From: an uncultured Bacteroidales bacterium
Lineage (GTDB): Bacteria; Bacteroidota; Bacteroidia; Bacteroidales; F082
DNA: 64,000 nt
Assembly (NCBI GenBank): GCA_900317055.1
Contig: ONFF01000015.1
Location: 62,001 to 126,000 of the forward strand
Direction: 5' to 3'
Position 1 is the first letter of the stretch. Every line of letters begins with the position of its first letter. Below are positions 1 through 64,000 of the stretch, piece by piece. A program made the translations under genes and the position numbers. Below the pieces are notes generated by a model. It was not told the origin of the DNA. It saw only the letters and a list, made by a program, of their open reading frames with translations, and did no database searches.

Positions 1-97
1 GACCTACCTTAAAGCCAAAGGAAAAACCTTTGTACTGTGCTGAAGCAGTCAGCGACATGGCCATCAAAAGGCCAACGATAAGTAAACTTTTCTTCAT
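1..97 (-). CDS. Secreted or outer-membrane protein, N-terminal fragment
   Basis: Only the first 32 codons are inside the window; the gene continues beyond base 1. The ATG is the complement of 95-97. The peptide starts MKKSLLIVGLLMAMSLTASA, a clear Sec signal peptide with an Ala-x-Ala type cleavage site, followed by QYKGFSFGFKVG. An aromatic and glycine-rich start after the signal is common in small outer-membrane beta-barrel proteins of Bacteroidota, so a porin-like barrel is a reasonable guess, but too little is visible to name it. Confidence 0.6.
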   Translation of the reverse strand, partial: MKKSLLIVGLLMAMSLTASAQYKGFSFGFKVG

Positions 98-130
98 TTG
101 ATTATAGATTTAGGTTAGTATTTAAATTCG

Positions 131-161
131 TTGAAATGCTCCGCATTGACTAACGTCGAAT
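131..161. repeat. Degenerate copy of the GCATTGACTAcGTCGAAT repeat
   Basis: The intergenic stretch contains GAAATGC-tcc-GCATT followed by GCATTGACTAACGTCGAAT. Nearly the same string, in reverse complement and without the extra A, lies inside the coding sequence of the secreted protein at 21337-21355. I read both as members of one short repeat family. It lies between divergent genes, upstream of the promoter at 246. Confidence 0.4.
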
Positions 162-245
162 CTTCGATTTCGGCGTAGCCAATTTCCAATTTGGGGACAA
201 AAGTAGTCTTTTTTTTGATTGTGTGTATAAATCATGGAAAATTTC

Positions 246-253
246 TACCTTTG
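246..253 (+). promoter_or_regulatory. -7 promoter box (TACCTTTG) of the first aminopeptidase gene
   Basis: TACCTTTG matches the Bacteroidota -7 consensus TAnnTTTG. Transcription would start near 257, so the upstream in-frame ATG at 234 lies before the promoter and the ATG at 282 is the likely start. No convincing -33 TTG is seen at the usual spacing. Confidence 0.6.
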
Positions 254-281
254 TAGGACTAAAAAGCAACACCTTATCATA

Positions 282-1574
282 ATGAATAACACTATTCCCA
301 ACCGACTTTTCAGCAGAAACAGAGCCAACCTTGTGGCACAATTGCCTCCAAAATCAGTGGCTGTTTTCACTGCCAACGAAGCCATGCCACGCAATGGCGA
401 CGAATTCTATCCTTTCAGACAACAATCGGACTTTTTTTATCTCACGGGCATCAATGAAGAGAACGCCTATCTCATCATCGCACCTGACTATCCTGATGAG
501 ACCATGCGAGAAATCCTCTTCATCGAGCCATATGATGAAGTGAAAGCCACCTGGCAAGGCGAGATGCTCGACAATGCACACGCCTCCGAGCTCTCCGGCA
601 TAAAAACCATCAAAGGCAGCGACGCATTTTGGATTACATTGAACGACATCGTCTTTTCGGGCTATGGCGACACCATTTTTTTGAATAGCTACGAATATCC
701 GAAATACGAATGTGCCGTAGAAACTATTCAAAAACGATTCGTCAAAAGAGTCAAAGAGTTGTACCCGATGCACAACTATGGTCGCTCCGCCCCGATTCTC
801 AATGCCTTGCGCATGAAAAAGTCAGAGGATGAGATTGCCATTACGCAGCAAGCTTGCAACATCACCGCGAAAGCCTTCCGCCGCTGCTTGGATACCGTAA
901 AACCTGGCATGTATGAATTTGAAGTGCAGGCAGAAATCGAATACATCTTCAAGCAGAACAATGCTACAGGCCATGCCTACGCACCCATCATCGCCGGAGG
1001 CAAGAACGGATGTTGCTTGCATTACTCCAAGAACCAAAGTCTGCTCAACGATGGTGACCTGCTGCTCTTCGACATCGGCTGTGAGCTGAAGAACTACTCC
1101 TCTGACCTCAGTCGCACCATTCCAATCAACGGCAAGTTTACTCCGCGACAGGCTGATTGCTACAACGCCGTGCTCCGCGTGATGAAAGAAATCACCAAGC
1201 TCTACCGTCCCGGTGGCACCATCAACGAAATCAACGAGACCACCCACCGCCTGATGGAACAGGAAATGATCAAGCTCGGTCTCTTCACCGCTGAAGATGT
1301 GAAGAACCAAGACCCCGAAAAGCCTCTGGAACGCAAATACCTGATGCACGGCATGTCGCATCACATCGGCCTCGACGTGCACGACAGCATCGACAAGTTC
1401 AAACCTTTTGAACCAGGCATGATACTCACCTGCGAACCAGGTATCTACATCCGCGAAGAAGGTATCGGCATCCGCATCGAGAACGACCTGCTCATCACAG
1501 AAGGCAATCCCATCAACTTGTTTGAAGGTCTGCCAACGGAAATCGAAGAGATTGAGGCGGCAATGAAAAAATGA
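282..1574 (+). CDS. pepP: Xaa-Pro aminopeptidase (peptidase M24B)
   Basis: A 430-residue metallo-aminopeptidase that removes an N-terminal residue preceding proline; expected to be cytoplasmic because no signal peptide is seen. Residues 1 to about 130 form the AMP_N domain and about 175-415 the pita-bread catalytic fold. The five metal ligands are visible: D264 (FDIG), D275 (SSDLSRT), H360 (HGMSH), E385 (CEPGIYI) and E400 (IRIEND). The start at 282 is preferred over the ATG at 234, which overlaps the promoter. Size and motif order fit E. coli PepP (about 440 residues). A second M24 gene follows 117 bases downstream on the same strand. Confidence 0.9.
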   Translation: MNNTIPNRLFSRNRANLVAQLPPKSVAVFTANEAMPRNGDEFYPFRQQSDFFYLTGINEENAYLIIAPDYPDETMREILFIEPYDEVKATWQGEMLDNAHASELSGIKTIKGSDAFWITLNDIVFSGYGDTIFLNSYEYPKYECAVETIQKRFVKRVKELYPMHNYGRSAPILNALRMKKSEDEIAITQQACNITAKAFRRCLDTVKPGMYEFEVQAEIEYIFKQNNATGHAYAPIIAGGKNGCCLHYSKNQSLLNDGDLLLFDIGCELKNYSSDLSRTIPINGKFTPRQADCYNAVLRVMKEITKLYRPGGTINEINETTHRLMEQEMIKLGLFTAEDVKNQDPEKPLERKYLMHGMSHHIGLDVHDSIDKFKPFEPGMILTCEPGIYIREEGIGIRIENDLLITEGNPINLFEGLPTEIEEIEAAMKK

Positions 1575-1589
1575 TTATTTTTGCATTTT

Positions 1590-1660
1590 TGTAGAGACGC
1601 ATTGAATGCGTCTCAAATCAAACCCATATTCCATTGAGACGCAATCATTGCGTCTCTACA
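1590..1660. repeat. GTAGAGACG palindromic repeat, double hairpin
   Basis: Two adjacent hairpins (GAGACGCATT/AATGCGTCTC-type at 1590-1615 and TTGAGACGCAA...TTGCGTCTC at 1634-1660) also pair with each other through outer arms TGTAGAGACGCA and TGCGTCTCTACA. The same GTAGAGACG/CGTCTCTAC arms recur at 8943, 16350 and 36841. Located between two co-directional genes, it could fold in the transcript, but there is no T-run to make it a classical terminator. Confidence 0.75.
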
Positions 1661-1691
1661 GATACAGAATCAACAACAAAAACAAACCAAT

Positions 1692-3113
1692 ATGTTCGCA
1701 AAAGACATTTATAGTGGCCGTCGCGCCACATTGAAAAAAATGATCTCGAAGGGCATCGCCTTCTTCCCTGCCAACAACGAGGCGCCCTTCAACTATCCCG
1801 ACAACACCTACATCTACCGTCAGGATAGCAACTTCTCCTATTTCTTTGGCCTCAACCACCCCGATCTGGTCGGTGTCATCGACTTTGAGACGGGCGAGGA
1901 AATCCTCTTCGGCGTCGAGGTCACCATTGACGATGTGATTTGGTGCGGTCCCCTGCCCTCGCTGAAGGAACAAGGCGACTGCATCGGCATCACCGATTGC
2001 CGCGACTTTAACAAGTTTGGCGAATACCTACAACAGGCTATCGCCAAAGGTCGCCAGATTCACATACTGCCCACCTATCGTGCAGACACGAAGATCCAAT
2101 GCGCCGAATGGTTAGGCTGTAATATTAATAAGGTGTCGGACTATGTCAGCCTTGAGCTTATCAAGGCCGTCATTGCCATGCGCGAGGTGAAGAGCGAGCT
2201 TGAAATCGCAGAGATGGAACGCGCCGCCAACACTGCCTATTACATGCACACCACCGCCATGAAGATGTGTAAGCCTGGTATGATCGAGCAAGAAATTGCC
2301 GGTGTGGTGGAAGGACTATCGCTGTCAGGCGGCGGCCCTGTGTCATTCCCCGTCATCCTCAGCGTGGATGGTCAAACATTGCACAACCATGGCCACCACA
2401 ATGTGTTGAAGGAAGGCCGCATGATGGTTTGCGACGCAGGTGCCGAGACGGAAAACTACTACGCCTCTGACTTCACCCGCACCACCCCTGTGGGTGGCGT
2501 GTTCAACCAACGCCAGCGCGAGATTTATGAAATCGTGCTTGCTGCCAACCAAGCAGTTGCCGCCAACACGCGTCCTTACATGCCTTATATGGTGATGCAC
2601 ACCCTTGCCTGCCGCACTCTGATTGAAGGCTTGAAAGGCGTCGGTTTGATGAAAGGTGACACAGAAGAGGCCCTGATGAACGGTGCCCACTGGCTCTTCA
2701 TGCCTCACGGTCTCGGACACATGCTCGGCATGGATGTGCACGACATGGAAGGTCTCGGCGAGACCTATGTAGGCTATGACGACATCACACCGCGCTCCAC
2801 CAAGTTGGGCTTTAGCGGCTTGCGTTGCGGCAAGACCCTGAAACCAGGCTTTGTAGTCACCGATGAGCCGGGCATCTACTTCATCCCCACACTCATTGAC
2901 ATGTGGAAGGCCGAAGGCAAGTTCAAGGAGTTCATCAACTACGATAAGCTAGAGACCTACAAGGACTTCGGTGGCATCCGTATCGAAGACGACTTGCTTA
3001 TCACCGAAGACGGCTGCCGTATCCTTGGAAGGCCGATTCCAAAGACCGTCGCAGAGGTCGAGGACATGTGTGCCCAAGGCCGAGAATGGATCAAGATGAC
3101 AGCGATGTACTAA
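1692..3113 (+). CDS. Second M24-family aminopeptidase P-like protein
   Basis: A 473-residue paralogue of the preceding gene. It has an AMP_N-like N-terminal domain (about 1-140) and an M24 catalytic domain with metal ligands D248 (CDAG), D260 (ASDFTRT), H343 (HGLGH), E392 (DEPGIYF) and E432 (IRIEDD). It carries an insert between the H and E ligands, typical of the longer eukaryotic-like aminopeptidase P group. No signal peptide is seen. Both copies keep all catalytic residues, so both are probably active and may differ in substrate. Whether they share a transcript across the repeat at 1590-1660 is not shown by the sequence. Confidence 0.85.
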   Translation: MFAKDIYSGRRATLKKMISKGIAFFPANNEAPFNYPDNTYIYRQDSNFSYFFGLNHPDLVGVIDFETGEEILFGVEVTIDDVIWCGPLPSLKEQGDCIGITDCRDFNKFGEYLQQAIAKGRQIHILPTYRADTKIQCAEWLGCNINKVSDYVSLELIKAVIAMREVKSELEIAEMERAANTAYYMHTTAMKMCKPGMIEQEIAGVVEGLSLSGGGPVSFPVILSVDGQTLHNHGHHNVLKEGRMMVCDAGAETENYYASDFTRTTPVGGVFNQRQREIYEIVLAANQAVAANTRPYMPYMVMHTLACRTLIEGLKGVGLMKGDTEEALMNGAHWLFMPHGLGHMLGMDVHDMEGLGETYVGYDDITPRSTKLGFSGLRCGKTLKPGFVVTDEPGIYFIPTLIDMWKAEGKFKEFINYDKLETYKDFGGIRIEDDLLITEDGCRILGRPIPKTVAEVEDMCAQGREWIKMTAMY

Positions 3114-3123
3114 AACATTGTCT

Positions 3124-3211
3124 CACGCAGAATCCGCAGAATCAAATGAAGCGTAAAGCGACGCAAAGCTGTCGTTCGATAGGCTTCAACGAATTCTGCG
3201 GATTCTGCGTG
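3124..3211. repeat. Inverted repeat between convergent genes
   Basis: CACGCAGAATCCGCAGAAT at 3124-3142 is the exact reverse complement of ATTCTGCGGATTCTGCGTG at 3193-3211, so 19-bp perfect arms flank about 50 bases. The element sits between the stop codons of the aminopeptidase (plus) and the TonB-dependent receptor (minus) and could end transcription from both sides. It is long and clean enough to be a palindromic repeat family member rather than a simple terminator. Confidence 0.65.
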
Positions 3212-3218
3212 CAAATAA

Positions 3219-5741
3219 TCAGAACTCCATCACCAACTTCACATTGACATACCTAGGCGTCAAATAATTTGGTGCGCCATAATATTGGTTGTCCATGTAT
3301 TTCACCCAATTGTAGGAAATCACATTCGGGATGTCAAGCAAGTTGAAGACATCCACACTCACGAACATATTCCTTACATAGCGTAGCGGATTGCCTTTAC
3401 TAAAGCTGGAGGCCTCGCTGATAAGTTGCTTGCTAAAGCCAATATCAACGCGGCGATAGGCCGGATAGCGGCTTGAAGTGGAATAAAAGTCGGAGTTGTT
3501 TTCATTGACAGGCAAACCCATGCCAAAGGTCAGCGTCATGTTGACACGCCAAGTTGGGGCATTGGGAATGTAATCCTGGAAGAACAGCGAGAAGTTGACC
3601 AACTGATTGGAGGGACGGTAATGCCAACCCAAAGCAAGGGTGTCGGCCACTTGGTCATCAGTGTGGTTATAAAAAGGCAAACGCTTGCCCTCAGCATCCA
3701 CCAAACAATAATCGCCGCGAATATCCTCCTTGGTCTGCATGATGGACAGGCTCGCCCAGCTGTCGATGCCCTTCACAAACTCTCCGTTCACTTTGAAATC
3801 GAGACCCGTTGCGTATGCTCTTGCAGATTGGTCAGCATAGTAGCGAATACGAACATTATCGATGTCGTAAGGGATAACATGGGTGAACCATTTAAAATAC
3901 AGTTCCGAGGTAAGAATAAAAGGTCGATTGAAGGCCCGGAACTTGAAATCGTTGCCAGCCACAATCTGATACGACTGTTGCGCTTTGGCATCTTTGAAAA
4001 GACTGCCGTCACGGTTTCGGATTTCACGATAGAATGGCGTTTGGTTATAAACACCGCCTGACAACCGATACACCATCTCATTTTTCTCATTCTCAGGCTT
4101 ATAGGCAATTCCAGCCCTTGGACTGACATAAACCTTATTATTATAGCCCCAGTAATTGGTCCTCAAACCACCCGTGATGACAAACTCGCCTTCTTCTTTG
4201 TAAGGAATTGTCCATGAGTTCTGAACAAAACCGTCAAGATTATTGACAGAAAGCAGATTGTTTGACTTATGCACAAAATCCATCCCGATCTCAGGTAACA
4301 CATCGGGATAGCCACCAATCACATCAGGAACATGAGGCAAGCTATAACCAGCCGAGTCCATCATCTGCCATTCGTCCACCACATCATAGATTTCCTGATG
4401 TTGGAAGCGCAAGCCCCATTTCAGCAGACAGTTATCAAAGGCATAGAGACCTTTATGGTCGAGGTTGTAGACCTGGGCATAAAAGTCGTTGCGAGCATGC
4501 TTGGTGAGTGTACCAACCTCGTGGTTTTCAATTACCTCGCCGAAGTCTTCGGAGCCGAAAGAAGTGTTGCGAATCCCGAAGAAATACTGCTCCTGAATGT
4601 CAAATGTCTCGGTTTCGTAAGCAGAATAGGCCGAAGCTATCCACTTCAAGTTCAAGTCCTTGCTGGGTTTGTATGACAGAGTAAAGGCACCTAAGCCCGT
4701 CGCATAGTCATCGATTTCCTGTCCTCCGAAATACACATTCAGCTGAAGCGGGATGTCAATGGTGCCGAAGTTGATTTTCGCATTTTGTGGAATCAACATA
4801 TATCGGTTCTTGGAGTAATACCCCAAAAACGACAGTCCCCATTTCTCATTGAACTTGTAGTTGAACAAGGCTTGTGCATCGGTGAAGTTAGGCTTGTAAT
4901 CGCCTTTGGTGTTCATCATACCCAATGCCAAGGCCGTGTTTTTGTAGCGTGCCCCGACCAAATAGCTGAATTTCTCGTTTTTCGTCGCGCCTTCCACATG
5001 GGCTTCAGCGCCCAAAAGACTCAAGCTCAACGAGCCGGCGATTTCCTTAGGCGTTTTATAAGTCACATCGAGCACCGACGACATCTTGTCGCCATACTCG
5101 GCTGCAAAGCCACCTGCCGAAAACTCGATATTGTTGACCAACTGCGAATTAACAAAGCTCAATCCTTCTTGTTGTCCCGACCCGACGAGGAAAGGACGGT
5201 AGATTTCGATACCGTTCACATAAATCAGGTTCTCGTCAAAATTGCCGCCACGCACACGATATTGCGAGCTCAGTTCGTTGTTCGACACCACGCCCGGCAA
5301 GGTCTTGATAAGGGTTTCCACTCCACCGCCCATCGTGGGGAGCATGGTAGCCTGCTTAGCGTCAAGGCGTGTCAGGCTTGAGGCCTCGGTGCCACGGTCG
5401 CTGATGACGGCATCGGGGAGCACCGTAGCGGTGGAATGCAGCACCATATCGAGCTTCCGTTTTTCGCCTTGTTTCAGTCGCACCGTAGCTTGTTTCTGCT
5501 CATAGCCGATGAACGAGAAATGGATGGTCCAAGTGGAATCCGACAACAGCGACAGTTCATAATAGCCTCGCGAGTTGGTCGTGTAGCCCACCAAAAGCTC
5601 GGGTACCACCACATTGGCCATTTCGATGGGATGACCCTGCTCGTCAATCACCTTGCCGTAGACCGTAGCCGTCGGCAACTGCTGTGCCGTGGCAAACAGA
5701 GAAGACAACAAAAATGCTATGAGGATGAACTTCGCTCGCAT
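3219..5741 (-). CDS. TonB-dependent receptor with carboxypeptidase-regulatory-like N-terminal domain
   Basis: An 840-residue outer-membrane transporter that imports a substrate using the TonB-ExbBD motor. The chosen start gives a clean signal peptide (MRAKFILIAFLLSSLFATAQ); the frame runs 42 codons further upstream, but that part overlaps rpmB and its terminator. After the signal comes a CarboxypepD_reg-like beta-sandwich (GKVIDEQGHPIEMANVVVP, about 26-110), then a plug domain (VETLIKTLPGV, YRVRGGNFDENLIYVNG) and a long beta-barrel ending in VKLVMEF with a C-terminal Phe, as in outer-membrane proteins. No SusD partner lies next to it, so it is not a classical PUL pair; the substrate is unknown. 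Confidence 0.88.
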   Translation of the reverse strand: MRAKFILIAFLLSSLFATAQQLPTATVYGKVIDEQGHPIEMANVVVPELLVGYTTNSRGYYELSLLSDSTWTIHFSFIGYEQKQATVRLKQGEKRKLDMVLHSTATVLPDAVISDRGTEASSLTRLDAKQATMLPTMGGGVETLIKTLPGVVSNNELSSQYRVRGGNFDENLIYVNGIEIYRPFLVGSGQQEGLSFVNSQLVNNIEFSAGGFAAEYGDKMSSVLDVTYKTPKEIAGSLSLSLLGAEAHVEGATKNEKFSYLVGARYKNTALALGMMNTKGDYKPNFTDAQALFNYKFNEKWGLSFLGYYSKNRYMLIPQNAKINFGTIDIPLQLNVYFGGQEIDDYATGLGAFTLSYKPSKDLNLKWIASAYSAYETETFDIQEQYFFGIRNTSFGSEDFGEVIENHEVGTLTKHARNDFYAQVYNLDHKGLYAFDNCLLKWGLRFQHQEIYDVVDEWQMMDSAGYSLPHVPDVIGGYPDVLPEIGMDFVHKSNNLLSVNNLDGFVQNSWTIPYKEEGEFVITGGLRTNYWGYNNKVYVSPRAGIAYKPENEKNEMVYRLSGGVYNQTPFYREIRNRDGSLFKDAKAQQSYQIVAGNDFKFRAFNRPFILTSELYFKWFTHVIPYDIDNVRIRYYADQSARAYATGLDFKVNGEFVKGIDSWASLSIMQTKEDIRGDYCLVDAEGKRLPFYNHTDDQVADTLALGWHYRPSNQLVNFSLFFQDYIPNAPTWRVNMTLTFGMGLPVNENNSDFYSTSSRYPAYRRVDIGFSKQLISEASSFSKGNPLRYVRNMFVSVDVFNLLDIPNVISYNWVKYMDNQYYGAPNYLTPRYVNVKLVMEF

Positions 5742-5801
5742 GAATGGATAACTGAAATTATCGGGAATTATTATCTGTCGGAAGGGAATTGGCCTAATTA
5801 A

Positions 5802-5834
5802 ACAAAAAAAGCCGCTGCGCAAGGCACAGCAGCT
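5802..5834 (-). terminator. Rho-independent terminator of rpmB
   Basis: On the minus strand GCTGCTGTGC-CTT-GCGCAGCGGC forms a stem (with G-U pairs) followed by TTTTTTTG. It lies 26 bases after the rpmB stop and upstream of the receptor start. Confidence 0.75.
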
Positions 5835-5860
5835 CTGATATGGTTCACATTGGCAATAAA

Positions 5861-6103
5861 TTACCAACGCTCAAGGTTACCCTCTGCAGAAGCATCCAAG
5901 ATGGCTTGGTAGATACCCTTCTTGTTGATGGTACGCATGCCAGCGGCTGAAACCTTCAGCACAATCCATTCATCCCATTCCGGAACATAGAACTTCTTGA
6001 TTTTCAGATTCGGTTCAAATGTTCTCTTGGTCTTCTTATTGGAGTGAGAAACATTGTTGCCGTGCATGACCTTTTTTCCTGTAATTTGACAAACTTTTGA
6101 CAT
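5861..6103 (-). CDS. rpmB: 50S ribosomal protein L28 (bL28)
   Basis: An 80-residue basic protein starting MSKVCQITGKKVMHGNNVSH, which is the hallmark N-terminus of bL28; later KRTFEPNLKIKKF also fits. It is a component of the large ribosomal subunit. In many Bacteroidota rpmB is followed by rpmG (bL33) and a small DUF4295 gene; neither is seen here, and a terminator follows directly. The promoter box at 6151-6158 gives a leader of about 40 nt. Confidence 0.95.
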   Translation of the reverse strand: MSKVCQITGKKVMHGNNVSHSNKKTKRTFEPNLKIKKFYVPEWDEWIVLKVSAAGMRTINKKGIYQAILDASAEGNLERW

Positions 6104-6150
6104 GACTCTTATCCTTTATTATTTACACTTGTCTTTTTTCTAACGGGCTG

Positions 6151-6158
6151 CAAAAATA
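6151..6158 (-). promoter_or_regulatory. -7 promoter box (TATTTTTG) of rpmB
   Basis: CAAAAATA on the plus strand is TATTTTTG on the minus strand, a match to TAnnTTTG, placed 48 bases before the rpmB start. Confidence 0.55.
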
Positions 6159-6233
6159 CAATTTTTTTCTTTACCCAAAGCGTTTCTGAAAAATTTGTGT
6201 CAAAAAAAGTGCAATCGCTTCGATTTTCCATGT

Positions 6234-7142
6234 TCAACTCTTCATATGAACATCCATCTGTGGGAACGGAATATTCAGGCCTTCCTTGGCAAAAGTCTTG
6301 TAAACCTTTTCGTTCATGCTGAAAAATGTCGGCCAATAATCCGCTGAATTGACCCATGCACGCACCGTGATATCAACCGAACTGCTGTTGAGTTTACCTA
6401 ATTCTATAAAAGGTTCGGGTGACTTCAGAACTCGCTGATCCCCGTCCAACAGCTGTCGCAACACGGTCTTTGCCTTGTCGTAATCATCGCCGTACGCAAT
6501 GGAGAACACCCAGTCGACACGACGCGTATCCTGTTTCGAGAAAACGGTCATCACACCGGTGGCAAGAGGGCCATTGGGCAATATCACCTCTTTGTTATCG
6601 GTTGTCAACAGATGCGTATTGAAGATTTGTATTTCGTTCACTATGCCTTCCATACCCTGTGCGGAAATAAAGTCGCCCACCTTGAAAGGTCGGAACATGA
6701 TAATCAGCACACCACCGGCAAAATTCTGCAATGTGCCACCTAACGACATGCCCACTGCCAATCCAGCAGAGGCCAGCAAGGCTACCAATGACGAGGTATT
6801 AATGCCCAAAATGCCGACAATGGCCATAATGAGGAAGAAATTCAGCACCACAGCGACCAAATTCGACAAGAAGCTATGCAAGGTGGTATCGCCATGGCGG
6901 CTCATCAATCCATTTGCCATCCATCTCTTAATCAGTTTGATGACCCAACGGCCTAAAAGAAGCACAACTATGGCGGCGATTATCTTTAGCCCCAATGGGA
7001 CAACATAAGTCTTCACCAAATCGGGAAGCCATTCCGAGACAGGGGTTGTGGTCAGTTTTTGGATGCCTTCGGTCACTGAGGCAAGCGTAGAAGTGTCTTG
7101 TATCGTCTCTGAAACCTGAGTAACTATGCTGTCATTTTCCAT
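6234..7142 (-). CDS. Mechanosensitive ion channel, MscS family
   Basis: About 302 residues from the chosen ATG (MENDSIVTQ). An N-terminal amphipathic region is followed by membrane segments at roughly 50-75, 95-120 and 125-145 (the pore helix, with GLAVGMSLGGTLQNFAGG, matches the MscS TM3 glycine/alanine pattern), then the beta domain (FKVGDFISAQGMEGIVNEI) and a C-terminal alpha/beta domain. The protein opens on membrane tension and releases osmolytes. The start is set by the promoter box at 7164-7171; the longer frame would begin in the divergent exosortase gene. Confidence 0.88.
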   Translation of the reverse strand: MENDSIVTQVSETIQDTSTLASVTEGIQKLTTTPVSEWLPDLVKTYVVPLGLKIIAAIVVLLLGRWVIKLIKRWMANGLMSRHGDTTLHSFLSNLVAVVLNFFLIMAIVGILGINTSSLVALLASAGLAVGMSLGGTLQNFAGGVLIIMFRPFKVGDFISAQGMEGIVNEIQIFNTHLLTTDNKEVILPNGPLATGVMTVFSKQDTRRVDWVFSIAYGDDYDKAKTVLRQLLDGDQRVLKSPEPFIELGKLNSSSVDITVRAWVNSADYWPTFFSMNEKVYKTFAKEGLNIPFPQMDVHMKS

Positions 7143-7163
7143 ATTTCCGTTATTTTTGAGATG

Positions 7164-7171
7164 CAAAGGTA
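7164..7171 (-). promoter_or_regulatory. -7 promoter box (TACCTTTG) of the MscS gene
   Basis: CAAAGGTA on the plus strand is TACCTTTG on the minus strand. It places the start of transcription near 7160, 18 bases before the chosen ATG. Confidence 0.6.
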
Positions 7172-7191
7172 CGGATAATTCATATATTTTG

Positions 7192-7199
7192 TATTTTCG
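7192..7199 (+). promoter_or_regulatory. Possible -7 box (TATTTTCG) of the exosortase gene
   Basis: TATTTTCG differs from TAnnTTTG by one base. The same variant occurs before corA (35844) and a related one before nrdJ (9102). It lies 17 bases before the ATG at 7216, back to back with the MscS promoter. Confidence 0.4.
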
Positions 7200-7215
7200 C
7201 CCCAAAATTCTTTCC

Positions 7216-7845
7216 ATGAGTCTCGATAGCATCAAAGCCTATTGCAAGAACCCGAAAAATCGTAGCACGGTCAATGTGGGGCTGTTTATCATATTGATAA
7301 TCAGCTTTCATTATCTTTATTTAGGTTGGCAGGCTTTAGATTATTGGCCTGTCGGAAAATTGGTTTACAAACTGATGCTTTGGTCTGTCGACCTGGTCTA
7401 CAGCCAATCTTGCTGGGTGCTTGACCATATATTTCGCATTGACCTCACCACCTTCAGTGGCACGCGACTCATAACCGCTATCGATTCCAAGGGAGGTCTG
7501 GCCCGAGTCGTCATCGCCCCTGAATGTGCCAGCCTGAAGCAATGGATGCATTGGCTCTTCCTCATGATTCTTTTCCCCGGCCCATGGAAACACAAGTTGT
7601 GGTACATCCCTGCAGGTCTGGTCATCATCGAATGGACCAATGTGGTGCGCATCTGTGGCATCATGCTCATGCAGATTGCCTGGCCAGACATCCACATCCA
7701 TCTTTTAGGCAACGATATCAACACCTTCCACCTCGCCCACGACTATATTTTTAAGCTGTTCTTCTATCTCATCATCTTCCTCATGTGGATGCTCTGGGTG
7801 GAAAAATTCTACAATCCGTCATTAAAAGCCAAACAACATGAATAA
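7216..7845 (+). CDS. Exosortase/archaeosortase-family membrane protein
   Basis: A 209-residue polytopic membrane protein. Exosortases are membrane transpeptidase-like enzymes thought to process C-terminally tagged secreted proteins. The candidate catalytic triad is present: Cys in APECASLKQ, Arg in NVVRICGIM, and His in FHLAHDYIFK, each in or next to a predicted membrane helix, in the correct order and spacing. The start at 7216 is chosen because the longer frame runs into the MscS promoter. It overlaps the next gene by 8 bases, so the two are translationally coupled. No obvious PEP-CTERM-like substrate is in the window, and the sorting signals seen here belong to T9SS instead. It may belong to one of the small Bacteroidota exosortase subfamilies; which one cannot be told by eye. 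Confidence 0.75.
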   Translation: MSLDSIKAYCKNPKNRSTVNVGLFIILIISFHYLYLGWQALDYWPVGKLVYKLMLWSVDLVYSQSCWVLDHIFRIDLTTFSGTRLITAIDSKGGLARVVIAPECASLKQWMHWLFLMILFPGPWKHKLWYIPAGLVIIEWTNVVRICGIMLMQIAWPDIHIHLLGNDINTFHLAHDYIFKLFFYLIIFLMWMLWVEKFYNPSLKAKQHE

Positions 7846-8935
7846 CAATCCTATCATCTTCATCCTTGACGCTGGTGGCACGGGCTTCAAGTTCTCGGCC
7901 GTGCAAGACTGGCACGAAATCATCGAACCTTTTACCATTCCTTCGGCAGCTCCCACGCTGGAAGAAGTGCTTCAAAAACTCATCACGGGCTTCCATGAAT
8001 GTGAGACTCGCTGTGGTGCCAAAGCAGCAGCCATCAGCTTCTGCTTCCCTGGTCCAGCCGATTATCCCAACGGCATCATCGGCGACTTGGAGAACCTGCC
8101 CACATTCCATGGCGGAGTACCGCTGAAAGCCATGCTTGAGAACGAATTCCAAGTGCCCGTCTACATCAACAACGACGGCGACCTGTTTGCCTACGGCGAA
8201 GCCCTAAACGGCTTGCTGCCCGAAGTGAACAAACTGCTTGAGCAGCAACGCAACCCAAAACGCTACAAGAACCTGTTAGGTGTCACCATCGGCACAGGTT
8301 TTGGCGGCGGCATAGTTATTAATAAGGTGTTGCTCAACGGCGACAACTCGGCAGGCGGTGAAATCAATCGTCACCGCAACCCGCTCTACCCCACCACCAG
8401 TGCCGAAGACAGCATCAGCATCCGAGCCGTACGCCGCGTGTATGGACGCGAGGCTGGCATCGAGTTCGACAAAACGCCGCATCCCTACGACATCTACAAG
8501 ATAGCCATGGGACAGCTGCCTGGCGACAAGGAAGCAGCCTTGAAGTCGTGGAATGAAATGGCCACAGCTTTGGCCGATGTGTTGGCCAACGCCATTTCGC
8601 TCATCGATGGCATCATCGTCATCGGCGGTGGTTTGTCAGGAGCTTGGCCTGTCTTCATGCCCATGCTAATCAAAAAGATGAACGAGCCCTTTACCGGCCT
8701 CAAGGACGGTCACTCATTCAGCCGAATGGAGACCGAAGCTTACAACCTAATGGATGCACAGGACATGATTCGCTTCACCGAAAAGTCGGGTAAGATGATC
8801 AAGGTGCCGTTCAGCAACCAAGAAGTTTGGTACGACCCCACCAAGTGCGTCGGCGTGGGCGTCACCAAGCTCGGCACATCATCAGCAGTGGCCATTGGCG
8901 CGTATGCCTTTGCCATAGAACAGCTGAAAAAATGA
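7838..8935 (+). CDS. ROK-family sugar kinase
   Basis: A 365-residue cytoplasmic protein of the ROK family (glucokinase-like sugar kinases and related regulators). Seen: N-terminal phosphate-1 motif DAGGTGFKF, catalytic Asp region NNDGDLFAYGE, GTGFGGGIV, and a C-terminal IGGGLSGAWP phosphate-2/adenosine region. No N-terminal helix-turn-helix is present, so it is an enzyme rather than a repressor. The usual ROK zinc motif (CxCGxxGC) is absent and there is an insertion of about 35 residues near the C-terminus. The start overlaps the end of the exosortase gene by 8 bases. The sugar substrate is unknown. Confidence 0.83.
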   Translation: MNNNPIIFILDAGGTGFKFSAVQDWHEIIEPFTIPSAAPTLEEVLQKLITGFHECETRCGAKAAAISFCFPGPADYPNGIIGDLENLPTFHGGVPLKAMLENEFQVPVYINNDGDLFAYGEALNGLLPEVNKLLEQQRNPKRYKNLLGVTIGTGFGGGIVINKVLLNGDNSAGGEINRHRNPLYPTTSAEDSISIRAVRRVYGREAGIEFDKTPHPYDIYKIAMGQLPGDKEAALKSWNEMATALADVLANAISLIDGIIVIGGGLSGAWPVFMPMLIKKMNEPFTGLKDGHSFSRMETEAYNLMDAQDMIRFTEKSGKMIKVPFSNQEVWYDPTKCVGVGVTKLGTSSAVAIGAYAFAIEQLKK

Positions 8936-8942
8936 CAACCAA

Positions 8943-8974
8943 CTGTAGAGACGCGCCATGGCGCGTCTCTACAG
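8943..8974. repeat. GTAGAGACG repeat: 32-bp perfect palindrome
   Basis: CTGTAGAGACGCGCCA is followed directly by its exact reverse complement, centred on CCATGG. It begins 8 bases after the ROK kinase stop. Arms match the families at 1590, 16350 and 36841. A terminator-like role is possible, but no T-run follows. Confidence 0.85.
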
Positions 8975-9028
8975 CGTGCCAAATTATTTCACTTTTTTAT
9001 ATCCTTTTGACAATCAAAATCAAAAAAC

Positions 9029-9051
9029 TTATCAACACCCATTGTTGATAA
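9029..9051. promoter_or_regulatory. Inverted pair of DnaA-box-like 9-mers upstream of nrdJ
   Basis: TTATCAACA (9029-9037) and TGTTGATAA (9043-9051) are perfect inverted copies spaced by CCCAT. Each differs from the E. coli DnaA-box consensus TTATCCACA at one base. They lie 50-75 bases upstream of the presumed -7 box. They may bind DnaA or another dimeric regulator; binding is inferred only. Confidence 0.45.
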
Positions 9052-9055
9052 AATG

Positions 9056-9083
9056 CGCTTTAAAAAGTCGATTTTTTAGAGCG
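9056..9083. promoter_or_regulatory. Second palindrome in the nrdJ promoter region
   Basis: CGCTTTAAAAA and TTTTTTAGAGCG form an imperfect inverted repeat directly after the DnaA-like pair. Its position just upstream of the core promoter suggests an operator, with no identified binder. The remaining bases from 8975 to 9173 hold nothing else I can recognise; no B12 riboswitch motif was seen. Confidence 0.35.
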
Positions 9084-9101
9084 ACATATCCGCTTCTTTC
9101 T

Positions 9102-9109
9102 TAATTTCG
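9102..9109 (+). promoter_or_regulatory. Possible -7 box (TAATTTCG) of nrdJ
   Basis: One mismatch to TAnnTTTG. It would give a leader of about 60 nt before the ATG at 9174. Confidence 0.35.
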
Positions 9110-9173
9110 CAAACTGAACGAGCGTCAGAAAAAACGCCATTGTTTTGCCCATAAGAGTTTAAAAACCAAAAAG

Positions 9174-11951
9174 ATGCGATCAAACCATACGCAATTGGAA
9201 TTGGATGGAGACCTGTTTAGTGGCTTAAATGAAGCTCAAGAGCCCCAAGTTGAAGTTCACCCCTACGATAAGATCATAGAGTCGCGGAAAAACACCACTT
9301 TCGCGGCCGAGCAGATCGAAAGTCAGGATGAGGTTCAGGTGGTTGAAAAAGAGCCGAAAAATGATGAAGCCGCAAAGGTCGAATATCATGCCTATCCCAT
9401 TGAGGAAGTGAAGGCTGCCGCCAAGGAATACTTCCATGGTGACGCATTGGCTGGTGATGTTTGGGCAAACAAATACGCGCTCAAGGATAGCGACGGCAAC
9501 ATCTACGAGCTCACTCCTGATGACATGCATCACCGCATCGCACGCGAGGTTGCCCGCATCGAGCGCCGCTACCCCAACCCGATGAAGGAAGAGGAGATTT
9601 ATGAGGTGCTGAAAGACTTCCGTTACATCGTGCCTCAAGGCAGCCCCATGACGGGCATCGGCAACGACTTCCAAATCTCATCGCTGTCGAACTGCTTTGT
9701 CATTGGCAACAACGGCGACTCTGACTCGTATGGCGGCATCATGAAGACCGACCAAGAGCAGGTGCAGCTGATGAAACGCCGTGGTGGCGTTGGTCACGAC
9801 CTATCGCACCTCCGTCCTGCCGGCAGCCCCGTGAAGAATTGCGCCCTCACCTCCACTGGTGTCGTGCCTTTCATGGAGCGCTTTTCCAATTCCACAAAGG
9901 AAGTCGCCCAAGACGGCCGTCGTGGCGCCCTGATGATGACCATCAGCATCAAGCACCCCGATTCGGAAGCCTTCATCGATGCAAAAATGACTCAAGGCCG
10001 AATCACCAACGCCAACATCTCGGTGCGTCTCACTGATGAGTTCATGCAATGCGTCAAAGAGAACAAGCCGTTCGTTCAGCAATATCCTATCGATTCACCC
10101 AACCCGAAATACACCAAGGAAATTGACGCACGCGCCTTGTGGAACAAAATCATCCACAATGCTTGGCAGTCGGCCGAGCCCGGCGTGATGTTCTGGGACA
10201 CCATCATCCGCGAGTCCATTCCCGACTGTTATGCCGACCTGGGTTTCAAGACCTTGAGCACCAACCCCTGCGGTGAGATTCCGCTTTGTGCCTACGACAG
10301 TTGCCGCCTTTTGGCCATCAACCTTTATAGTTATGTCGACCGCCCGTTCACGCCCGAGGCAAGATTCAACCACCAGCTTTTCTCAAAGCATGTGGCCATC
10401 GCCCAGCGGATGATGGATGACATTGTCGACCTTGAAATCGAGAAGGTGGACGGCATCCTGGCCAAAATCGCTGCCGACCCCGAAGACGACGAGGTGAAAC
10501 GCACCGAAGCCAACCTCTGGAAAAACATCAAGGCCAAGTGTCTGCAAGGTCGTCGCACTGGCATCGGCATCACCGCCGAAGGCGACATGCTTGCAGCCCT
10601 GGGCAAGCGCTATGCCTCCGATGAGGCTATTGCTTTCTCGACAGAGATACAAAAGCTTTTGGCCTACAACGCCTACAAATCTTCAGTCAACTTGGCTGAA
10701 GAACGCGGCAAGTTCCCGATGTTTGATGCAAAACGCGAAGAGAACAACCCCTTCATCAAGCGTCTGCGCGCTTTGGATGAAGACCTCTACCAAAAGATGT
10801 GCCGTGTGGGTCGCCGCAACATCGCCATGCTGACCATCGCCCCTACAGGTACAGTCAGCATTTGCACCCAAACCACCTCAGGCATTGAACCAGTCTTCAT
10901 GGTGGCCTACAAACGCCGCCGTAAAGTGAACCCCAACGACAAGGATGTGAATGTCACCTTCACCGATGTGACAGGTAACTCGTTCGAGGAATACAATGTG
11001 TTCCACCACAAGTTCATCACTTGGCTTGAGGTAAATGGCTACAATGTCGAAGAAGTGTTGAAATACGACGATGAAAAACTCAACGCCGTCATCGCAAAAT
11101 CACCCTACTACAAAGCCACGGCCAACGACATTGACTGGGTGAACAAGGTGAAGATGCAAGGCTCGATGCAGAAATGGGTCGACCACAGCATCAGCGTGAC
11201 AGTCAATGTTCCAAAGGAAACCACAGAAGAACTGGTCAGCCAAATCTATATGACCGCTTGGGAGAGCGGTTGCAAAGGCATGACCATCTATCGTGACGGC
11301 TCGCGCGACGGCGTGCTGGTCTCCAAGGATGAAAAGAAAGACGGCCATTCGACAAGCTCTGGGACCACAAAAGATACCAAAGACAACAGCCGTCCCGACG
11401 ATATCCATGAAAACTCGGCCCCACCGCGCCCAAAAGAGTTGGAATGCGATGTGGTGCGCTTCCAGAACAACTACGAGAAATGGATTGCCTTTGTCGGCAA
11501 ACTCCATGGAAAGCCATACGAAATTTTCTTGGGCAAGGCCGAAGACTTCTTCCTACCGCCTTACATCGAGAAGGGAGTCATCATCAAGGAGAAAATCAAA
11601 GGAGAGACATCGCGTTATGACTTCCGCTATACTGACAAGGACGGCTATGAAGTGATGATGCAAGGTCTGTCACGCTCGTTCGACAAGGAATACTGGAACT
11701 ACGCCAAGCTCATCTCTGGCATCTTGCGTCACGGCATGCCCATCCAATATGTGATTGAATTGGTACAGAATTTGAATGTAGAGGAAGAAAGCATCAACAC
11801 TTGGAAGAATGGCATCGCCCGCGCTTTGAAGAAATATGTGCCCGATGGCATGGTTGACGAGAAAGAGAAATGCCCCACTTGTGGTGAAAAGCTTGTCTTC
11901 GAGGACGGCTGCAAGCACTGCCGCAATTGTGGTTACTCCAAGTGCGGATAG
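9174..11951 (+). CDS. nrdJ: Adenosylcobalamin-dependent (class II) ribonucleoside reductase
   Basis: A 925-residue enzyme that makes deoxyribonucleotides using a B12-derived radical. Seen: an N-terminal extension with EVARIERRYPNP; the first active-site Cys in SNCFVIGNN; the MKRRGGVGHDLSHLRP loop; NPCGEIPLC containing the radical cysteine; and APTGTVS. The C-terminal tail has paired cysteines (CPTCGEKL ... CKHCRNCGYSKCG) for zinc binding and active-site re-reduction. A low-complexity linker at about residues 720-755 contains DGHSTSSGTTKDTK, encoded by a palindromic repeat that also lies in three T9SS genes (see 11343). No nrdR or class I/III genes are nearby. The promoter region carries palindromes. 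A terminator follows 40 bases after the stop. Confidence 0.93.
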   Translation: MRSNHTQLELDGDLFSGLNEAQEPQVEVHPYDKIIESRKNTTFAAEQIESQDEVQVVEKEPKNDEAAKVEYHAYPIEEVKAAAKEYFHGDALAGDVWANKYALKDSDGNIYELTPDDMHHRIAREVARIERRYPNPMKEEEIYEVLKDFRYIVPQGSPMTGIGNDFQISSLSNCFVIGNNGDSDSYGGIMKTDQEQVQLMKRRGGVGHDLSHLRPAGSPVKNCALTSTGVVPFMERFSNSTKEVAQDGRRGALMMTISIKHPDSEAFIDAKMTQGRITNANISVRLTDEFMQCVKENKPFVQQYPIDSPNPKYTKEIDARALWNKIIHNAWQSAEPGVMFWDTIIRESIPDCYADLGFKTLSTNPCGEIPLCAYDSCRLLAINLYSYVDRPFTPEARFNHQLFSKHVAIAQRMMDDIVDLEIEKVDGILAKIAADPEDDEVKRTEANLWKNIKAKCLQGRRTGIGITAEGDMLAALGKRYASDEAIAFSTEIQKLLAYNAYKSSVNLAEERGKFPMFDAKREENNPFIKRLRALDEDLYQKMCRVGRRNIAMLTIAPTGTVSICTQTTSGIEPVFMVAYKRRRKVNPNDKDVNVTFTDVTGNSFEEYNVFHHKFITWLEVNGYNVEEVLKYDDEKLNAVIAKSPYYKATANDIDWVNKVKMQGSMQKWVDHSISVTVNVPKETTEELVSQIYMTAWESGCKGMTIYRDGSRDGVLVSKDEKKDGHSTSSGTTKDTKDNSRPDDIHENSAPPRPKELECDVVRFQNNYEKWIAFVGKLHGKPYEIFLGKAEDFFLPPYIEKGVIIKEKIKGETSRYDFRYTDKDGYEVMMQGLSRSFDKEYWNYAKLISGILRHGMPIQYVIELVQNLNVEEESINTWKNGIARALKKYVPDGMVDEKEKCPTCGEKLVFEDGCKHCRNCGYSKCG
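11343..11366 (+). repeat. TTCGACAGGCTCAGGGACC-family repeat inside nrdJ
   Basis: The 24 bases GGCCATTCGACAAG-CTCTGGGACC encode G-H-S-T-S-S-G-T in frame. The same family, in the same phase and orientation relative to the ORF, lies at 18199, 21408 and 24984 in secreted-protein genes, and between genes at 17932, 24780 and 35132. The insert falls in a linker that tolerates length change. Confidence 0.8.
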
Positions 11952-11991
11952 TTTAATTGAACAACAGTTGTTTTTTTATCTTCATAATGGC

Positions 11992-12022
11992 AGGTCGCCG
12001 GCGCAAGTCGGCGACCTTTTTT
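11992..12022 (+). terminator. Rho-independent terminator of nrdJ
   Basis: AGGTCGCCG-gcgcaagt-CGGCGACCT forms a strong stem followed by TTTTTT. Confidence 0.85.
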
Positions 12023-12063
12023 GTACTACTTTTCACAAAGAACGACCAAAACCACACCATATT

Positions 12064-12151
12064 CCCTCATTGCGGGCTTGACCCGTAATCCCCTACGCGA
12101 CAGGGATCCCCTTTAGCGCAGGGGATGGCGGATATTTCTCCGCCATGAGGG
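12064..12151. repeat. TCATTGCGGGC...GCCATGA palindromic repeat, copy 1
   Basis: Outer arms CCCTCAT and ATGAGGG flank two inner hairpins: GCGGGCTTGACCCGTAAT-type on the left and GGCGGATATTTCTCCGCC on the right, with CCCCT...AGGGG pairs between. A second copy with the same plan lies at 29465-29556. It is followed by three GTAAATGG-type direct repeats up to 12172. The spacer 11952-12201 holds nothing else besides the nrdJ terminator. Confidence 0.75.
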
Positions 12152-12201
12152 TAAATGGGTAAATGGGTAAGAGTAATGCCTAGCAGTGACGCAATGCGAC
12201 A

Positions 12202-12969
12202 TCAAAGTTGAAACAAGTCTTTCACATTTGCCGTTGTGGTAGCAGCAAAGTCTTCCAATGGCATTTGAAGAATTTCTGCAATGCGTTTCGCTGTGTGAAC
12301 AAGGAACGAAGGTTCGTTGCGTTTGCCGCGACAGGGAACGGGCGCCAAATAAGGTGCATCGGTTTCCAAAACAATACGGTTGATAGGCAAATTGGACAGA
12401 TACTCCTTTACGCCACAGTTTTTGTAAGTGGTCACGCCACCCAAGCCGAGATGGAAACCCAACTCAAGGTAGACTTTGGCTTCTTCCTCAGTTCCTGTGA
12501 AGCAATGCATAATTCCACGCAATCCTCCGTCTTGTTTCTTTTCAAGGATCTTCACCATCTTGTCAAAGGCATTGCGGCAATGGATGGAGAGGGGCAGATG
12601 AAGCTGCTTGGCCCATTCCAATTGGGTCTCAAAAGCATCTAATTGTTCCTTCTCGTAAGACGCGTCCCAATAGAAATCGAGGCCGACCTCCCCAACTCCG
12701 ACATAAATGCTACGCTCCAGTTCCTTTTCCATTTGGGTAAGCACTTCCTTATAGTCCTCCTTTACTTCCTCGGGTTGCAGGCCCATCATCACTCGGGTAC
12801 AATCAGGATACTGGTCGTGCAATTCAAGCATTGGCGCGATGGTAGAGGCATCCACATTGGGCAGAAGCATCATCTTCACGCCCGCGTCAAGGGCGCGTTG
12901 TATAGCCTCTTTTCGGTCAAGGCTGAACTGGTGGTCGTAAATATGGGTGTGGGTATCTATCAAATACAT
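12202..12969 (-). CDS. tatD: TatD-family metal-dependent hydrolase
   Basis: A 255-residue TIM-barrel metallohydrolase; family members act as DNases or RNases in the cytoplasm. Metal-binding and catalytic motifs are all seen: DTHTHIYD (HxH), GEVGLDFYW (Glu), SIHCRNAF (His), IMHCFTG (His) and LETDAPYLAP (Asp). The length matches the family. It lies 71 bases after hflX on the same strand, separated by a hairpin at 13011. Confidence 0.9.
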   Translation of the reverse strand: MYLIDTHTHIYDHQFSLDRKEAIQRALDAGVKMMLLPNVDASTIAPMLELHDQYPDCTRVMMGLQPEEVKEDYKEVLTQMEKELERSIYVGVGEVGLDFYWDASYEKEQLDAFETQLEWAKQLHLPLSIHCRNAFDKMVKILEKKQDGGLRGIMHCFTGTEEEAKVYLELGFHLGLGGVTTYKNCGVKEYLSNLPINRIVLETDAPYLAPVPCRGKRNEPSFLVHTAKRIAEILQMPLEDFAATTTANVKDLFQL

Positions 12970-13010
12970 TATCTTTTCTTATTTCGCATTGCAAATGCTG
13001 ATATTCAACG

Positions 13011-13033
13011 CTTTCGGATTGCAAATCCGAAAG
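13011..13033. repeat. Hairpin CTTTCGGATT/AATCCGAAAG between hflX and tatD
   Basis: A 10-bp perfect stem with a GCA loop. Just before it, GCATTGCAAATGC is another small palindrome with the same ATTGCAAAT core. It could act as a processing or attenuation signal between the two genes. Confidence 0.55.
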
Positions 13034-13040
13034 AGCCTCA

Positions 13041-14234
13041 TCAATACAAGAAATTGTCGTAAGGATATCGAATCGCGTGCATATCGCGTATTTCCTTGTA
13101 AAGCAAATCCCTGAATTCCTGATAGTTGTCGCGGTTTTTGGCAGAGATAAAGATGCAGTTTTCGTTCATCTTTGCCATCCAGGTTTTTTTCAGATCCTCG
13201 TAAGAGACATTGCGCTTGGTGGGTGGTGTCAGGTCGTCGGGGTCTTTCTCCTCCCAAGTGTAGGCGTCGGTCTTGTTGAAAATTACGATGGTCTTCTTGT
13301 CGGCGCAACCCAATTCTGCCAAAGTCTGGTTCACCACCTCCATTTGCGCCTCGAAGTCGGGATGCGATATGTCGACCACATGCAGCAGAATGTCCGACTC
13401 ACGCACCTCATCCAAAGTCGACTTAAACGATTCCACCAAATGATGCGGTAACTTACGGATAAATCCTACAGTGTCAGACAAAAGGAACGGAAGATTATCC
13501 ACAACTACCTTACGCACCGTGGTATCAAGCGTAGCGAAGAGTTTGTTCTCCGTGTAGACCTCCGACTTGCTCAACAGGTTCATGATGGTCGACTTGCCCA
13601 CATTGGTATAGCCCACCAAGGCCACGCGCACCAACTTGCCGCGATTCTTGCGCTGCACAGTTTTCTGCTTGTCGATATCCTTCAGCTTCTCCTTCAGTAA
13701 GGCGATGCGTTCCAAGATCAAGCGGCGGTCGGTCTCAATCTGTGTCTCACCAGGACCACGCATACCGATACCACCCCGCTGGCGCTCCAAGTGCGTCCAC
13801 ATACGGGTCAGGCGAGGCAGAAGATATTGGTATTGCGCGAGTTCTACCTGCGCCTTAGCGTGGGCAGTATGGGCATTGGAGGCGAAGATATCCAAGATGA
13901 GGCTTGTGCGGTCAAGGACACGGCACTCCAAGGCTTGCTCCATATTACGGGCTTGCGTAGCACTGAGCTCATCATCGATGACGGCTATTTCGATGTTTTC
14001 GGCTTTGATGTACTGGTGAATCTCCTCGAGCTTGCCCGAACCAAGATAGGTCACACTGCTCGGTCTGTCCAAAGGCTGCACAAAACGAGCCACTGGGATG
14101 CCACCTGCCGTCTCCAACAGGAAAGCCAGCTCGTCGAGGTATTCTTCCGTGCGCTCACGGCCTTGTTGTTTGCTGGCAACGGCGATAAGCACCGCCCTTT
14201 CGGGAATTTTTTCGTAGGTTATAAAGTCGCCCAT
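13041..14234 (-). CDS. hflX: GTPase HflX
   Basis: A 397-residue ribosome-associated GTPase that splits or rescues stalled ribosomes. Seen: N-terminal HflX domain with SVTYLGSGKLEEI, the glycine-rich linker ERQRGGIGMRGPGETQIETD typical of HflX, then the G domain with G1 GYTNVGKS, G3 DTVGFIRKLP and G4 NKTD. The ATG at 14234 starts 11 bases after the PIN toxin stop, so hflX may be read through from the toxin-antitoxin promoter. Confidence 0.93.
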   Translation of the reverse strand: MGDFITYEKIPERAVLIAVASKQQGRERTEEYLDELAFLLETAGGIPVARFVQPLDRPSSVTYLGSGKLEEIHQYIKAENIEIAVIDDELSATQARNMEQALECRVLDRTSLILDIFASNAHTAHAKAQVELAQYQYLLPRLTRMWTHLERQRGGIGMRGPGETQIETDRRLILERIALLKEKLKDIDKQKTVQRKNRGKLVRVALVGYTNVGKSTIMNLLSKSEVYTENKLFATLDTTVRKVVVDNLPFLLSDTVGFIRKLPHHLVESFKSTLDEVRESDILLHVVDISHPDFEAQMEVVNQTLAELGCADKKTIVIFNKTDAYTWEEKDPDDLTPPTKRNVSYEDLKKTWMAKMNENCIFISAKNRDNYQEFRDLLYKEIRDMHAIRYPYDNFLY

Positions 14235-14245
14235 TGGCCTATTGA

Positions 14246-14668
14246 TTATGAGTTTTGTTTGATAATTTCAACCATTTCAGCTGGAGTGACCACAAAGTCC
14301 ACTTGAGGAAAATGACGAATGTTTCCTGCAACCAAAAACGAGTCTTCTTTCGACAATGCCACTTCGTAGAAAACAACATCTTTCGGGTCAAGTAGGATTT
14401 CTTTGGAAGGCACCCGATGGGAAGCGACACCATCCGATTTCACCATCTCGATGAACTTTTTGTTTTTCTCCATCGGGAGGTGAAATTTCTCACGACACAA
14501 AACATCACCATATTCTTTTAGAATTTCTTCGCAATACAACGGGGTAATTGATTTTTCTGTCAGAGATTCCAATACCGATACCGTTGGCGAATCCATATTC
14601 TTGGTTATCATTCCTGAAACAACCACATTTGTGTCAACAACCACAAAAATCCTTTTCTTTTTCTTCAT
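14246..14668 (-). CDS. PIN-domain toxin (ribonuclease) of a toxin-antitoxin pair
   Basis: A 140-residue PIN-domain protein. PIN toxins are Mg-dependent RNases that cut tRNA or mRNA. The acidic active-site set is visible: Asp in VVDTNVVVSG, Glu in YCEEILKEYGDV, Asp in LDPKDVVFYE and the late GNIRHFPQ segment. The gene overlaps the upstream antitoxin by 4 bases (ATGA), which implies translational coupling. The family resembles 'putative toxin component, PIN family' entries in Bacteroidota; the RNA target is unknown. Confidence 0.82.
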   Translation of the reverse strand: MKKKKRIFVVVDTNVVVSGMITKNMDSPTVSVLESLTEKSITPLYCEEILKEYGDVLCREKFHLPMEKNKKFIEMVKSDGVASHRVPSKEILLDPKDVVFYEVALSKEDSFLVAGNIRHFPQVDFVVTPAEMVEIIKQNS

Positions 14669-14958
14669 TTCCCCTCCCTCGCCAACTGGATTTCTTCATT
14701 GATTTCATCCAAAGTAAGGTCGGGAAAAGCACCTTGCTCAGCCATCTTGCGAATTTCCAAAAACGCTCGACGACCTTCCTCATGGGCGACATCCGCCTCC
14801 GACATTTCAATCTCAAAAGGTATCCTTCGCTTTCGAACTACGGTACGGACAAAAATATTGAATGCGGTGGAGGCACTCATGCCGAAGCCTTCGCAAAGCG
14901 TATCAAAACGGTTTTTCAGATCTGAATCCAAACGGATGGTATATGCTGCCTGTGACAT
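14665..14958 (-). CDS. RelB/DinJ-like ribbon-helix-helix antitoxin
   Basis: About 97 residues from the ATG at 14958 (MSQAAYTIRLDSDLKNRFD). The N-terminal strand AAYTIRLDSDLK and the following GMSASTAFNIFVRTVVRKRRIPFE match the RelB/DinJ ribbon-helix-helix pattern; the acidic C-terminal half would wrap the toxin. The longer frame (11 codons upstream) would start before the promoter. RelB/DinJ proteins usually pair with RelE/YafQ toxins; here the partner is a PIN RNase. A palindrome over the promoter (14987-15000) suits autorepression. Confidence 0.82.
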   Translation of the reverse strand: MSQAAYTIRLDSDLKNRFDTLCEGFGMSASTAFNIFVRTVVRKRRIPFEIEMSEADVAHEEGRRAFLEIRKMAEQGAFPDLTLDEINEEIQLAREGK

Positions 14959-14977
14959 ATTGATGCTATTTTGATGG

Positions 14978-15000
14978 CAAAAATACATCAAATATTTGAT
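14978..15000 (-). promoter_or_regulatory. Promoter and operator palindrome of the toxin-antitoxin operon
   Basis: TATTTTTG (minus strand, 14978-14985) matches the -7 consensus and gives a leader of about 15 nt. Directly upstream is the perfect 14-bp palindrome ATCAAAT/ATTTGAT at 14987-15000, placed to block RNA polymerase when bound by the ribbon-helix-helix antitoxin. Confidence 0.6.
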
Positions 15001-15044
15001 TTATGATGCATTTTTCAAGAAATAAGTACATAGCACTATATGAC

Positions 15045-15081
15045 GCGAGACACGAGACATTCAATTTGTCTCGTGTCTCGC
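15045..15081. repeat. GCGAGACACGAGACA inverted repeat
   Basis: Perfect 15-bp arms GCGAGACACGAGACA and TGTCTCGTGTCTCGC flank a 7-base loop, 16 bases after the trpS stop. Related strings (GGGACACGAGACT, CTCGTGTCTCGCGTCTCG) recur at 57700-57760. It may terminate trpS. Confidence 0.7.
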
Positions 15082-15096
15082 TGTCTCATATAATTA

Positions 15097-16092
15097 TTAA
15101 TACTGTCTAAATCCGATAATCTTCCTCACCTCGTTCAAGGTCTTCGCCGCGCTCTCACGGGCCTTTTCGGCGCCCATACGGGCGATGCGGTCGAGGCGTT
15201 CGGTATCTGATGAGAACTCGATGATGCGCTCGCGAATCGGGGCTACGGTCTTCTCCAAGTCCTCTGCCAGTTGTTTCTTCATGTCACCGTAGCGGATGGA
15301 GCAGTCGTTCCACTTCTCGTCGAAGTATTTCACCGTCTCAGGCTCGCTAACGATGCTCATCATCGTAAAGAGGTTTTGGATGACCTCGGGCTTAGGGCTG
15401 TTAGGCTCGGTCGGACCGCTGTCGGTGACGGCGCGCATCACCTTCTTGCGCATGGTCTTCTCATCCTCGAAGAGGTAGATGCAGTTGCCGTCGCTCTTGC
15501 CCATCTTGCCACTGCCGTCCAATCCCGGCACTTTGATGGCATCGCCACCGAAGTAATAGTTCTGGGGTTCGGGGAAGAACTCCACCTGATAAATATTGTT
15601 GAAGCGTCGCGCGCACTTGCGGGCCATCTCCATATTCTGCTCCTGGTCCTTGCCAACGGGCACCCATTTGGCGCGATGTTGCAGGATGTCGGCAGCCATC
15701 AATGTTGGATAAGTGAACAAGCCGGCATTCACATTATCGGGCTGTTGACGGGCCTTCTCCTTGAAGGTGGTCACTCGGCCCAATTCACCGATGTAGGCGT
15801 TCATGTTGAAGTAGAGATACAACTCGATGGTCTCTGGCACATCACTTTGGATGTAGATGGTGGCCTTTTCGGGGTCAATGCCACATGCGAGGTATTCGGC
15901 CAAAATCGTGCGGGCCGAACGCTGTATATTTTCAGGCTTTGGGTGCGTAGTCAGCGAATGCCAATCGGCGATGAAGAAGTAACAGTTGTAGTCTTCCTGC
16001 ATCTTCACGAAGCTACGCACGGCGCCGTAGTAATTGCCAAGGTGAAGGTTTCCGGTGGGGCGAATGCCGCTTAAAACGATGTCTTTTGCCAT
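15097..16092 (-). CDS. trpS: Tryptophanyl-tRNA synthetase
   Basis: A 331-residue class I aminoacyl-tRNA synthetase that charges tRNA-Trp. Seen: the HIGH-type signature PTGNLHLGNYYGA, the GKDQEQNMEMAR segment, and the KMSKS-type loop GKMGKSDGN. The start at 16092 (MAKDIVLSGIRPTG) is preferred to the longer frame because the promoter box at 16112-16119 gives a 15-nt leader, and the extension overlaps the terminator at 16142. Confidence 0.95.
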   Translation of the reverse strand: MAKDIVLSGIRPTGNLHLGNYYGAVRSFVKMQEDYNCYFFIADWHSLTTHPKPENIQRSARTILAEYLACGIDPEKATIYIQSDVPETIELYLYFNMNAYIGELGRVTTFKEKARQQPDNVNAGLFTYPTLMAADILQHRAKWVPVGKDQEQNMEMARKCARRFNNIYQVEFFPEPQNYYFGGDAIKVPGLDGSGKMGKSDGNCIYLFEDEKTMRKKVMRAVTDSGPTEPNSPKPEVIQNLFTMMSIVSEPETVKYFDEKWNDCSIRYGDMKKQLAEDLEKTVAPIRERIIEFSSDTERLDRIARMGAEKARESAAKTLNEVRKIIGFRQY

Positions 16093-16111
16093 AATTGATT
16101 CAATTTGGGTG

Positions 16112-16119
16112 CAAAAGTA
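16112..16119 (-). promoter_or_regulatory. -7 promoter box (TACTTTTG) of trpS
   Basis: CAAAAGTA on the plus strand; matches TAnnTTTG on the minus strand, 20 bases before the ATG. Confidence 0.55.
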
Positions 16120-16141
16120 ATAAAAAAACTGACAACATAGG

Positions 16142-16170
16142 AAAGCCCACCTCATTGCAAAGTGGGCTTT
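16142..16170 (-). terminator. Terminator after the M14 carboxypeptidase gene
   Basis: AAAGCCCAC ... GTGGGCTTT on the minus strand, 25 bases after the stop at 16195; the T-run is short (TTTCCT), so strength is moderate. Confidence 0.65.
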
Positions 16171-16194
16171 CATGATTAAATCTCAAAACTGCAT

Positions 16195-17868
16195 TTACCG
16201 CACCACAAATTTCCGCGTCGCTTCGCCTACGGTGATGAAATACATGCCTTGAGGCAATGACGAAACATTGATTTGTTGGTTTTCGGCCGTGATTTGACCT
16301 GTCAGCAGGGTTTGGCCAATAAGATTGGTGATGCGATACATTTGGTCTGGTAGAGACGTGGCACGCCGCGTCTCTACATACAAAATGTTGTTTGTAGGAT
16401 TAGGATAAACCGTAAAAGTCCCTAAACCCATCGTAAGGCCGCCTTCCTCAACCCCATACCCTTCCGGCACCAGTTGCACATCCTGTACCAAGGTCTCCCA
16501 GTCTGCCACCGTCAAGGTGAGGGTCTTGGGGTAATAGCCCTCGCAAGAATACGTCACCTCATAGGTGCCGCCTTTGATGGGACGGTGGTAGTCGCCTGCC
16601 GGTAAATGGCTGCTGACGGCAGAACCATGATGATCGTGGGTGAGAATGGTGACCTCTGCCTCCAAAGGCGTACCAGAGACCGAATCCGTCACCGTGCCGT
16701 GAATCCCATAGAGGCATTGCTCCATGTAACGCAACATGCTCTCGTGATTATAGGTCCAATACATGGGCATCGTCGACGGATTTGGGGTATAAGGAATGGA
16801 ACACTCGATGGTCACCTCACGGCATTGCTGATAGTAGTTCATGTAATCCTGACGGCTGCCGTAGATGGGATACCACACATAACCGTTGACAATACCATTG
16901 TCGTAACTACTCATATACAATGTATCGTGCTCATGAGTCAAGTCAGCGTATTCGTGACACACCAATTGCCACCATTCGTCATCAGGATGCAGCGGTTGGT
17001 AGGTGTCCCAAGGATAATTCATCACCTCTGAACCGCCATGATAGTTTGCCGCCATGGTAAAGGGGTATTGCTCGGCAAGCTCCATCATCATTATGGTTTC
17101 AGGCTGATACTCCTTGCCATCAGGATGAGGTCCGTTGTCGAAGTCGGGATAGTTGCGGTTGAGGTCGGCATCGTTGGCATTGTTGCGACGGGCACCATAG
17201 ACGGTGTTGTTGCCCCCGTGATAGGTGCCGTCGGGGTTGGTGCATGGCGAGATGAAAATGTCGAGCTGGTCGAGCAAATTCAGGATCCTAGGATCATCGC
17301 TGGTGCAAAGTTCGTCAATGAGGCGGAGCATGAGCATCATGCCTGTCAGCTCGTCGCCATGGATGGTGGAAGTGTAAAGAAACTTGGGCTTGCCATCAGG
17401 TTCTCCGTTGTTGAAGCGGCAAAACATGAGCTTGCGTCCGCTCGCCAATGTGTCCAAATCGAAGTATGTGCACCGTTCAGGAAAATCCTCGGCATATCGC
17501 TTCATCATGTCCTGGTAGGCCTCATAGGTAGGATAGGCATCCCAATCGTAAGCTTCGCGGTTCGTGCCGTCCCACATGGCGTAATGTTCTTGCATGGAAG
17601 GCGGCATGAGCAGCGTAGGCTGATAGCCCATGGCAAGGAGTTGGCGGTATTGCTCTTCGTTGGCATAACAAATCAGACGGTTGCCTTCCAGTTTGTCGAC
17701 GGAACAAAGGCGGGTGAGCCGCTTGGCCTCTTCACATTGTTGTAAAGGTAGGGAGAAGAAATATTCCCCTCGTGTGGCCATCAAGGCTTCGAGGTCGGTT
17801 TGGGCCATGGTCATTTTCCCCGCCAACAGTAGGAACGCAAGGATGGCAAATAGCCGTAGGTTTTTCAT
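16195..17868 (-). CDS. Secreted M14 zinc carboxypeptidase with T9SS sorting domain
   Basis: A 557-residue exported protein with signal peptide (LAILAFLLLAGKMTMAQ). The M14 domain (about 100-390) has zinc ligands in HGDELTG (His, Glu) and ANYHGGSE (His), substrate-binding NPDGTYHGG and DADLNRNYP, and catalytic Glu in EVTIECSIPY. A CarboxypepD_reg-like domain follows (GIHGTVTDSVSGTPLEA, about 395-475). The C-terminus is a T9SS type A sorting domain (FTVYPNPTNNILYVE ... LPQGMYFITVG ... KFVVR), so it is secreted across the outer membrane and removes C-terminal residues from outside peptides. The sorting domain contains a palindromic repeat encoding VETRRATSLP (16350-16377). Confidence 0.9.
   Translation of the reverse strand: MKNLRLFAILAFLLLAGKMTMAQTDLEALMATRGEYFFSLPLQQCEEAKRLTRLCSVDKLEGNRLICYANEEQYRQLLAMGYQPTLLMPPSMQEHYAMWDGTNREAYDWDAYPTYEAYQDMMKRYAEDFPERCTYFDLDTLASGRKLMFCRFNNGEPDGKPKFLYTSTIHGDELTGMMLMLRLIDELCTSDDPRILNLLDQLDIFISPCTNPDGTYHGGNNTVYGARRNNANDADLNRNYPDFDNGPHPDGKEYQPETIMMMELAEQYPFTMAANYHGGSEVMNYPWDTYQPLHPDDEWWQLVCHEYADLTHEHDTLYMSSYDNGIVNGYVWYPIYGSRQDYMNYYQQCREVTIECSIPYTPNPSTMPMYWTYNHESMLRYMEQCLYGIHGTVTDSVSGTPLEAEVTILTHDHHGSAVSSHLPAGDYHRPIKGGTYEVTYSCEGYYPKTLTLTVADWETLVQDVQLVPEGYGVEEGGLTMGLGTFTVYPNPTNNILYVETRRATSLPDQMYRITNLIGQTLLTGQITAENQQINVSSLPQGMYFITVGEATRKFVVR
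16350..16377. repeat. GTAGAGACG repeat inside the M14 sorting domain
   Basis: Arms GTAGAGACG and CGTCTCTAC flank TGGCACGCCG. Read on the minus strand it encodes V-E-T-R-R-A-T-S-L-P between the first strand of the sorting domain (NPTNNILY) and MYRITNLIGQ. It is the same family as the intergenic palindromes at 1590, 8943 and 36841. Confidence 0.8.
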
Positions 17869-17912
17869 AGATTTTTTGAGGTTAAAATGATGTTCCTATT
17901 ATTCGTTTCGGT

Positions 17913-18009
17913 TTGTAGGGCTGTCACACTGCCTTTCGACAGGTTCAAGAACCATGGCAGCCGCCTTGGGTATTCCATGTACGGCTGCCGTAATACGACA
18001 GCCCTACAA
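17913..18009. repeat. Composite inverted repeat (TTGTAGGGCTGTC ... GACAGCCCTACAA), copy 1
   Basis: A 97-bp element with outer arms TTGTAGGGCTGTC and GACAGCCCTACAA, inner arms GGCAGCCG and CGGCTGCC, and in its left half a TTCGACAGGTTCAAGAACC copy of the family seen inside nrdJ. It lies directly after the old stop codon of the secreted protein upstream and before the M14 gene. A close copy at 24761 has the same context. Confidence 0.8.
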
Positions 18010-18017
18010 GACCGCGA

Positions 18018-18137
18018 TTAACGCACCACAAATTTCTGCGTCTCGCCCGCAAAGGTAATGAAATACATGCCTTGAGGCAATGAAGACACATTAATCTGCT
18101 GGTTATCAGCGTTTATGTTGCCTGAAAGGACGGTTTG
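18018..18137 (-). pseudogene. Out-of-frame remnant of a T9SS sorting domain
   Basis: Read in another frame from the gene at 18106-21129, this stretch encodes TVLSGNINADNQQINVSS and then LPQGMYFITFAGETQKFVVR and a stop at 18018. It is nearly identical to the end of the neighbour at 24865. The gene body ends at 18106, which is 88 bases from this stop, so the frames differ by one. The break is at the palindrome 18137-18159. Either the sorting domain is truly lost or there is a sequencing or assembly error. Confidence 0.8.
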
Positions 18138-21129
18138 ACGGTGTGCACACCGTATCTACAAACAAAACGCCGTTTGTAGGATTAGGATAAATCGTAAAGG
18201 TCCCTGAGCCTGTCGAATGGCCTTCCTCAATCCCATGCAATTCCTCATAAATCGCGTCGCAGTCCTCGTCGCCGGGTTTGAACACCAATTCATCCTCAAT
18301 CCAATAGCAGCGCAAGCCTTCCACGCGGATGCCGTCGCGGTTGTCCATTAGCCTCTCGGGGAAGAAACTCGTCAGGTGACCGATGCCGCACACGATGTCG
18401 CCACTGAAGATGTCGTCTGCATCGCTTACGCGAAGCATCCGATAGGTCTTGCCTTCGTATTCGAAATCTTCCACGGCATCCACATGCATCACGATACTTT
18501 CCGTCCCCACCTTGATTTCCCATTCATCGCCTTCTTCAGCCTCGTAATCATACAGCACAGTGAACTCACCAAGAATCTTGTTCCACCAATACAACTTGCC
18601 ATCGCGTTCATAGACATATTCGTGCGTTATGTCTTGATACAAATCCTTGTCGTAAAGCGTGTTGATTTTCACAAGGATATGCGCTGTGTCATTGTTGATT
18701 ATGGTGTCGCCGGCTTGATACATGTATTGGTAAGTAATGCTACCGTCCTCATTATGGATTTCGTAATACCATTCGTTCCGTATAATATCCTCGATAAAGT
18801 TCTGGAACTCACTCCAATACGGTGCATTTTGATAAGCCTCTTTGCTGCCAACCGGCACATGGATGGGAATGTTGGGATCGTAGAAATAAACGGCGCCATA
18901 GCCTGCGAAAGTGTATTGGTCAAGCTGCGGCGGATTCGGGTTGTAGGAATAGATTTCGGTGAAACGAGTGTTTCTGAAAACGTGGTTCTCAATATTGGTG
19001 ACAGATGCCGGAATTTTCAAAACGCCAGTGAAATTCTCACAATCGGAAAAAGCGGCGCCGAAGAGATGGGTCACTCCATTCCCCAAGTCAAGGTCGGAGA
19101 ACAAGCAATGGTCAAACGCCATATTATGAATGGAAGTCACCGAGTTCGGTATGACCAACGTTCCCGTAAAGGCGGATTCAGAGAAAACGGCATGATTGAT
19201 GGTGCTCAACGACTCGGAGATTCTAAGTTCACCAGTGAAGTTGGGGCAATACTCAAAAGCCCTTGTCCCTATATATGTCACTGAATTAGGGATGATCAGC
19301 GAACCAGAAAATTCGCTGTTGGCAAAAGCAAAAGCACCAATTGTGGTTAGCGAATCGGGAAGAGTGAGTGTGCCGGAGAAATGGCTATACTGGAAAGCGT
19401 AGTCGCCGATGGTCAAAACAGAGTTGGGGATCACAAGATCGCCACCGTCGCCGCAACCATAAAAAGCATTCTCGCCGATAGCCACAATATAGTCGGGGAT
19501 GACGGTGGTTTTGCATCCCACAAACAGTGTGCTGTCGTCTCTGGTAATGATGGCATTGTTTTCGGAATAGAAACGCGGGTTGTTTTCGTCAACCGTGATG
19601 GTCTCCATTGAGGGCTCCAGAGTAAACACGCTCGCATAAACAGTCGTGAGGGAAGCAGGGATATATAGCGAAGTCAAAGAGGAGCAATCGCTAAAGGCCT
19701 CGTGAAAGATTGTCGTTATGGTATTGGGAAGGGTTATTGAGGCAATGCCGCTACAGGATTGGAAGGCTCTGTGCCAGATGGTGGTGACGCCTTCCTGCAA
19801 TTCGACGGCTTGCAATCCCGTGCAAGCGTAAAAAGAATGATCGCCAACATCGGTGATGCTGCCTGGTATGACCAGCGTTCCCGTCAAGCCGTCACATTCA
19901 AAAAAGGCACAATCGTCAATAGCAGTCACGGTGTAGGTCTCACCTTCGTAATTTACCGTTGAGGGCAAAGTCATGCTGCCTTGAGGCTTTTCGTAACCTT
20001 CCCAAAAGTTACTCTCCCAAGGGTTTTCCGGCTCATGGGGAAAAGTGACTTTTACGGTCTTTTGTTCCTCGTCGGTGATGATGTAATAAAGCGTCTGGCC
20101 TGTTTCGCATACGGCCGAGAAATCGAAGCGCTCCGTAGAGGGGGTTGGGTTAACGATCTCATCCGCATTGGCATAGCTCATGTAATTATGGTCGACACCA
20201 ATATAATACAGGTGGTTGTCGAATCCTTTGATGAGCCATTTCATAGGCACACAACAATTAGGAAGCGGCCGCACCCCATACATCCTTTCCCCTATTTCGG
20301 TAAAATGCTCGCCATGATCAAGAGAATAAGACAAACCTTCGGTATAATCATCATCGTTATAGTTTATTGTATAGACAATCCCGTTATCAGAAATGCTAAT
20401 GTAATTTGCCGCCAGCGCATAAAAACCAGGAATATACTCAAATCCGGAAAATTCATTGCCATAGCCTGCACAGACCACATTGCCTTCTGGGTCGAACTCC
20501 ATATCCCGAATTCCCAAACCTTCAAAAGCGACAAGTTCCCAGTTTTGCATGTCCGAAAGGGTTGAATGGTATAAGCCATTGCCATAATAATACAAGCCGA
20601 CATAGACATCGCCGCTTTCGGTGACCAAAATATCGCTGATGCTATTATCCTCAAAGGAACTGTCGTTCATGCCCCATGTGGTACCGCAATCGGTGGTCCA
20701 GAAAACACTCCCGTATTCTGTTGAGCCTACTAGGATTTGGTTGTTTAAGGCAAACAAATTCCAAGCCTTGTCTCCGGCGCTCAAAGGAATGCTAGAGGTC
20801 TGCTGCCAAGTGTCGCCGTAGTCATCAGAATACCATGCCTTAAACGGATTGTCTTCGAAAACGAAAATCCTTCCTTCCGGGCTTACGCTGAAACAATATT
20901 CATTGAAATAAAAGTCGTTGCCTGTTTCGTATCCCAAGACGATTTGGTAGGTTTCGCCTTCGTCTTGAGAGCGGCCTATCCCGCTGTAACCGCAATTGAA
21001 ATAAAGGCTTCCGTCGGGAGCTGCGCCTAAAAAAGCGGCTGATACATCGATGGGTTTCCAAATGTTTTGCGCCATGCCTCCAAGCGCGAAGGCGAGCGAA
21101 ATCGCTAATGTAAATACTAATCTTTTCAT
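18106..21129 (-). CDS. Secreted BNR-like and BspA-type leucine-rich-repeat protein, sorting domain frameshifted
   Basis: A 1007-residue exported protein (signal MKRLVFTLAISLAFALGGMA). Residues about 20-340 hold BNR/Ycf48-like repeats (RSQDEGETYQI, YSDDYGDTWQQ, TTDCGTTW). Residues about 370-760 hold BspA-type leucine-rich repeats (ITLPNTITTIFHEAFSDC, LVIPNSVTSIHNMAF). Then comes a module shared almost word for word with the two next genes (EWYYEIHNEDGSITYQYMYQ ... GIGHLTSFFPERLMDN). It should end in a T9SS domain (GTFTIYPNPTNGVLFVDT), but a palindrome shifts the frame and the product stops at RPFRQHKR. As read it may not be exported across the outer membrane. BspA-like repeats often bind host or partner proteins. 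Confidence 0.82.
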   Translation of the reverse strand: MKRLVFTLAISLAFALGGMAQNIWKPIDVSAAFLGAAPDGSLYFNCGYSGIGRSQDEGETYQIVLGYETGNDFYFNEYCFSVSPEGRIFVFEDNPFKAWYSDDYGDTWQQTSSIPLSAGDKAWNLFALNNQILVGSTEYGSVFWTTDCGTTWGMNDSSFEDNSISDILVTESGDVYVGLYYYGNGLYHSTLSDMQNWELVAFEGLGIRDMEFDPEGNVVCAGYGNEFSGFEYIPGFYALAANYISISDNGIVYTINYNDDDYTEGLSYSLDHGEHFTEIGERMYGVRPLPNCCVPMKWLIKGFDNHLYYIGVDHNYMSYANADEIVNPTPSTERFDFSAVCETGQTLYYIITDEEQKTVKVTFPHEPENPWESNFWEGYEKPQGSMTLPSTVNYEGETYTVTAIDDCAFFECDGLTGTLVIPGSITDVGDHSFYACTGLQAVELQEGVTTIWHRAFQSCSGIASITLPNTITTIFHEAFSDCSSLTSLYIPASLTTVYASVFTLEPSMETITVDENNPRFYSENNAIITRDDSTLFVGCKTTVIPDYIVAIGENAFYGCGDGGDLVIPNSVLTIGDYAFQYSHFSGTLTLPDSLTTIGAFAFANSEFSGSLIIPNSVTYIGTRAFEYCPNFTGELRISESLSTINHAVFSESAFTGTLVIPNSVTSIHNMAFDHCLFSDLDLGNGVTHLFGAAFSDCENFTGVLKIPASVTNIENHVFRNTRFTEIYSYNPNPPQLDQYTFAGYGAVYFYDPNIPIHVPVGSKEAYQNAPYWSEFQNFIEDIIRNEWYYEIHNEDGSITYQYMYQAGDTIINNDTAHILVKINTLYDKDLYQDITHEYVYERDGKLYWWNKILGEFTVLYDYEAEEGDEWEIKVGTESIVMHVDAVEDFEYEGKTYRMLRVSDADDIFSGDIVCGIGHLTSFFPERLMDNRDGIRVEGLRCYWIEDELVFKPGDEDCDAIYEELHGIEEGHSTGSGTFTIYPNPTNGVLFVDTVCTPSNRPFRQHKR
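18137..18159. repeat. Decayed palindrome at the frameshift site
   Basis: ACGGTGTGCACACCGT (18138-18153) is a perfect 16-bp palindrome, preceded on the minus strand by GTAGAT. It looks like a GTAGAGACG-family element that has lost its outer right arm. It occupies the same place in the sorting domain as the element at 16350 and also encodes V-D-T. Confidence 0.6.
18199..18222 (-). repeat. TTCGACAGGCTCAGGGACC repeat inside the secreted LRR gene
   Basis: On the minus strand it encodes G-H-S-T-G-S-G-T, the linker just before the YPNPT sorting motif. Same phase and orientation as the copies at 11343, 21408 and 24984. Confidence 0.8.
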
Positions 21130-21164
21130 GGTTGTATGTTTTTAATTGTTATCTTTTACCACGA

Positions 21165-24100
21165 TTAACGCACCACAAATTTCCGCGTCTCGCCTGCAAA
21201 GGTAATGAAATACATACCTTGAGGCAATGACGAAACATCAATCTGTTGGGTTTCATCCGTGATTTGGCCTGTCAATAGGATTTGACCCATGAGGTTGGTA
21301 ATTCTGAATTCGGAATGATGAATGCTGAAATGCGAAGCATTCGACGTAGTCAATGATGAATGCTGAATGGCAATAATGCCGTTGGTAGGATTAGGATAAA
21401 CCGTAAAGGTCATTGAGCCTGTCGAAGGGCCGTCCTCCTCAATGCCATGCAGTTCGCTAATGACTGCGTCGCAGTCCTCGTCGCCGTATTTGAACACCAG
21501 TTCGCCCTCATTCCAATAGCAACGCATACCTTCCACGCGCACGCCGTCCCCTTTGTCCATCAGCCTTTCGGGGAAGAAACTGGTGAGGTGGCTGATACCA
21601 CACACAATATTGCCGCTGAAGATGTCGTCCGCATCGCTTACACGCAGCATCCGATAGATCCTGCCCTCGTATTCGATTTCTTCAACTGCGTCCACATGCA
21701 TGGTAAGGATTTCCGTGCCGACAAAAATGTTCCAACTGTCGCCCACTTCGGCTTCATAGTCATACAACACGGTGAACAATCCCAAGCGCTTGTTCCACCA
21801 ATACAACTTGCCGTTGAGTTCAAAGACATACTCATGCGTCACCTCTTCACGCAATCCCTTATCGTAAAGCGTGTTGATTTTCACAAGGATATGCGTCTGC
21901 TCATCGTTGATGATGGTGTCGCCTGCCTGATACATATATTGGTAAGTGATAGTACCATTTTCATTCAGGATTTCATAGTACCATTCAGGATGGCTCGGCG
22001 GTGTGACATTAGTATAGTCGCAATCATATCCCCCTTCGTGATAAAGCATCTCGCCATCATTCACATAACAACGAAGGTATTCTATCTCACTTGCATCAAA
22101 CACTTCCCATCCATTGCAAACTTCTATGCTTGGGAACAAGCCTCTCTCATAGCCAATTCCCTCGATGATTTTCCCACTATAATAAGTCGGAAGATCATCG
22201 TTAAACCTAACCCACTGCGTACGGTAATTGTGTCCGTTCCAAGTCACGCTGCCAACGCTATCGACAGTCGCCAAATGCGAACAGTCACCTACTTCGTAGT
22301 ACCACGATTCGCCCGCTTCGGCATCAAAGTCATACAAAATCGAGAAGGCGTTTGTGGTCGGGTTGAACCAATACACCTTGTTGTCTTCCTCGTACACAAA
22401 TTCTCCCCCTTCATGCCCAGTATCAACAAAATTCTGTGTGATGATGCTGCACTGATGGCCTTGGATAATCGTGTCGCCATCCACGAAAAACCTCTGATAT
22501 TCAGGATGTGTGCCCCATGGGTTGAACACATCGAAATACCACTCCGCGCCTTGGGGAGCAAATGTCGCAGGTGCTCCATCGCTGTTCATCACGCAATCAT
22601 CAAATTCCTCGTTGTCCCAAATCAAGTTGCCGTTCTCGTGATAGCACAACAGATAGTAAAACGACCCCATCATTTCTTCATAGCCGCTATTCAAGAAGCC
22701 GTAAGTGCTGCCCACGCCTTCAATCCAATATTCATCAACTTCAGTTGGCGGATAACCAACAGCGTATCTTCCAAGACCTAATTTCCGCCTCATGGTGCCA
22801 TTCACCTCCACTTCAGAATCTTCAAGCACTATCAGTTGTTGATGCATCCAGTTCACCGTAACAGTGTCACCTACCGTAAGATTAAAGTCATATAGCAGAA
22901 CCTCATCTTGGTAGTTTTGGGATATTTTTCTACGATAATACACCCTTCTATCCTCTTCGCGAACCGCGCCTGCTTTTGCGATTCCATATTTACTTTTCGT
23001 CCAAACAAGTTTATAGTCCACGCCATCCAATGTAATATTATCTCTAATACTTTGGATTTCAGTAAAGTAATCATTCGGATAGTTCATAGAAGCCATGTAA
23101 ACCACATTCCATTTCTGGCGGTTGTTGTCCGCTTGAACTAAGGGGACATAGTCAAGAAAATGCGGATTCTTATATAGCAGTTCCTCGTCCTGCCAAACCT
23201 CCACCAAACGGTATTCCGGCCCGTTGTCAGGCTCATACTGAATGGGATACAACAGGCTGTGGGTGCTTCCAATGCCTTCAATCCATTGGTAATCATAATA
23301 ATTCCCATTGTCGCAGTTGTTGTCAAACCAAAGTACCTTCCTTGTGCTGCCATTGAGTTGCATTGCAGTGGTATCAAATACGACATGAGGCGTTAGGCCA
23401 ATCGTCTGGAACACATCGCATATCGAGAGCGAAAAATCGTAAAGGGGATATTCGGTGTTTGCCTCACAATCATAATGCAAGGGCCACGGGGCATCAATGG
23501 CATGCACGAACGACATGAAATAGCATTTGCCATCCCCGTCCTCACGGATGCCGCCGAAGCACTCGCCTTCTATGGGATAGCCCAGATGAGAGCAATTGAT
23601 GACTTTCTTGTAAGCCATCTCGTTCACCACCGTATCGCCCTTAATGCCCAACTGGTAATAGGTGGAGTCCTCGTACATGGAACGGTAGAACTGCACCCAT
23701 GCCGTGTTTTCCAGCGGGAAATTCCCTAGGATATGATTCGCATCGCGAAGGCTCTTCCAATACTCTCCTCCTCCGTCGAAATACAGATGATTATCATGAC
23801 CTTTAAAAAGATGAGGATTTTCTCCGCCTGGAGCGATGTCAACAAGGGGAAGATGCTCTCCTATCTCGGTGAAATGCTCGCCATGGTCGGTGGAATAAGA
23901 AAGAACTGCCTGAAGTCCCATGAAGTGAGGCGTGTACACAACTCCTTCATCGCTAATGGCCAAACTCGTTCCATCAAACAGATAGAAGCCCGGAATATGC
24001 TGGAAACCAACACTACTTCCATCGGCATTATAGCCACAAGCCACCACATTGCCCTCGGGGTCGAAAGCCATATCCTTAATGCTAATACCTTCAAAGGCAA

Positions 24101-24713
24101 CGAGTTCCCAATTTTGTATGCCTGACAAAGTAGAATGATAAATGCCGACGATATTCATAATGTAATAGTCGACGCTGACATACACATCGCCATTTCCATT
24201 GACCAAAAGATCGCTGACGGATTCAGAGTTTTCGAGAAAATCAAGAATCCACCCTTCCCATGTCACACCGCCGTCAAGGGTATAGGAGATTTCCCCGTTT
24301 TCAGCCCAAACCACCATAATGTCGTTGGTTGGGACGCAAAGACCTGCTTTATCAGGCATTGCACATGAGGAAATTGACGGGGTTTGCTGCCATGTGTCGC
24401 CGCCATCGTCGGAATACACTACAGTCTGCTGGTTATCATTAAAGACGCAGATTCTTCCTTCAGGGCTAACCGCAAAGCATGACGAATTAATATGACCAAT
24501 AAAACCCGTTTCCTGACCTAATACAATCTGCCATGTCTCGCCTTCATCTTGTGAACGAGCCAATGTGCCATTTTCACCATAGGCAAAGATGCTCCCATCG
24601 GGAGCGGCACCTATTATTCCGGTGCCATTGATGGGCTTCCAAATGTTGTTTTGCGCCCCAAGAATGCCTATGCATCCGAAGCAAAGGATGATGATTGATA
24701 CTAATTTTTTCAT
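21165..24713 (-). CDS. Large secreted BNR-like protein with T9SS sorting domain
   Basis: An 1182-residue exported protein (MKKLVSIIILCFGCIGILGA signal). The N-terminal third has BNR/Ycf48-like repeats (RSQDEGETWQI, YSDDGGDTWQQ, TLDGGVTWEG, YSTDHGEHFTEI). The middle has four related beta-rich modules of about 200 residues (start patterns like EWYYEILNENGTITYQYMYQ and NGHNYRTQWVRF). The C-terminus is a complete T9SS type A domain (FTVYPNPTNGIIA ... RITNLMGQ ... LPQGMYFITFAG ... KFVVR) with a repeat-derived insert of about 17 residues after GIIA. It shares long near-identical stretches with both neighbours, which points to tandem duplication with gene conversion. The molecular target is not known; BNR repeats alone do not make it a sialidase. 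Confidence 0.82.
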   Translation of the reverse strand: MKKLVSIIILCFGCIGILGAQNNIWKPINGTGIIGAAPDGSIFAYGENGTLARSQDEGETWQIVLGQETGFIGHINSSCFAVSPEGRICVFNDNQQTVVYSDDGGDTWQQTPSISSCAMPDKAGLCVPTNDIMVVWAENGEISYTLDGGVTWEGWILDFLENSESVSDLLVNGNGDVYVSVDYYIMNIVGIYHSTLSGIQNWELVAFEGISIKDMAFDPEGNVVACGYNADGSSVGFQHIPGFYLFDGTSLAISDEGVVYTPHFMGLQAVLSYSTDHGEHFTEIGEHLPLVDIAPGGENPHLFKGHDNHLYFDGGGEYWKSLRDANHILGNFPLENTAWVQFYRSMYEDSTYYQLGIKGDTVVNEMAYKKVINCSHLGYPIEGECFGGIREDGDGKCYFMSFVHAIDAPWPLHYDCEANTEYPLYDFSLSICDVFQTIGLTPHVVFDTTAMQLNGSTRKVLWFDNNCDNGNYYDYQWIEGIGSTHSLLYPIQYEPDNGPEYRLVEVWQDEELLYKNPHFLDYVPLVQADNNRQKWNVVYMASMNYPNDYFTEIQSIRDNITLDGVDYKLVWTKSKYGIAKAGAVREEDRRVYYRRKISQNYQDEVLLYDFNLTVGDTVTVNWMHQQLIVLEDSEVEVNGTMRRKLGLGRYAVGYPPTEVDEYWIEGVGSTYGFLNSGYEEMMGSFYYLLCYHENGNLIWDNEEFDDCVMNSDGAPATFAPQGAEWYFDVFNPWGTHPEYQRFFVDGDTIIQGHQCSIITQNFVDTGHEGGEFVYEEDNKVYWFNPTTNAFSILYDFDAEAGESWYYEVGDCSHLATVDSVGSVTWNGHNYRTQWVRFNDDLPTYYSGKIIEGIGYERGLFPSIEVCNGWEVFDASEIEYLRCYVNDGEMLYHEGGYDCDYTNVTPPSHPEWYYEILNENGTITYQYMYQAGDTIINDEQTHILVKINTLYDKGLREEVTHEYVFELNGKLYWWNKRLGLFTVLYDYEAEVGDSWNIFVGTEILTMHVDAVEEIEYEGRIYRMLRVSDADDIFSGNIVCGISHLTSFFPERLMDKGDGVRVEGMRCYWNEGELVFKYGDEDCDAVISELHGIEEDGPSTGSMTFTVYPNPTNGIIAIQHSSLTTSNASHFSIHHSEFRITNLMGQILLTGQITDETQQIDVSSLPQGMYFITFAGETRKFVVR
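21314..21367. repeat. Repeat insert in the sorting domain of the 1182-residue protein
   Basis: AATGATGAATGCTGAA occurs twice (21314-21329 and 21352-21367) around GCATTCGACGTAGTCAATG. On the minus strand this encodes IQHSSLTTSNASHFSIHHSE, between NPTNGIIA and FRITNLMGQ, the exact place where neighbours carry a GTAGAGACG-type element. The central string is the reverse complement of the intergenic one near 143-161. Confidence 0.65.
21408..21431 (-). repeat. TTCGACAGGCTCAGGGACC-family repeat before the YPNPT motif
   Basis: Variant ending CTCAATGACC; on the minus strand it encodes G-P-S-T-G-S-M-T directly before FTVYPNPT. Same phase as the other coding copies. Confidence 0.8.
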
Positions 24714-24760
24714 GGTATTTGTGTTTTTAGATTATCTGTTTCTATTTTTCCGTTTTGGTC

Positions 24761-24855
24761 TTTAGGGCTGTCACATCGTCTTTCGACAAGCTCAAGAACC
24801 ATGGCAGCCGCTGTGCCGTTTCAGCGTGCGGCTGCCGTGGTACGACAGCCCTACA
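24761..24855. repeat. Composite inverted repeat (TAGGGCTGTC ... GACAGCCCTA), copy 2
   Basis: Same plan as 17913-18009: outer arms, inner GGCAGCCGC and GCGGCTGCC, and an embedded TTCGACAAGCTCAAGAACC unit. It begins 9 bases after the stop of the gene at 24865 and precedes the gene at 21165-24713. Both copies are followed on the minus strand by a gene of the same secreted group. Confidence 0.8.
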
Positions 24856-24864
24856 AGACCGCGA

Positions 24865-27789
24865 TTATCGCACCACAAATTTCCGCGTCTCGCCCGCAAA
24901 GGTAATGAAATACATGCCTTGAGGCAATGAAGACACATTAATCTGCTGGTTATCAGCGTTTATGTTGCCTGAAAGGACGGTTTCTGAGCCTGTCGAAGAA
25001 GTCGAGGGGCCTTCTTCTTCAATCCCATGCAATTCATCATAAATCGCGTCGCAGTCCTCGTCGCCAGGTTTGAACACCAATTCGTCCTCAATCCAGTAGC
25101 AGCGCAGACCTTCCACGAGGATGCCGTCGCGGTTGTCCATTAGCCTTTCGGGGAAGAAACTGGTGAGGTGGCCGATGCCGCACACGATGTCGCCGCTGAA
25201 GTAGTCGTCCACATCGCTTACGCGAAGCATCCTATAGGTTTTGCCTTCGTATTCAACGGTTTCCACGGCATCAACATGCATGATGAGGCTTTCCGTGCCG
25301 ACTTTAATCGTCCAACTGTCGCCTTCTTCGGCCCCAAAGTCATACAGCACGGTAAACTCCTCCAAGGTCTTGTTCCACCAATACACCTTACCGTCGCGCA
25401 CATAGACATACTCGCGCGTCACCTCATCGCGCAATCCCTTGTCGTAAAGCGTGTTGATTTTCACAAGGATATGCGTCTGCTCATCGTTGATGATGGTGTC
25501 GCCCGCCTGATACATGTATTGGTAGGTGATGCTGCCGTTCTCGTTCTCGATTTCGTAGTACCATTCCGAAGGGAAAGCAATCACATTGGGAATGTCGTCG
25601 GCATTAGGGATGCTTTTCCAGTATTGTTGATTACCTTGGAAATACAAGTGATTGTCTGGGCTTTTTGTGACAAAACCATCTTCACCACCGGGAGCCATTG
25701 TCCATAGAGGAAGATTTTCAACCGTGTTGTAAAAATGCTCGCCATGGTCTAATGAATAGGCCAAAACCGCAGTGTTATATGTGGTCATAGCAGTCTTGTA
25801 TACAATGCCATTCTCGGCAATGCCAACACTATTGGCCCAAAAGGCATAAAAGCCTGGTGTATGCTCAAAGTCCAAAAACTCGCCTCCGTAATATGCGCCA
25901 CAAACCACATTGCCTTCAGGGTCAAACTCCATATCTTTGATACCAACACCCTCAAAAGCAACAAGTTCCCAATTGCGCATATCAGAAAGGGTGGAATGGT
26001 AAACGCCCATGTTTGATCCAGAGTAATACCAAATGCTGAGGTACACATCGCCGTTTTCGTTGACGAGAACATCACTGATTTCTTGGTAGTCTTCCATGAA
26101 AGCGAAGCGTGTCGAATCCCATGTGGCACCGCCGTCAAGCGTCCAAGTAATGAAAGGAGATGACCATCCAACAAGTGTGTCGTTAGAAGGTGAATACATG
26201 CTCATGTCCTGAAAATAGCTGAATCCCGTGCCTTCATTAATGGGTGCTGTCTGCTGCCAAGTGTCGCCGTTATCGTCGGAATAGTTGACAATGCGACCTT
26301 GTACCAGGAACATTCTGCCTTTGTTTCCGATGGCGAGATTTCCTCCAAAACCTCCGGTAAACACGGTTTCCCAAGTTTCGCCTTCATCGCGCGAGCGTTG
26401 CAGGGTGCCGGGAATACCGGGATCAGTGCCGAACAGGTCGCCTTGGGCATTCACACCCACAAGAGAGCCAGGAACACTGAGGAGTTTCCAAATATTATGC
26501 ACCCCATTGCCGCCGTTTGAAAGGCCTCCGGCAATAAAGAAGAAATAACCGCTTTCCTCTCCTTCGGAACTATGACAATAGAGGTGTGTCACGGTTTGCT
26601 CTTCAGGGAAATTGACCAAAGTGACCGCAACCTCAAGAAATCCACCAGCCGGGATTTCGTAAGGCAGGCTGTGCGAAGGCACCATTTCAAGATAGTTGGT
26701 GCCGTATTCGCGAATCTCATAAACCGTGATGCTTTGCAAGGCATTGGTGTTGTGCAGGTAGAAGGATTGTGTCAAAGGAGTGTTTTCATCGAAAGTAACC
26801 CCTTGCATAGGTATGTATTGCAGACCTTCGTCCCAGGCCTCCTCGTTGACCCTAACGATGACTTGCTTGTTACCAATCGAGGTTGTAATGTTGATATAAA
26901 TGGTTTGATAGCCTTTATAACCTATGGCATTCAATTCCACTTCTATCTCTGTAGATTGATTGGGCTGCAAAGTTTGGGGAAAAGTTGCGTAGACTATCAG
27001 CATATTGTTGTTGGGCTGAATATCAATGTCTGAAATTGTGACAGGATTGTCTGTCTGATTAATAAGGTGGATGGTCTGAGATTCATAATACGACTCAAAG
27101 GTCAGCGTTGTTGGCGAAATTACCAAATCGCCATGCTGCGAAGGATAAACGAAATAACAACTATTAATACTTGGATAGGAATTTTGCCATATCAAATCAC
27201 CGTCCTCATAATAACAAAGGAGGTCAGTCGACCCTCCCACTAAAAAATGTGATCCTGAATCAATTATCCCATAAAGGCTGCCAATACCTTCAATCCATAC
27301 TTCCTGTTCACCATTACCAAAAGGATATTCCAACACGATTTGTTGTCTTGGTTCTTCATTAACGAGGATTTCTCCCTTTTCGACAACGACCATGCAACAC
27401 TCATAAAACCCATAGTCACACATGCAAATGGTATCTCCAACTTCCATTGAGAAATCATATAAGAGATGTTCATCAGAAGTGGAAGGTCTACGAGAGAAGA
27501 CTTGCCCATCCTCGGTTTCTCTGAGAAAGCCCCAGAGATTCCAACCTGTAAGGTCTTCGTTCCTTGTCGCATACATCACTTTGTACGGCACGCCATCCAC
27601 CAGCGTATCACCTTCGATTTTATAAATGTCGGTATACCTGTGCGGCGGCTCCGGCGGATTCCAAGGATAGGAAAACAGCACATTCCATTGTTTTCCATCC
27701 TCGACGATAGGATGATAGTCTTGTGCTTTCATGGTCATCCCGCCCATCATCATCAGGGCAATCACTGCGATAAAACTAAGGTGTTTCAT
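24865..27789 (-). CDS. Large secreted BNR-like protein with half-deleted T9SS domain
   Basis: A 974-residue exported protein; the chosen start gives a signal peptide (MKHLSFIAVIALMMMGGMTM). An N-terminal module resembles those of the neighbour (VEDGKQWNVLFSYPWN ... VWIEGIGSLYG). A middle beta-sandwich region follows (about 225-420, ASPM/Ig-like), then BNR/Ycf48-like repeats (RSRDEGETWETVF, YSDDNGDTWQQ, TLDGGATWDS), then the module shared with both neighbours. The end is unusual. After HGIEEEGPSTSSTGSE it jumps directly to TVLSGNINADNQQ ... KFVVR, so the YPNPTNG...ITNLxGQ half of the sorting domain is missing. The join coincides with a doubled TTCGACAGG repeat, consistent with a deletion by recombination between repeats. 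Confidence 0.8.
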   Translation of the reverse strand: MKHLSFIAVIALMMMGGMTMKAQDYHPIVEDGKQWNVLFSYPWNPPEPPHRYTDIYKIEGDTLVDGVPYKVMYATRNEDLTGWNLWGFLRETEDGQVFSRRPSTSDEHLLYDFSMEVGDTICMCDYGFYECCMVVVEKGEILVNEEPRQQIVLEYPFGNGEQEVWIEGIGSLYGIIDSGSHFLVGGSTDLLCYYEDGDLIWQNSYPSINSCYFVYPSQHGDLVISPTTLTFESYYESQTIHLINQTDNPVTISDIDIQPNNNMLIVYATFPQTLQPNQSTEIEVELNAIGYKGYQTIYINITTSIGNKQVIVRVNEEAWDEGLQYIPMQGVTFDENTPLTQSFYLHNTNALQSITVYEIREYGTNYLEMVPSHSLPYEIPAGGFLEVAVTLVNFPEEQTVTHLYCHSSEGEESGYFFFIAGGLSNGGNGVHNIWKLLSVPGSLVGVNAQGDLFGTDPGIPGTLQRSRDEGETWETVFTGGFGGNLAIGNKGRMFLVQGRIVNYSDDNGDTWQQTAPINEGTGFSYFQDMSMYSPSNDTLVGWSSPFITWTLDGGATWDSTRFAFMEDYQEISDVLVNENGDVYLSIWYYSGSNMGVYHSTLSDMRNWELVAFEGVGIKDMEFDPEGNVVCGAYYGGEFLDFEHTPGFYAFWANSVGIAENGIVYKTAMTTYNTAVLAYSLDHGEHFYNTVENLPLWTMAPGGEDGFVTKSPDNHLYFQGNQQYWKSIPNADDIPNVIAFPSEWYYEIENENGSITYQYMYQAGDTIINDEQTHILVKINTLYDKGLRDEVTREYVYVRDGKVYWWNKTLEEFTVLYDFGAEEGDSWTIKVGTESLIMHVDAVETVEYEGKTYRMLRVSDVDDYFSGDIVCGIGHLTSFFPERLMDNRDGILVEGLRCYWIEDELVFKPGDEDCDAIYDELHGIEEEGPSTSSTGSETVLSGNINADNQQINVSSLPQGMYFITFAGETRKFVVR
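24984..25011 (-). repeat. Doubled TTCGACAGG repeat at the sorting-domain deletion
   Basis: On the minus strand GGCCCCTCGACT-TCTTCGACAGG-CTCAGAAACC encodes G-P-S-T-S-S-T-G-S-E-T, which looks like two overlapping copies of the family unit. It is followed directly by the second half of the sorting domain. Confidence 0.7.
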
Positions 27790-27948
27790 AGGTCTTATTA
27801 TTTGATTGTTATTACTTTGTATTTCTTTTTTATTGCTTCGCAAGAAATCTATCAAAATGATTTGAAAATCCATTAAAAATAGTATTTGATTGATTTTGAG
27901 TGATTTTATAATGATTTTTCTATGATTTCTCGGCCTTGGCCGATCCAA

Positions 27949-29421
27949 TCATACAGCATTTACGATTTCCTCAAAAGTGCGGTTATCATCCCCGAGGTCC
28001 ATCTTCATCTGTTTTATGCGGGTTTTGCGTTTGTAGTATGAGTCGGTCTGGGTGTCCAACAAGATGGAAATCACTTGGTTGGAAAAGCCGTTTTTCGAGA
28101 GGCAGCAGATGCGTACATCCCACTTGCTGAGTTTGGGGTAGAGTTGCAACAGCCGCTGCGAGAAGCCGTCGAAGACCAAGTCGGTGAGGCTGATGAAGTC
28201 GTTCCAGTCGTTGTCGGTCAGCTCGAAGTTGAGCGAGTCGTTGTTCACTTCTTCCGTGAGGGCTTGCGCAGTGGTCATGATCTTGTTTCGCGTCAAGATT
28301 TTCTGGATCGACATCAAATCCTTCGGTGGGAGGGTCTGCTGGCTGCGGCGCAGTTCGTCGTTGGTGCGGATAAGGTTCTCCATGTCGCTCACCAGCTCGT
28401 GGATGCGGTTCTGGTCGCGCTCCACCTGCCGCCCAAAGTGCTCCATCTCCAGTTTGTGGTCGCTGATTTTCTTCCTCACAATCAGCAGGATGACGAGCAA
28501 GGCAATGACAGCTAAGGCGATAATCAGGTAGAGTTTCAGATCGCGGGTGCGGTGTAGGCTCTCCAACTCGCTCTGTTGGGCTTTCAACTCATATTCCGCC
28601 TTGATTCTTTGCATGGTCTCACTGGAGTGCTCCGCGTCGGCTTGCACCAGATTATCTGAAAAATTCGTGTGGTATTTCACTGCCTGCTGGTAGTCGCCCT
28701 CGCTGTAGGCGATGGCGTAAAGCGTTTGATAGACAGACATCTTCAGCCCGGCACGCTCGCTGCGGAGGGCTTGGTTCAAGTAGGACTTCGCCTTCTCGTT
28801 TTCGCGCGAGTAATAATAAAGGATGCCCAAAGTCATGTGGGCGATGTCGGTGTCATTATCATTGAGGCCGATTTCCAAGGCTTGGTTGACGCTCTCGATG
28901 CCTTTGGCGAAGTTGCCCGTTTCCATGTAATAGTCGCGACCCATTTCGAGATAAAGGTCGCCGAGCATGGCTTTGTCGTTGAGGAAGGTGGCGACGCGGA
29001 AGGCCGAGTCGTAGTATTGCTTGGCTTGGGTGTATTGTTCCTGTGCCCGCACCGCCCGACCGCTGTTGCGGTAGGCATTCATCATGCCTGTGGAGTCGGC
29101 GGTCTGCTTAAAGCAGTTCAGTGCCTGCTGATGTTTCTTGAAGGCATCCTCAAAGAGGCCGTGCTTGAGGTACATGGCACCAAGGTTGTCGCAGAGCTGG
29201 CCTTCCAATTGGAGGGTTTCGTCAGTCTTGTCGGAACGCTGCACGAGAGCCAGCCCTTGCAGGAACTTCTCGGCGGCTTCTTCGGAGCGGCGTTGCTCGC
29301 GCAGTTGCACACCTTCATTATATAAGGTTTGAGCTTGTTCCATGCGCTTGGTTGGGCTGTCGCAAGAAGCCAGCGCGAGGACTGCAGTGATTAGGATTAG
29401 TGGTTTCAAGTATGTTTTCAT
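27949..29421 (-). CDS. TPR transmembrane regulator with C-terminal LuxR-type HTH
   Basis: About 490 residues from MKTYLKPLILITAVLALASC. The N-terminus has a lipobox (LASC). Residues about 25-320 contain tetratricopeptide repeats (AEKFLQGLAL, AFKKHQQALNCF, SYLNQALRSE). A strong membrane helix follows (LYLIIALAVIALLVILLIVR), then a coiled-coil (KISDHKLEMEHFGRQVERD) and a C-terminal helix-turn-helix region (LSKWDVRICCLSKNGFSNQV ... YYKRKTRIKQMK). This is the usual plan of Bacteroidales one-component membrane regulators: periplasmic TPR sensor, cytoplasmic DNA binding. It is the first gene upstream of the three secreted BNR genes on the same strand, so it may control them. The upstream extension of the frame is repeat DNA and not coding. 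Confidence 0.78.
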   Translation of the reverse strand: MKTYLKPLILITAVLALASCDSPTKRMEQAQTLYNEGVQLREQRRSEEAAEKFLQGLALVQRSDKTDETLQLEGQLCDNLGAMYLKHGLFEDAFKKHQQALNCFKQTADSTGMMNAYRNSGRAVRAQEQYTQAKQYYDSAFRVATFLNDKAMLGDLYLEMGRDYYMETGNFAKGIESVNQALEIGLNDNDTDIAHMTLGILYYYSRENEKAKSYLNQALRSERAGLKMSVYQTLYAIAYSEGDYQQAVKYHTNFSDNLVQADAEHSSETMQRIKAEYELKAQQSELESLHRTRDLKLYLIIALAVIALLVILLIVRKKISDHKLEMEHFGRQVERDQNRIHELVSDMENLIRTNDELRRSQQTLPPKDLMSIQKILTRNKIMTTAQALTEEVNNDSLNFELTDNDWNDFISLTDLVFDGFSQRLLQLYPKLSKWDVRICCLSKNGFSNQVISILLDTQTDSYYKRKTRIKQMKMDLGDDNRTFEEIVNAV

Positions 29422-29464
29422 AGTCATTCTACTTTTTGACGCGGGACTACTAGCTTCACCCAAA

Positions 29465-29556
29465 ACCGTCATTGCGGGCCTGACCCGCAATCTCTCGTGC
29501 GTAAGGAGTATGTCTTCGCGCTCGGGAGATGGCGGATGTTCCTCCGCCATGACGGT
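29465..29556. repeat. TCATTGCGGGC...GCCATGA palindromic repeat, copy 2
   Basis: Outer arms ACCGTCAT and ATGACGGT; inner hairpins GCGGGCCTGACCCGC and GGCGGATGTTCCTCCGCC. Same family as 12064-12151. It lies in the leader of the TPR regulator gene, between its promoter box (29600) and its start (29421). Confidence 0.75.
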
Positions 29557-29599
29557 GTAAAGTGTAAGGGTAGTTTCCCCAGTCCTTTGTCCGTCATTG

Positions 29600-29607
29600 C
29601 AAAAATA
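29600..29607 (-). promoter_or_regulatory. -7 promoter box (TATTTTTG) of the TPR regulator
   Basis: CAAAAATA on the plus strand. It implies a leader of about 175 nt that includes the palindromic repeat at 29465-29556. Confidence 0.5.
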
Positions 29608-29756
29608 TAGCAAAAAAACATTTGTCAAGAGGTGCGAGGCTCACCAGAAGGCGATGTCCCTACTTTTTTGGGATGTCCTTATCAGATTATTCTGTAAATC
29701 AACAAAATAACATTCTGCCACAAAAGCCGATGTCCTTACTTTTTTATGCGAAAAAA
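29608..29756. other. Non-coding spacer with CGATGTCCyTACTTTTTT direct repeats
   Basis: The gap between the TPR gene (29421) and rng (29811) is 389 bases. Besides the repeat and promoter listed, it holds two direct copies of CGATGTCC-y-TACTTTTTT (29652-29669 and 29728-29745), with a partial GGATGTCCTTA between them. No gene is seen. Confidence 0.5.
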
Positions 29757-29782
29757 GCCGTCCCATTATCGTTTGGGACGGC
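29757..29782 (-). terminator. Rho-independent terminator of rng
   Basis: GCCGTCCCA ... TGGGACGGC followed on the minus strand by TTTTTT, 29 bases after the rng stop. Confidence 0.85.
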
Positions 29783-29810
29783 TTTTCGAGGTTTTTTTGG
29801 CAGCACTTCC

Positions 29811-31403
29811 TTATAGTTTGATGTCGTCGCCGTTGGCGTTTTGGAAGTTGTACTGCAAAACATGGAATTCGGGCATCGACTGCACCGTGAATTTCTTGCC
29901 GTATTTCTTCATCCATTTGCGGCGAATCGAAAACAGGCCATCTATGCAGAGGTAGGAATAGATGAAGGGATGCACCTGCAAGGTCAGATGATTCTCGTTT
30001 TGGTCGACCATGAGGTACTTGAGGTGGTTTTCGATTTCGTCGATGAAGAGGATGGCGGGGCGAATCTTGCCTTCGCCGGCGCACACAGGGCATTTCTCCT
30101 GCACCTGTACCTCCGTCTCGGGACGCACGCGCTGGCGTGTGATTTGGATGAGGCCGAACTTTGTCGGGGGAAGAATGGTGTGCTTGGCACGGTCGTGGGC
30201 CATGGCTTCGACCAAGGCGTCAAACAGATCCTTGCGATGTTTGGCTTCGTGCATGTCGATGAAGTCGACGATGATGATGCCGCCCATGTCGCGCAAACGC
30301 AACTGGCGCGCGATTTCCTTGGCGGCTTCAATGTTGACTTGGAAAGCGTTGTCTTCCTGCGAATTCTCCTTGTTCACCCGATGGCCGCTGTTCACATCGA
30401 TGACATGCATGGCCTCGGTGTGCTCGATGACAAGGTAGACACCGTTTCTGATAGTGACGATCTTACCGAAAAAGCCTTTGATTTGCTTGGTAACATTGAA
30501 ATAGTCAAAGATAGGTTCTTTGCCTTTGTAAAGTTGCACAATATCAACTTTTTGCGGTGCGAAAGTCTGGATGTTTTTCTGGATCTCTTCATAGAGTTTC
30601 TCGTCGTTCACATGGATATTGTTGAACGACTCGTTGAGCAAATCGCGCAGCATGACACTGGTTTGGTCCATCTCGCTGACCATCCTGCCGAAAGTCGTCA
30701 TCTTCTTCATCTCGATGATGCACTGTTCCCACTTGGAAATCAAGGAACGCAAATCGGCGTCGAGGTCGGCCACTTTCTTGCCTTCGGCGACAGTACGGAT
30801 GATGACGCCATAGTTGGCGGGCTTGATGCTCTGAATCAGACGGCGGAGACGGTTGCGTTCCTCGCTGCTGCGGATTTTTTGGGATACCGAAATGCGGTTG
30901 GAGAAGGGGACGAGCACGAGATAACGACCCGCGAAGGAGACCTCAGCGGTAATTCTCGGTCCTTTGGTGTGGATAGGCTCCTTAGCGATTTGCACGGGAA
31001 TCAGGTCGCCTACATTGAGCAGATCCCCAATCTTGCCGTTCTTGGGCAGGTCGGGCTCAAGCTTGAACTTGTCCATAGGCACATCGTCGCCACCGACGAC
31101 CGCCTTCTTGTACTTGATCAGCGAATTGGCCTGCAGGCCTAGGTCAAGATAGTGCAGAAAAGCCTCTTTGGGATAGCCCACATCGACGAAAGCCGCGTTG
31201 AGGCCAGGCAATATCTTCTTCACCCTACCCAGATAAACATCACCAACTGCAAACTGGTTGTTGGTCTTTTCTCTGTGAAGTTCGACAAGCGAATTGTCTT
31301 CCAGAAGAGCGATGTCAACCTCCGAAGCGTGCGAATTGATGACCAAGTCGCGCGTCACTGTCTTCACTTCCACTGCAACCTCTTGCTGTTGTTCTTCAGA
31401 CAT
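29811..31403 (-). CDS. rng: Ribonuclease E/G family endoribonuclease
   Basis: A 530-residue cytoplasmic endoribonuclease for rRNA and mRNA processing. Seen: S1-like RNA-binding region (GDVYLGRVKKILPGLNAAFVD, about 45-125); catalytic Asp residues in VIDVNSGHR and VDFIDM; the R-Q-L-R-L-R-D-M-G-G core; and a Zn-link CPVCAGEGK near the end. The length is near that of RNase G, without the long RNase E scaffold tail. It lies after the HU/small-basic-protein pair but behind a hairpin terminator at 31442. Confidence 0.92.
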   Translation of the reverse strand: MSEEQQQEVAVEVKTVTRDLVINSHASEVDIALLEDNSLVELHREKTNNQFAVGDVYLGRVKKILPGLNAAFVDVGYPKEAFLHYLDLGLQANSLIKYKKAVVGGDDVPMDKFKLEPDLPKNGKIGDLLNVGDLIPVQIAKEPIHTKGPRITAEVSFAGRYLVLVPFSNRISVSQKIRSSEERNRLRRLIQSIKPANYGVIIRTVAEGKKVADLDADLRSLISKWEQCIIEMKKMTTFGRMVSEMDQTSVMLRDLLNESFNNIHVNDEKLYEEIQKNIQTFAPQKVDIVQLYKGKEPIFDYFNVTKQIKGFFGKIVTIRNGVYLVIEHTEAMHVIDVNSGHRVNKENSQEDNAFQVNIEAAKEIARQLRLRDMGGIIIVDFIDMHEAKHRKDLFDALVEAMAHDRAKHTILPPTKFGLIQITRQRVRPETEVQVQEKCPVCAGEGKIRPAILFIDEIENHLKYLMVDQNENHLTLQVHPFIYSYLCIDGLFSIRRKWMKKYGKKFTVQSMPEFHVLQYNFQNANGDDIKL

Positions 31404-31441
31404 AGTGTTTTTACTTTGGGGTTAACGATTTGATTGATAAA

Positions 31442-31483
31442 ACAATAACACAACAATGGGGAAAACCAATGCTGTGTTATTGT
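31442..31483 (-). terminator. Long hairpin terminator between the small basic protein gene and rng
   Basis: ACAATAACACAACAATGG and CCAATGCTGTGTTATTGT are near-perfect inverted arms around a 6-base loop. On the minus strand the stem is followed by TTTTATC. Confidence 0.65.
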
Positions 31484-31505
31484 CGTGTTTAGGCTCAAGA
31501 AGAGC

Positions 31506-31595
31506 TTATTTCTTCTTGTGTCTGTCCTTTCTCAAGCGTTTTTTGCGCTTGTGAGTCGACATCTTGTGTCTCTTGTGTTTTTTACCGTTTGGCAT
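31506..31595 (-). CDS. 29-residue basic protein, AURKAIP1/COX24 (mS38)-like
   Basis: The frame runs from an ATG at 31595 to TAA at 31506 and encodes 29 residues starting MPNGKKHKRHKMSTHKRKK and ending in RHKKK; about two thirds are Lys, Arg or His. The motif KRHKMxTHKRKKRLRK is what I know from the tiny AURKAIP1/COX24-type proteins of Bacteroidota, related to a mitochondrial ribosomal protein, so a role on the ribosome is the best guess. It lies 24 bases after the HU gene on the same strand and is probably co-transcribed. Gene finders usually miss it because of its size. Confidence 0.8.
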   Translation of the reverse strand: MPNGKKHKRHKMSTHKRKKRLRKDRHKKK

Positions 31596-31619
31596 AATAT
31601 AAAGATTTTTGTTGATTTC

Positions 31620-31892
31620 TTACTTAACAGCGTTCATAAAGGTCTTGGCAGGCTTAAAGGCCGGAATCTTGTGGGCGGGGATGGTGATGGCGATGTTCTT
31701 GCCAATATTGCGGCCGGTCTTTTCAGCTCTGGTCTTGATGATGAAGCTGCCGAAGCCTCTCAGATAAACATTCTCACCCTTAGCCATGGCGTTCTTCACT
31801 ACTTCCATGAAGTTCTCAACAACATTCTGGACAGCACCTTTCTCAATGCCGGTCTTGTTTGCGATTTCAGCAACGATTTCTGCTTTAGTCAT
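31620..31892 (-). CDS. hup: HU/IHF-family DNA-binding protein
   Basis: A 90-residue histone-like protein. Starts MTKAEIVAEIANKTGI, with the conserved core GENVYLRGFGSFIIKTRAEKTGRN and the proline-bearing beta arm end (IPAHKIPAFKPAK). It bends DNA and organises the nucleoid. The promoter box at 31942-31949 gives a leader of about 45 nt. It is divergent from mutY. Confidence 0.93.
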   Translation of the reverse strand: MTKAEIVAEIANKTGIEKGAVQNVVENFMEVVKNAMAKGENVYLRGFGSFIIKTRAEKTGRNIGKNIAITIPAHKIPAFKPAKTFMNAVK

Positions 31893-31941
31893 TTTTTTCC
31901 TTATTTAATGGTTAGTTATAATGTTTGTTGTAAATTTGCGG

Positions 31942-31949
31942 CAAAGGTA
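31942..31949 (-). promoter_or_regulatory. -7 promoter box (TACCTTTG) of the HU gene
   Basis: CAAAGGTA on the plus strand, 50 bases before the HU start; good match to TAnnTTTG. Confidence 0.6.
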
Positions 31950-32035
31950 CGAACATTTTTGATACGCAGACCCTATTAATGCAATTTTTTTCTTCTAATG
32001 AGTTATAAATAAAGAATTTCGCCCCACAAACAACG

Positions 32036-33085
32036 ATGAACATCATACACGACACCTTAATTAATTGGTACGCCGAAAACCACCGCGACCTTCCTTGGCG
32101 ACACAATCCTACGCCCTACGAGGTATGGCTTTCAGAGGTGATCCTGCAACAGACCCGCGTCAACCAAGGCATGGACTATTACCTGCGTTTCATTGAGCGT
32201 TGGCCCTCAGTAACCGACCTTGCCAAGGCTACGGAAGAGGAAGTGCTGAAGATGTGGCAAGGCTTGGGCTACTACTCACGCGCCCGCAACTTGCACAAAT
32301 GTGCCAAACAGGTTGTTGAGCAATATGACGGTAAGTTTCCTGCAGATTTCGAGCAACTTAAAAAACTACAAGGCATTGGCAGCTATACTGCAGCAGCCAT
32401 TGCTTCCATTGCCTTCAACCTGCCCCATGCCGTGGTCGACGGCAATGTGTATCGTGTGCTCTCGCGCCTCTTCGACATCAACACACCTATTAATAATAAT
32501 GAAGGTCAAAACCTTTTCTCGCATCTTGCCGATGAGTTATTGAACCGGGAGCGACCTGATCTCCACAACCAAGCCATGATGGAGTTCGGCGCCCTGCACT
32601 GCACGCCGAAGAACCCTAATTGCCTGCTCTGCCCCCTACAAGCCCAATGCCTTGCCTTTGCTCATCAAACCGTGATGCAACGCCCTGTGAAACTGCAAAA
32701 GGTGAAAGTTACAAACAGGTATTTCAACTATCTGGTTATCAACATAAAAGATAGCATTTACCTACACAAGCGAAGCGATAATGACATCTGGCGCAACCTC
32801 TACGACTTTCCTTGCATCGAAAGCGAGCAGCCCATGACAATTGAAGAAGTCTTTGCCACGGAACAATTCCAACAACTTATTGAAAACAAACCCTTTACCA
32901 TAGTTAAAGTATCGCCTGTCTTCACACACAAACTGACGCATAGAACCATCCTTGCCCAATTCATCGAATTAAAACTTGAAAAAAAATTGTTGCGGATTGA
33001 AACAAAAGATTTATTTTTGGCGCGCAAAACGGATTTGGGCAATTTCCCTATTCCACGCTTAATCGACTTATACTTAAACAATTAA
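32036..33085 (+). CDS. mutY: A/G-specific adenine DNA glycosylase
   Basis: A 349-residue repair enzyme that removes adenine paired with 8-oxoguanine. Seen: catalytic Glu in SEVILQQTRV; helix-hairpin-helix LQGIGSYTAAAI; the catalytic Asp region VVDGNVYRVL; an iron-sulfur cluster set CTPKNPNCLLCPLQAQC; and a C-terminal NUDIX-like recognition domain (about 230-345). It is the first gene of the plus-strand run mutY-ssb-gldE-gldD, an order known from many Bacteroidota. Confidence 0.95.
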   Translation: MNIIHDTLINWYAENHRDLPWRHNPTPYEVWLSEVILQQTRVNQGMDYYLRFIERWPSVTDLAKATEEEVLKMWQGLGYYSRARNLHKCAKQVVEQYDGKFPADFEQLKKLQGIGSYTAAAIASIAFNLPHAVVDGNVYRVLSRLFDINTPINNNEGQNLFSHLADELLNRERPDLHNQAMMEFGALHCTPKNPNCLLCPLQAQCLAFAHQTVMQRPVKLQKVKVTNRYFNYLVINIKDSIYLHKRSDNDIWRNLYDFPCIESEQPMTIEEVFATEQFQQLIENKPFTIVKVSPVFTHKLTHRTILAQFIELKLEKKLLRIETKDLFLARKTDLGNFPIPRLIDLYLNN

Positions 33086-33097
33086 AAACACTACACA

Positions 33098-33550
33098 ATG
33101 GCAAGCTTGAACAAAGTCATCCTTATTGGCCGTCTAGGCAAAGACCCTGATGTAACCACCTTCGAAAACGGCAACCGCAAAATATCCGCCACCTTGGCCA
33201 CCTCCGAACGCTATCGCGACCGCGACAACAACTGGGTGGAGCAAACCGACTGGCACAATATCGTGGTATGGGGCAACCTCGCCAACGACATCGCCGAAGG
33301 ACGACGCAACTACGCCAAAGGTGATCTGATGTATGTGGAAGGCAAACTGAGAACCCGCCAATACACTGACCAACAAGGCATCGTGCGCTATGTCACTGAG
33401 GTGCATGCCGACAAGATGATGCAGATGGCTCCCGCCCGTCCCGTACAACAATCGTCGTATGGTCAACCTTACGCTCCTGCTCCCGAGCCTGCACCGGGTT
33501 ATACTCCACAAGCACCCACCCAAGACGAGGGTAATGACCTGCCATTTTAA
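33098..33550 (+). CDS. ssb: Single-stranded DNA-binding protein
   Basis: A 150-residue SSB with an OB fold (NKVILIGRLGKDPDV, WVEQTDWHNIVVWG, YVEGKLRTRQY) and a Pro/Gln-rich tail ending in the acidic tip EGNDLPF, which recruits partner proteins. It lies 12 bases after mutY. A 120-bp repeat element follows. Confidence 0.95.
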   Translation: MASLNKVILIGRLGKDPDVTTFENGNRKISATLATSERYRDRDNNWVEQTDWHNIVVWGNLANDIAEGRRNYAKGDLMYVEGKLRTRQYTDQQGIVRYVTEVHADKMMQMAPARPVQQSSYGQPYAPAPEPAPGYTPQAPTQDEGNDLPF

Positions 33551-33562
33551 ATAGATTTCATA

Positions 33563-33682
33563 GAAATCGTCCGCCTATGTCATTCCTACAATTGCCCTCC
33601 AATAGATTCCAATCGCACAAGCCTCTGCAAGGAATGACATTGGAGGTCAAAGTGAAAATGGAATCTATAGGCGGACGATTTC
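33563..33682. repeat. 120-bp inverted-repeat element (MITE-like)
   Basis: Terminal arms GAAATCGTCCGCCTAT (33563-33578) and ATAGGCGGACGATTTC (33667-33682) are perfect. Inside are ATGTCATTCCT/AGGAATGACAT and AATAGATTCCA/TGGAATCTAT pairs. The ATGTCATTCC and GGAATCTAT modules recur at 60527-60673. No coding capacity. Confidence 0.75.
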
Positions 33683-33741
33683 GAAAAAGAGATGTGCTTT
33701 GAGCTTTTTACAAAAAACAAAACCACTTCAAAAAATTTTAC

Positions 33742-33749
33742 TATTTTTG
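33742..33749 (+). promoter_or_regulatory. -7 promoter box (TATTTTTG) of gldE
   Basis: Matches TAnnTTTG. Its position supports a TTG start at 33775 with a leader of about 20 nt and shows that gldE can be transcribed apart from ssb. Confidence 0.6.
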
Positions 33750-33774
33750 CAGCCTGAATTTAAATCAAAAGATT

Positions 33775-35124
33775 TTGGAAACACCTGACCCTGACCCTCT
33801 CATAGGACTTCTCACCGTTGTTTCAAACAACTTTTACAAAGGATTTTCTGAACAACCCATAGGTGCCATCATAGGATTGGTGGTACTTATTCTATTGCTC
33901 ATCGCCTCAGCCTTGATTTCGAGTAGCGAAACAGCCTTTTTCTCACTTCAACCCGCTGATATAGAAGACCTTGAATCGCACACCGATGCCAAAAGTAAAC
34001 TCGTGCTGAAGCTTCGTGAGAAGCCCAAGACCTTGTTGGCCACCATCTTGATTGGCAACAACTTCGTCAATGTCACCATCACCTTATTGTCGACCTACAT
34101 CATGGCGCTGCTGTTCGACATGGTGAACTATCCCGTGGCAGCCTTCCTTTTGGAAGCGGTGATTGTCACTTCCATGATTCTCATCGTGGGCGAAATCACG
34201 CCTAAAATCTATGCTGGCAAGCGTCCCGTCAAAATGGCCCGCTTCATGGCTCGACCGCTGCGTTTTCTCATTGGTTTGTTCAAGCCTTTGAGCAAGCTGT
34301 TGGTCAACTCCACCTCATTCATGGACAAGCACTTGGAGAAAAAGAAAGGCGAAATCTCGATGGAAGACCTCTCCACTGCGGTCGACATCGCCACTGAAGA
34401 GTCGACCCAAATGGAAGAAAAACAAATGCTGAAAGGTATTGCCTCGTTCAGCGAAAAAGAAGTGAGCGGTGTGATGATTCCGCGTGTCGATATCATTGGT
34501 GTGGAGAAAGGCATGGAATTCACCGAGATGCTCGCCATCGTCATCAAAAGCGGGTTCTCAAGGATTCCCGTATATGACGAAACAATGGACAAGGTGGAAG
34601 GTATCCTTTATGTGAAAGATCTTCTCCCCTACCTCGACGCCCAATCCTACGAATGGCAGAAGCTGATCCGTCCTGCTTTCTTCGTGCCTGAGAACCGCAA
34701 AATCAACGATCTGTTCCAAGACTTCCGCGAGAAGAAGATACACATTGCCATTGTCGTCGACGAATACGGCGGCACCTCTGGCCTTATCACGATGGAGGAT
34801 GTCATCGAGGAAATCGTGGGCGAAATCAATGACGAATTTGACGAAGCCAACACGGAAGAACACTATACCAAACTTGAAGATGGTTCCTATCTCTTCAAGG
34901 CTCAGACCAGCATCGTCGACTTCTGCAAGGTGTTTGGCGTCGACGAAAACTACTTCGAGCCCATGCAGGGCGAGGCCGACACCTTGGCCGGACTCATCCT
35001 CGAAATCGAAGGCCGCATCCCTGAAATCGGGTTTAAGTTCAATTTTGAGAAGTTCCAAATGGAAATTACCGATGCCGACACCAAGCGCATCAAAGAAGTA
35101 AAGGTTGTTTTTGACGAAGAATAA
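33775..35124 (+). CDS. gldE: GldE, CNNM/CorC-type membrane protein linked to gliding and T9SS
   Basis: A 449-residue inner-membrane protein. N-terminal CNNM domain with three to four helices (about 30-190, IASALISSSETAFFS); a CBS pair (about 215-345, VSGVMIPRVDII, VDEYGGTSGLITMEDVIEEI); and a CorC/HlyC C-terminal domain (about 360-445). GldE is associated with the GldD lipoprotein and the gliding/T9SS apparatus in Bacteroidota. The start codon is TTG: no ATG or GTG exists between the promoter box and the first membrane helix. It is followed by a large hairpin and gldD. Confidence 0.88.
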   Translation: METPDPDPLIGLLTVVSNNFYKGFSEQPIGAIIGLVVLILLLIASALISSSETAFFSLQPADIEDLESHTDAKSKLVLKLREKPKTLLATILIGNNFVNVTITLLSTYIMALLFDMVNYPVAAFLLEAVIVTSMILIVGEITPKIYAGKRPVKMARFMARPLRFLIGLFKPLSKLLVNSTSFMDKHLEKKKGEISMEDLSTAVDIATEESTQMEEKQMLKGIASFSEKEVSGVMIPRVDIIGVEKGMEFTEMLAIVIKSGFSRIPVYDETMDKVEGILYVKDLLPYLDAQSYEWQKLIRPAFFVPENRKINDLFQDFREKKIHIAIVVDEYGGTSGLITMEDVIEEIVGEINDEFDEANTEEHYTKLEDGSYLFKAQTSIVDFCKVFGVDENYFEPMQGEADTLAGLILEIEGRIPEIGFKFNFEKFQMEITDADTKRIKEVKVVFDEE

Positions 35125-35131
35125 ACCGGAG

Positions 35132-35174
35132 CTTCGACAGGCTCAGCAACCAAAGGTCCCTGAGCTCGTCGAAG
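35132..35174. repeat. Inverted pair of TTCGACAGG repeats between gldE and gldD
   Basis: CTTCGACAGGCTCAGCAACC and GGTCCCTGAGCTCGTCGAAG are two inverted units of the family also found inside nrdJ and the T9SS genes. They form a long hairpin with an AAA loop within the gldE-gldD spacer and could lower expression of gldD relative to gldE. Confidence 0.75.
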
Positions 35175-35195
35175 GGCCGACCAAATAGAACAAAT

Positions 35196-35786
35196 ATGAA
35201 AATCAACAAGTTCATAGCTCCTCTGGTAACCATGGTTTTGGCTTGCTTTATCATTTCTTGCGATGACGAGACATCCTACCTGCCCAAGCCGCGCGGCTAT
35301 TTCCGCATCGACTTGCCCGAAAAGTCGTACAGCCATGTCGACACCATTGAACGGTATAGCTTTGAGTGCCCCAACTACGCCCATCTGACTTACGACCGTT
35401 ACTCGCCTGATGAAAAGAACTGGGTCAACATCGAAATGCCGCAATTCAAAGGATCCATTCATCTGACACACAAACCCGTGAATGGCAACTTGAGCGAATA
35501 TCTGGAAGATGTCCACACCATGGTGACCAAACATCTGCAAAAAGCCAATGGCATGCACGACAGCTTGATTGTCAACGAAGAACATAAAGTTTACGGCCTC
35601 TTCATCGAGATGGACGGCAAGGGCGTGGCCACCCCGATGCAGTTCTACCTCACTGACAGCACGAAAAACTTCGTGCGCGGTGCCCTCTACTTCAACTTCC
35701 AGCCCGACAACGACTCGATGCAACCCGTCATCAACTTCATCCGCAAGGACATCGACCACATGATCAACACCTTCGAGTGGAAGTAA
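35196..35786 (+). CDS. gldD: Gliding motility lipoprotein GldD
   Basis: A 196-residue lipoprotein with lipobox FIISC (Cys about residue 22). The conserved block PKPRGYFRIDLPE and the FECPNYAHLTYD region fit GldD. GldD is required for gliding and T9SS function in Flavobacterium; in non-gliding gut Bacteroidales it is kept with the secretion system. T9SS cargo is abundant in the window. It lies 71 bases after gldE. Confidence 0.88.
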   Translation: MKINKFIAPLVTMVLACFIISCDDETSYLPKPRGYFRIDLPEKSYSHVDTIERYSFECPNYAHLTYDRYSPDEKNWVNIEMPQFKGSIHLTHKPVNGNLSEYLEDVHTMVTKHLQKANGMHDSLIVNEEHKVYGLFIEMDGKGVATPMQFYLTDSTKNFVRGALYFNFQPDNDSMQPVINFIRKDIDHMINTFEWK

Positions 35787-35843
35787 AACCTACAAATTTG
35801 CATTTTTTGCAAGTTTTGTTCTCCCATTTTCAACAAAAAACCT

Positions 35844-35876
35844 TATTTTCGCGGCGCGAAATCAATTTTTGCGCCG
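35844..35876 (+). promoter_or_regulatory. Probable -7 box (TATTTTCG) and leader hairpin of corA
   Basis: TATTTTCG at 35844-35851 is one base off TAnnTTTG. The following CGGCGC (35852-35857) and GCGCCG (35871-35876) form a hairpin at or just after the start of transcription. A purine-rich AGAAAGGGGGAAAGG stretch (35901-35915) ends 3 bases before the ATG, with the GGGGG core 8 bases before it; it looks like a strong Shine-Dalgarno sequence, which is rare in this phylum. Confidence 0.45.
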
Positions 35877-35918
35877 ATGTAAACACAGTATTCACTTTAA
35901 AGAAAGGGGGAAAGGCCT

Positions 35919-36836
35919 ATGATTAACAGCCTGAAAATCGGGAACTTGACTTGGCGTCATCTCAACAACCCAACAGAAGAAGACTTTGAATTCCTGAAAG
36001 ACCGATTTCATTTCCACCCCTTAGACATCGAAGACTGTAAATCGGTGAACCAACGCCCGAAAATCGATATTTACGACGATTATTATTTCCTTATCCTTCA
36101 TTTCCCCAACTTCGACCGTCAGAACAAGTTCGTGAAAATCAAGGAGGTGAAGATTTTCTGGGGCAAAGACTACATCATCTCCATAGAGAAGAACCCCTGG
36201 GGCGTGTCGCAACTTTTTGAGGAATACGAAGAGCGCATCCAAAACGGCGAGGAGATGAGCTTCCGCAACTCCGATATCCTGCTCTACCGCATTCTCGAGA
36301 AACTGATGACTGAATCGGTATATCTGCTGCGCAAGGTCGGATTGGATGTGGAATTAATCAATCGCGAGTTGTTGCAGGAAAAACAGGTGAAAATTATCGA
36401 ACGCATCAGCGTGACACGCAAGAACCTCATCTTGATCAACACCATCTTCAAGCCGCAGCTGCGACTCTTCCACCTCTTTGAGACAGGAAAGGTGACTGGT
36501 TTCACCGACGATGTGGAGTACATGGAAGACTACTGGGGCAACATCCTCGACTACCTGCAAAAGCTGTGGGATATGACCGAGGACTATGAGGAACTGATCG
36601 AAGGCCTCTCCATGACCTTCGACTCGATGCAGACCAACAAGACCAACGAGACGATGAAAATCCTGACCTTGGTATCGACCATCATCCTGCCTTTGACCTT
36701 CATCACAGGTCTTTACGGCATGAATGTCACGCTGCCCTTACAAGAATACGCATGGGCTTTCTGGGCCATCATGGGTTTCATGGCGCTGGTGGCCGCAGGA
36801 TTCTATATCTATTTCAGGCACAAGAAAATGATGTGA
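35919..36836 (+). CDS. corA: CorA-family magnesium transporter
   Basis: A 305-residue channel. A long cytoplasmic alpha/beta funnel (about 1-235) precedes two C-terminal membrane helices (about 242-262 and 275-298). The signature GMN is in ITGLYGMNVTLP, followed by an acidic/aromatic loop. The last residues are basic (YFRHKKMM), as usual. It moves Mg2+ (or Co2+/Ni2+) into the cell. An unusual Shine-Dalgarno-like sequence precedes the start. Confidence 0.93.
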   Translation: MINSLKIGNLTWRHLNNPTEEDFEFLKDRFHFHPLDIEDCKSVNQRPKIDIYDDYYFLILHFPNFDRQNKFVKIKEVKIFWGKDYIISIEKNPWGVSQLFEEYEERIQNGEEMSFRNSDILLYRILEKLMTESVYLLRKVGLDVELINRELLQEKQVKIIERISVTRKNLILINTIFKPQLRLFHLFETGKVTGFTDDVEYMEDYWGNILDYLQKLWDMTEDYEELIEGLSMTFDSMQTNKTNETMKILTLVSTIILPLTFITGLYGMNVTLPLQEYAWAFWAIMGFMALVAAGFYIYFRHKKMM

Positions 36837-36840
36837 TGTA

Positions 36841-36878
36841 GCTGTGTAGAGACGTACGGCCGTACGTCTCTACACAGC
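36841..36878. repeat. GTAGAGACG repeat: 38-bp perfect palindrome between convergent genes
   Basis: GCTGTGTAGAGACGTACGG is followed at once by its exact reverse complement. It begins 4 bases after the corA stop and ends 3 bases before the stop of the minus-strand nuclease gene, filling the whole spacer. Confidence 0.85.
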
Positions 36879-36881
36879 ACA

Positions 36882-37946
36882 TCATTTTACCAATAATTTC
36901 TCGTATTTCACCACATTGCCATTCCGCATCAATTTTACGATGTAGCAGCCTCTGTTGAAATCGGAGGAAATTGTTACAGCGAAATCACCAACAGCATTAC
37001 CCATAGCCTTAAGCACCGTACGCCCACATAGGTCGCAGATAGCCACAGCATCAAACTGTTGGGCATTTCCACTGAGATGCAAAGCTTGACCCCGGTCGAT
37101 AGGATTGGGGAAAAGATAAACAGCTGCATGTTCCTCTCCCACGGCATTCCAATTCGGATCCCAAATCATGCGGGCATATTCCGGATGGTCAACGAAGGGG
37201 TTGCGGTTATGCTGATAGTCGTTGTAAATGGCGTTGTTACGGTTGATTTCCTTCTGACTGACAGGGTCTTGCTCGTTCCAACGAAGCAGTAACTGTATGG
37301 CCCAAGGCTTAATTTCACTCTTGGTGGTCATATCGCTCGAACCCCAACTGGCATCTTCCGTATAGTAGCGCACGCTCATATACATAAGAGCGCGAGCCAA
37401 GTCGCCCTTGTACTCGTCGATAGGCTCGAAGGCTGTCCCCGAAAAGCCCGGTGTCTTGCAGGTGCCTAGTTTTGATCCATTGCGCGAAGTCCATGAAGCT
37501 GAGCCCACCTCGCCGTATGCATAATTGCTGCGACGACCATTCACATAGCCATCGGTTGGAAAGATATGGTGCAAGTCGGTACGCGGTGTTGTCTGCTCGT
37601 TGAACCAACTCTGAGGCCAAGAGTGCTCGCGGTTGTAGCAAGAACCTTCGTTAGTGTAGTTACCGCACTGATCCTCACCAAGATAATAAATGTATGGAGG
37701 TGTACCATTGGGATTGTCGGAATACATGTCCCATACAATGCCATTGCCTTTGTTGTCGGTACTCCAGAAAGCATTCCACAATTGGGCATAAGAGATAGAT
37801 GTGTGTCCCTTGATAATATTGTGCAAGGCCGACTTAAGTTGGTTGCCCGTCAGTCCATTGGCGGAGTTGTAATAGTTGGTTGGTGGCTGAGCCACAGCGC
37901 ATACGGCCAGACAAAGTGCGAAGACAAAAACAAGCAAGCGTTTCAT
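36882..37946 (-). CDS. Secreted endonuclease I with T9SS sorting domain
   Basis: A 354-residue exported nuclease (signal MKRLLVFVFALCLAVCAVAQ). The Endonuclease I domain (about 22-270) carries the His-Me finger motif CYNREHSWPQSWF (general base His and metal ligand Glu), TDLHHIFPTDGYVNGRRSN (Asn ligand) and RNPFVDHPEYARMIW. The C-terminal about 80 residues (YLFPNPIDRGQALHL ... GCYIVKLMRNGNVVKYEKLL) form a divergent T9SS sorting domain. It likely degrades extracellular DNA or RNA for nutrition or biofilm turnover. A paralogue with a much longer C-terminus lies at 43377. Confidence 0.9.
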   Translation of the reverse strand: MKRLLVFVFALCLAVCAVAQPPTNYYNSANGLTGNQLKSALHNIIKGHTSISYAQLWNAFWSTDNKGNGIVWDMYSDNPNGTPPYIYYLGEDQCGNYTNEGSCYNREHSWPQSWFNEQTTPRTDLHHIFPTDGYVNGRRSNYAYGEVGSASWTSRNGSKLGTCKTPGFSGTAFEPIDEYKGDLARALMYMSVRYYTEDASWGSSDMTTKSEIKPWAIQLLLRWNEQDPVSQKEINRNNAIYNDYQHNRNPFVDHPEYARMIWDPNWNAVGEEHAAVYLFPNPIDRGQALHLSGNAQQFDAVAICDLCGRTVLKAMGNAVGDFAVTISSDFNRGCYIVKLMRNGNVVKYEKLLVK

Positions 37947-37952
37947 TTTTAT

Positions 37953-38528
37953 TCAGATTAAATCAGTAAAAAGGTATAATATCGCTATCACCACCATGAA
38001 CACCGAAGCCGCGAATTCGATGAAGCTCATTTTTTTCATCACGCCAGGGCCAAAGGTGATGCGCACGGTAATAAGAGCCCACAAAAAGCCTGCCACGACC
38101 ACGGCCAAGAAGAACCAGTTGCCCAATGGCAAGACAGGTATGAAGAAAGGCCCAGTCAACGACATTAGAAAAACATCAAATGCTGCCATGACAGAGAGCA
38201 GGATGAAGTCCCAATCACTCCTAACTGTATAGAGCATCTTGCCTTTCAGCACCCTCATGGAGTCAACAAATATCTTGACAGCCACCACAATCATCATCAT
38301 AAAAACCAAATAGGGAGCAAACTCGTCGACGAAAAGGTGACTCATTAGCTTGCCGAGATAATAGCCCGCCACGGCCATCACGCCTTGACTGAGACCAAAT
38401 ATCAAGGGGATCAAATACCTCTTCACAGGTTTGTCGTCGGCATTGACCAAACCCACCGCTCGCGTGACCACCGGAGAAGTCAGGCAGAGAACAAATATGA
38501 TATTGATGATGATTGAAAGAGTATTCAT
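37953..38528 (-). CDS. MntP-like manganese efflux family membrane protein
   Basis: A 191-residue inner-membrane protein with about six helices. The pattern IFGLSQGVMAVAGYYLGKLM, then FMMMIVVAVKIFVDSM, then SVMAAFDVFLMSLTG matches the two-fold repeat of MntP (GLFQALMPLIGW and SIDALAVG-like). The second-half Asp (AAFDVF) is kept, but the first-half Asp expected in TM1 is replaced by SPVVTRA, so activity or ion choice may differ. The start at 38528 is chosen because the upstream in-frame codons overlap the next gene's end. It overlaps nothing and ends 6 bases before the nuclease start. Confidence 0.6.
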   Translation of the reverse strand: MNTLSIIINIIFVLCLTSPVVTRAVGLVNADDKPVKRYLIPLIFGLSQGVMAVAGYYLGKLMSHLFVDEFAPYLVFMMMIVVAVKIFVDSMRVLKGKMLYTVRSDWDFILLSVMAAFDVFLMSLTGPFFIPVLPLGNWFFLAVVVAGFLWALITVRITFGPGVMKKMSFIEFAASVFMVVIAILYLFTDLI

Positions 38529-38538
38529 TCTTAAATAG

Positions 38539-39021
38539 TTATAAACCAATCTGATATAAATCCGTTTTCAACAAATCATAGAAGGATTGCAGCAGCAAAG
38601 ATTTATTCGGATTGGTCTTTTTGAAATAAATCGAAATATACAATCTATAGTCTTCCAATGGAGCAGAAGCATCATATTTTAGAATAGAATCGTCAGCGTG
38701 TTTTTCAAACCATCGGTCAAATAGTTTTCGCCTTTTTTCTTCCTTTCCATCAACGCTGTCACATACCATAATCATAGCATTCTCTTCTTTTTCAAAGAAA
38801 CGCCTCAAAATTTCCACTATTGTTGCAGAAATTCTATTGTCAACAGGATGTTTTTTGGGAGTTTCCGGCTCGAAACTAAAAGAATATGTGTCGGGAAATT
38901 GGGGATAATAGGCAGAAATGTCAGCAAAATAGGCTCTATACTTAATGCCTTCTTTGTTGACAAAATAGTAAGTCAGTCCTTCCTGAACCAACTCATAAGG
39001 GAGTTGCGAGTTTAATTCCAT
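38539..39021 (-). CDS. DUF6169-like protein of unknown function
   Basis: A 160-residue soluble protein with no signal or membrane segment: YELVQEGLTYYFVNKEGIKY, FSFEPETPKKHPVDNRISAT, then IVEILRRFFEKEENAMIMVCD and a C-terminal EDYRLYISIYFKKTNP. I recognise the pattern as the DUF6169 family found in Bacteroides and relatives. Its first 29 bases overlap the end of a 49-codon gene, so the pair is translationally coupled. No function is known to me. Confidence 0.6.
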   Translation of the reverse strand: MELNSQLPYELVQEGLTYYFVNKEGIKYRAYFADISAYYPQFPDTYSFSFEPETPKKHPVDNRISATIVEILRRFFEKEENAMIMVCDSVDGKEEKRRKLFDRWFEKHADDSILKYDASAPLEDYRLYISIYFKKTNPNKSLLLQSFYDLLKTDLYQIGL

Positions 39022-39142
39022 GCTCTTCTGCCGTTTTGTTCACATCACCTCCGTTTTGAATACACTCCCTCATTGCCTCTTTGTCTTCCAGCAATTTGAT
39101 GAAGAAATTCTTGTTTTCTGTCTTTTTCATTTCCTTAATCAT
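38993..39142 (-). CDS. 49-residue protein coupled to the DUF6169 gene
   Basis: From the ATG at 39142 the peptide begins MIKEMKKTENKNFF and ends AEEHGIKLATPL. The middle (LLEDKEAMRECIQNGGDVNK) and the late EEHGIKL give a short helix-turn-helix-like plan that resembles Nif11-type leader domains, but this is only a visual likeness. The promoter box at 39155-39162 gives a leader of about 8 nt. The overlap with the next gene suggests a two-gene unit such as a regulator or antitoxin with its partner. Confidence 0.55.
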   Translation of the reverse strand: MIKEMKKTENKNFFIKLLEDKEAMRECIQNGGDVNKTAEEHGIKLATPL

Positions 39143-39154
39143 TTTATTTTGTGG

Positions 39155-39162
39155 CAAAAATA
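39155..39162 (-). promoter_or_regulatory. -7 promoter box (TATTTTTG) of the small gene/DUF6169 unit
   Basis: CAAAAATA on the plus strand, 13 bases before the ATG at 39142. It rules out the longer frame that starts at 39244. Confidence 0.55.
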
Positions 39163-39198
39163 CACATAATTTCCATATATGACAGGTTTTTCCAAAAA

Positions 39199-39236
39199 AT
39201 TCGGGGACACCTATCCAATAGGTATCCCCGAAAAAA
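39199..39236 (-). terminator. Terminator of tnaA
   Basis: On the minus strand TTCGGGGATACCTAT-tgg-ATAGGTGTCCCCGAA forms a long stem followed by TTTTTT; the AAAAAA on the other side makes it work in both directions. It lies 73 bases after the tnaA stop. Confidence 0.85.
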
Positions 39237-39309
39237 TTTGTCATTTAGACTGTTTCCACCACGCGTTGCACATCGCAAACTCAGCCTTGCAATGCTTGAA
39301 GCATTTACA

Positions 39310-40686
39310 TTATCCCAAACGCTTGAATTGGCAGGTGAAGTGGCGCATCAGCTCGGCTTCCCAGGTGATTTCGAGACCGCGCTTGATGCTGTCGCGACGG
39401 TCGTACACATTCTTCAGTGCAGCAGCAATCACATCCATGTGGTTATTGGTGTAAACACGGCGTGGGATGCATAGACGCACGAAGTCGTTGCCACCGAAAC
39501 GGTTCTGACGCGTGACCGGGTCGCGATCAGCCAAAACATAACCGATTTCGCAGGCACGGATGCCAGCTTCAAGATAGAGTTCGCAAGTCAGCGTTTGGGC
39601 CGGGAACTCTTCCTTAGGAATCTGAGTCAACACCTTGTCGGCATCAACGAAGATGGCGTGACCGCCAGCAGGACGCTGATAAGGAATGCCATACTCATCG
39701 AGTTTGGCAGCGAGGTAGTGGACTTGCTTAATGCGGGTCTCAACCATGTCGAACTCGATGTTCTCCTTCAGACCGACGGCCAGAGCGTCCATGTCGCGGC
39801 CGTTCATACCACCATAGGTCAGGAAGCCCTCAAAGGGAATGCAGAACAACTTGGCACCTTCGTACCAATCTTTCTTGTTGGTGGCAATGAAACCACCCAT
39901 GTTGACGAGACCGTCCTTCTTGGCAGACATCGTCATTGAGTCGGCATAGCTGAACATTTCAAGAGCAATCTCGCGGAGGGTTTTGTTCTCATAACCCTTT
40001 TCACGGGTCTTGATGAAATAGGCATTCTCAATGAAACGGGCACTGTCGATGTTGACCGGCACACCGTATTTGTGGCAAAGTTCGCAAGTCTCGCGGATAT
40101 TCTGCATGCTTACGGGCTGACCGCCAACAGTGTTGTTGGTCACAGTGAGGACCATAAATGGCACATTGCCTTGGTTTTCTTTCAACACTTTCTCCAACTT
40201 CTCGAGGCTGACATTGCCCTTGAAAGGCACTTCCAGTTGGGTATCATAAGCCTCAGGCACAGTGACATCGATGGCGAAAGCCTTACGGCTCTCGATGTGA
40301 CCCTTGGTGGTGTCGAAGTGGGCATTGCCAGGCACAACCATACCAGGCTTCACGAGATAGCTGAACAGCACATTCTCGGCGGCACGGCCTTGGTGGGTGG
40401 GGATGACATACTCGAAACCGGTGAGTTCGGTGATGGTGTCCTTCATGTGATAGAACGAGCGGGCGCCGCCGTAGCTCTCGTCGCCCTGCATCATAGCAGC
40501 CCACTGACGGTCGCTCATGGCGCCGGTGCCGCTGTCGGTCAGCAAGTCGATGTAGACATAGTCGCTCTTCAGCATAAAGACATTCTGGTGGGCTTCGTTG
40601 AGCCACTTCTCGCGTTGTTCGCGGGTGGATTTCTTAATGGGTTCGACCATCTTGATTTTCCACGCTTCTGCAAATGGTAATTCCAT
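39310..40686 (-). CDS. tnaA: Tryptophanase (tryptophan indole-lyase)
   Basis: A 458-residue PLP enzyme of the beta-eliminating lyase family that splits tryptophan into indole, pyruvate and ammonia. Seen: LTDSGTGAMSDRQWAAMM, PTHQGRAAENVLF, PLP lysine in MSAKKDGLVNMGG and EGFLTYGGMNGRDM. Tryptophanase is favoured over tyrosine phenol-lyase because the sequence has FDTTKGH (Asp as in TnaA; phenol-lyase has Thr) and RACEIGYVLADRD (Ile where phenol-lyase has the substrate-binding Arg). No tnaB permease is adjacent. A leader of about 178 nt with a small ORF and hairpins precedes it, then an AT-rich repeat right before the ATG. Confidence 0.88.
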   Translation of the reverse strand: MELPFAEAWKIKMVEPIKKSTREQREKWLNEAHQNVFMLKSDYVYIDLLTDSGTGAMSDRQWAAMMQGDESYGGARSFYHMKDTITELTGFEYVIPTHQGRAAENVLFSYLVKPGMVVPGNAHFDTTKGHIESRKAFAIDVTVPEAYDTQLEVPFKGNVSLEKLEKVLKENQGNVPFMVLTVTNNTVGGQPVSMQNIRETCELCHKYGVPVNIDSARFIENAYFIKTREKGYENKTLREIALEMFSYADSMTMSAKKDGLVNMGGFIATNKKDWYEGAKLFCIPFEGFLTYGGMNGRDMDALAVGLKENIEFDMVETRIKQVHYLAAKLDEYGIPYQRPAGGHAIFVDADKVLTQIPKEEFPAQTLTCELYLEAGIRACEIGYVLADRDPVTRQNRFGGNDFVRLCIPRRVYTNNHMDVIAAALKNVYDRRDSIKRGLEITWEAELMRHFTCQFKRLG

Positions 40687-40867
40687 GATATTGTAAGATT
40701 TAAAGATTTAAAATTCAAAATTTGAGTGTTTTTGAAAACTATGTATTGGGAAGAAAAACTTCTTCCTAAAGGTAGTTTCAGAACCTATCGCGTTCCTTAA
40801 TGTTCAAGTAAACCATATTACCAAAGATGTGAGGCATATCAATAATAGGGTGCTTTCAAAAACGGTT
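40687..40867 (-). promoter_or_regulatory. Long leader of tnaA with hairpins
   Basis: From the promoter box at 40868 the transcript would run about 178 nt before the ATG. It contains a 19-codon ORF (40778-40837), a GAAC-gcgatag-GTTC hairpin at the ORF end, a GGAAGAAG-tttt-CTTCC-type hairpin near 40749-40768, and an AT-rich TTTGAATTTTAAATCTTTAAATC stretch (in two parts) next to the start codon. This layout allows attenuation, but no T-run terminator is seen. Confidence 0.45.
40778..40837 (-). CDS. Putative 19-residue leader peptide of tnaA
   Basis: ATG at 40837 to TGA at 40778, encoding MPHIFGNMVYLNIKERDRF. It has no Trp, unlike the TnaC leader of enterobacteria, so a tryptophan-stalling role is not supported by composition. 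It may be chance; it is listed because of its place in an unusually long leader. Confidence 0.3.
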   Translation of the reverse strand: MPHIFGNMVYLNIKERDRF

Positions 40868-40875
40868 CAAAGATA
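40868..40875 (-). promoter_or_regulatory. -7 promoter box (TATCTTTG) of tnaA
   Basis: CAAAGATA on the plus strand; exact match to TAnnTTTG. Confidence 0.5.
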
Positions 40876-40918
40876 CGGAGTTTTTTTGTATTGCAAGCGA
40901 TTTCAGCAAGTTTTTTCC

Positions 40919-40926
40919 TATTTTTG
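40919..40926 (+). promoter_or_regulatory. -7 promoter box (TATTTTTG) of the secreted adhesin-like gene
   Basis: Matches TAnnTTTG, with a leader of about 13 nt before the ATG at 40944. It is divergent from the tnaA promoter, about 45 bases apart. Confidence 0.6.
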
Positions 40927-40943
40927 CTCCAAATTTAAACTAT

Positions 40944-42044
40944 ATGAAAAAACTACTTCTTACTCTTCTTGTTTGCCTCACGGCAACATGCTCTTTTGCT
41001 GGAAGCATCTTGATTGAAGGCTTCGAATACGCCAACCACGACCTCGAATCGCCCATCGGTTGGATTTGTGACGACAACTCATGGCTTTGCGGCTACCTTG
41101 AAAAAGACCACAATCGCATCCCCCATACGGGCAACTGGTACGCCTTTGCCGAGGGCGACGAAGCCTGGATGTTCATGCCCATGTATCTGATACCGAGCAT
41201 GCAATACCGCTTCACCACTTGGGCCATCTCCGACGGTCAATATAGTCTCTCGCTTTGGGCAGGTTCAGCCCCAGATCGCGAGTCGATGACCCACCAATTC
41301 CACTCCGAAACCATCAGCAGTCAACAATATATGAAGGTTTCCGCCTATGTCGAAGAAATCCCGGAAGGCTGCGACTACATAGGCATTTGTGCCACCAAGC
41401 TCCAAGGCGGCTGTTTCCTTACCATCGACGACATCGAGGTTGAAATGGTGGAGCAATACACCTTCGAGGCAGAGGCCATTACGGGTGATACGGCCATGTA
41501 TCCAGGCACACAGGCTACCTTCCACTTCCTCATTCACAACACCGGCTACGACCCCGTTGACATCACCGTACATCCCTCAAACGAGTTCTTCACCGACTTC
41601 AGCTTCTATTCGAACGGTATCAACGCCACGACTTTCTCCACCCAACCCGACGAAACCGTGAGAGTAACCGTCAATGCCACGCTACGCCCTGAAATCGAAC
41701 CTGGAACGGTGGCTTGGTTGGACATCAACATGACCATTCCATGCAACTGCAATACGGCCATGGTCACATTTTGGGTGACGCCTTTGGATATTACATTGAC
41801 CGAGGAGAACAAAGATTTGAATATCAGCATCTATCCCAATCCCACCACCGATTTCGTCACCATCGAGGCGGATGAGCTGCAATCCGTCACATTGATTGAT
41901 TTAAATGGAAAAGCCCTCAGCAGCATGGCTACCAAGGGCAATTCCATTCGTCTTGATGTCAGCGACTTAAAAGCAAGCGTTTATTTCATCTCGGTCAAAA
42001 CACGCTCCACTTCTTCCTTCGTGAAGTCAATCTTAAAGATATGA
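40944..42044 (+). CDS. Secreted adhesin-like protein with T9SS sorting domain
   Basis: A 366-residue exported protein (signal MKKLLLTLLVCLTATCSFA). Residues about 20-170 (LIEGFEYANHD ... WICDDNSW ... CFLTIDDIEVEMVEQY) match a cleaved-adhesin / MAM-like jelly roll. An Ig-like region follows (about 170-285). The C-terminus is a T9SS type A domain (ISIYPNPTTDFVTIEAD ... ASVYFISVKTRSTSSFVKSI). The last 64 bases overlap, tail to tail, the end of the cysteate-synthase-like gene on the other strand, so the same DNA encodes both C-termini. Confidence 0.82.
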   Translation: MKKLLLTLLVCLTATCSFAGSILIEGFEYANHDLESPIGWICDDNSWLCGYLEKDHNRIPHTGNWYAFAEGDEAWMFMPMYLIPSMQYRFTTWAISDGQYSLSLWAGSAPDRESMTHQFHSETISSQQYMKVSAYVEEIPEGCDYIGICATKLQGGCFLTIDDIEVEMVEQYTFEAEAITGDTAMYPGTQATFHFLIHNTGYDPVDITVHPSNEFFTDFSFYSNGINATTFSTQPDETVRVTVNATLRPEIEPGTVAWLDINMTIPCNCNTAMVTFWVTPLDITLTEENKDLNISIYPNPTTDFVTIEADELQSVTLIDLNGKALSSMATKGNSIRLDVSDLKASVYFISVKTRSTSSFVKSILKI

Positions 42045-43273
42045 TTAGGCTTCAAATAGTAGAGCTCATGCTCTGCGTGGAAGCGTTTCTCTCCTCCACC
42101 CGTGATGTTGAGCATAATCACATCGTCCGCTTTCACCATTCCCTTTTCTACCGCCTGCTGTAATGATGCAGTGGCCACAGCTGCGGCATGGTAGATGTCG
42201 ATGCCCTCAGTTTCCTCAAACAAGGCCTTTGCGGCATTGGCTTCATCGTTGCTGACCGCAAGAATGTCGCCATTGGTGTCTTTCAATGCATCGTAAAGGC
42301 CACCAGCGAGGCTATAAGGCGGCTTGCGGTTGGAGAGCACTGGAGCACAGATTTCGGCTGCGTCTTTGCGGGCTTGGTCGGCATCATATGGCAACATGGC
42401 TCGTGAATCGGCACGCCAAGCGTCATACATCGGGATAAAAGGCTTGTTTTGCGACACAATTAGGCGAGCTTTATTCGATCCAAAACGACCATCACCGATG
42501 AAACGCAAATTGGCTTCCCAAGCAGCAATGGCACCCGTACCGCTTCCCACGGCTTGGAAATAGAAGTCAGGCGTACGACCGATGAAAGTTGTGGCCGACA
42601 TCATCGTGGTGCTCATGCCATCGCGGCGGGCAATGTTCTTGGCACCGCCTTCAGCCAAATAACCTTCCATTTCACATACCACATTCGAGAGATTGATGGC
42701 ATCAAAATAATCGCTGCCCGACTCAGTGGTGATGAGTTTTACGCAATCATTCAGCGGCTTGTCAAACCACAAAGCGTTGATGTTGTCCTGAGGCACACAA
42801 AGCAAGAGCTTGATGCCATTGTCGGAACACACCTTGGCAAAAGCCCGGGCAGTATTACCTGCCGAAGCCACGACCAGCACCTTGTCCTTCAGGTCATCGC
42901 CTAAGCGAGCGCACACCGAATAGGCCTCCATCTCCTTGAAGGAGCAAGTGGTCATGCGGGCATTGCGCTCAGGCCACCAACCATTAAAAATAATATATAG
43001 ATTATTCAAGCCCAAACGCTTGGCCAAGCCTTCGCTTTTATATGTGATAGGCTCTGACGGATTTTTAAGCATGGTCTTGATGGGCAACCAGTCGGCATAG
43101 CGGTACAAGCCAAGGCAAGCTCCTTCTTTCACCTCAAGTTGCTTTTTCTCATATACTGGGCGCACCATGCTTGGCTTGTCGCATTGCTTGTCGTCCAAAG
43201 TCCAGCCTTGGTCGTCGAAGACACGACCCGTAGCTACAGTTTGTAACTGGTATTTTGTAGGAGTGAAAATCAT
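41981..43273 (-). CDS. Cysteate synthase-like PLP enzyme (threonine synthase fold)
   Basis: A 430-residue fold-type II PLP enzyme. The PLP lysine is in TCSFKEMEAYS; the phosphate-binding loop region is VASAGNTARAF; GSGTGAIAAWEA and LNITGGGEKRF follow. The sequence matches what I know as Bacteroidales 'cysteate synthase', which makes cysteate from phosphoserine and sulfite, better than classical threonine synthase (SFKDRG). Cysteate is the head-group precursor of capnine-type sulfonolipids in Bacteroidota, so a lipid role is plausible. The start at 43273 follows from the promoter box at 43302-43309. The alternative is threonine synthase; substrate choice cannot be settled by eye. Confidence 0.75.
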   Translation of the reverse strand: MIFTPTKYQLQTVATGRVFDDQGWTLDDKQCDKPSMVRPVYEKKQLEVKEGACLGLYRYADWLPIKTMLKNPSEPITYKSEGLAKRLGLNNLYIIFNGWWPERNARMTTCSFKEMEAYSVCARLGDDLKDKVLVVASAGNTARAFAKVCSDNGIKLLLCVPQDNINALWFDKPLNDCVKLITTESGSDYFDAINLSNVVCEMEGYLAEGGAKNIARRDGMSTTMMSATTFIGRTPDFYFQAVGSGTGAIAAWEANLRFIGDGRFGSNKARLIVSQNKPFIPMYDAWRADSRAMLPYDADQARKDAAEICAPVLSNRKPPYSLAGGLYDALKDTNGDILAVSNDEANAAKALFEETEGIDIYHAAAVATASLQQAVEKGMVKADDVIMLNITGGGEKRFHAEHELYYLKPNHIFKIDFTKEEVERVLTEMK

Positions 43274-43301
43274 TGTTTTTCCATTTTTGCTTTTCAAGCT
43301 G

Positions 43302-43309
43302 CAAAGATA
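43302..43309 (-). promoter_or_regulatory. -7 promoter box (TATCTTTG) of the cysteate-synthase-like gene
   Basis: CAAAGATA on the plus strand. Transcription would begin near 43298, so the ATG at 43297 is too close and the ATG at 43273 is preferred. Confidence 0.55.
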
Positions 43310-43376
43310 GAAAAAAAGTAAATATATGGATTGTAAATATCTTTACTAAACGCTAGTGTCCTATATTCCTTTAGTC

Positions 43377-46300
43377 CTACTCGTCCATAGGCTTGAACAT
43401 CAGCAGAAAACGGGAAGCATCATCTCCAGTTTGTGCTTTGAAGGTATACGAAGGCGAGGCAAGCAAGTCAACTTCGGTACCAGTATGCGTGTCCAAAAGG
43501 TGAAGATAATCCAAATCAAGGCTTTGGGCTTCCATTTTTAAGGTATACTCCCCACTTTGTTTTACTAGATAGTTAAGCTCTACGACGAAAGCATGATCAA
43601 GTACAAGCATCACATAAGATTGCTGGTCGCGAGTAAAATAGAGCGAAAAAGGGCTGATTTTTGAGTCCATCAGAGGCATACCGACTCCTTCATCCATATT
43701 GATGCAAACCTTCTCGTTACCTACACTGAAACAAAGATAGGCATCATTTGTTTCAGCTTTTTGCCCGACTTGTGGATTGAGCGTCACCGTTTGCCCTTCT
43801 GCATTGGCTTTGACCAAAAAACCACGACCTACAGGTACGATATTACTTGTGGTATATACCCAGTTCTCACTATTGTCGAGATAATAGTAGCCGTCAGAAA
43901 CATCATCTGTTTTCGAGAAGGTGATTTCGTGTGCGGTTGGATTACCCAACAAGTTGAAGCCTTTCAAACTGGCATGGCTACCCTCATAATCCAAGCTGAC
44001 AGTTTGGCTAAAATCCCCACTATTGAGTGTGCCCCTCATACGCAATGTAACGGTAGGATTGTGGGCGTAGAGATAGCCATTTCCAGCACTCAACGAGAAG
44101 TTGCTTGCCTTGTAGTTGATCCATTCAGCTTCACCATAGGAATAAAGGTCATAATCTGCAGTAGTTAACTCCGTTGCTGGATTATACAAGGCAAACGGAA
44201 CTGCAATCGAGTACCATCCATCATTTTCAGAATACGCGCTAATGTATTTCTTAACAGTGGCCTGTACGCCCTCATTATGATGGACCAGTTGGCCTCCATC
44301 TTCGATGACCAATTGACCGGCATCATTACTAGCAGCCGTTCCCGTAACCGTAAGCGTTGCCCCATTGTGAACGGTGTGTTTGTCGAAGTAGAACAAATTA
44401 GCGATGGTTTCACTTTCGGTATGGTCGAATTCTTCGCTACGAATGAAAAGATAAACATCCTGCTGTCCTGAGGCATAGCAACTGAAAATAGGATTGCCAC
44501 CGTTGGGATTATAACGAATGATGTTGCGTGTGTTGGCTCCATTAGCTTTAATCGTGGCAGTACCATTTGAGGCAACATTGATTGTCCATTGACCATTGGC
44601 ATCATTGTTAGCTTGGGTTTTCAAATGATTAGCGGAGCTACTGGCAGCATAAAGGTAACCACCTGTCGTATTCCAATGGGAATCAAAGAAAGTCCATGCA
44701 CCGTTTTGTCCTCCCAAAGCCAATTCACAAACATCATCGCCAATACCTGCAATGACATTGTTGCTGATGGTCACCGGCGCCGCCGAACGGTTGTTGTTGT
44801 TTTGTGTGGTTCCCAAAGCCTTGCCTGCTGATGTGTTCACAATGAGATAAGTCCTTCCCGCAACTAGTTGGTCTGTGGAAGTGACAAGGTAATACTTTTG
44901 TTCAAAAGGTTGACCCGCATAAACAAACACTGCATTCACCGTAACATTACTAGCAGGCATCTCAAATTGGTTTTCATTGACGGTGACAGTATTGCCTTGG
45001 ACATCAGTAACAATCCAATGGTCAAGTTCGTAAGTTGGAGCTGGCATAGCCGTCAAAGTGATGATGGTCTCCGCAATGGCTTCCGTGACACTGGCACTGA
45101 TGCTACCATTTTCAACTGCAGCAAGCGTAATGGTGTACAATTGTTCCCATTGGGCATAAAGGGTCAAGTCGTCGAGCAAGGTGACAGAGGCTCCGTCAGC
45201 ATAATAGTCGCCAGTGCCGTCAATAGCTGTGTTCCATCCTTCAAAAACGAAGCCTTCTCTTGTAAAGGTGTTGCTTTGCAACGCCGTAGGCTCAAATTCG
45301 TTTACGGTTTGGTCGTTCATCACTCCAGAGCCGCCATTGGAGTTGAAATGGATGCTGTGGGTTGGGGTAGACATATTAGCTGTCTTCTTATAGAGTTGAA
45401 CAGCTTGCTGACCAGTGTAAGTGCTTGATTTAAAGTAGCGGAAACGCTCTTGGCCAGAATTGGCATTATACCTAAGATAGGCACCTCCTGAACCAACAAT
45501 GTCGATATTTCCTCCATTAAAGGCAATAGTATTGACCAAAGGAGTGTTGCTCGAAGTAAGTCCATTACTATTAGAACCGTGCCCAATATACTTTCCACTT
45601 GCCCCTTGTATGGAATAACCACCACCAACTATAGCAATTGTAAATTTAGCTGCATCGGTGGTGGAATTGGAAGCAATAGTATTACCACTAATGGTAACTG
45701 GGATAGTATTACTAACAACATCCAAATTCGTCAATCCACCATTAAATGCCTTATTACCAGTTTCATATACAATCAAATACTCTCCACTCCAATCCGTTAA
45801 TGCAGAGGTCACTTTCACATAATCACCATTGGTATCGCCTTGCACAAAAGTAGCCATCACGGTTACATTGAAAGCAGGCATGACAAAGCTGTTACCGCTA
45901 ACAGTGACAGTGGTATTCATGTCGCCTGTCTTGAAGACATACCATGAATAGAGACTATAACCATTATTGGGTGTGGCTGTCAAAGTGATGGTTGTACCCG
46001 ACTTGGCACTTGTTTCAGAAACATTGATGGTTCCATGGCTGACATTGCCCAAAGTGATGTCATAATAGTTGTTATTCTGCACAAATGTGGCACTGACCGT
46101 GACGGCATAGCTAGGCATGGTGAAGGTACCGTTGCTGCTCACCGTGACTGTGGTGCTTGGACTACCTGTTTTAAACACCGTATAAGTGCCAACCATATAA
46201 CCAGGTTCAGGTGTGGCTGTGATGGAGACCGTAGTACCTTCCATGGCACTCTCGGGAGCCGACACGCTACCATGCGACAAACCTGAGGCGCAAGTGATAT

Positions 46301-47096
46301 TATAGTACATTCCACCTTGCCAGTTCTCATCCCAAATCATGTGGGCATATTCCGGATGGTCAATGAAAGGATTGCGGTTATTCTGATAGCCATAGACAGC
46401 GTTGTTACGAGCAATTTCCTTGTCACTCACAGGGTCTTCATCGCTCCAACGCAGCAACATAGTCATGGCCCAAGGAAGAATCTCTGACTTATTGGTCATG
46501 CCACTCGTACCCCAATCGCTATCCTCGCTGTAATAGCGTACGCTCATGTAGAAATAGCCGCGTGCAATGTCACCTTTGTACTCGTCAATAGGTTCAAACA
46601 CTCTACCCGAATAGCCAGAAGTGACACAAGGTCCCAACTTGGAACCATTGCCCGAGGTATAAATAGGATTGTTGACCTCGCCATAAGGATAGTTGCTGCG
46701 TTGTCCATTGACATAGCCGTCGGTAGGATACACATGGAAAAGGTCGCTGCGGGGCGTAGTGCTCTCGTTGAACCAACTCTGCGGCCAGGTATGCTCACGG
46801 TTCCAGCAGTCGCCTTCATGTTCGTATTCGCCACATAATCCAGTACTCGGGCTATACTCAATATTAGAATAGATATCCCAGATCTTTCCATTAGGCTTGC
46901 AATCGGTGTAGGCAAAGGCATTAATCAAGCCATTATAACTAACCACATGATGTCCCTTGATGATGTTGTGAAGGGCAACTTTCAGTTCATCACCTGTTTT
47001 TCCATTGGCGTTGTTATAATAACCGTTTGGGATTTGTGCCCATAAACCAAAGCTCGTAAAAACAAGCAAAATAAGCGTCGACAAAACCTTCTTCAT
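43377..47096 (-). CDS. Giant secreted endonuclease I with bacterial repeat domains
   Basis: About 1239 residues from MKKVLSTLILLVFTSFGLWA (signal peptide). The Endonuclease I domain (about 22-265) keeps CWNREHTWPQSWF and PTDGYVNGQRSN; the DLHH of its paralogue is DLFH here, but the catalytic REH is intact. Next are repeat modules of about 75 residues (GLSHGSVSAPESAMEGTTV, GNVSHGTINVSETSAKSGTT) and an InlB/Listeria-Bacteroides-type repeat (IHFNSNGGSGVMNDQTV). Further repeats follow (VENGSISASVTEAIA), interleaved with two beta-trefoil-like segments (GGYSIQGASGKYIG; YLIVNTSAGKALG). It ends in a tail DASRFLLMFKPMDE without YPNPT. That ending is seen in other long Bacteroidota surface proteins, so export by T9SS is possible but not proven. 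Confidence 0.82.
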   Translation of the reverse strand: MKKVLSTLILLVFTSFGLWAQIPNGYYNNANGKTGDELKVALHNIIKGHHVVSYNGLINAFAYTDCKPNGKIWDIYSNIEYSPSTGLCGEYEHEGDCWNREHTWPQSWFNESTTPRSDLFHVYPTDGYVNGQRSNYPYGEVNNPIYTSGNGSKLGPCVTSGYSGRVFEPIDEYKGDIARGYFYMSVRYYSEDSDWGTSGMTNKSEILPWAMTMLLRWSDEDPVSDKEIARNNAVYGYQNNRNPFIDHPEYAHMIWDENWQGGMYYNITCASGLSHGSVSAPESAMEGTTVSITATPEPGYMVGTYTVFKTGSPSTTVTVSSNGTFTMPSYAVTVSATFVQNNNYYDITLGNVSHGTINVSETSAKSGTTITLTATPNNGYSLYSWYVFKTGDMNTTVTVSGNSFVMPAFNVTVMATFVQGDTNGDYVKVTSALTDWSGEYLIVYETGNKAFNGGLTNLDVVSNTIPVTISGNTIASNSTTDAAKFTIAIVGGGYSIQGASGKYIGHGSNSNGLTSSNTPLVNTIAFNGGNIDIVGSGGAYLRYNANSGQERFRYFKSSTYTGQQAVQLYKKTANMSTPTHSIHFNSNGGSGVMNDQTVNEFEPTALQSNTFTREGFVFEGWNTAIDGTGDYYADGASVTLLDDLTLYAQWEQLYTITLAAVENGSISASVTEAIAETIITLTAMPAPTYELDHWIVTDVQGNTVTVNENQFEMPASNVTVNAVFVYAGQPFEQKYYLVTSTDQLVAGRTYLIVNTSAGKALGTTQNNNNRSAAPVTISNNVIAGIGDDVCELALGGQNGAWTFFDSHWNTTGGYLYAASSSANHLKTQANNDANGQWTINVASNGTATIKANGANTRNIIRYNPNGGNPIFSCYASGQQDVYLFIRSEEFDHTESETIANLFYFDKHTVHNGATLTVTGTAASNDAGQLVIEDGGQLVHHNEGVQATVKKYISAYSENDGWYSIAVPFALYNPATELTTADYDLYSYGEAEWINYKASNFSLSAGNGYLYAHNPTVTLRMRGTLNSGDFSQTVSLDYEGSHASLKGFNLLGNPTAHEITFSKTDDVSDGYYYLDNSENWVYTTSNIVPVGRGFLVKANAEGQTVTLNPQVGQKAETNDAYLCFSVGNEKVCINMDEGVGMPLMDSKISPFSLYFTRDQQSYVMLVLDHAFVVELNYLVKQSGEYTLKMEAQSLDLDYLHLLDTHTGTEVDLLASPSYTFKAQTGDDASRFLLMFKPMDE

Positions 47097-47125
47097 GACA
47101 AAGTCTATTTTCAATTATTGTACGG

Positions 47126-47133
47126 CAAAGATA
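47126..47133 (-). promoter_or_regulatory. -7 promoter box (TATCTTTG) of the giant nuclease gene
   Basis: CAAAGATA on the plus strand, 30 bases before the chosen ATG at 47096. Confidence 0.55.
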
Positions 47134-47177
47134 GGGATTATTATGCATTTATAGTTTTTAAAAAGTAGTGAATAAGC

Positions 47178-47210
47178 AAAAAAAAGAGCGGCAACCTATG
47201 TTACCGCCCT
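47178..47210 (-). terminator. Terminator of the exbB-exbD operon
   Basis: On the minus strand GGGCGGTAAC-ata-GGTTGCCGCTC forms a stem followed by TTTTTTTT, 22 bases after the last exbD stop. Confidence 0.85.
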
Positions 47211-47231
47211 TTCTGTTAAACATAAAACACA

Positions 47232-47702
47232 TCAGTTCTCCAAGGCACTGCCTTTCAGTGTCGTGTAGTTGATACGGAAGGCACCCACCTTACGGAGTTC
47301 CTGCTTCACGTCGGTGACGACACCCATACGGGTATCCTTATGCACCTTCAAAGCGGTGGTCAGCAGGGGGATGTCGGCAGGGTTACGCGAGTCACGTTCC
47401 TTCTGAATCCAGTCGGCGATGTCGGCGGGAGTGGCGAAGGAATCATCCAATTGGATACGCGATTCGGTACCGAGTTTGCTGTCGCGCGGGGCACCGATGT
47501 AGATGGAGCTCACCAAAGCCTTATGCTCGAGTTTCTGAATCTCGGTAGCTTTTGGCAGGGGTGATGCTTTCACCTTCAGTTCGACGTCACGCATCGTAGT
47601 CGTGATCATGAAGAAGAATATCAACATGTAGACGATGTCGGGCAATGAAGAGGTGCTCACTTGCGGCACTTCCTTCTTTCCTTCTTTTCTGAATTTTGCC
47701 AT
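47232..47702 (-). CDS. exbD: ExbD/TolR-family protein, second copy
   Basis: A 156-residue inner-membrane protein with a short cytoplasmic N-terminus (KFRKEGKKEVPQVSTSSL), one membrane helix with the essential Asp (PDIVYMLIFFFMITTTM), and a periplasmic domain. With ExbB it forms the proton-driven motor that energises TonB-dependent receptors such as the one at 3219. It is the last gene of the four-gene operon, 14 bases after the first exbD. Confidence 0.9.
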   Translation of the reverse strand: MAKFRKEGKKEVPQVSTSSLPDIVYMLIFFFMITTTMRDVELKVKASPLPKATEIQKLEHKALVSSIYIGAPRDSKLGTESRIQLDDSFATPADIADWIQKERDSRNPADIPLLTTALKVHKDTRMGVVTDVKQELRKVGAFRINYTTLKGSALEN

Positions 47703-47716
47703 ATCTCTATCCTCCT

Positions 47717-48286
47717 TTACTTTTTGTAGTCAACGGGTTCGGCCTCACTGACACGCACAGGCACTGCCTCGTTGAGAGCCTTGGTTTGATCTTCAGTGAG
47801 TTGGTCGAGTGACTTATGCCAAGTCTTCTTGGCCAGTTCATCCTTCATTTCATTGAAGGCGCGTGCCAACTCATTCTGCACACTGATATACATAGCATAC
47901 GAGGTGCCGCGGTCATTCTGAAGTGAAATGACACCCTTAGATGTGAGGATTTCACCAATGCCTTCACCGAAGGTCTTGGCTTCCACTTCAGGAGCGGTTT
48001 CGTCGCTTGGACGCGGGGTCATAAAGCGCTTGGCTTCGTCCTTCAACTGGGAGATATCCATCGGACGACCATTGACCAACAACTTGTCGCTCTTGTTTAC
48101 CATTACATTCATCACATTTCTTTCCTTGACCTTGACATCCTCGACATTTTGCTCGACAGGAGGAGGCAGACGACGGGTAATACCGTAGTCCACATCCATC
48201 GAGGTCGTCATCAGGAAGAAACACAACAGCAAGAATGCTATGTCAGCCTGCGAACTCGAATTGATTTCTGGAACTTTTCTTGCCAT
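47717..48286 (-). CDS. exbD: ExbD/TolR-family protein, first copy
   Basis: A 189-residue paralogue with N-terminus ARKVPEINSSSQADIAFLLL, the membrane Asp in QADIAF, and a longer periplasmic domain with a charged C-terminal extension. Two unlike ExbD proteins in one operon are common in Bacteroidota and may form a mixed dimer inside the ExbB ring. It lies 11 bases after the small membrane protein gene. Confidence 0.9.
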   Translation of the reverse strand: MARKVPEINSSSQADIAFLLLCFFLMTTSMDVDYGITRRLPPPVEQNVEDVKVKERNVMNVMVNKSDKLLVNGRPMDISQLKDEAKRFMTPRPSDETAPEVEAKTFGEGIGEILTSKGVISLQNDRGTSYAMYISVQNELARAFNEMKDELAKKTWHKSLDQLTEDQTKALNEAVPVRVSEAEPVDYKK

Positions 48287-48297
48287 GATGAATTGAT

Positions 48298-48756
48298 TTA
48301 CTTTTTAAGTGCCTTGTAAATTACAGAGAACAAGATTGAAAGAAGGGCAACACCCAGCGTGATATAGAAGAAGTTGAGGCCGAGTTCGACCCATCCATGT
48401 GTTTTGCCCGAGTATACGATATCTCCGGCAGGATAAGGTTTGGCGAAAGAGCCACTCGACATTAGATAAGCTACAACTGCAATAATAGCGAATGCAATGA
48501 CGGCAATCAACAATGTCTTACCGTTGACACCTTTGACGGCGGCGGTGAAGAAGACTGAAATCAATGCAATGACAATACCAAGTATGATCAAGATGTAGCC
48601 CCAATTCAGGAATAAGTCTGCGCGAGGCGTGGGATTACCGAGGTCGAATTCCGGCTTAATCGTACCTACAACGAGGTAGAACATCACCGCAATAGCGACA
48701 GTAACCAAAGCCAAGGCCAGAAATACCCACTTTGAAATATTAAGCTTACCGTTCAT
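48298..48756 (-). CDS. Small four-helix membrane protein of the exb operon
   Basis: A 152-residue protein with four predicted membrane helices (about 8-30, 50-70, 80-97 and 125-147) and few charged residues. I do not recognise a named family beyond its regular place between exbB and exbD in Bacteroidota. Its position (14 bases after exbB, 11 before exbD) indicates one transcript and suggests a role with the motor. Confidence 0.75.
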   Translation of the reverse strand: MNGKLNISKWVFLALALVTVAIAVMFYLVVGTIKPEFDLGNPTPRADLFLNWGYILIILGIVIALISVFFTAAVKGVNGKTLLIAVIAFAIIAVVAYLMSSGSFAKPYPAGDIVYSGKTHGWVELGLNFFYITLGVALLSILFSVIYKALKK

Positions 48757-48770
48757 GATTGATACTTGTT

Positions 48771-49607
48771 TTATTTATTGTTGTACTTAGCGAGGATGTC
48801 CATGAAGGAGATGGAAGCGTCTTCCATGTCATTCACGATGCTTTCGATTTTAGCAGCGATAAAGTTGAAGAAAATCTGAAGGATGATAGCGGCGATAAGA
48901 CCGAACACGGTGGTCAACAGAGCGACCTTCATACCAGAGGCCACAATCTGAGGACTCATGTCACCAGCGGCGGCGATGTCGTCGAAGGCCTGGATCATAC
49001 CGATAACAGTACCCATGAAACCGAACATAGGAGCCAAGCTGATGCAAAGACCAATCCAGCTCAAACCGCTTTCAAGCTTGCCACCTGCGACAGAACCGTA
49101 GGAGACGATAGCCTTTTCGACTTCTTCGAGTGACTGACCATCCTGATAACGAATGAGGCCTTGGGTGAAGATGCTGGCCACGGGACCACGAGTTTCCTTG
49201 CAAAGCTTCTTGGCACCTTCAACATCGCCATTCTTCATCTTGGCTTCGATACCAGCCAAAAGTTTCTTGGAGTTGGCAGTAGCCAGGGTCAGATAAATGA
49301 TTCTTTCAATGGAAATAGCCATACCAATCAAGAGGATGATCAACACGATACCCATGAAGGCAGGACCACCATCGATGAATTGCTTCTTGATGGATTCACG
49401 GAAAGTCGTAGGCTTAGCGTCGTTTTGAACAGCAGGAGTAATGTCTTGGACTGTTTCTGCTGCAGCAGGAGCAACTTCAGTTTGTTCAGGAGCAACGGTC
49501 TGTTCCGTCTGCTCGGTTTGCGCTTGCTCATCTTGAGCAACAACGAGATTGCTGAAGCCAAAAGTCATAAGGCCAGCAACCATGAGGAAAGCAATTAATT
49601 TTTTCAT
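48771..49607 (-). CDS. exbB: ExbB/TolQ/MotA-family proton channel with N-terminal extension
   Basis: A 278-residue protein. It starts with a signal-like helix (MKKLIAFLMVAGLMTFGF) and a Gln/Glu/Thr/Ala-rich periplasmic stretch with EQTEQT repeats (about 25-65). The MotA/TolQ/ExbB domain follows, with helices at about 85-105, 175-200 and 215-240 (LAPMFGFMGTVIGMI, ALLTTVFGLIAAI). It forms the pentameric ring around ExbD and is first in the exbB-orf-exbD-exbD operon. The extension, absent from enteric ExbB, is typical of Bacteroidota. Confidence 0.9.
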   Translation of the reverse strand: MKKLIAFLMVAGLMTFGFSNLVVAQDEQAQTEQTEQTVAPEQTEVAPAAAETVQDITPAVQNDAKPTTFRESIKKQFIDGGPAFMGIVLIILLIGMAISIERIIYLTLATANSKKLLAGIEAKMKNGDVEGAKKLCKETRGPVASIFTQGLIRYQDGQSLEEVEKAIVSYGSVAGGKLESGLSWIGLCISLAPMFGFMGTVIGMIQAFDDIAAAGDMSPQIVASGMKVALLTTVFGLIAAIILQIFFNFIAAKIESIVNDMEDASISFMDILAKYNNK

Positions 49608-49680
49608 AGTTTAGCTTGAATGTTTTAATTATTACTATTATGAATTACTTTGTTCCGATTAAACTATTCATTTCTTTCCG

Positions 49681-49768
49681 CGGAGAGAGCGGGATTCGAA
49701 CCCGCGGTACCCTTTTGGAGTACACACACTTTCCAGGCGTGCTCCTTAAACCACTCGGACATCTCTCC
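49681..49768 (-). tRNA. tRNA-Ser (anticodon GGA)
   Basis: 88 nt on the minus strand. The acceptor stem GGAGAGA pairs with TCTCTCC, the discriminator is G, and CCA is not encoded. The anticodon loop is CTGGAAA (GGA), there is a long variable arm as expected for a class II tRNA, and the T-loop GGTTCGAATCC is normal. Confidence 0.95.
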
Positions 49769-49808
49769 AGTGCTTTCCAAACCCCTCTACCCAATCTGAA
49801 ATCGTTGC

Positions 49809-49816
49809 CAAAAGTA
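49809..49816 (-). promoter_or_regulatory. -7 promoter box (TACTTTTG) of tRNA-Ser
   Basis: CAAAAGTA on the plus strand, about 40 bases before the tRNA; a TTTG lies 17 bases further upstream as a possible -33 element. Confidence 0.5.
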
Positions 49817-49891
49817 CACAATTTTTCATTTGGCAAACAAAAATATTTGATTTTTTATTGCAACAAATTTTCAATTGCTTGACTTATAGGT

Positions 49892-50926
49892 TCAAACGGT
49901 CATCTCGCCACGGATGGAAAACTGCAGTATTTCATGGATTCTCTCCTTCGAGAGGCCTGTTCCGAGGAGATACATGAGTTTGGCAACGGCGGCTTCAGTG
50001 GTCATGTCATAGCCGCTGATGACGCCGATACGGGCCATATCGAGACTGGTCTCATACCTTCCCATCTCCACCGATCCAGCCTTGCACTGAGTGATGTTAA
50101 GGATGATAAGCCCGTTGTCGATGGCCTGCTTGAGCGCGTCGAGGAACCATGAGGCCGTGGTGGCATTGCCCGATCCAAAGGTCTCAAGCACCAGCGCTTT
50201 CAAGCCTGGGGTTTTCAGGACATGACAGACAAAATCCTCGGAGATGCCAGGGAAGAGTTTGAGAATGCCGATGTGACGGTCCATGCAAGTATGCACCTTC
50301 AGTTTCTTGAAGTTGGGCTTCAAGATGCGCTCCTTATTATATTTAATGTGTATGCCCACATCAGCGAGGTTGGGATAGTTCGACGAAATAAAGGCATTGA
50401 AGTTCTCGGCATTGAACTTGGTGGCACGGTTGCCGCGCAATAGCTGGTTCTGGAAGAAAATGCTCACCTCAGGGACAATCGGCGTGTCTTCGTCCTTGGC
50501 AGCGGCAATTTCGACAGCAGCCAGAAAGTTCTCGCGACCATCGCTACGCACCATGCCCATAGGCAACTGGGAACCCGTCAGCACGACAGGTTTATTAAGG
50601 TTTTCAAGCATGAAACTCAAGGCCGAAGCTGTATAAGCCATCGTATCAGAGCCATGAAGCACCACAAAACCATCGTAATGCTCGTACTCCTCCCCTATCT
50701 TCGTGGCCAAACGAATCCAGAAGTCAGGCGACATGTTCGACGAGTCGATAAGTGGGTCGAAGCTGTAGAAGTCAATCTGATAGCCAAAGTTCTTCAGTAC
50801 AGGCAAGTGCGTATAGATATTATCGAAATCGAAAGGCACCAGAGCCCCCGTCTCGGGGTCCTGCATCATGCCGATGGTGCCGCCCGTATAGAGCACCAAT
50901 ATGGAAATTTCCTCGTTGCTTTGCAT
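49892..50926 (-). CDS. ansA: Type I L-asparaginase
   Basis: A 344-residue cytoplasmic amidohydrolase converting asparagine to aspartate and ammonia. Seen: first catalytic Thr in VLYTGGTIGMMQ, second set in VLHGSDTMAYTASALSF, and TGSQLPMGMVRSDGREN, all standard for the family. No signal peptide is present, which fits the type I enzyme. The start at 50926 (MQSNEEISIL) is set by the promoter box at 50951-50958; the longer frame begins upstream of it. Confidence 0.92.
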   Translation of the reverse strand: MQSNEEISILVLYTGGTIGMMQDPETGALVPFDFDNIYTHLPVLKNFGYQIDFYSFDPLIDSSNMSPDFWIRLATKIGEEYEHYDGFVVLHGSDTMAYTASALSFMLENLNKPVVLTGSQLPMGMVRSDGRENFLAAVEIAAAKDEDTPIVPEVSIFFQNQLLRGNRATKFNAENFNAFISSNYPNLADVGIHIKYNKERILKPNFKKLKVHTCMDRHIGILKLFPGISEDFVCHVLKTPGLKALVLETFGSGNATTASWFLDALKQAIDNGLIILNITQCKAGSVEMGRYETSLDMARIGVISGYDMTTEAAVAKLMYLLGTGLSKERIHEILQFSIRGEMTV

Positions 50927-50950
50927 AGTGAATGCGTAATTTTGCGCCTG

Positions 50951-50958
50951 CAAAAGTA
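50951..50958 (-). promoter_or_regulatory. -7 promoter box (TACTTTTG) of ansA
   Basis: CAAAAGTA on the plus strand, 25 bases before the ATG; divergent from the trmO promoter. Confidence 0.55.
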
Positions 50959-51014
50959 AGGCTTTTTTTCGCTTGTTCCACAAATTTTTAACTCCGTTGA
51001 ATCAAAGATTTCAT

Positions 51015-51022
51015 TACCTTTG
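51015..51022 (+). promoter_or_regulatory. -7 promoter box (TACCTTTG) of trmO, very close to the start codon
   Basis: An exact TAnnTTTG ends only 4 bases before the ATG at 51027. With the usual spacing transcription would start at or next to the A of the ATG, giving a leaderless mRNA. Confidence 0.55.
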
Positions 51023-51026
51023 CATC

Positions 51027-51695
51027 ATGAAAGTCATCGCACGCATCCACACCGACTTCCCGACCAAGTTCGGCATCCCGCGCCAAAGCGGCATCATCGC
51101 CTCACTTCAAGGTCGTATCGTGTTTGAACCCGAATACCGCAATCCAGAAGCCGTGCGCGGCTTGGAAGACTTTTCTTACATCTGGTTGTTATGGGAATTC
51201 TCGAAGGCGTTGCGCGATACTTGGTCGCCCACCGTGCGTCCACCGCGTTTGGGCGGCAATGTGCGCAAAGGCGTATTTGCCACACGCTCACCGTTCAGGC
51301 CCAACCCTATCGGTCTTTCTTCGGTACGGCTGGAAAAAGTGGACATCGACCCCAAGCTCGGTCCCGTGCTTTATGTTTCGGGAGTCGACCTCATGGATGG
51401 CACGCCCATCTACGACATCAAGCCTTATATCACCTACACCGATAGCCACCCCGATGCCGTCAGTGGCTTTGCCTCAACACCTGCTGAATACCTCTTGGAG
51501 GTCGACTTTCCTGACAACTTACTTCAAAAAGTACCTGATAATCAAAGAGAAAGCCTCATCGAAGTGCTGGCCCACGACCCCAGACCGCAATACCAAGACG
51601 ACCCCGAACGCGTCTATGGCATGGCTTTCGGAGGGATGGAAGTGAAGTTTAAGGTGGAAGGGATACAGCTTACTGTACTATCGATTGCCCTTTGA
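51027..51695 (+). CDS. trmO: TrmO, tRNA N6-threonylcarbamoyladenosine methyltransferase
   Basis: A 222-residue TsaA/YaeB-family enzyme that methylates t6A37 in some tRNAs, using S-adenosylmethionine. The beta-barrel core signature is present: RQSGIIASLQGRIVFEPEY, LEDFSYIWLLWEFS and RPPRLGGNVRKGVFATRSPF followed by RPNPIGLSSVRL. The ATG at 51027 is preferred over a TTG at 50973 that lies upstream of the promoter. The last 26 bases overlap the end of the convergent SGNH-like gene. Confidence 0.9.
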   Translation: MKVIARIHTDFPTKFGIPRQSGIIASLQGRIVFEPEYRNPEAVRGLEDFSYIWLLWEFSKALRDTWSPTVRPPRLGGNVRKGVFATRSPFRPNPIGLSSVRLEKVDIDPKLGPVLYVSGVDLMDGTPIYDIKPYITYTDSHPDAVSGFASTPAEYLLEVDFPDNLLQKVPDNQRESLIEVLAHDPRPQYQDDPERVYGMAFGGMEVKFKVEGIQLTVLSIAL

Positions 51696-53139
51696 CGCCA
51701 GGTTTCAGGTAGGCCGGACGGAACGAAATATCCATATTCTTCAGCTGCACAGCGTCTTCAGAGGGATTGTAAACAAAGATTTTGACCAGTTGCGCAACAC
51801 GCATAACCGAGTCGACGGGCAAATCATAAGTAGCAAAATCCCATCCTCCTATCTTCTGGATTTGAGGTTTCACATCATAATAACTAACCATGGCGTTGTC
51901 TTGGGCAACAAGCAATTGGACGGCAAGTCGTGCATCGTGCAAAGTGTCGGCTTGCTGCATCATGAAGGCAATGTTCACGCGTTCCCAATCCGCACGAATA
52001 TTATCGGCAGGCAAGGTCAACGCAGGACCGTATGGCGTGGCCGCATCAAGTTTGCGCACCTCGTCGCCGAAATAATAATGTCCCGCGTCACATTTCCAAT
52101 CAACGCTTCGGTATTCATCGGGATAATAGGCTTTCAAGGCCTCGGCCACATTGCCAGCGATGATGCGGCGACCCTCTTCGTAGTAATGCTCAGTGGTCCA
52201 GTCCTGGTCGATGAAGTTAACATCACGCACCAAGTTGAGGTTGTCGACCACGGTGACGCCCTCCAAATGACCGTAACGGTTTATCAAATAGTCGTGGTTC
52301 TGCTTCATCAGGTACATCAAGTCCTTACCCACATACTCATTAGCCTTGTCCACATTCTCCGGCATTAAATTGAAGACAAGATGCCAACCTCGTTTGCGGC
52401 TCAAGGCGACGATGTCGTCGAAGTCTTTCAAACGCGGGTTGTCGTCACGAATTTGAAAGCCATAACTCTTGATGTAATGGCATGCCAATTCCGTCCATTT
52501 GGGGTCATATTCGCCTTCGTAGTTATGAAGACCACGCCACGCCGTGGCCGAATCCCATTGATACACATTGTTCCATTCAAACTCGTACGGGAATACCAAA
52601 GGGTCTTCGCGCCAATGTTGTCGCGTCAGAGAATCCAATTCCTCTTCGCTCTTTATGGGATAAGCCTTCAAAGCAAGCAGAAAACGGTTCATCAGAGGTG
52701 GATAGTCCTCCATCAGCACCAACTGCTTGCGTAGCGGCGTCTCGAGATTGGAATAGATCCATCGGGCATCGAACGAACGGAGGTTCATCGTCACCACCAC
52801 GGTCTCCACGGTCGACTTTTTCGGAAGGTTTTTCAACAGGTAGTAATAGGTCTGCGCATGCGAGGCTTCTTTGGTCATGTCACCCGTCTTCACATTGGGA
52901 AAATAGTCCCCAAGATAGTCACTGATTTTCCTTTTGTCAGTTTCTTGCGCACCACTAGTGATGTTCGATGACTCTCCCAAATAGACAATACGACAACTAT
53001 CTGCCTCCACCTGCCACACCAACTCGAGGATATCGGAATGCTCCGCCACATCTTTCTTGAAGAACCACTTGGTGTAGATCCAGTTAAGGACGAAAAGCAG
53101 CGCGGCAGCCATCAATATGCGTATCAGGAACTTCTTCAT
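51670..53139 (-). CDS. SGNH/DltD-like membrane-anchored acyl-transfer partner
   Basis: A 489-residue protein with one N-terminal membrane anchor (IRILMAAALLFVLNWIY) and a large periplasmic domain. YLGESSNI looks like the block I Ser of SGNH hydrolases, and DQDWTTEHYYEEGRRIIA could supply the Asp/His of block V. It lies 2 bases after an MBOAT acyltransferase gene; such MBOAT-SGNH pairs move acyl groups across the membrane onto a polymer. The polymer is unknown. The C-terminal about 130 residues look like an extra beta domain. Confidence 0.72.
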   Translation of the reverse strand: MKKFLIRILMAAALLFVLNWIYTKWFFKKDVAEHSDILELVWQVEADSCRIVYLGESSNITSGAQETDKRKISDYLGDYFPNVKTGDMTKEASHAQTYYYLLKNLPKKSTVETVVVTMNLRSFDARWIYSNLETPLRKQLVLMEDYPPLMNRFLLALKAYPIKSEEELDSLTRQHWREDPLVFPYEFEWNNVYQWDSATAWRGLHNYEGEYDPKWTELACHYIKSYGFQIRDDNPRLKDFDDIVALSRKRGWHLVFNLMPENVDKANEYVGKDLMYLMKQNHDYLINRYGHLEGVTVVDNLNLVRDVNFIDQDWTTEHYYEEGRRIIAGNVAEALKAYYPDEYRSVDWKCDAGHYYFGDEVRKLDAATPYGPALTLPADNIRADWERVNIAFMMQQADTLHDARLAVQLLVAQDNAMVSYYDVKPQIQKIGGWDFATYDLPVDSVMRVAQLVKIFVYNPSEDAVQLKNMDISFRPAYLKPGVKGQSIVQ

Positions 53140-53141
53140 GG

Positions 53142-54560
53142 TCAGAACTGGAAATAGATGAATGGGAAACTATTGACACTCGAACAGGCCACCGTCATGA
53201 AGATGAGAAGGCCATAGATGAACCAACGCAAAACTAATGGTTTGTTGTCGCACCATTGGTCGAAACGGCTGTTGAAGAGCAGCAGGTCGGAAAGGATGAA
53301 AAGACCTAAATAGAGCCACATCTCAGGTTTCACGCCGAGGCTCTCGCCGCCGCCAAAGTTGGTGACTGCCGCCACAAACATGTCTTTCATATTGGCAAAA
53401 TCCGTGGCACGAAACATTACCCAAAACAGCGTAACCAAGACAAAGGTCTTTGCAATACGCAAGGCATTTAAACCGACACCCAACCACTTGGACTGCGTCT
53501 CCTTTTCAGGAAAACGGTTGCGCAAGGCCTTTTCGATGATATGCAACAAGCCATGGGCAAAGCCCCAAAAGAGGAAAGTCCACGCCGCGCCATGCCAGAT
53601 GCCACTCAGCACGAAGACGACCAGGATATTGAATGCCCAACGCCCAAACTTGACTCGACTACCACCGAGAGGAATATAGACATAATCACGGAACCAAGTG
53701 GACAGCGAGATGTGCCAACGGTGCCAAAACTCAGCGATGCTCTTGGCCAGATAGGGTGTACGGAAGTTGTCACTGATATCGAAGCCCATGAGTTTGGCAG
53801 CACCCAAGGCAATAGTGGAATAGCCAAAGAAGTCGCAGTAAATCTGGAAGCTATAGAACGCCATGGCCAGCATCACACTCCATGAGTTGTAAGCCGAAGG
53901 CTCTGCATACACTTTGTCGACATAAGCACCCAAATGGTCGGCCACCACCATCTTGATGAAGAAGCCGTAAATAATCAGGCGCATGCCCTTCGAGATATTC
54001 TCGTATTGGAATTCCTTCTTCTCGTGAAGCTGCCGCAAAAGGTTGCCTGGCCGCTCGATTGGGCCAGTGACCAGTTGAGGGAAAAACATCACATAGAGTG
54101 AATAGTAACCGAAGTGGTGCTCCGCCTTTTGGTGGCCGCGATACACCTCTATCACATAGCTCATGCTTTGGAAGGTGTGGAACGACAAGCCGATGGGCAA
54201 GATAATATGGGTCACCCAATGCCGTTCGATGCCCAATTGGGTACAAAGCAGCGACAAATTTGCCGTTAGGAAATTCAGATACTTGAAAATCATCAGCACC
54301 ATGAGCGTACTCACGATGCTGATGACAAGGAAGGTCTTCTTCAGCTTGGCTCGGTCGGCATATTTCTCCATGAGTACACCTGCCGAAAAGTCGATCACAA
54401 TGGTGACAAGCAGGATGAGGATGTACTTGGGCACAAACCACATGTAAAATGCGCAGCTGGCCGCCAGCAACATCACCCATCGCAGCTTTTGTGGCAGCAC
54501 ATAAAAGAGCAGTACCACAATGGGCAGGAAGATAAGGAACTCTATGGAGTTGAAGACCAT
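53142..54560 (-). CDS. MBOAT-family O-acyltransferase (AlgI/DltB-like)
   Basis: A 472-residue polytopic membrane protein with about ten helices. It carries the MBOAT signature WHRWHISLSTWFRDYVYIPL and the catalytic His in SGIWHGAAWTFLFWG. It passes an acyl group through the membrane to its periplasmic SGNH partner encoded directly downstream. The upstream lipoprotein gene ends 12 bases past its start region on the same strand, so a larger operon is possible. Confidence 0.9.
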   Translation of the reverse strand: MVFNSIEFLIFLPIVVLLFYVLPQKLRWVMLLAASCAFYMWFVPKYILILLVTIVIDFSAGVLMEKYADRAKLKKTFLVISIVSTLMVLMIFKYLNFLTANLSLLCTQLGIERHWVTHIILPIGLSFHTFQSMSYVIEVYRGHQKAEHHFGYYSLYVMFFPQLVTGPIERPGNLLRQLHEKKEFQYENISKGMRLIIYGFFIKMVVADHLGAYVDKVYAEPSAYNSWSVMLAMAFYSFQIYCDFFGYSTIALGAAKLMGFDISDNFRTPYLAKSIAEFWHRWHISLSTWFRDYVYIPLGGSRVKFGRWAFNILVVFVLSGIWHGAAWTFLFWGFAHGLLHIIEKALRNRFPEKETQSKWLGVGLNALRIAKTFVLVTLFWVMFRATDFANMKDMFVAAVTNFGGGESLGVKPEMWLYLGLFILSDLLLFNSRFDQWCDNKPLVLRWFIYGLLIFMTVACSSVNSFPFIYFQF

Positions 54561-54572
54561 TAGGCCGTCGGA

Positions 54573-55910
54573 TTATTTGATTTTCTTAACCGCTGTTTGC
54601 AAAATCTTGTCGCCCTGACTCTTGTCGTAGACATAGACCATGAGGTAGCACTCGTCAGCGTTATAGGCGGCATTGATTTCAGTGCTATAGTTGAAATAGA
54701 AAGTGTCGTTGGCGTCCACATGCAGGTCTTCGAACGCCTCGCCGTATGCGCCGTTGAGTGTGCCACGGAATACATTACGGAAATCATATTCCTTGTCGAC
54801 ACCGCCCGGAATGGTTTGCCAGCCGATGACATGGTCCTCAACCAGACAAGCCGTAATGTAGAATTCTCCGTCAAAGTCAACCAATGCGACAGCCTGGACA
54901 CTGACCTGCAACTGGCGAGAGGCTTCATCAAACTGCCGTCCCACCACAATCTCAAATGTCTGCTCTTCTTCCAAAGCAGCAGTCACAGGGGCATCGATTT
55001 GCGTCTCGTTGAGCGTGTTCCCTTCTGTCAAAGCCACATGGTCGACAGTAAACAAGGGGTTGGAGTTATTGTTGTTATACCATTCGGTGCCTTCGTCGGT
55101 GAGGAAATCGGGGAAACTGCCCATAGGTTGAGCCAAGTATCCAGCATGAACGCTCATGATGAAGATATGATCCTCATCCAATTGATGTTGCAGGTTATGG
55201 GCATGCTCAGCGGCGGCAGGGCAGTTGACGCAACGAGCGCCAGTGAAGTCCTTGATCAGCACCGTCTTTCCTGTAGGCTCCACATCGCCGCCTTCCAAAA
55301 CGACAGTCACAGTATAAACTGCTGTTGTGCCATTAAGTGCTGTCACAGTATAAGTCACGGGATTGGTAAAATCTTGAGCCACGCCCGAAGCGGGTTCCAC
55401 TGTAGCACCTTCCGACACTTCAATGGTGGGAACCAATTGCGTGACATCCGTTTCGGCAGGAAGCACAAAGGAAATCGTACGAGCGATTTGATCGATCACA
55501 CCGCTATCATCCAAAGCATCGAAACGGAACGACAGGATGTTTTTTTCATTGTCGGCATCGTGAACTACTGCCTCCACCATATATTGCGCCGTGGCACCAC
55601 TCATGGCGGTGACTGTGTAATAGACGGGGTTGGTGAAATCTTGAGCCACTCCCGATTCGGGCTCGATGGTGGCATAATTTGAAATGATAATCGTCGGCGT
55701 CAAATGGGTCACATTCGTTCCGGCAGGAAAATCCAACCTCACTATCTTGGTATCCTCGTCAACAGTGCCATAAACACTATCCACTCTAAATTCCAAAATA
55801 GATCTCTCGTCTTCAGCACCTTGAATGTAAGGCTCCTTCTTGACATCGCATGCATTCAAACCCAACATGACAGTCAAGGCCAAGGCAAATATTCTTAAAA
55901 TCTTTTTCAT
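54573..55910 (-). CDS. Omp28-related outer-membrane lipoprotein
   Basis: A 445-residue lipoprotein (MKKILRIFALALTVMLGLNAC, Cys at lipobox). Two similar Ig-like domains of about 90 residues follow (HLTPTIIISNYATIEPESG and QLVPTIEVSEGATVEPASG), each with GVAQDFTNPV-type ends. The C-terminal Omp28-like domain (about 205-445) is thioredoxin-like with a CxxC-type motif GARCVNCPAAAEHAH. It is the last gene of the tlpA-DUF6029-Omp28 operon, so a role in thiol chemistry at the outer membrane is plausible. Start chosen at 55910 for the clean signal. Confidence 0.82.
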   Translation of the reverse strand: MKKILRIFALALTVMLGLNACDVKKEPYIQGAEDERSILEFRVDSVYGTVDEDTKIVRLDFPAGTNVTHLTPTIIISNYATIEPESGVAQDFTNPVYYTVTAMSGATAQYMVEAVVHDADNEKNILSFRFDALDDSGVIDQIARTISFVLPAETDVTQLVPTIEVSEGATVEPASGVAQDFTNPVTYTVTALNGTTAVYTVTVVLEGGDVEPTGKTVLIKDFTGARCVNCPAAAEHAHNLQHQLDEDHIFIMSVHAGYLAQPMGSFPDFLTDEGTEWYNNNNSNPLFTVDHVALTEGNTLNETQIDAPVTAALEEEQTFEIVVGRQFDEASRQLQVSVQAVALVDFDGEFYITACLVEDHVIGWQTIPGGVDKEYDFRNVFRGTLNGAYGEAFEDLHVDANDTFYFNYSTEINAAYNADECYLMVYVYDKSQGDKILQTAVKKIK

Positions 55911-55940
55911 TGCTCTGATTTTTAGAATTTTAAACATTGA

Positions 55941-57680
55941 TTAAAAACTCGTTGAAACGGTCAGCGAAACGCCGCTCGAAGCAGGAACCGTACGGCACAC
56001 GCCACCCACACAGACCACGCCTTCGCTTTGGCGACCTGCGCTCAGCATGACACGGGTGGCATCATGGATGTAGGTGACCGTGCCCGTGAAATAATGGTCG
56101 CGATATTCCTCTACAGGGTTACCATAGTTCCACTTGTCGGCGATGGAGAACGACCAATGCGGGTTGACAGAGTATTCCAGCAGCGCAAAGGCCCAGTCGC
56201 CACGCTTTTGGTAGTCCTTCTTCTCGCTTTCCTCAACCTCGTAGCCTTTATGGACTTCGTTTTCCCACAAGCCTTGCAACTCGAGGCGCAAGCTCTGGCG
56301 TTTGTTGATCTTATAAGTCACATCCATGAAACCGATATTGGCCTTCACAACAGGCGAACCAGCGTGACCTTCGATGGTCTCAATGTCGTAATACAAGTTG
56401 ATGTATTGTGCGGTGAGGTGCCAGTCTTTGCTGATTTTCTTGTCGACTTCAAAGTTGATGTCGCGGAAGAAGCGATGGTCGCTAACGGCAAAGAACTTGG
56501 AGGTATAACCCAAAGTGCCAGCTTGGTTCAAAGCCATCTGGTTACCGAAAGCCACAGAATCGCGGACGATGTCGTTTACCTGACTCATGTTAAAGGCGAG
56601 TTTTGTGCCATATTTACCACCAAGAGCGGTACCTCTGGGGATGGTATAGTTGACCTGCAACTGTGCAGCCATCTCACCGTTGGGCTGGGTCGAATAGGTG
56701 TACATCGACGGCAGGCTGTGGGTGTGGGTATAATTAATAGGTGGAATAAAGTTGATGTCCAGGTCATTCTGTTTGCCCGTGTACATCGACTTGAAACTCA
56801 TGTTGTCGGTGCGCTTCACTTGCAACACGGCACCAAAACCCTGCTGCGAGTAACTCAGAGACGACATCAAGGCGCGGCCTTCCTTATAGATGAAGTTGTT
56901 GATGGCCGACGGGTCGTTGATTTTGTATGCATACTCAGTGCTGAAGGCGAAATTGCCATAACCCAAGTTGATGCGTGCAGCAGCGGCACTTACATTTTCG
57001 GGAATGTTGTAGAACGAGCTTTGGTCGGCCTGCTTTTTGCTGACAAAGCTACCGCCGAGGCTCATCTTGAACTCCGAGTCGTTAAGCGAGGAAATGCTCT
57101 GGTTGAGGTCCCATTCAGCATCCATGCCGCGCACAATGCCACGGTAGTCGTCGTTGCCCATGTCGCGTTCAAGATACGGAGCCCAGAAGAAACGCTGGCG
57201 ACCATAGACTCCTTTCAATGTGACGCCTTGCGTGGGGCGCAACACCACGCGTGCACCGCGCAGGGCATTGTCCATGCCTAACGACCATTCCTCGTAAGTA
57301 CGGAACACGAGTCCGCTACCGAACTGGTCGTAAATGTCGCCCACAGTCATGCCGATAAAGCCGTTGTCGTAGGTGGCGAAGAAATTGGCCAAGCCTACGC
57401 CATTCAGCTCACTACGGAAGCCGTTCAACTCGGGCATGAAAGCCTCAAAACGGATGCCCGCCGAGAAGTTGCCATTGGTGTAGTTCACCTTGCCGAAGCC
57501 ATTGATGCCAAATTTCTTGCCGTTTAAGTCGTTAATACCGATGCCCTTGTCGAGCATATAGTATTGTGCATCAGTCTGGAAGCTGCCACTCACCTGGCCA
57601 CCTTCAACAAACGACTGAGCACTCGCTCTGAAACTGAAACCCAGGGCGAGTGCGAGTAAAACTAGTATGTGTTTTCGCAT
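55941..57680 (-). CDS. DUF6029-like outer-membrane beta-barrel protein
   Basis: About 579 residues from MRKHILVLLALALGFSFRAS, a signal peptide. The body is rich in alternating aromatic strands typical of a barrel (VSGSFQTDAQYYMLD, FFATYDNGFIGMTVGDIYDQ, LTAQYINLYYDIE) and ends LTVSTSF with a C-terminal Phe. I recognise it as DUF6029, which regularly sits beside Omp28 genes. Function unknown. The longer frame upstream starts in a repeat element and was not used. Confidence 0.78.
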   Translation of the reverse strand: MRKHILVLLALALGFSFRASAQSFVEGGQVSGSFQTDAQYYMLDKGIGINDLNGKKFGINGFGKVNYTNGNFSAGIRFEAFMPELNGFRSELNGVGLANFFATYDNGFIGMTVGDIYDQFGSGLVFRTYEEWSLGMDNALRGARVVLRPTQGVTLKGVYGRQRFFWAPYLERDMGNDDYRGIVRGMDAEWDLNQSISSLNDSEFKMSLGGSFVSKKQADQSSFYNIPENVSAAAARINLGYGNFAFSTEYAYKINDPSAINNFIYKEGRALMSSLSYSQQGFGAVLQVKRTDNMSFKSMYTGKQNDLDINFIPPINYTHTHSLPSMYTYSTQPNGEMAAQLQVNYTIPRGTALGGKYGTKLAFNMSQVNDIVRDSVAFGNQMALNQAGTLGYTSKFFAVSDHRFFRDINFEVDKKISKDWHLTAQYINLYYDIETIEGHAGSPVVKANIGFMDVTYKINKRQSLRLELQGLWENEVHKGYEVEESEKKDYQKRGDWAFALLEYSVNPHWSFSIADKWNYGNPVEEYRDHYFTGTVTYIHDATRVMLSAGRQSEGVVCVGGVCRTVPASSGVSLTVSTSF

Positions 57681-57699
57681 AAATGTATGTTTTTGACAT

Positions 57700-57760
57700 G
57701 GGACACGAGACTGCGGGACGCGGGACAAGGACTCGTGTCTCGCGTCTCGAAATCTCGCGT
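57700..57760. repeat. GGGACACGAGAC / CTCGTGTCTC repeat cluster
   Basis: Imperfect inverted units GGGACACGAGACTGCGGGAC and CTCGTGTCTCGCGTCTCG related to the element at 15045-15081. It lies between tlpA and the DUF6029 gene inside one operon. Confidence 0.6.
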
Positions 57761-57767
57761 CAATGAA

Positions 57768-58271
57768 TCACTTTTTCTTCTTTGCGATTTTTAGAATCTC
57801 TTCATAAAGGTCGTCTTCGGCGCCTTCAAAATAGCCCGTGTGTTGATACACAATCTTGCCGTTGCCGTCAATCAAGAAGGTGTGGGGCGGATTGCTCACA
57901 TTCATGGCACGCTTCAAATCGCCGTTAGGGTCGAGCAGCACTTCAAAGTCCCAGCCCTTACCATCAACAACTGGCTTCACCTTAGCGGTAGAGCGCGAGT
58001 CGTCGATAGAAACAGAATAAATCTTCACACCGGTCTCGGCTTGCCAATCCGCGTAGACATCATTGAGGGCGTTGTGCTCTTTGATGCAAGGTCCGCACCA
58101 AGTGGCCCAGAAAGTGATAACGATGGGTTTGCCGTCATTGTTGAGCTTAGCAATGTTCACATCTTTGCCTTTCAAATTCTTCAAGGTGATGTTCGGCAGT
58201 TCCGATTTCGTTTGCGCATGAAGGCCCGTCACCATCAGAGCCATCAGCAAAAGTGTCATGAGTTTTTTCAT
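57768..58271 (-). CDS. TlpA-family periplasmic thiol-disulfide oxidoreductase
   Basis: A 167-residue thioredoxin-like protein with a signal peptide (MKKLMTLLLMALMVTGLHAQ). The active site is FWATWCGPCIKEH (CGPC), with a cis-Pro region NPPHTFLIDGNG. It reduces or shuffles disulfides in the periplasm and is first in an operon with DUF6029 and Omp28, whose CxxC motif may be its target. An AT-rich repeat precedes the start. Confidence 0.88.
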   Translation of the reverse strand: MKKLMTLLLMALMVTGLHAQTKSELPNITLKNLKGKDVNIAKLNNDGKPIVITFWATWCGPCIKEHNALNDVYADWQAETGVKIYSVSIDDSRSTAKVKPVVDGKGWDFEVLLDPNGDLKRAMNVSNPPHTFLIDGNGKIVYQHTGYFEGAEDDLYEEILKIAKKKK

Positions 58272-58303
58272 TGATTCAAAAATTTAATATTCAAAGATTT
58301 AAA
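58272..58303. repeat. AT-rich ATTCAAAGATTTAAAATTC repeat before tlpA
   Basis: ATTCAAAAATTTAATATTC followed by AAAGATTTAAAATTC. The same strings sit right before the start codons of tnaA (40689-40721) and mtnN (61440-61485). It also contains the manA stop codon. Confidence 0.5.
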
Positions 58304-59300
58304 ATTCGTTTTCTTCAATTTGGCAATATACTTCAAGCAGTTTGCAATATTTTTCGGCCCTGATAGCCACCTTTTTGATGACATTCGGAATCAAGACACA
58401 TTCTCCAGCATTTACAAATATCGCGCCACTTTCCCAGTTTAGGGTGAAATTTCCCTCCAAAGCTATCAAAATCACAAATGAATCGAGATTGGAATAGTCT
58501 TTTTCCATCTCGCCCTGTAACTGAAGCAGATTGGTCACGAAATACTGACAATCCACAACGGGCACTGTCTTATTCATCACATTGGAAACCTCAATCTTGT
58601 AGTTTTCGGGCATCGTGCCATCGATGGCCTCCACCGACTGCGGGATATGCAACTCGCGGCGCATGCCCGCCACATCGATACGATCCCAGTCGTAGATACG
58701 GTAGGTGGTGTCGCTCGTCTGCTGGATTTCGGCCACCATGATGCCAGGACCAAGTGCATGGACGCGACCTGCAGGGATAAAGAAAACATCGTCTTTCTTC
58801 ACTTGCTCATGGTTCAAAACTGATTGCAGCGTATTGTTTTTCAATACATTGACATAGTCCATACGCGTCATCTCACGGTTGAAGCCCATGACGAGTTCGG
58901 CATCTTGGTCGGCCTGCATCACATACCACATCTCGGTCTTGCCATTGCCCAAGTCGCGTTTTTGGGCCAACTCGTCATCGGGATGCACTTGCACAGAGAG
59001 CCAGTCGTTGGCATCGATAATCTTCAGTAACAACGGGAACTGTTCGCCATATCTGTCAAATACGCTTTCACCGACCAAGTCGCCCATGAAGGTCTCCACC
59101 AGGTCATTGATTTCGTCACCTTCGAAGTCGCCATTGGCGATTTCGCTTTGTTCGTCCCAGATGCCTGAAAGCAACCACACCTCGCCACAATTCGGCAACG
59201 GACCGTAGTCCATTCCAAGCACTTCCTTGATTTTGCGTCCGCCCCAAATCTTATCCTTGAAGATGGGCTTGAATTTTAGGGGATAGAGTACGGTTTGCAT
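58299..59300 (-). CDS. manA: Type I mannose-6-phosphate isomerase
   Basis: A 333-residue cupin enzyme interconverting mannose-6-phosphate and fructose-6-phosphate. The start (MQTVLYPLKFKPIFKDKIWG) matches family N-termini and follows the promoter at 59322. Zinc ligands are visible: QVHPDD (His), KTEMWYV (Glu) and the His of GRVHALGPG. A C-terminal cupin-like segment follows. The short length with no inserted helical domain is typical of the bacterial small form. Confidence 0.92.
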   Translation of the reverse strand: MQTVLYPLKFKPIFKDKIWGGRKIKEVLGMDYGPLPNCGEVWLLSGIWDEQSEIANGDFEGDEINDLVETFMGDLVGESVFDRYGEQFPLLLKIIDANDWLSVQVHPDDELAQKRDLGNGKTEMWYVMQADQDAELVMGFNREMTRMDYVNVLKNNTLQSVLNHEQVKKDDVFFIPAGRVHALGPGIMVAEIQQTSDTTYRIYDWDRIDVAGMRRELHIPQSVEAIDGTMPENYKIEVSNVMNKTVPVVDCQYFVTNLLQLQGEMEKDYSNLDSFVILIALEGNFTLNWESGAIFVNAGECVLIPNVIKKVAIRAEKYCKLLEVYCQIEENEF

Positions 59301-59321
59301 TGCGCTTCTGAAATTTGGTGG

Positions 59322-59329
59322 CAAAGATA
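59322..59329 (-). promoter_or_regulatory. -7 promoter box (TATCTTTG) of manA
   Basis: CAAAGATA on the plus strand, 22 bases before the chosen start. Confidence 0.55.
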
Positions 59330-59361
59330 AAACTAAATCCGAAACACATCGCATTTTTCCG

Positions 59362-59369
59362 TAGTTTTG
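59362..59369 (+). promoter_or_regulatory. -7 promoter box (TAGTTTTG) of the M20 amidohydrolase gene
   Basis: Matches TAnnTTTG, 17 bases before the ATG at 59386; divergent from the manA promoter. Confidence 0.55.
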
Positions 59370-59385
59370 TGCCAAATTTCAAACC

Positions 59386-60522
59386 ATGCAAAACCTCATC
59401 GAACTTAGACATATCCTCCATGCCCACCCTGAACTATCGGGACAGGAGGCCCTGACCAACAAAATCTTGAACGAGTGGGTGAAGCAGACCCAACCCGACC
59501 AGATCATCGAAAGAATCGGCGGTTATGGCCTGGCGGCTATCTATAAAGGTGCGAAGCCCGGCAAGCGCATCCTCATCCGTGGCGACATTGACGCTTTACA
59601 CATCCCCGAACCGAACGACATTCCCTACCGCTCACAAAACCAAGGCATTTCGCACAAATGCGGCCATGACGGTCACGCCACCATCCTCTGTGGACTAGCA
59701 CAATGGCTCGGCGAACAGCGCCCCGACCAAGGCGAGGTGGTGCTGCTCTTCCAACCTGCCGAAGAAACCGGACAAGGCGCGCAAGCCATCCTCAGCGACC
59801 CGCAATTTGAACAAATCAAACCCGATGTAGCTTACGGGCTGCACAATCTGCCAAGCTTCGAAAAAGGTAAAATAATGGTTAAAGATGGTTGTTTTGCGGC
59901 AGCTTCCTTTGGATTGAAGCTCGTTTTCGACGGTCGTACAGCACATGCCTCGCAACCCGAGACAGGCCACAGCCCTTCGGAGTTGCTAGCTCAACTCATC
60001 CACTATTTGGAGAAAAAACGCGAACAACTGAAAGCCGTGAAGCCACTGACCACCTTCGTCATCACCCATGCTATCTTGGGCGAAGAGACTTTCGGTGTCG
60101 CTCCTGGCCATGCCGAGATTTGGCTCACCCTGCGCAGCTTCAACGACCGCAACCTAGAACTGATGTCAACGGAAATCATCGAGTTCTGCCGTGCCAAAGC
60201 CAAAGACCACCTCTTCGACTTCAGCTTCTCGATGCATGAGGCCTTCGCCGCCACCAACAGCGATGCTAACTGCGTGAGAACCATAGAGCAAGCCGCCAAA
60301 AACCTTGAATTAAATCTCGGTCATCTTGACGAGCCTTTCCGCTGGTCGGAGGACTTTGGAAGGTTTGGAAGCGTCTGTCCTATTGGTTTCTTCGGTTTAG
60401 GTTCAGGCACGGAACAGCCTGCCCTTCACGACCCGATGTTTGATTTCCCCGATGACATTTCGGAAATCGGGATGGGGATGTTTTGGGAGATTATCAGGTT
60501 GGAGTTGGAAGTGAATAGTTAA
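59386..60522 (+). CDS. M20-family amidohydrolase (peptidase M20D type)
   Basis: A 378-residue metallohydrolase that cleaves an N-acyl amino acid or similar amide. Seen: HPELSGQEALTN at the start, catalytic Asp in RGDIDALHI, SHKCGHDGHATIL (metal ligands), PAEETGQGA (catalytic Glu) and GLHNLPSFEKG, then a dimerisation domain (about 175-285) with TAHASQPETGHSP. The late metal ligand His is in ALHDPMFDFPDD. Candidates include N-acyl-amino-acid and N-acetyl-diaminopimelate deacetylases; no neighbour decides between them. Confidence 0.85.
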   Translation: MQNLIELRHILHAHPELSGQEALTNKILNEWVKQTQPDQIIERIGGYGLAAIYKGAKPGKRILIRGDIDALHIPEPNDIPYRSQNQGISHKCGHDGHATILCGLAQWLGEQRPDQGEVVLLFQPAEETGQGAQAILSDPQFEQIKPDVAYGLHNLPSFEKGKIMVKDGCFAAASFGLKLVFDGRTAHASQPETGHSPSELLAQLIHYLEKKREQLKAVKPLTTFVITHAILGEETFGVAPGHAEIWLTLRSFNDRNLELMSTEIIEFCRAKAKDHLFDFSFSMHEAFAATNSDANCVRTIEQAAKNLELNLGHLDEPFRWSEDFGRFGSVCPIGFFGLGSGTEQPALHDPMFDFPDDISEIGMGMFWEIIRLELEVNS

Positions 60523-60526
60523 AGCA

Positions 60527-60673
60527 GGCTCACACTCTATGTCATTCCTGCATGGGGTTTGCTGGGGAAGGAATCTATAGAGAGTGAGCCGTCAATATGG
60601 TTATCCTTCTTTGAGCCGCCCTGCACAGATTCCATTCCAACACACATACCTATGCTGGAATGACATGCAGGGC
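60527..60673. repeat. 147-bp repeat region with two hairpins
   Basis: Left hairpin: GGCTCACACTCTAT (60527-60540) and ATAGAGAGTGAGCC (60577-60590), one mismatch. Right hairpin: GCCCTGCA (60618) and TGCAGGGC (60666), with ATTCCATTCCA/TGGAATGACAT inside. The modules ATGTCATTCCT and GGAATCTAT are shared with 33563-33682. It fills the spacer between convergent genes. Confidence 0.65.
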
Positions 60674-60681
60674 TTGCTAAA

Positions 60682-61437
60682 CTACACTAACCTCATAACC
60701 TCCCCTATAATCGCCCTCGAATAAGCATTCGCAACCTCGACGATGAACTTGCCGAAATCGACGCGGGCGTTGTGATTAGCAGTGTCGCTTATGGTACGGA
60801 TGACCGTGAAAGGCGTGCCAAATTCCAGACAGACCTGCGCCACGGCCGCGCCTTCCATCTCGACACAGAGCACATCGGGCAACAAACCCAAGATCTCCTC
60901 GCGTTTCTCATTGCTGTTGATGAACTGGTCGCCACTGGCAATGTCGCCGAAATACAGGGTCGGTGCGAGATTGAAATCCTTGACGGCCTCCTCGCCCACC
61001 ATTTTATCAACGCCTTTATCCAAAAGGTTGGCTACCGCCTTGCCTGCCAACTCGGTCAATTCCGGGTTGCTGTCGACATAAACACGGTTGAGCAGTGGCA
61101 ACTCGAAGCGCGAAATGATGGGGCGGGCATCCAAATCATGCTGCACCAAGCGTTTGGAAATGACGATGTCGCCTACCTTCAATCCATCGGCCAAGGCTCC
61201 TGCTGTGCCGATAAAAATCAAGTCCGTCACAGCAAACTCCTGTATTAATAAGGTGGCGGTGATGGTGGCGGCCACCTTGCCCCATTTGGAGAAGGCCACC
61301 ACACAACGCACGGTGCCGATTTTGCCCACCACAAACTCACGGTTGGCAATTTTCACGATGGTTTTTTCAGTCAGCAAGGCTTTCACTTCGTCAATTTCTT
61401 GCGCCATCGCTCCAAGGATGCCTATATTTCGGGTCAT
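60682..61437 (-). CDS. mtnN: 5'-methylthioadenosine/S-adenosylhomocysteine nucleosidase
   Basis: A 251-residue nucleoside hydrolase (Pfs/MtnN) that recycles methylthioadenosine and S-adenosylhomocysteine. Seen: IGILGAMAQEIDEVKALL, FIGTAGALADGLKVGDIVIS, catalytic-site VEMEGAAVAQVC and TISDTANHNARVDF with the catalytic Asp. An AT-rich repeat precedes the start. Confidence 0.92.
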   Translation of the reverse strand: MTRNIGILGAMAQEIDEVKALLTEKTIVKIANREFVVGKIGTVRCVVAFSKWGKVAATITATLLIQEFAVTDLIFIGTAGALADGLKVGDIVISKRLVQHDLDARPIISRFELPLLNRVYVDSNPELTELAGKAVANLLDKGVDKMVGEEAVKDFNLAPTLYFGDIASGDQFINSNEKREEILGLLPDVLCVEMEGAAVAQVCLEFGTPFTVIRTISDTANHNARVDFGKFIVEVANAYSRAIIGEVMRLV

Positions 61438-61439
61438 AG

Positions 61440-61485
61440 ATTCAAAGATTTAAGATTCAAAACTCAAGATTCAAAGATTCAAGAT
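61440..61485. repeat. AT-rich TTCAAAGATTyAAGATTC repeats before mtnN
   Basis: Four tandem imperfect units of TTCAAAGATTTAAGA / TTCAAAACTCAAGA lie between the mtnN start codon and the LOG-gene promoter. Related to the strings at 40689 and 58272, all just upstream of a start codon on the minus strand. Confidence 0.55.
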
Positions 61486-61518
61486 TTCAGAAATTTGCAC
61501 GGCAAAAATAAAAAATAC

Positions 61519-61526
61519 TACCTTTG
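61519..61526 (+). promoter_or_regulatory. -7 promoter box (TACCTTTG) of the LOG-family gene
   Basis: Matches TAnnTTTG, 14 bases before the ATG at 61541, giving a leader of about 10 nt. Confidence 0.6.
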
Positions 61527-61540
61527 CAAAAATTTACCGA

Positions 61541-62128
61541 ATGAAGAAAATCTGCATTTTTTGCGGCAGCAGCATGGGGTTCGACCCGATTTACAAGGAG
61601 AAAGCAGCCGAATTGGGCCATGTTTTGGCCGATAACGATTGTGAACTACTTTACGGCGGAGGCAATGTGGGCCTAATGAATATAATCGCCGAGGTAATGA
61701 AGGAACGCCATTGCAGGATTGTCGGTACCATAACACAGCATCTGTTGGATATGCGCGTGGGCCGCCCCGACATCGACGAGCTGATTGTAGTAGATACCAT
61801 GGCGGAGCGTAAGAAAATCCTTGAGGATATGGCCGACGCTTTTATCGCCATGCCGGGCGGTGTGGGGACGATGGACGAGTTTTTCGAGGTAATGGTGCTC
61901 AGCCAATTGCGCGTGTTCGACAAGCCCGTCGCACTCTTCAATGTGAACGGCTACTACGATGACATCGTTCGTTTCCTCGACCGCGCCACACGCGACGGTT
62001 TCATCCACCACGAACATGCCAACAACCTCATCGTCAGCGACGACCCGAAAGCACTGCTGGAGGGAATTGAAAACTTTAAGCCCGTTGAGCTAAAGAAATG
62101 GGTAGATGAGATTAAAGAACAAGTTTAA
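61541..62128 (+). CDS. LOG-family protein (nucleoside 5'-monophosphate phosphoribohydrolase)
   Basis: A 195-residue Rossmann protein of the TIGR00730/LOG family, which hydrolyses cytokinin-type or other purine ribotides. Seen: ICIFCGSSMG at the start, YGGGNVGLMNIIAE, the MAERKKIL arginine region and PGGVGTMDEFFE (the PGGxGTxxE catalytic motif). The bacterial substrate is uncertain; plain AMP hydrolysis is possible. Confidence 0.9.
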   Translation: MKKICIFCGSSMGFDPIYKEKAAELGHVLADNDCELLYGGGNVGLMNIIAEVMKERHCRIVGTITQHLLDMRVGRPDIDELIVVDTMAERKKILEDMADAFIAMPGGVGTMDEFFEVMVLSQLRVFDKPVALFNVNGYYDDIVRFLDRATRDGFIHHEHANNLIVSDDPKALLEGIENFKPVELKKWVDEIKEQV

Positions 62129-62143
62129 AGCTAATAGTTAAAG

Positions 62144-62168
62144 CCAGCCCCGTAGGGGCGACAGATAT
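62144..62168. repeat. GCCCCGTAGGGGCGACAGAT repeat
   Basis: Contains the palindrome CCCCGTAGGGG (62148-62158) followed by CGACAGATATT. The string resembles a short repeat I know from Bacteroidota intergenic DNA; only one copy is in the window. Confidence 0.4.
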
Positions 62169-62218
62169 TAAGCAGGCGACATAAGTCCCTGCTCTTACAC
62201 AGACAAACACCATACACC

Positions 62219-63271
62219 ATGATCATCATAGGAATCACAGGCACCCTAGGTGCGGGCAAAGGCACCATCGTCGACTACCTCGTCAAGGAAAAGGGCTTCG
62301 TGCACTACTCAGTACGAGCCTACATCACAGAAGAATGCCAACGCCGCGGCCTCGAAGTAAACCGCGACACACTCACCATGGTGGGTAACGACCTGCGTGC
62401 TGCGCATTGCCCAAGTTACATCACTGACCAACTCTTTGAGCGTGCCAAGGCCGAAGGCAAAAACGCCGTCATCGAGAGTGTCCGTACTCCAGGCGAGATC
62501 CACTCGTTGCGGGAGAAGGGCGAGTTCTACCTCTTCGCCGTCGATGCCGACCGTAAGATACGCTACGACCGCATCTATCTGCGCGGCTCAGAGACCGATC
62601 ACATCGACTTCGATACCTTTGTGGCCAACGAGGAACGCGAGATGACAGCCACCGACCCCAACAAGCAGAACCTCGGCGCGTGCATCAAGGAGGCCGACTT
62701 CGTGTTCATGAACGATGGCTCCATCCCTCAACTGCACCAGCAAGTGGAGAAGGTGCTGACCCAGCTGCATGTGCGTCCTTCGTGGGACGACTATTTCCTC
62801 AACCTAGCCGACACCGTCAGCGAACGCGCCACCTGCAATCGTGGCCGCAGTGGCTGCGTCATCGTGAAGGACAAACAAATCTTAGTGACCGGCTATGTGG
62901 GCTCGCCGCGCGGACTGCCGCACTGCGACGATGTAGGCCACCTTTTCCGCAAAACAATTCATGAAGATGGCAGCGTCACCCAACACTGCGTGCGCACCGT
63001 CCATGCCGAGCAAAACGCCATCTGTCAGGCTGCCCGTCGTGGCATCGCCTTGGATGGCAGCACTTTATATTGCCGCATGACCCCTTGTCGCACCTGCGCC
63101 ATGCTCATTATCAACTGCGGCATCGTGCGCGTGGTGTGCGAGCGCCGCTACCACGACGGTGCCGAGACCGAAGAGATGTTCCGCACTGTGGGCATCGAGT
63201 TGGTCTATAAATACGACGAGGTGCAACAATACGAAGGGCAGCGTTGCGACAACACCGATCCATTGAAATAA
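62219..63271 (+). CDS. P-loop nucleotide kinase/dCMP deaminase fusion
   Basis: A 350-residue two-domain protein. Residues 1 to about 180 form a P-loop NMP-kinase-like domain (Walker A GTLGAGKGTIVDYL, later VIESVRTPGEIHSLRE and DADRKIRYDRIYLR). Residues about 190-335 form a cytidine/dCMP deaminase domain with the zinc set TVHAEQNAI (His, catalytic Glu) and TPCRTCAML (two Cys), plus CNRGRSGCVIV and GLPHCDDVGH, typical of dCMP deaminases. It could supply dUMP for thymidylate. The same domain order is known from anti-phage deaminases of the AvcD/DcdV type, which are longer. No phage-defence neighbours are visible. Confidence 0.85.
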   Translation: MIIIGITGTLGAGKGTIVDYLVKEKGFVHYSVRAYITEECQRRGLEVNRDTLTMVGNDLRAAHCPSYITDQLFERAKAEGKNAVIESVRTPGEIHSLREKGEFYLFAVDADRKIRYDRIYLRGSETDHIDFDTFVANEEREMTATDPNKQNLGACIKEADFVFMNDGSIPQLHQQVEKVLTQLHVRPSWDDYFLNLADTVSERATCNRGRSGCVIVKDKQILVTGYVGSPRGLPHCDDVGHLFRKTIHEDGSVTQHCVRTVHAEQNAICQAARRGIALDGSTLYCRMTPCRTCAMLIINCGIVRVVCERRYHDGAETEEMFRTVGIELVYKYDEVQQYEGQRCDNTDPLK

Positions 63272-63292
63272 TCCAAACAAAAGAATAGACCT

Positions 63293-64000
63293 ATGAGAAA
63301 ACATTTATTCCTTTTCTTGGCTTTGGCTTTTGCAACGCCCAGTGCCATCCAAGCTCAAACCCCACGCGACATGTGGGATTTCGTGAACTCATTCTCTTGC
63401 TCCACAGGTCGCCAACATGGCGTGGTCTACGACGGTGAGTACATCTACACTAGTGCTTGGGGCAAGTCGTCGACGGTGCTGTCGATGTTCTACAAATACG
63501 ACCTTAACGGCAATCTCATCGAAGAATTCGATGTACCTGGAATCGATAATTCCGACAACTACATGCGCGACATGACTTATGACGGACAGTATGTCTACGG
63601 CTGTGATGCCCATTCCGGAACGATTTGGTGCTATGATCTCCGTAACAAATCATTAGTCGGACAAATCAACACCGCTTTCAATGAATTGGGCACCTGCACC
63701 TACGACCCCGAAAACGACGCCTTCTGGGTCGGCGAAAGAGCCACAGGCAGCAGTCCCAACCTCCATCTCGACCTCAAGCTTGTTGACCGTAACGGTTCCG
63801 TTATCAGAACTGCTACTGCACACAACCTCGGCGGACACACAGTGCATGGCACTGGCTACTTTACTGACGAGGATGGCGTAGCCCACCTCTACCTCTTTGC
63901 CGTGGAAGGCTTCACCGCCCATGTCTTCGACTACAACATCAATTCGGACAGCATGGATCCCAATATCATCTTTGACTTCGCCGCTACGCCTGGCTGGGGA
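63293..64000 (+). CDS. Secreted beta-propeller-like protein, clipped by the window end
   Basis: The frame is open from the ATG at 63293 to the end of the window (236 codons seen). It starts with a signal peptide (MRKHLFLFLALAFATPSAIQ). The body has repeating strands such as VVYDGEYIYTSAWG, MTYDGQYVYGCDAHSGTIWC and CTYDPENDAFWVGERA, which suggest a beta-propeller. A sorting domain may lie beyond the window. It starts 21 bases after the deaminase fusion gene but is probably unrelated in function. Confidence 0.75.
   Translation, partial: MRKHLFLFLALAFATPSAIQAQTPRDMWDFVNSFSCSTGRQHGVVYDGEYIYTSAWGKSSTVLSMFYKYDLNGNLIEEFDVPGIDNSDNYMRDMTYDGQYVYGCDAHSGTIWCYDLRNKSLVGQINTAFNELGTCTYDPENDAFWVGERATGSSPNLHLDLKLVDRNGSVIRTATAHNLGGHTVHGTGYFTDEDGVAHLYLFAVEGFTAHVFDYNINSDSMDPNIIFDFAATPGWG

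Follow-up and report, generated by a model that had tools for sequence, protein, structure and literature searches.

A palindromic repeat within and between genes of the window

The window, that is, the entire 64,000-nt stretch of DNA analyzed here, contains eight matches to TTCGACAGGCTCAGGGACC with at most three mismatches, against a mean of 0.01 in 100 shuffles. Four of these are intragenic. One is located in nrdJ, the gene for a B12-type ribonucleotide reductase (ORF 9174-11951), where the repeat at 11342..11366 on the plus strand has degraded arms (CCA/GGG) and is translated, in the frame denoted S1, as D-G-H-S-T-S-S-G-T. The other three, all on the minus strand and likewise read in S1, reside in T9SS-type genes: at 18199..18223 in the gene at 18106-21129 (LRR_5, with a weak match to Sortilin), giving G-H-S-T-G-S-G-T; at 21408..21432 in the gene at 21165-24713, giving G-P-S-T-G-S-M-T immediately ahead of the Por_Secre_tail domain (residues 1105-1180); and at 24979..25011 in the gene at 24865-27948, where a nested or partial double unit made of GGCCCCTCGACTTC and TTCGACAGGCTCAGAAACC encodes G-P-S-T-S-S-T-G-S-E-T. 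Between genes, plus-strand copies at 17929..17953 and 24776..24800 are each embedded in a copy of a larger, duplicated 91-nt palindrome (17916-18006 and 24763-24853, respectively), so that these two copies need not represent two insertions. The remaining two form an inverted pair, with a plus-strand half at 35127..35151 (arms AGC/GCA) and a minus-strand half at 35155..35179 (arms CCC/GGG).

A preliminary description of this DNA had listed seven copies, all of which we recovered within a few bases; it had missed the inverted partner at 35 kb. It had also observed, correctly, that the four coding copies of the window share one orientation and one phase, and that five of the six frames of the unit are open and one contains a stop, which we found for all three arm types tried. 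The claim that the host proteins are unrelated applies to NrdJ as against the T9SS-type proteins. The three T9SS-type hosts, however, are homologous to one another, with the copy in the same position in each, and were accordingly grouped as one locus, so the four coding copies amount to about two independent observations.

The repeat is a REP-like palindrome with covarying arms

The genome from which the window derives (G000; 3.5 Mb in 32 contigs) contains 140 copies (70 + 70) of TTCGACARGCTCARNNACC with no more than one mismatch; the reversed pattern, used as a control, has no match. The unit consists of 24-25 nt and can be written as C-GG-NNN-TTCGAC-RR-GCTCA-N'N'N'-R-CC. Its 3-nt stem arms are complementary in 104 of 130 sampled copies, compared to a mean of 35.8 and a maximum of 48 in 2000 shuffles, and the complementary arms come in 11 different pairs, namely, CCC/GGG, CGT/ACG, TGC/GCA, CCT/AGG, TCC/GGA, and six others. 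The folding energy of the single-unit hairpin is no better than that of shuffled sequences (DNA z from -0.49 to 0.13), and hence the evidence for a stem is the covariation of the arms rather than stability. Among the same 130 copies, inverted pairs are frequent, with 24 plus-minus neighbors 21-40 nt apart and 12 minus-plus neighbors 42-45 nt apart, measured start to start. A nested form, with one unit inside the loop of another, was matched three times in G000 (one of these being a tandem pair), once in a second genome, G032, and not at all in two more, G018 and G220.

Thus, the repeat is a real, REP-like palindrome: it shares with REP/BIME-type palindromes a short palindromic sequence with a conserved stem, a high copy number, and, as in BIMEs, an arrangement in inverted pairs. 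Of 47 solitary non-coding copies, 35 have a C ahead of GG (position -6), the only strong position outside GG..ACC, and T prevails at the positions following ACC (28 and 26 copies); there is, then, some flank preference at solitary copies, or else the unit is longer than defined here. Next to the stem, the columns of the same 47 copies show no unpaired GTAG, CGTC, or GT[AG]G tag. Three repeat-bearing loci had no Rfam match at the gathering threshold, which rules out a known RNA family as the identity of the repeat at these loci, and a search of PMC full text for a published name yielded no paper with the sequence in its title or abstract or with a title on repeats.

Distribution of the repeat and the Y1 transposase genes

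Copy number varies widely among 35 genomes of the same genus, from 0 to 230 per genome, and in the phylum, 24 of 296 genomes, including that of the window, contain at least one exact match. The best named matches of nrdJ are metagenome-assembled genomes (MAGs) of Bacteroidales and Bacteroidia, several of them from yak abomasum, roe deer rumen, and horse feces. The same palindrome is also found on 41 plasmid records (matches of 19-27 nt, E up to 1); among the matches listed (30 of the 41), about half of the carriers are Sphingomonadales (Sphingobium, 15), along with Moraxella (9) and Microbacterium (2).

Genes for Y1_Tnp proteins are the usual suspects for REP mobility. In 36 genomes, the copy number of the repeat correlates with the number of Y1 genes (Spearman 0.56), and a Y1 gene is present in all 17 genomes with at least 20 copies as against 10 of the other 19, both figures being uncorrected for phylogeny and completeness. 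The six Y1_Tnp gene loci of G000 hold only two look-alikes of the repeat, each with two mismatches. Among 27 further loci of the genus, a part of those listed, five hold a copy within about 3 kb, at a distance of about 210 nt in one case and more than 1 kb in the other four. At none of these 6 + 27 loci is the Y1 gene flanked by the repeat on both sides, which is the hallmark of RAYT/REPtron systems, and without such consistent flanking, we do not assign the role of the mobilizer to a Y1 transposase at the loci examined.

Reading frames of the intragenic copies

A copy counted as coding when it lay in a frame that stayed open for at least 40 codons ahead of it, at least 25 behind it, and 130 in all, and when the codon log-odds, computed without the codons of the unit, exceeded 3; the frames thus come from ORFs scored with a codon model rather than from protein annotation or expression. 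Three genomes were sampled in this way: G000, with all 82 exact places and with the places of one mismatch, 40 of these 58 being covered only where they lay close to another place; G032, with the first 100 of 230 places (contigs C1-C15); and G018, with 92 of 95 exact places. Before filtering, coding copies numbered 52 of 130, 43 of 122, and 54 of 124, respectively. After seven coding matches with arms and core unlike the element were dropped (three in G000, three in G032, and one in G018), 142 of the 367 sampled copies (about 39%) were intragenic, distributed over 99 ORFs, 52 ORF families, and, with homologous sites collapsed, 61 loci, of which 23 are common to more than one of the three genomes.

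The hosts identified with Pfam are diverse and include NrdJ, alpha-2-macroglobulin (A2M), a Mur ligase fusion, a tricorn-like protease, SBP_bac_5, ValS, FtsZ, DnaX, prolyl oligopeptidase, pseudouridine synthase, UDP-GlcNAc 2-epimerase, an amidohydrolase, and a PHP protein. Identical 19-mers are found in unrelated genes, and the linker that precedes the T9SS tail and the C-terminal part of FtsZ contain repeated copies.

The frames S1/A1/S2/A2/S0 are used 23/18/6/1/1 times among 49 coding copies in G000, 23/11/4/0/2 times among 40 in G032, and 27/15/6/4/1 times among 53 in G018. The collapsed loci of the three genomes give 36 entries for S1, 28 for A1, 11 for S2, 5 for A2, and 3 for S0, a total of 83 that are not fully independent given that a locus with two frames, as in pairs, is counted in both. 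S1, which encodes G-P-S-T-G-S-G-T, and A1, which encodes K-V-P-E-P-V-E-G-P on the reverse strand, together account for 64 of these 83 entries; the sixth frame, A0, carries the stop. These counts are incompatible with an even use of the five open frames (p = 1.6e-10), and so are those of the 38 lone single-frame loci (21/10/3/2/2, in the same order; p = 3.8e-7), a table that avoids double counting of pairs. A stricter stem filter, in which the arms were compared across a bulged A, left 50 loci with 28 S1, 24 A1, 10 S2, 3 A2, and 2 S0 entries, in agreement with the table of 61 loci. The uniform phase and orientation that the preliminary description had noted in the copies of the window do not hold genome-wide: both orientations are used, A1 comes close to S1 in frequency, and the other three open frames, S2, A2, and S0, occur too. 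The underlying expectation, that linker-like readings survive, was right; S1 and A1 dominate and the frames are far from uniform.

Frame use could be skewed by the sequences into which the repeat inserts, and we therefore derived a null distribution in which each of 800,244 coding junctions was given a weight according to the flanks of the 47 solitary copies, under the assumption that any preference is confined to the 4 bases preceding and the 6 bases following the unit. Under this null, every open frame would receive a share of 0.17-0.22, the smallest share falling to S1. The observed distribution rejects it (p = 6e-12), and with it, flank preference as the cause of the frame bias. When the encoded peptides are ranked by disorder on the TOP-IDP scale, the order for the commonest arm type is A1, S1, S2, A2, S0, close to the observed order of use, S1, A1, S2, A2, S0. 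On this scale, A1 ranks above S1 whichever of the three arm types is taken, and S1 comes only fourth for the CGT arms and third for the TGC arms. Disorder alone thus fails to account for the frequency of S1, to which small side chains may also contribute. The arms are perfect in 115 of the 142 coding copies compared to 202 of the 225 non-coding ones (p = 0.02), as expected if the stem is no longer maintained inside a gene.

In another family of the phylum, none of the 69 copies sampled from the genome G220 is coding at the same thresholds, and looser thresholds yield three coding copies, versus 59, 53, and 61 in G000, G032, and G018; the sampled DNA of G220 is not gene-dense (0.59 covered by ORFs of at least 100 aa), so this contrast is suggestive only.

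Empty and filled sites in NrdJ and alpha-2-macroglobulin

In NrdJ, the repeat occupies a linker between the barrel domain of the ribonucleotide reductase (Pfam, to residue 706) and the C-terminal part of the protein, and the length of this linker varies among 110 nrdJ loci, a set that includes duplicates and other genera. The preliminary description had proposed a comparison of orthologs, and the outcome is in line with insertion: most lack the insert, with 101 of the 110 loci empty and nine filled, the one in the window among them, and these nine correspond to six distinct genomes once duplicates between collections are removed. One locus counted as empty, in genome G023, contains a possible remnant, DSPSTEKK. 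On a quick nrdJ tree of 39 rows, from which the linker was excluded, presence changes four times, with all four changes forced by starred branches, and a single clade of the six filled genomes is rejected. Presence is weakly clustered on this tree, with four changes compared to a mean of 5.7 after shuffling and with 23 of 500 shuffles as low.

In A2M, three sites of the repeat were compared across 30 orthologs, and the filled alleles are read through in frame. Site 672 is filled in seven and empty in 23 of the 30 rows, and its contents differ: A1 in the window genome, S1 in G065, G032, and G082, a nested S1 in G067, and an A1+S2 pair in G021 and G081. Site 1136 is filled in eight rows, seven with S1 and one with S2, and empty in 22; site 1690 is filled in five of 29 readable rows, one of them cut by a contig end, and empty in 24. 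The A2M tree of 30 rows implies three, seven, and five changes of presence at sites 672, 1136, and 1690, respectively, counts that do not separate gain from loss. For six of the eight filled alleles at site 1136, the nearest row by local DNA (60 codons on either side) is empty, with filled/empty pairs as close as G018/G071 (95.8%) and G032/G081 (93.6%), which favors bare gain or loss. The nearest row is empty for only two of seven filled alleles at site 672 and two of five at site 1690, and thus part of the recurrence goes back to shared descent or transfer; at these two sites, descent or transfer of filled alleles with a change of the element in place is as likely. The bases that adjoin the unit differ between filled and empty A2M alleles.

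Discussion

The explanation that we favor, with a probability of about 0.78, is that the repeat represents a family of REP-like mobile palindromes that inserts both in intergenic DNA and in genes, with selection filtering the coding copies. Here the family is carried by members of a rumen/gut genus of Bacteroidales that includes bacterium F082 and Ca. Limimorpha equi, in whose genomes the copies, single or in inverted pairs, would land in intergenic DNA and in genes alike. Inside genes, selection would remove copies that shift the frame, that expose the stop of A0, or that place ill-tolerated peptides in folded parts, and the survivors would be net-3n insertions at permissive linkers and loops. 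Most of them are read as S1 (G-x-S-T-G-S-x-T) or, from the opposite strand, as A1 (K-V-x-E-P-V-E-x-P). From species to species, a given protein site is repeatedly found empty or filled, at times with the element turned around. Mobility would probably follow a single-strand (Y1/HUH-type) route. Insertion is the well-supported component of this scenario, and selection for tolerable peptides appears to be the likeliest filter; we infer that such selection causes the frame bias, that the sites are structurally permissive, and which way single changes at these sites went. The preliminary description is, accordingly, partly confirmed in its observations and partly supported in its interpretation, the in-frame insertion of a palindrome into unrelated genes being among the supported parts.

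Several other readings have to be weighed against this one. The most serious, which we consider appreciable if clearly the less probable, is that the recurrence of the repeat at the same sites reflects descent with loss, or homologous recombination of filled alleles between species, rather than new insertions. At A2M site 1136, almost the same junctions are shared by G000, G002, G003, G018, and G023, the nearest rows are themselves filled in five of seven cases at site 672 and three of five at site 1690, and the change counts on the A2M tree are compatible with losses as much as with gains. Against this stand the predominantly empty nearest rows at site 1136, where filled and empty alleles are found in closely similar DNA, and the coexistence at site 672 of opposite orientations, a single unit, and a pair in one place, for which one transferred allele alone would be insufficient. 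That the phase bias arises because the insertion machinery prefers certain target sites in codon-structured DNA, and not from peptide selection, is improbable: the C before GG and the T after ACC at solitary copies do point to some flank preference or a longer unit, but the null built from these very flanks predicts S1 to be the rarest open frame.

It is similarly improbable that the copies are domesticated portable linkers retained for their benefit to the protein. The loci common to more than one genome, as well as the repeated copies in the T9SS-tail linker and in FtsZ, are what such a benefit would predict, but the NrdJ and A2M sites are empty in most orthologs and the arms decay in coding copies. 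The notion of an ancient protein part the codons of which converged by chance can be discarded for practical purposes, given the empty sites in close relatives, the identical 19-mers in unrelated genes, and the use of both orientations; the comparison of orthologs refutes it, and we found nothing in its favor. A bolder variant of the mobile-palindrome scenario, unlikely as it may be, holds that the palindrome is a two-way linker cassette that is repeatedly inserted, turned, or replaced at fixed protein sites, with either orientation tolerated because both strands encode a disordered peptide. If that were the case, a selfish repeat would tune the length of linkers in essential proteins, such as FtsZ, DnaX, and NrdJ, and the two main frames of the repeat would have been shaped by life inside genes.

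Short palindromes in protein-coding genes are already known, both as in-frame REPs and as the palindromic elements of Rickettsia, as the parts of the literature considered here attest. The GTAG- and CGTC-tagged REP superfamilies are described by Di Nocera et al. 2013 (PMC3733652), in the sections covered here, as high-copy palindromes of 20-40 nt that form inverted dimers, are mostly intergenic, and in some cases lie in frame within genes in several phyla, where they are suggested to occupy flexible linkers or loops. Pseudouridine synthase is a host there and here. The repeat described here differs from these REPs in that no tag is conserved at the foot of its stem and in the large intragenic fraction of the sampled copies. 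The Rickettsia palindromic elements (RPE) and the Wolbachia WPE, as presented in portions of PMC2229807 and PMC3767692, are palindromes inserted in frame in unrelated protein genes; different RPE groups can occur at about the same position in orthologs, and possible hotspots are discussed in these sources. In-frame insertion in unrelated genes and empty sites in relatives are shared with the present repeat, which is set apart by its length and its host phylum, the RPE being described as about 100-150 nt long and the present unit being 24-25 nt and in Bacteroidota. The likeness to Rickettsia drawn in the preliminary description, therefore, is apt with respect to in-frame insertion, but in-frame REPs outside Rickettsia had already been published in PMC3733652. 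The same paper, in the relevant passage, equates RPE-4 and RPE-6 with CGTC REPs, which implies that part of the RPE are REPs as well. TnpA-REP subclass 2.4 of the HUH Y1 proteins, according to the corresponding section of PMC6006769, is abundant in Bacteroidetes and Cyanobacteria, and its REPs can be inserted in tnpA genes with the frame unbroken; the GT[AG]G foot and the flanking of the gene by REPs that are given for this subclass were not seen at the Y1 loci and copies examined here.

The text of these four sources, as far as it was considered here, contains no frame table for in-gene palindromes, and Additional file 3 of PMC3733652 lists encoded residues. Apart from PMC3733652 and PMC6006769, the titles listed in a literature search that mostly lay outside subscription papers included none on in-gene palindromes in Bacteroidota. 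The new part appears to be the frame statistics and the same-site recurrence in Bacteroidota.

These observations amount to a natural replicated experiment, in which one insert of about eight residues has been placed in many proteins in several readings. The 61 collapsed loci from three genomes, together with the many empty orthologs, can be used to measure which peptides and which sites are tolerated. The idea that selfish DNA provides raw material for protein linkers thereby becomes testable outside Rickettsia. In more practical terms, linkers of the GPSTGSGT or VPEPVEGP type in proteins from these MAGs are probably traces of mobile DNA, not conserved domains.

The repeat within a larger palindrome

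Two intergenic gaps among the T9SS-type genes of the window contain another facet of the repeat, namely, a larger palindrome of 91 nt, TAGGGCTGTC...GACAGCCCTA, that carries the repeat inside it and occurs twice in this gene cluster, at 17916-18006 and again at 24763-24853. On the same contig, a 72-nt form of this palindrome lacks the repeat (locus L053, 1708-1779) and looks like an empty site for it. Elsewhere in the same genome, at about position 3804 of locus L043 (G000:C14:225703), a terminator-like stem, GAGGCTCCTTC...GAAGGAGCCTCTTTTC, encloses a copy of the repeat in its loop.

Copies within genes

In the T9SS cargo-like gene at 18106-21129, the stop codon lies about 30 codons past the repeat, and the end reads NPTNGVLFVDTV...; in contrast to the products of the neighboring genes, 21165-24713 and 24865-27948, Pfam detects no sorting tail in the product. 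FtsZ (L046:1525-3408) carries three copies in the A1 frame, KVPEPVEGP, KAVEPVEP, and KVPEPVEGP, all downstream of the C-terminal domain. In ValS (L045:2-2473), the core lies within the anticodon-binding domain in the rare frame S0, as RFDRLSD, is common to the window's own genome and a genus-mate (G032), and may not be an insertion. A Y1_Tnp-type protein (L034:1066-2043) contains several in-frame Q-V-S-[AV]-P-A repeats on both sides of its catalytic part, which perhaps constitute a second in-frame repeat family.

Occurrence on plasmids

Among the matches listed, 30 of the 41 plasmid records that carry the same palindrome, are plasmids from Sphingobium, Novosphingobium, Moraxella, and Microbacterium; the palindrome is, therefore, present in other phyla.
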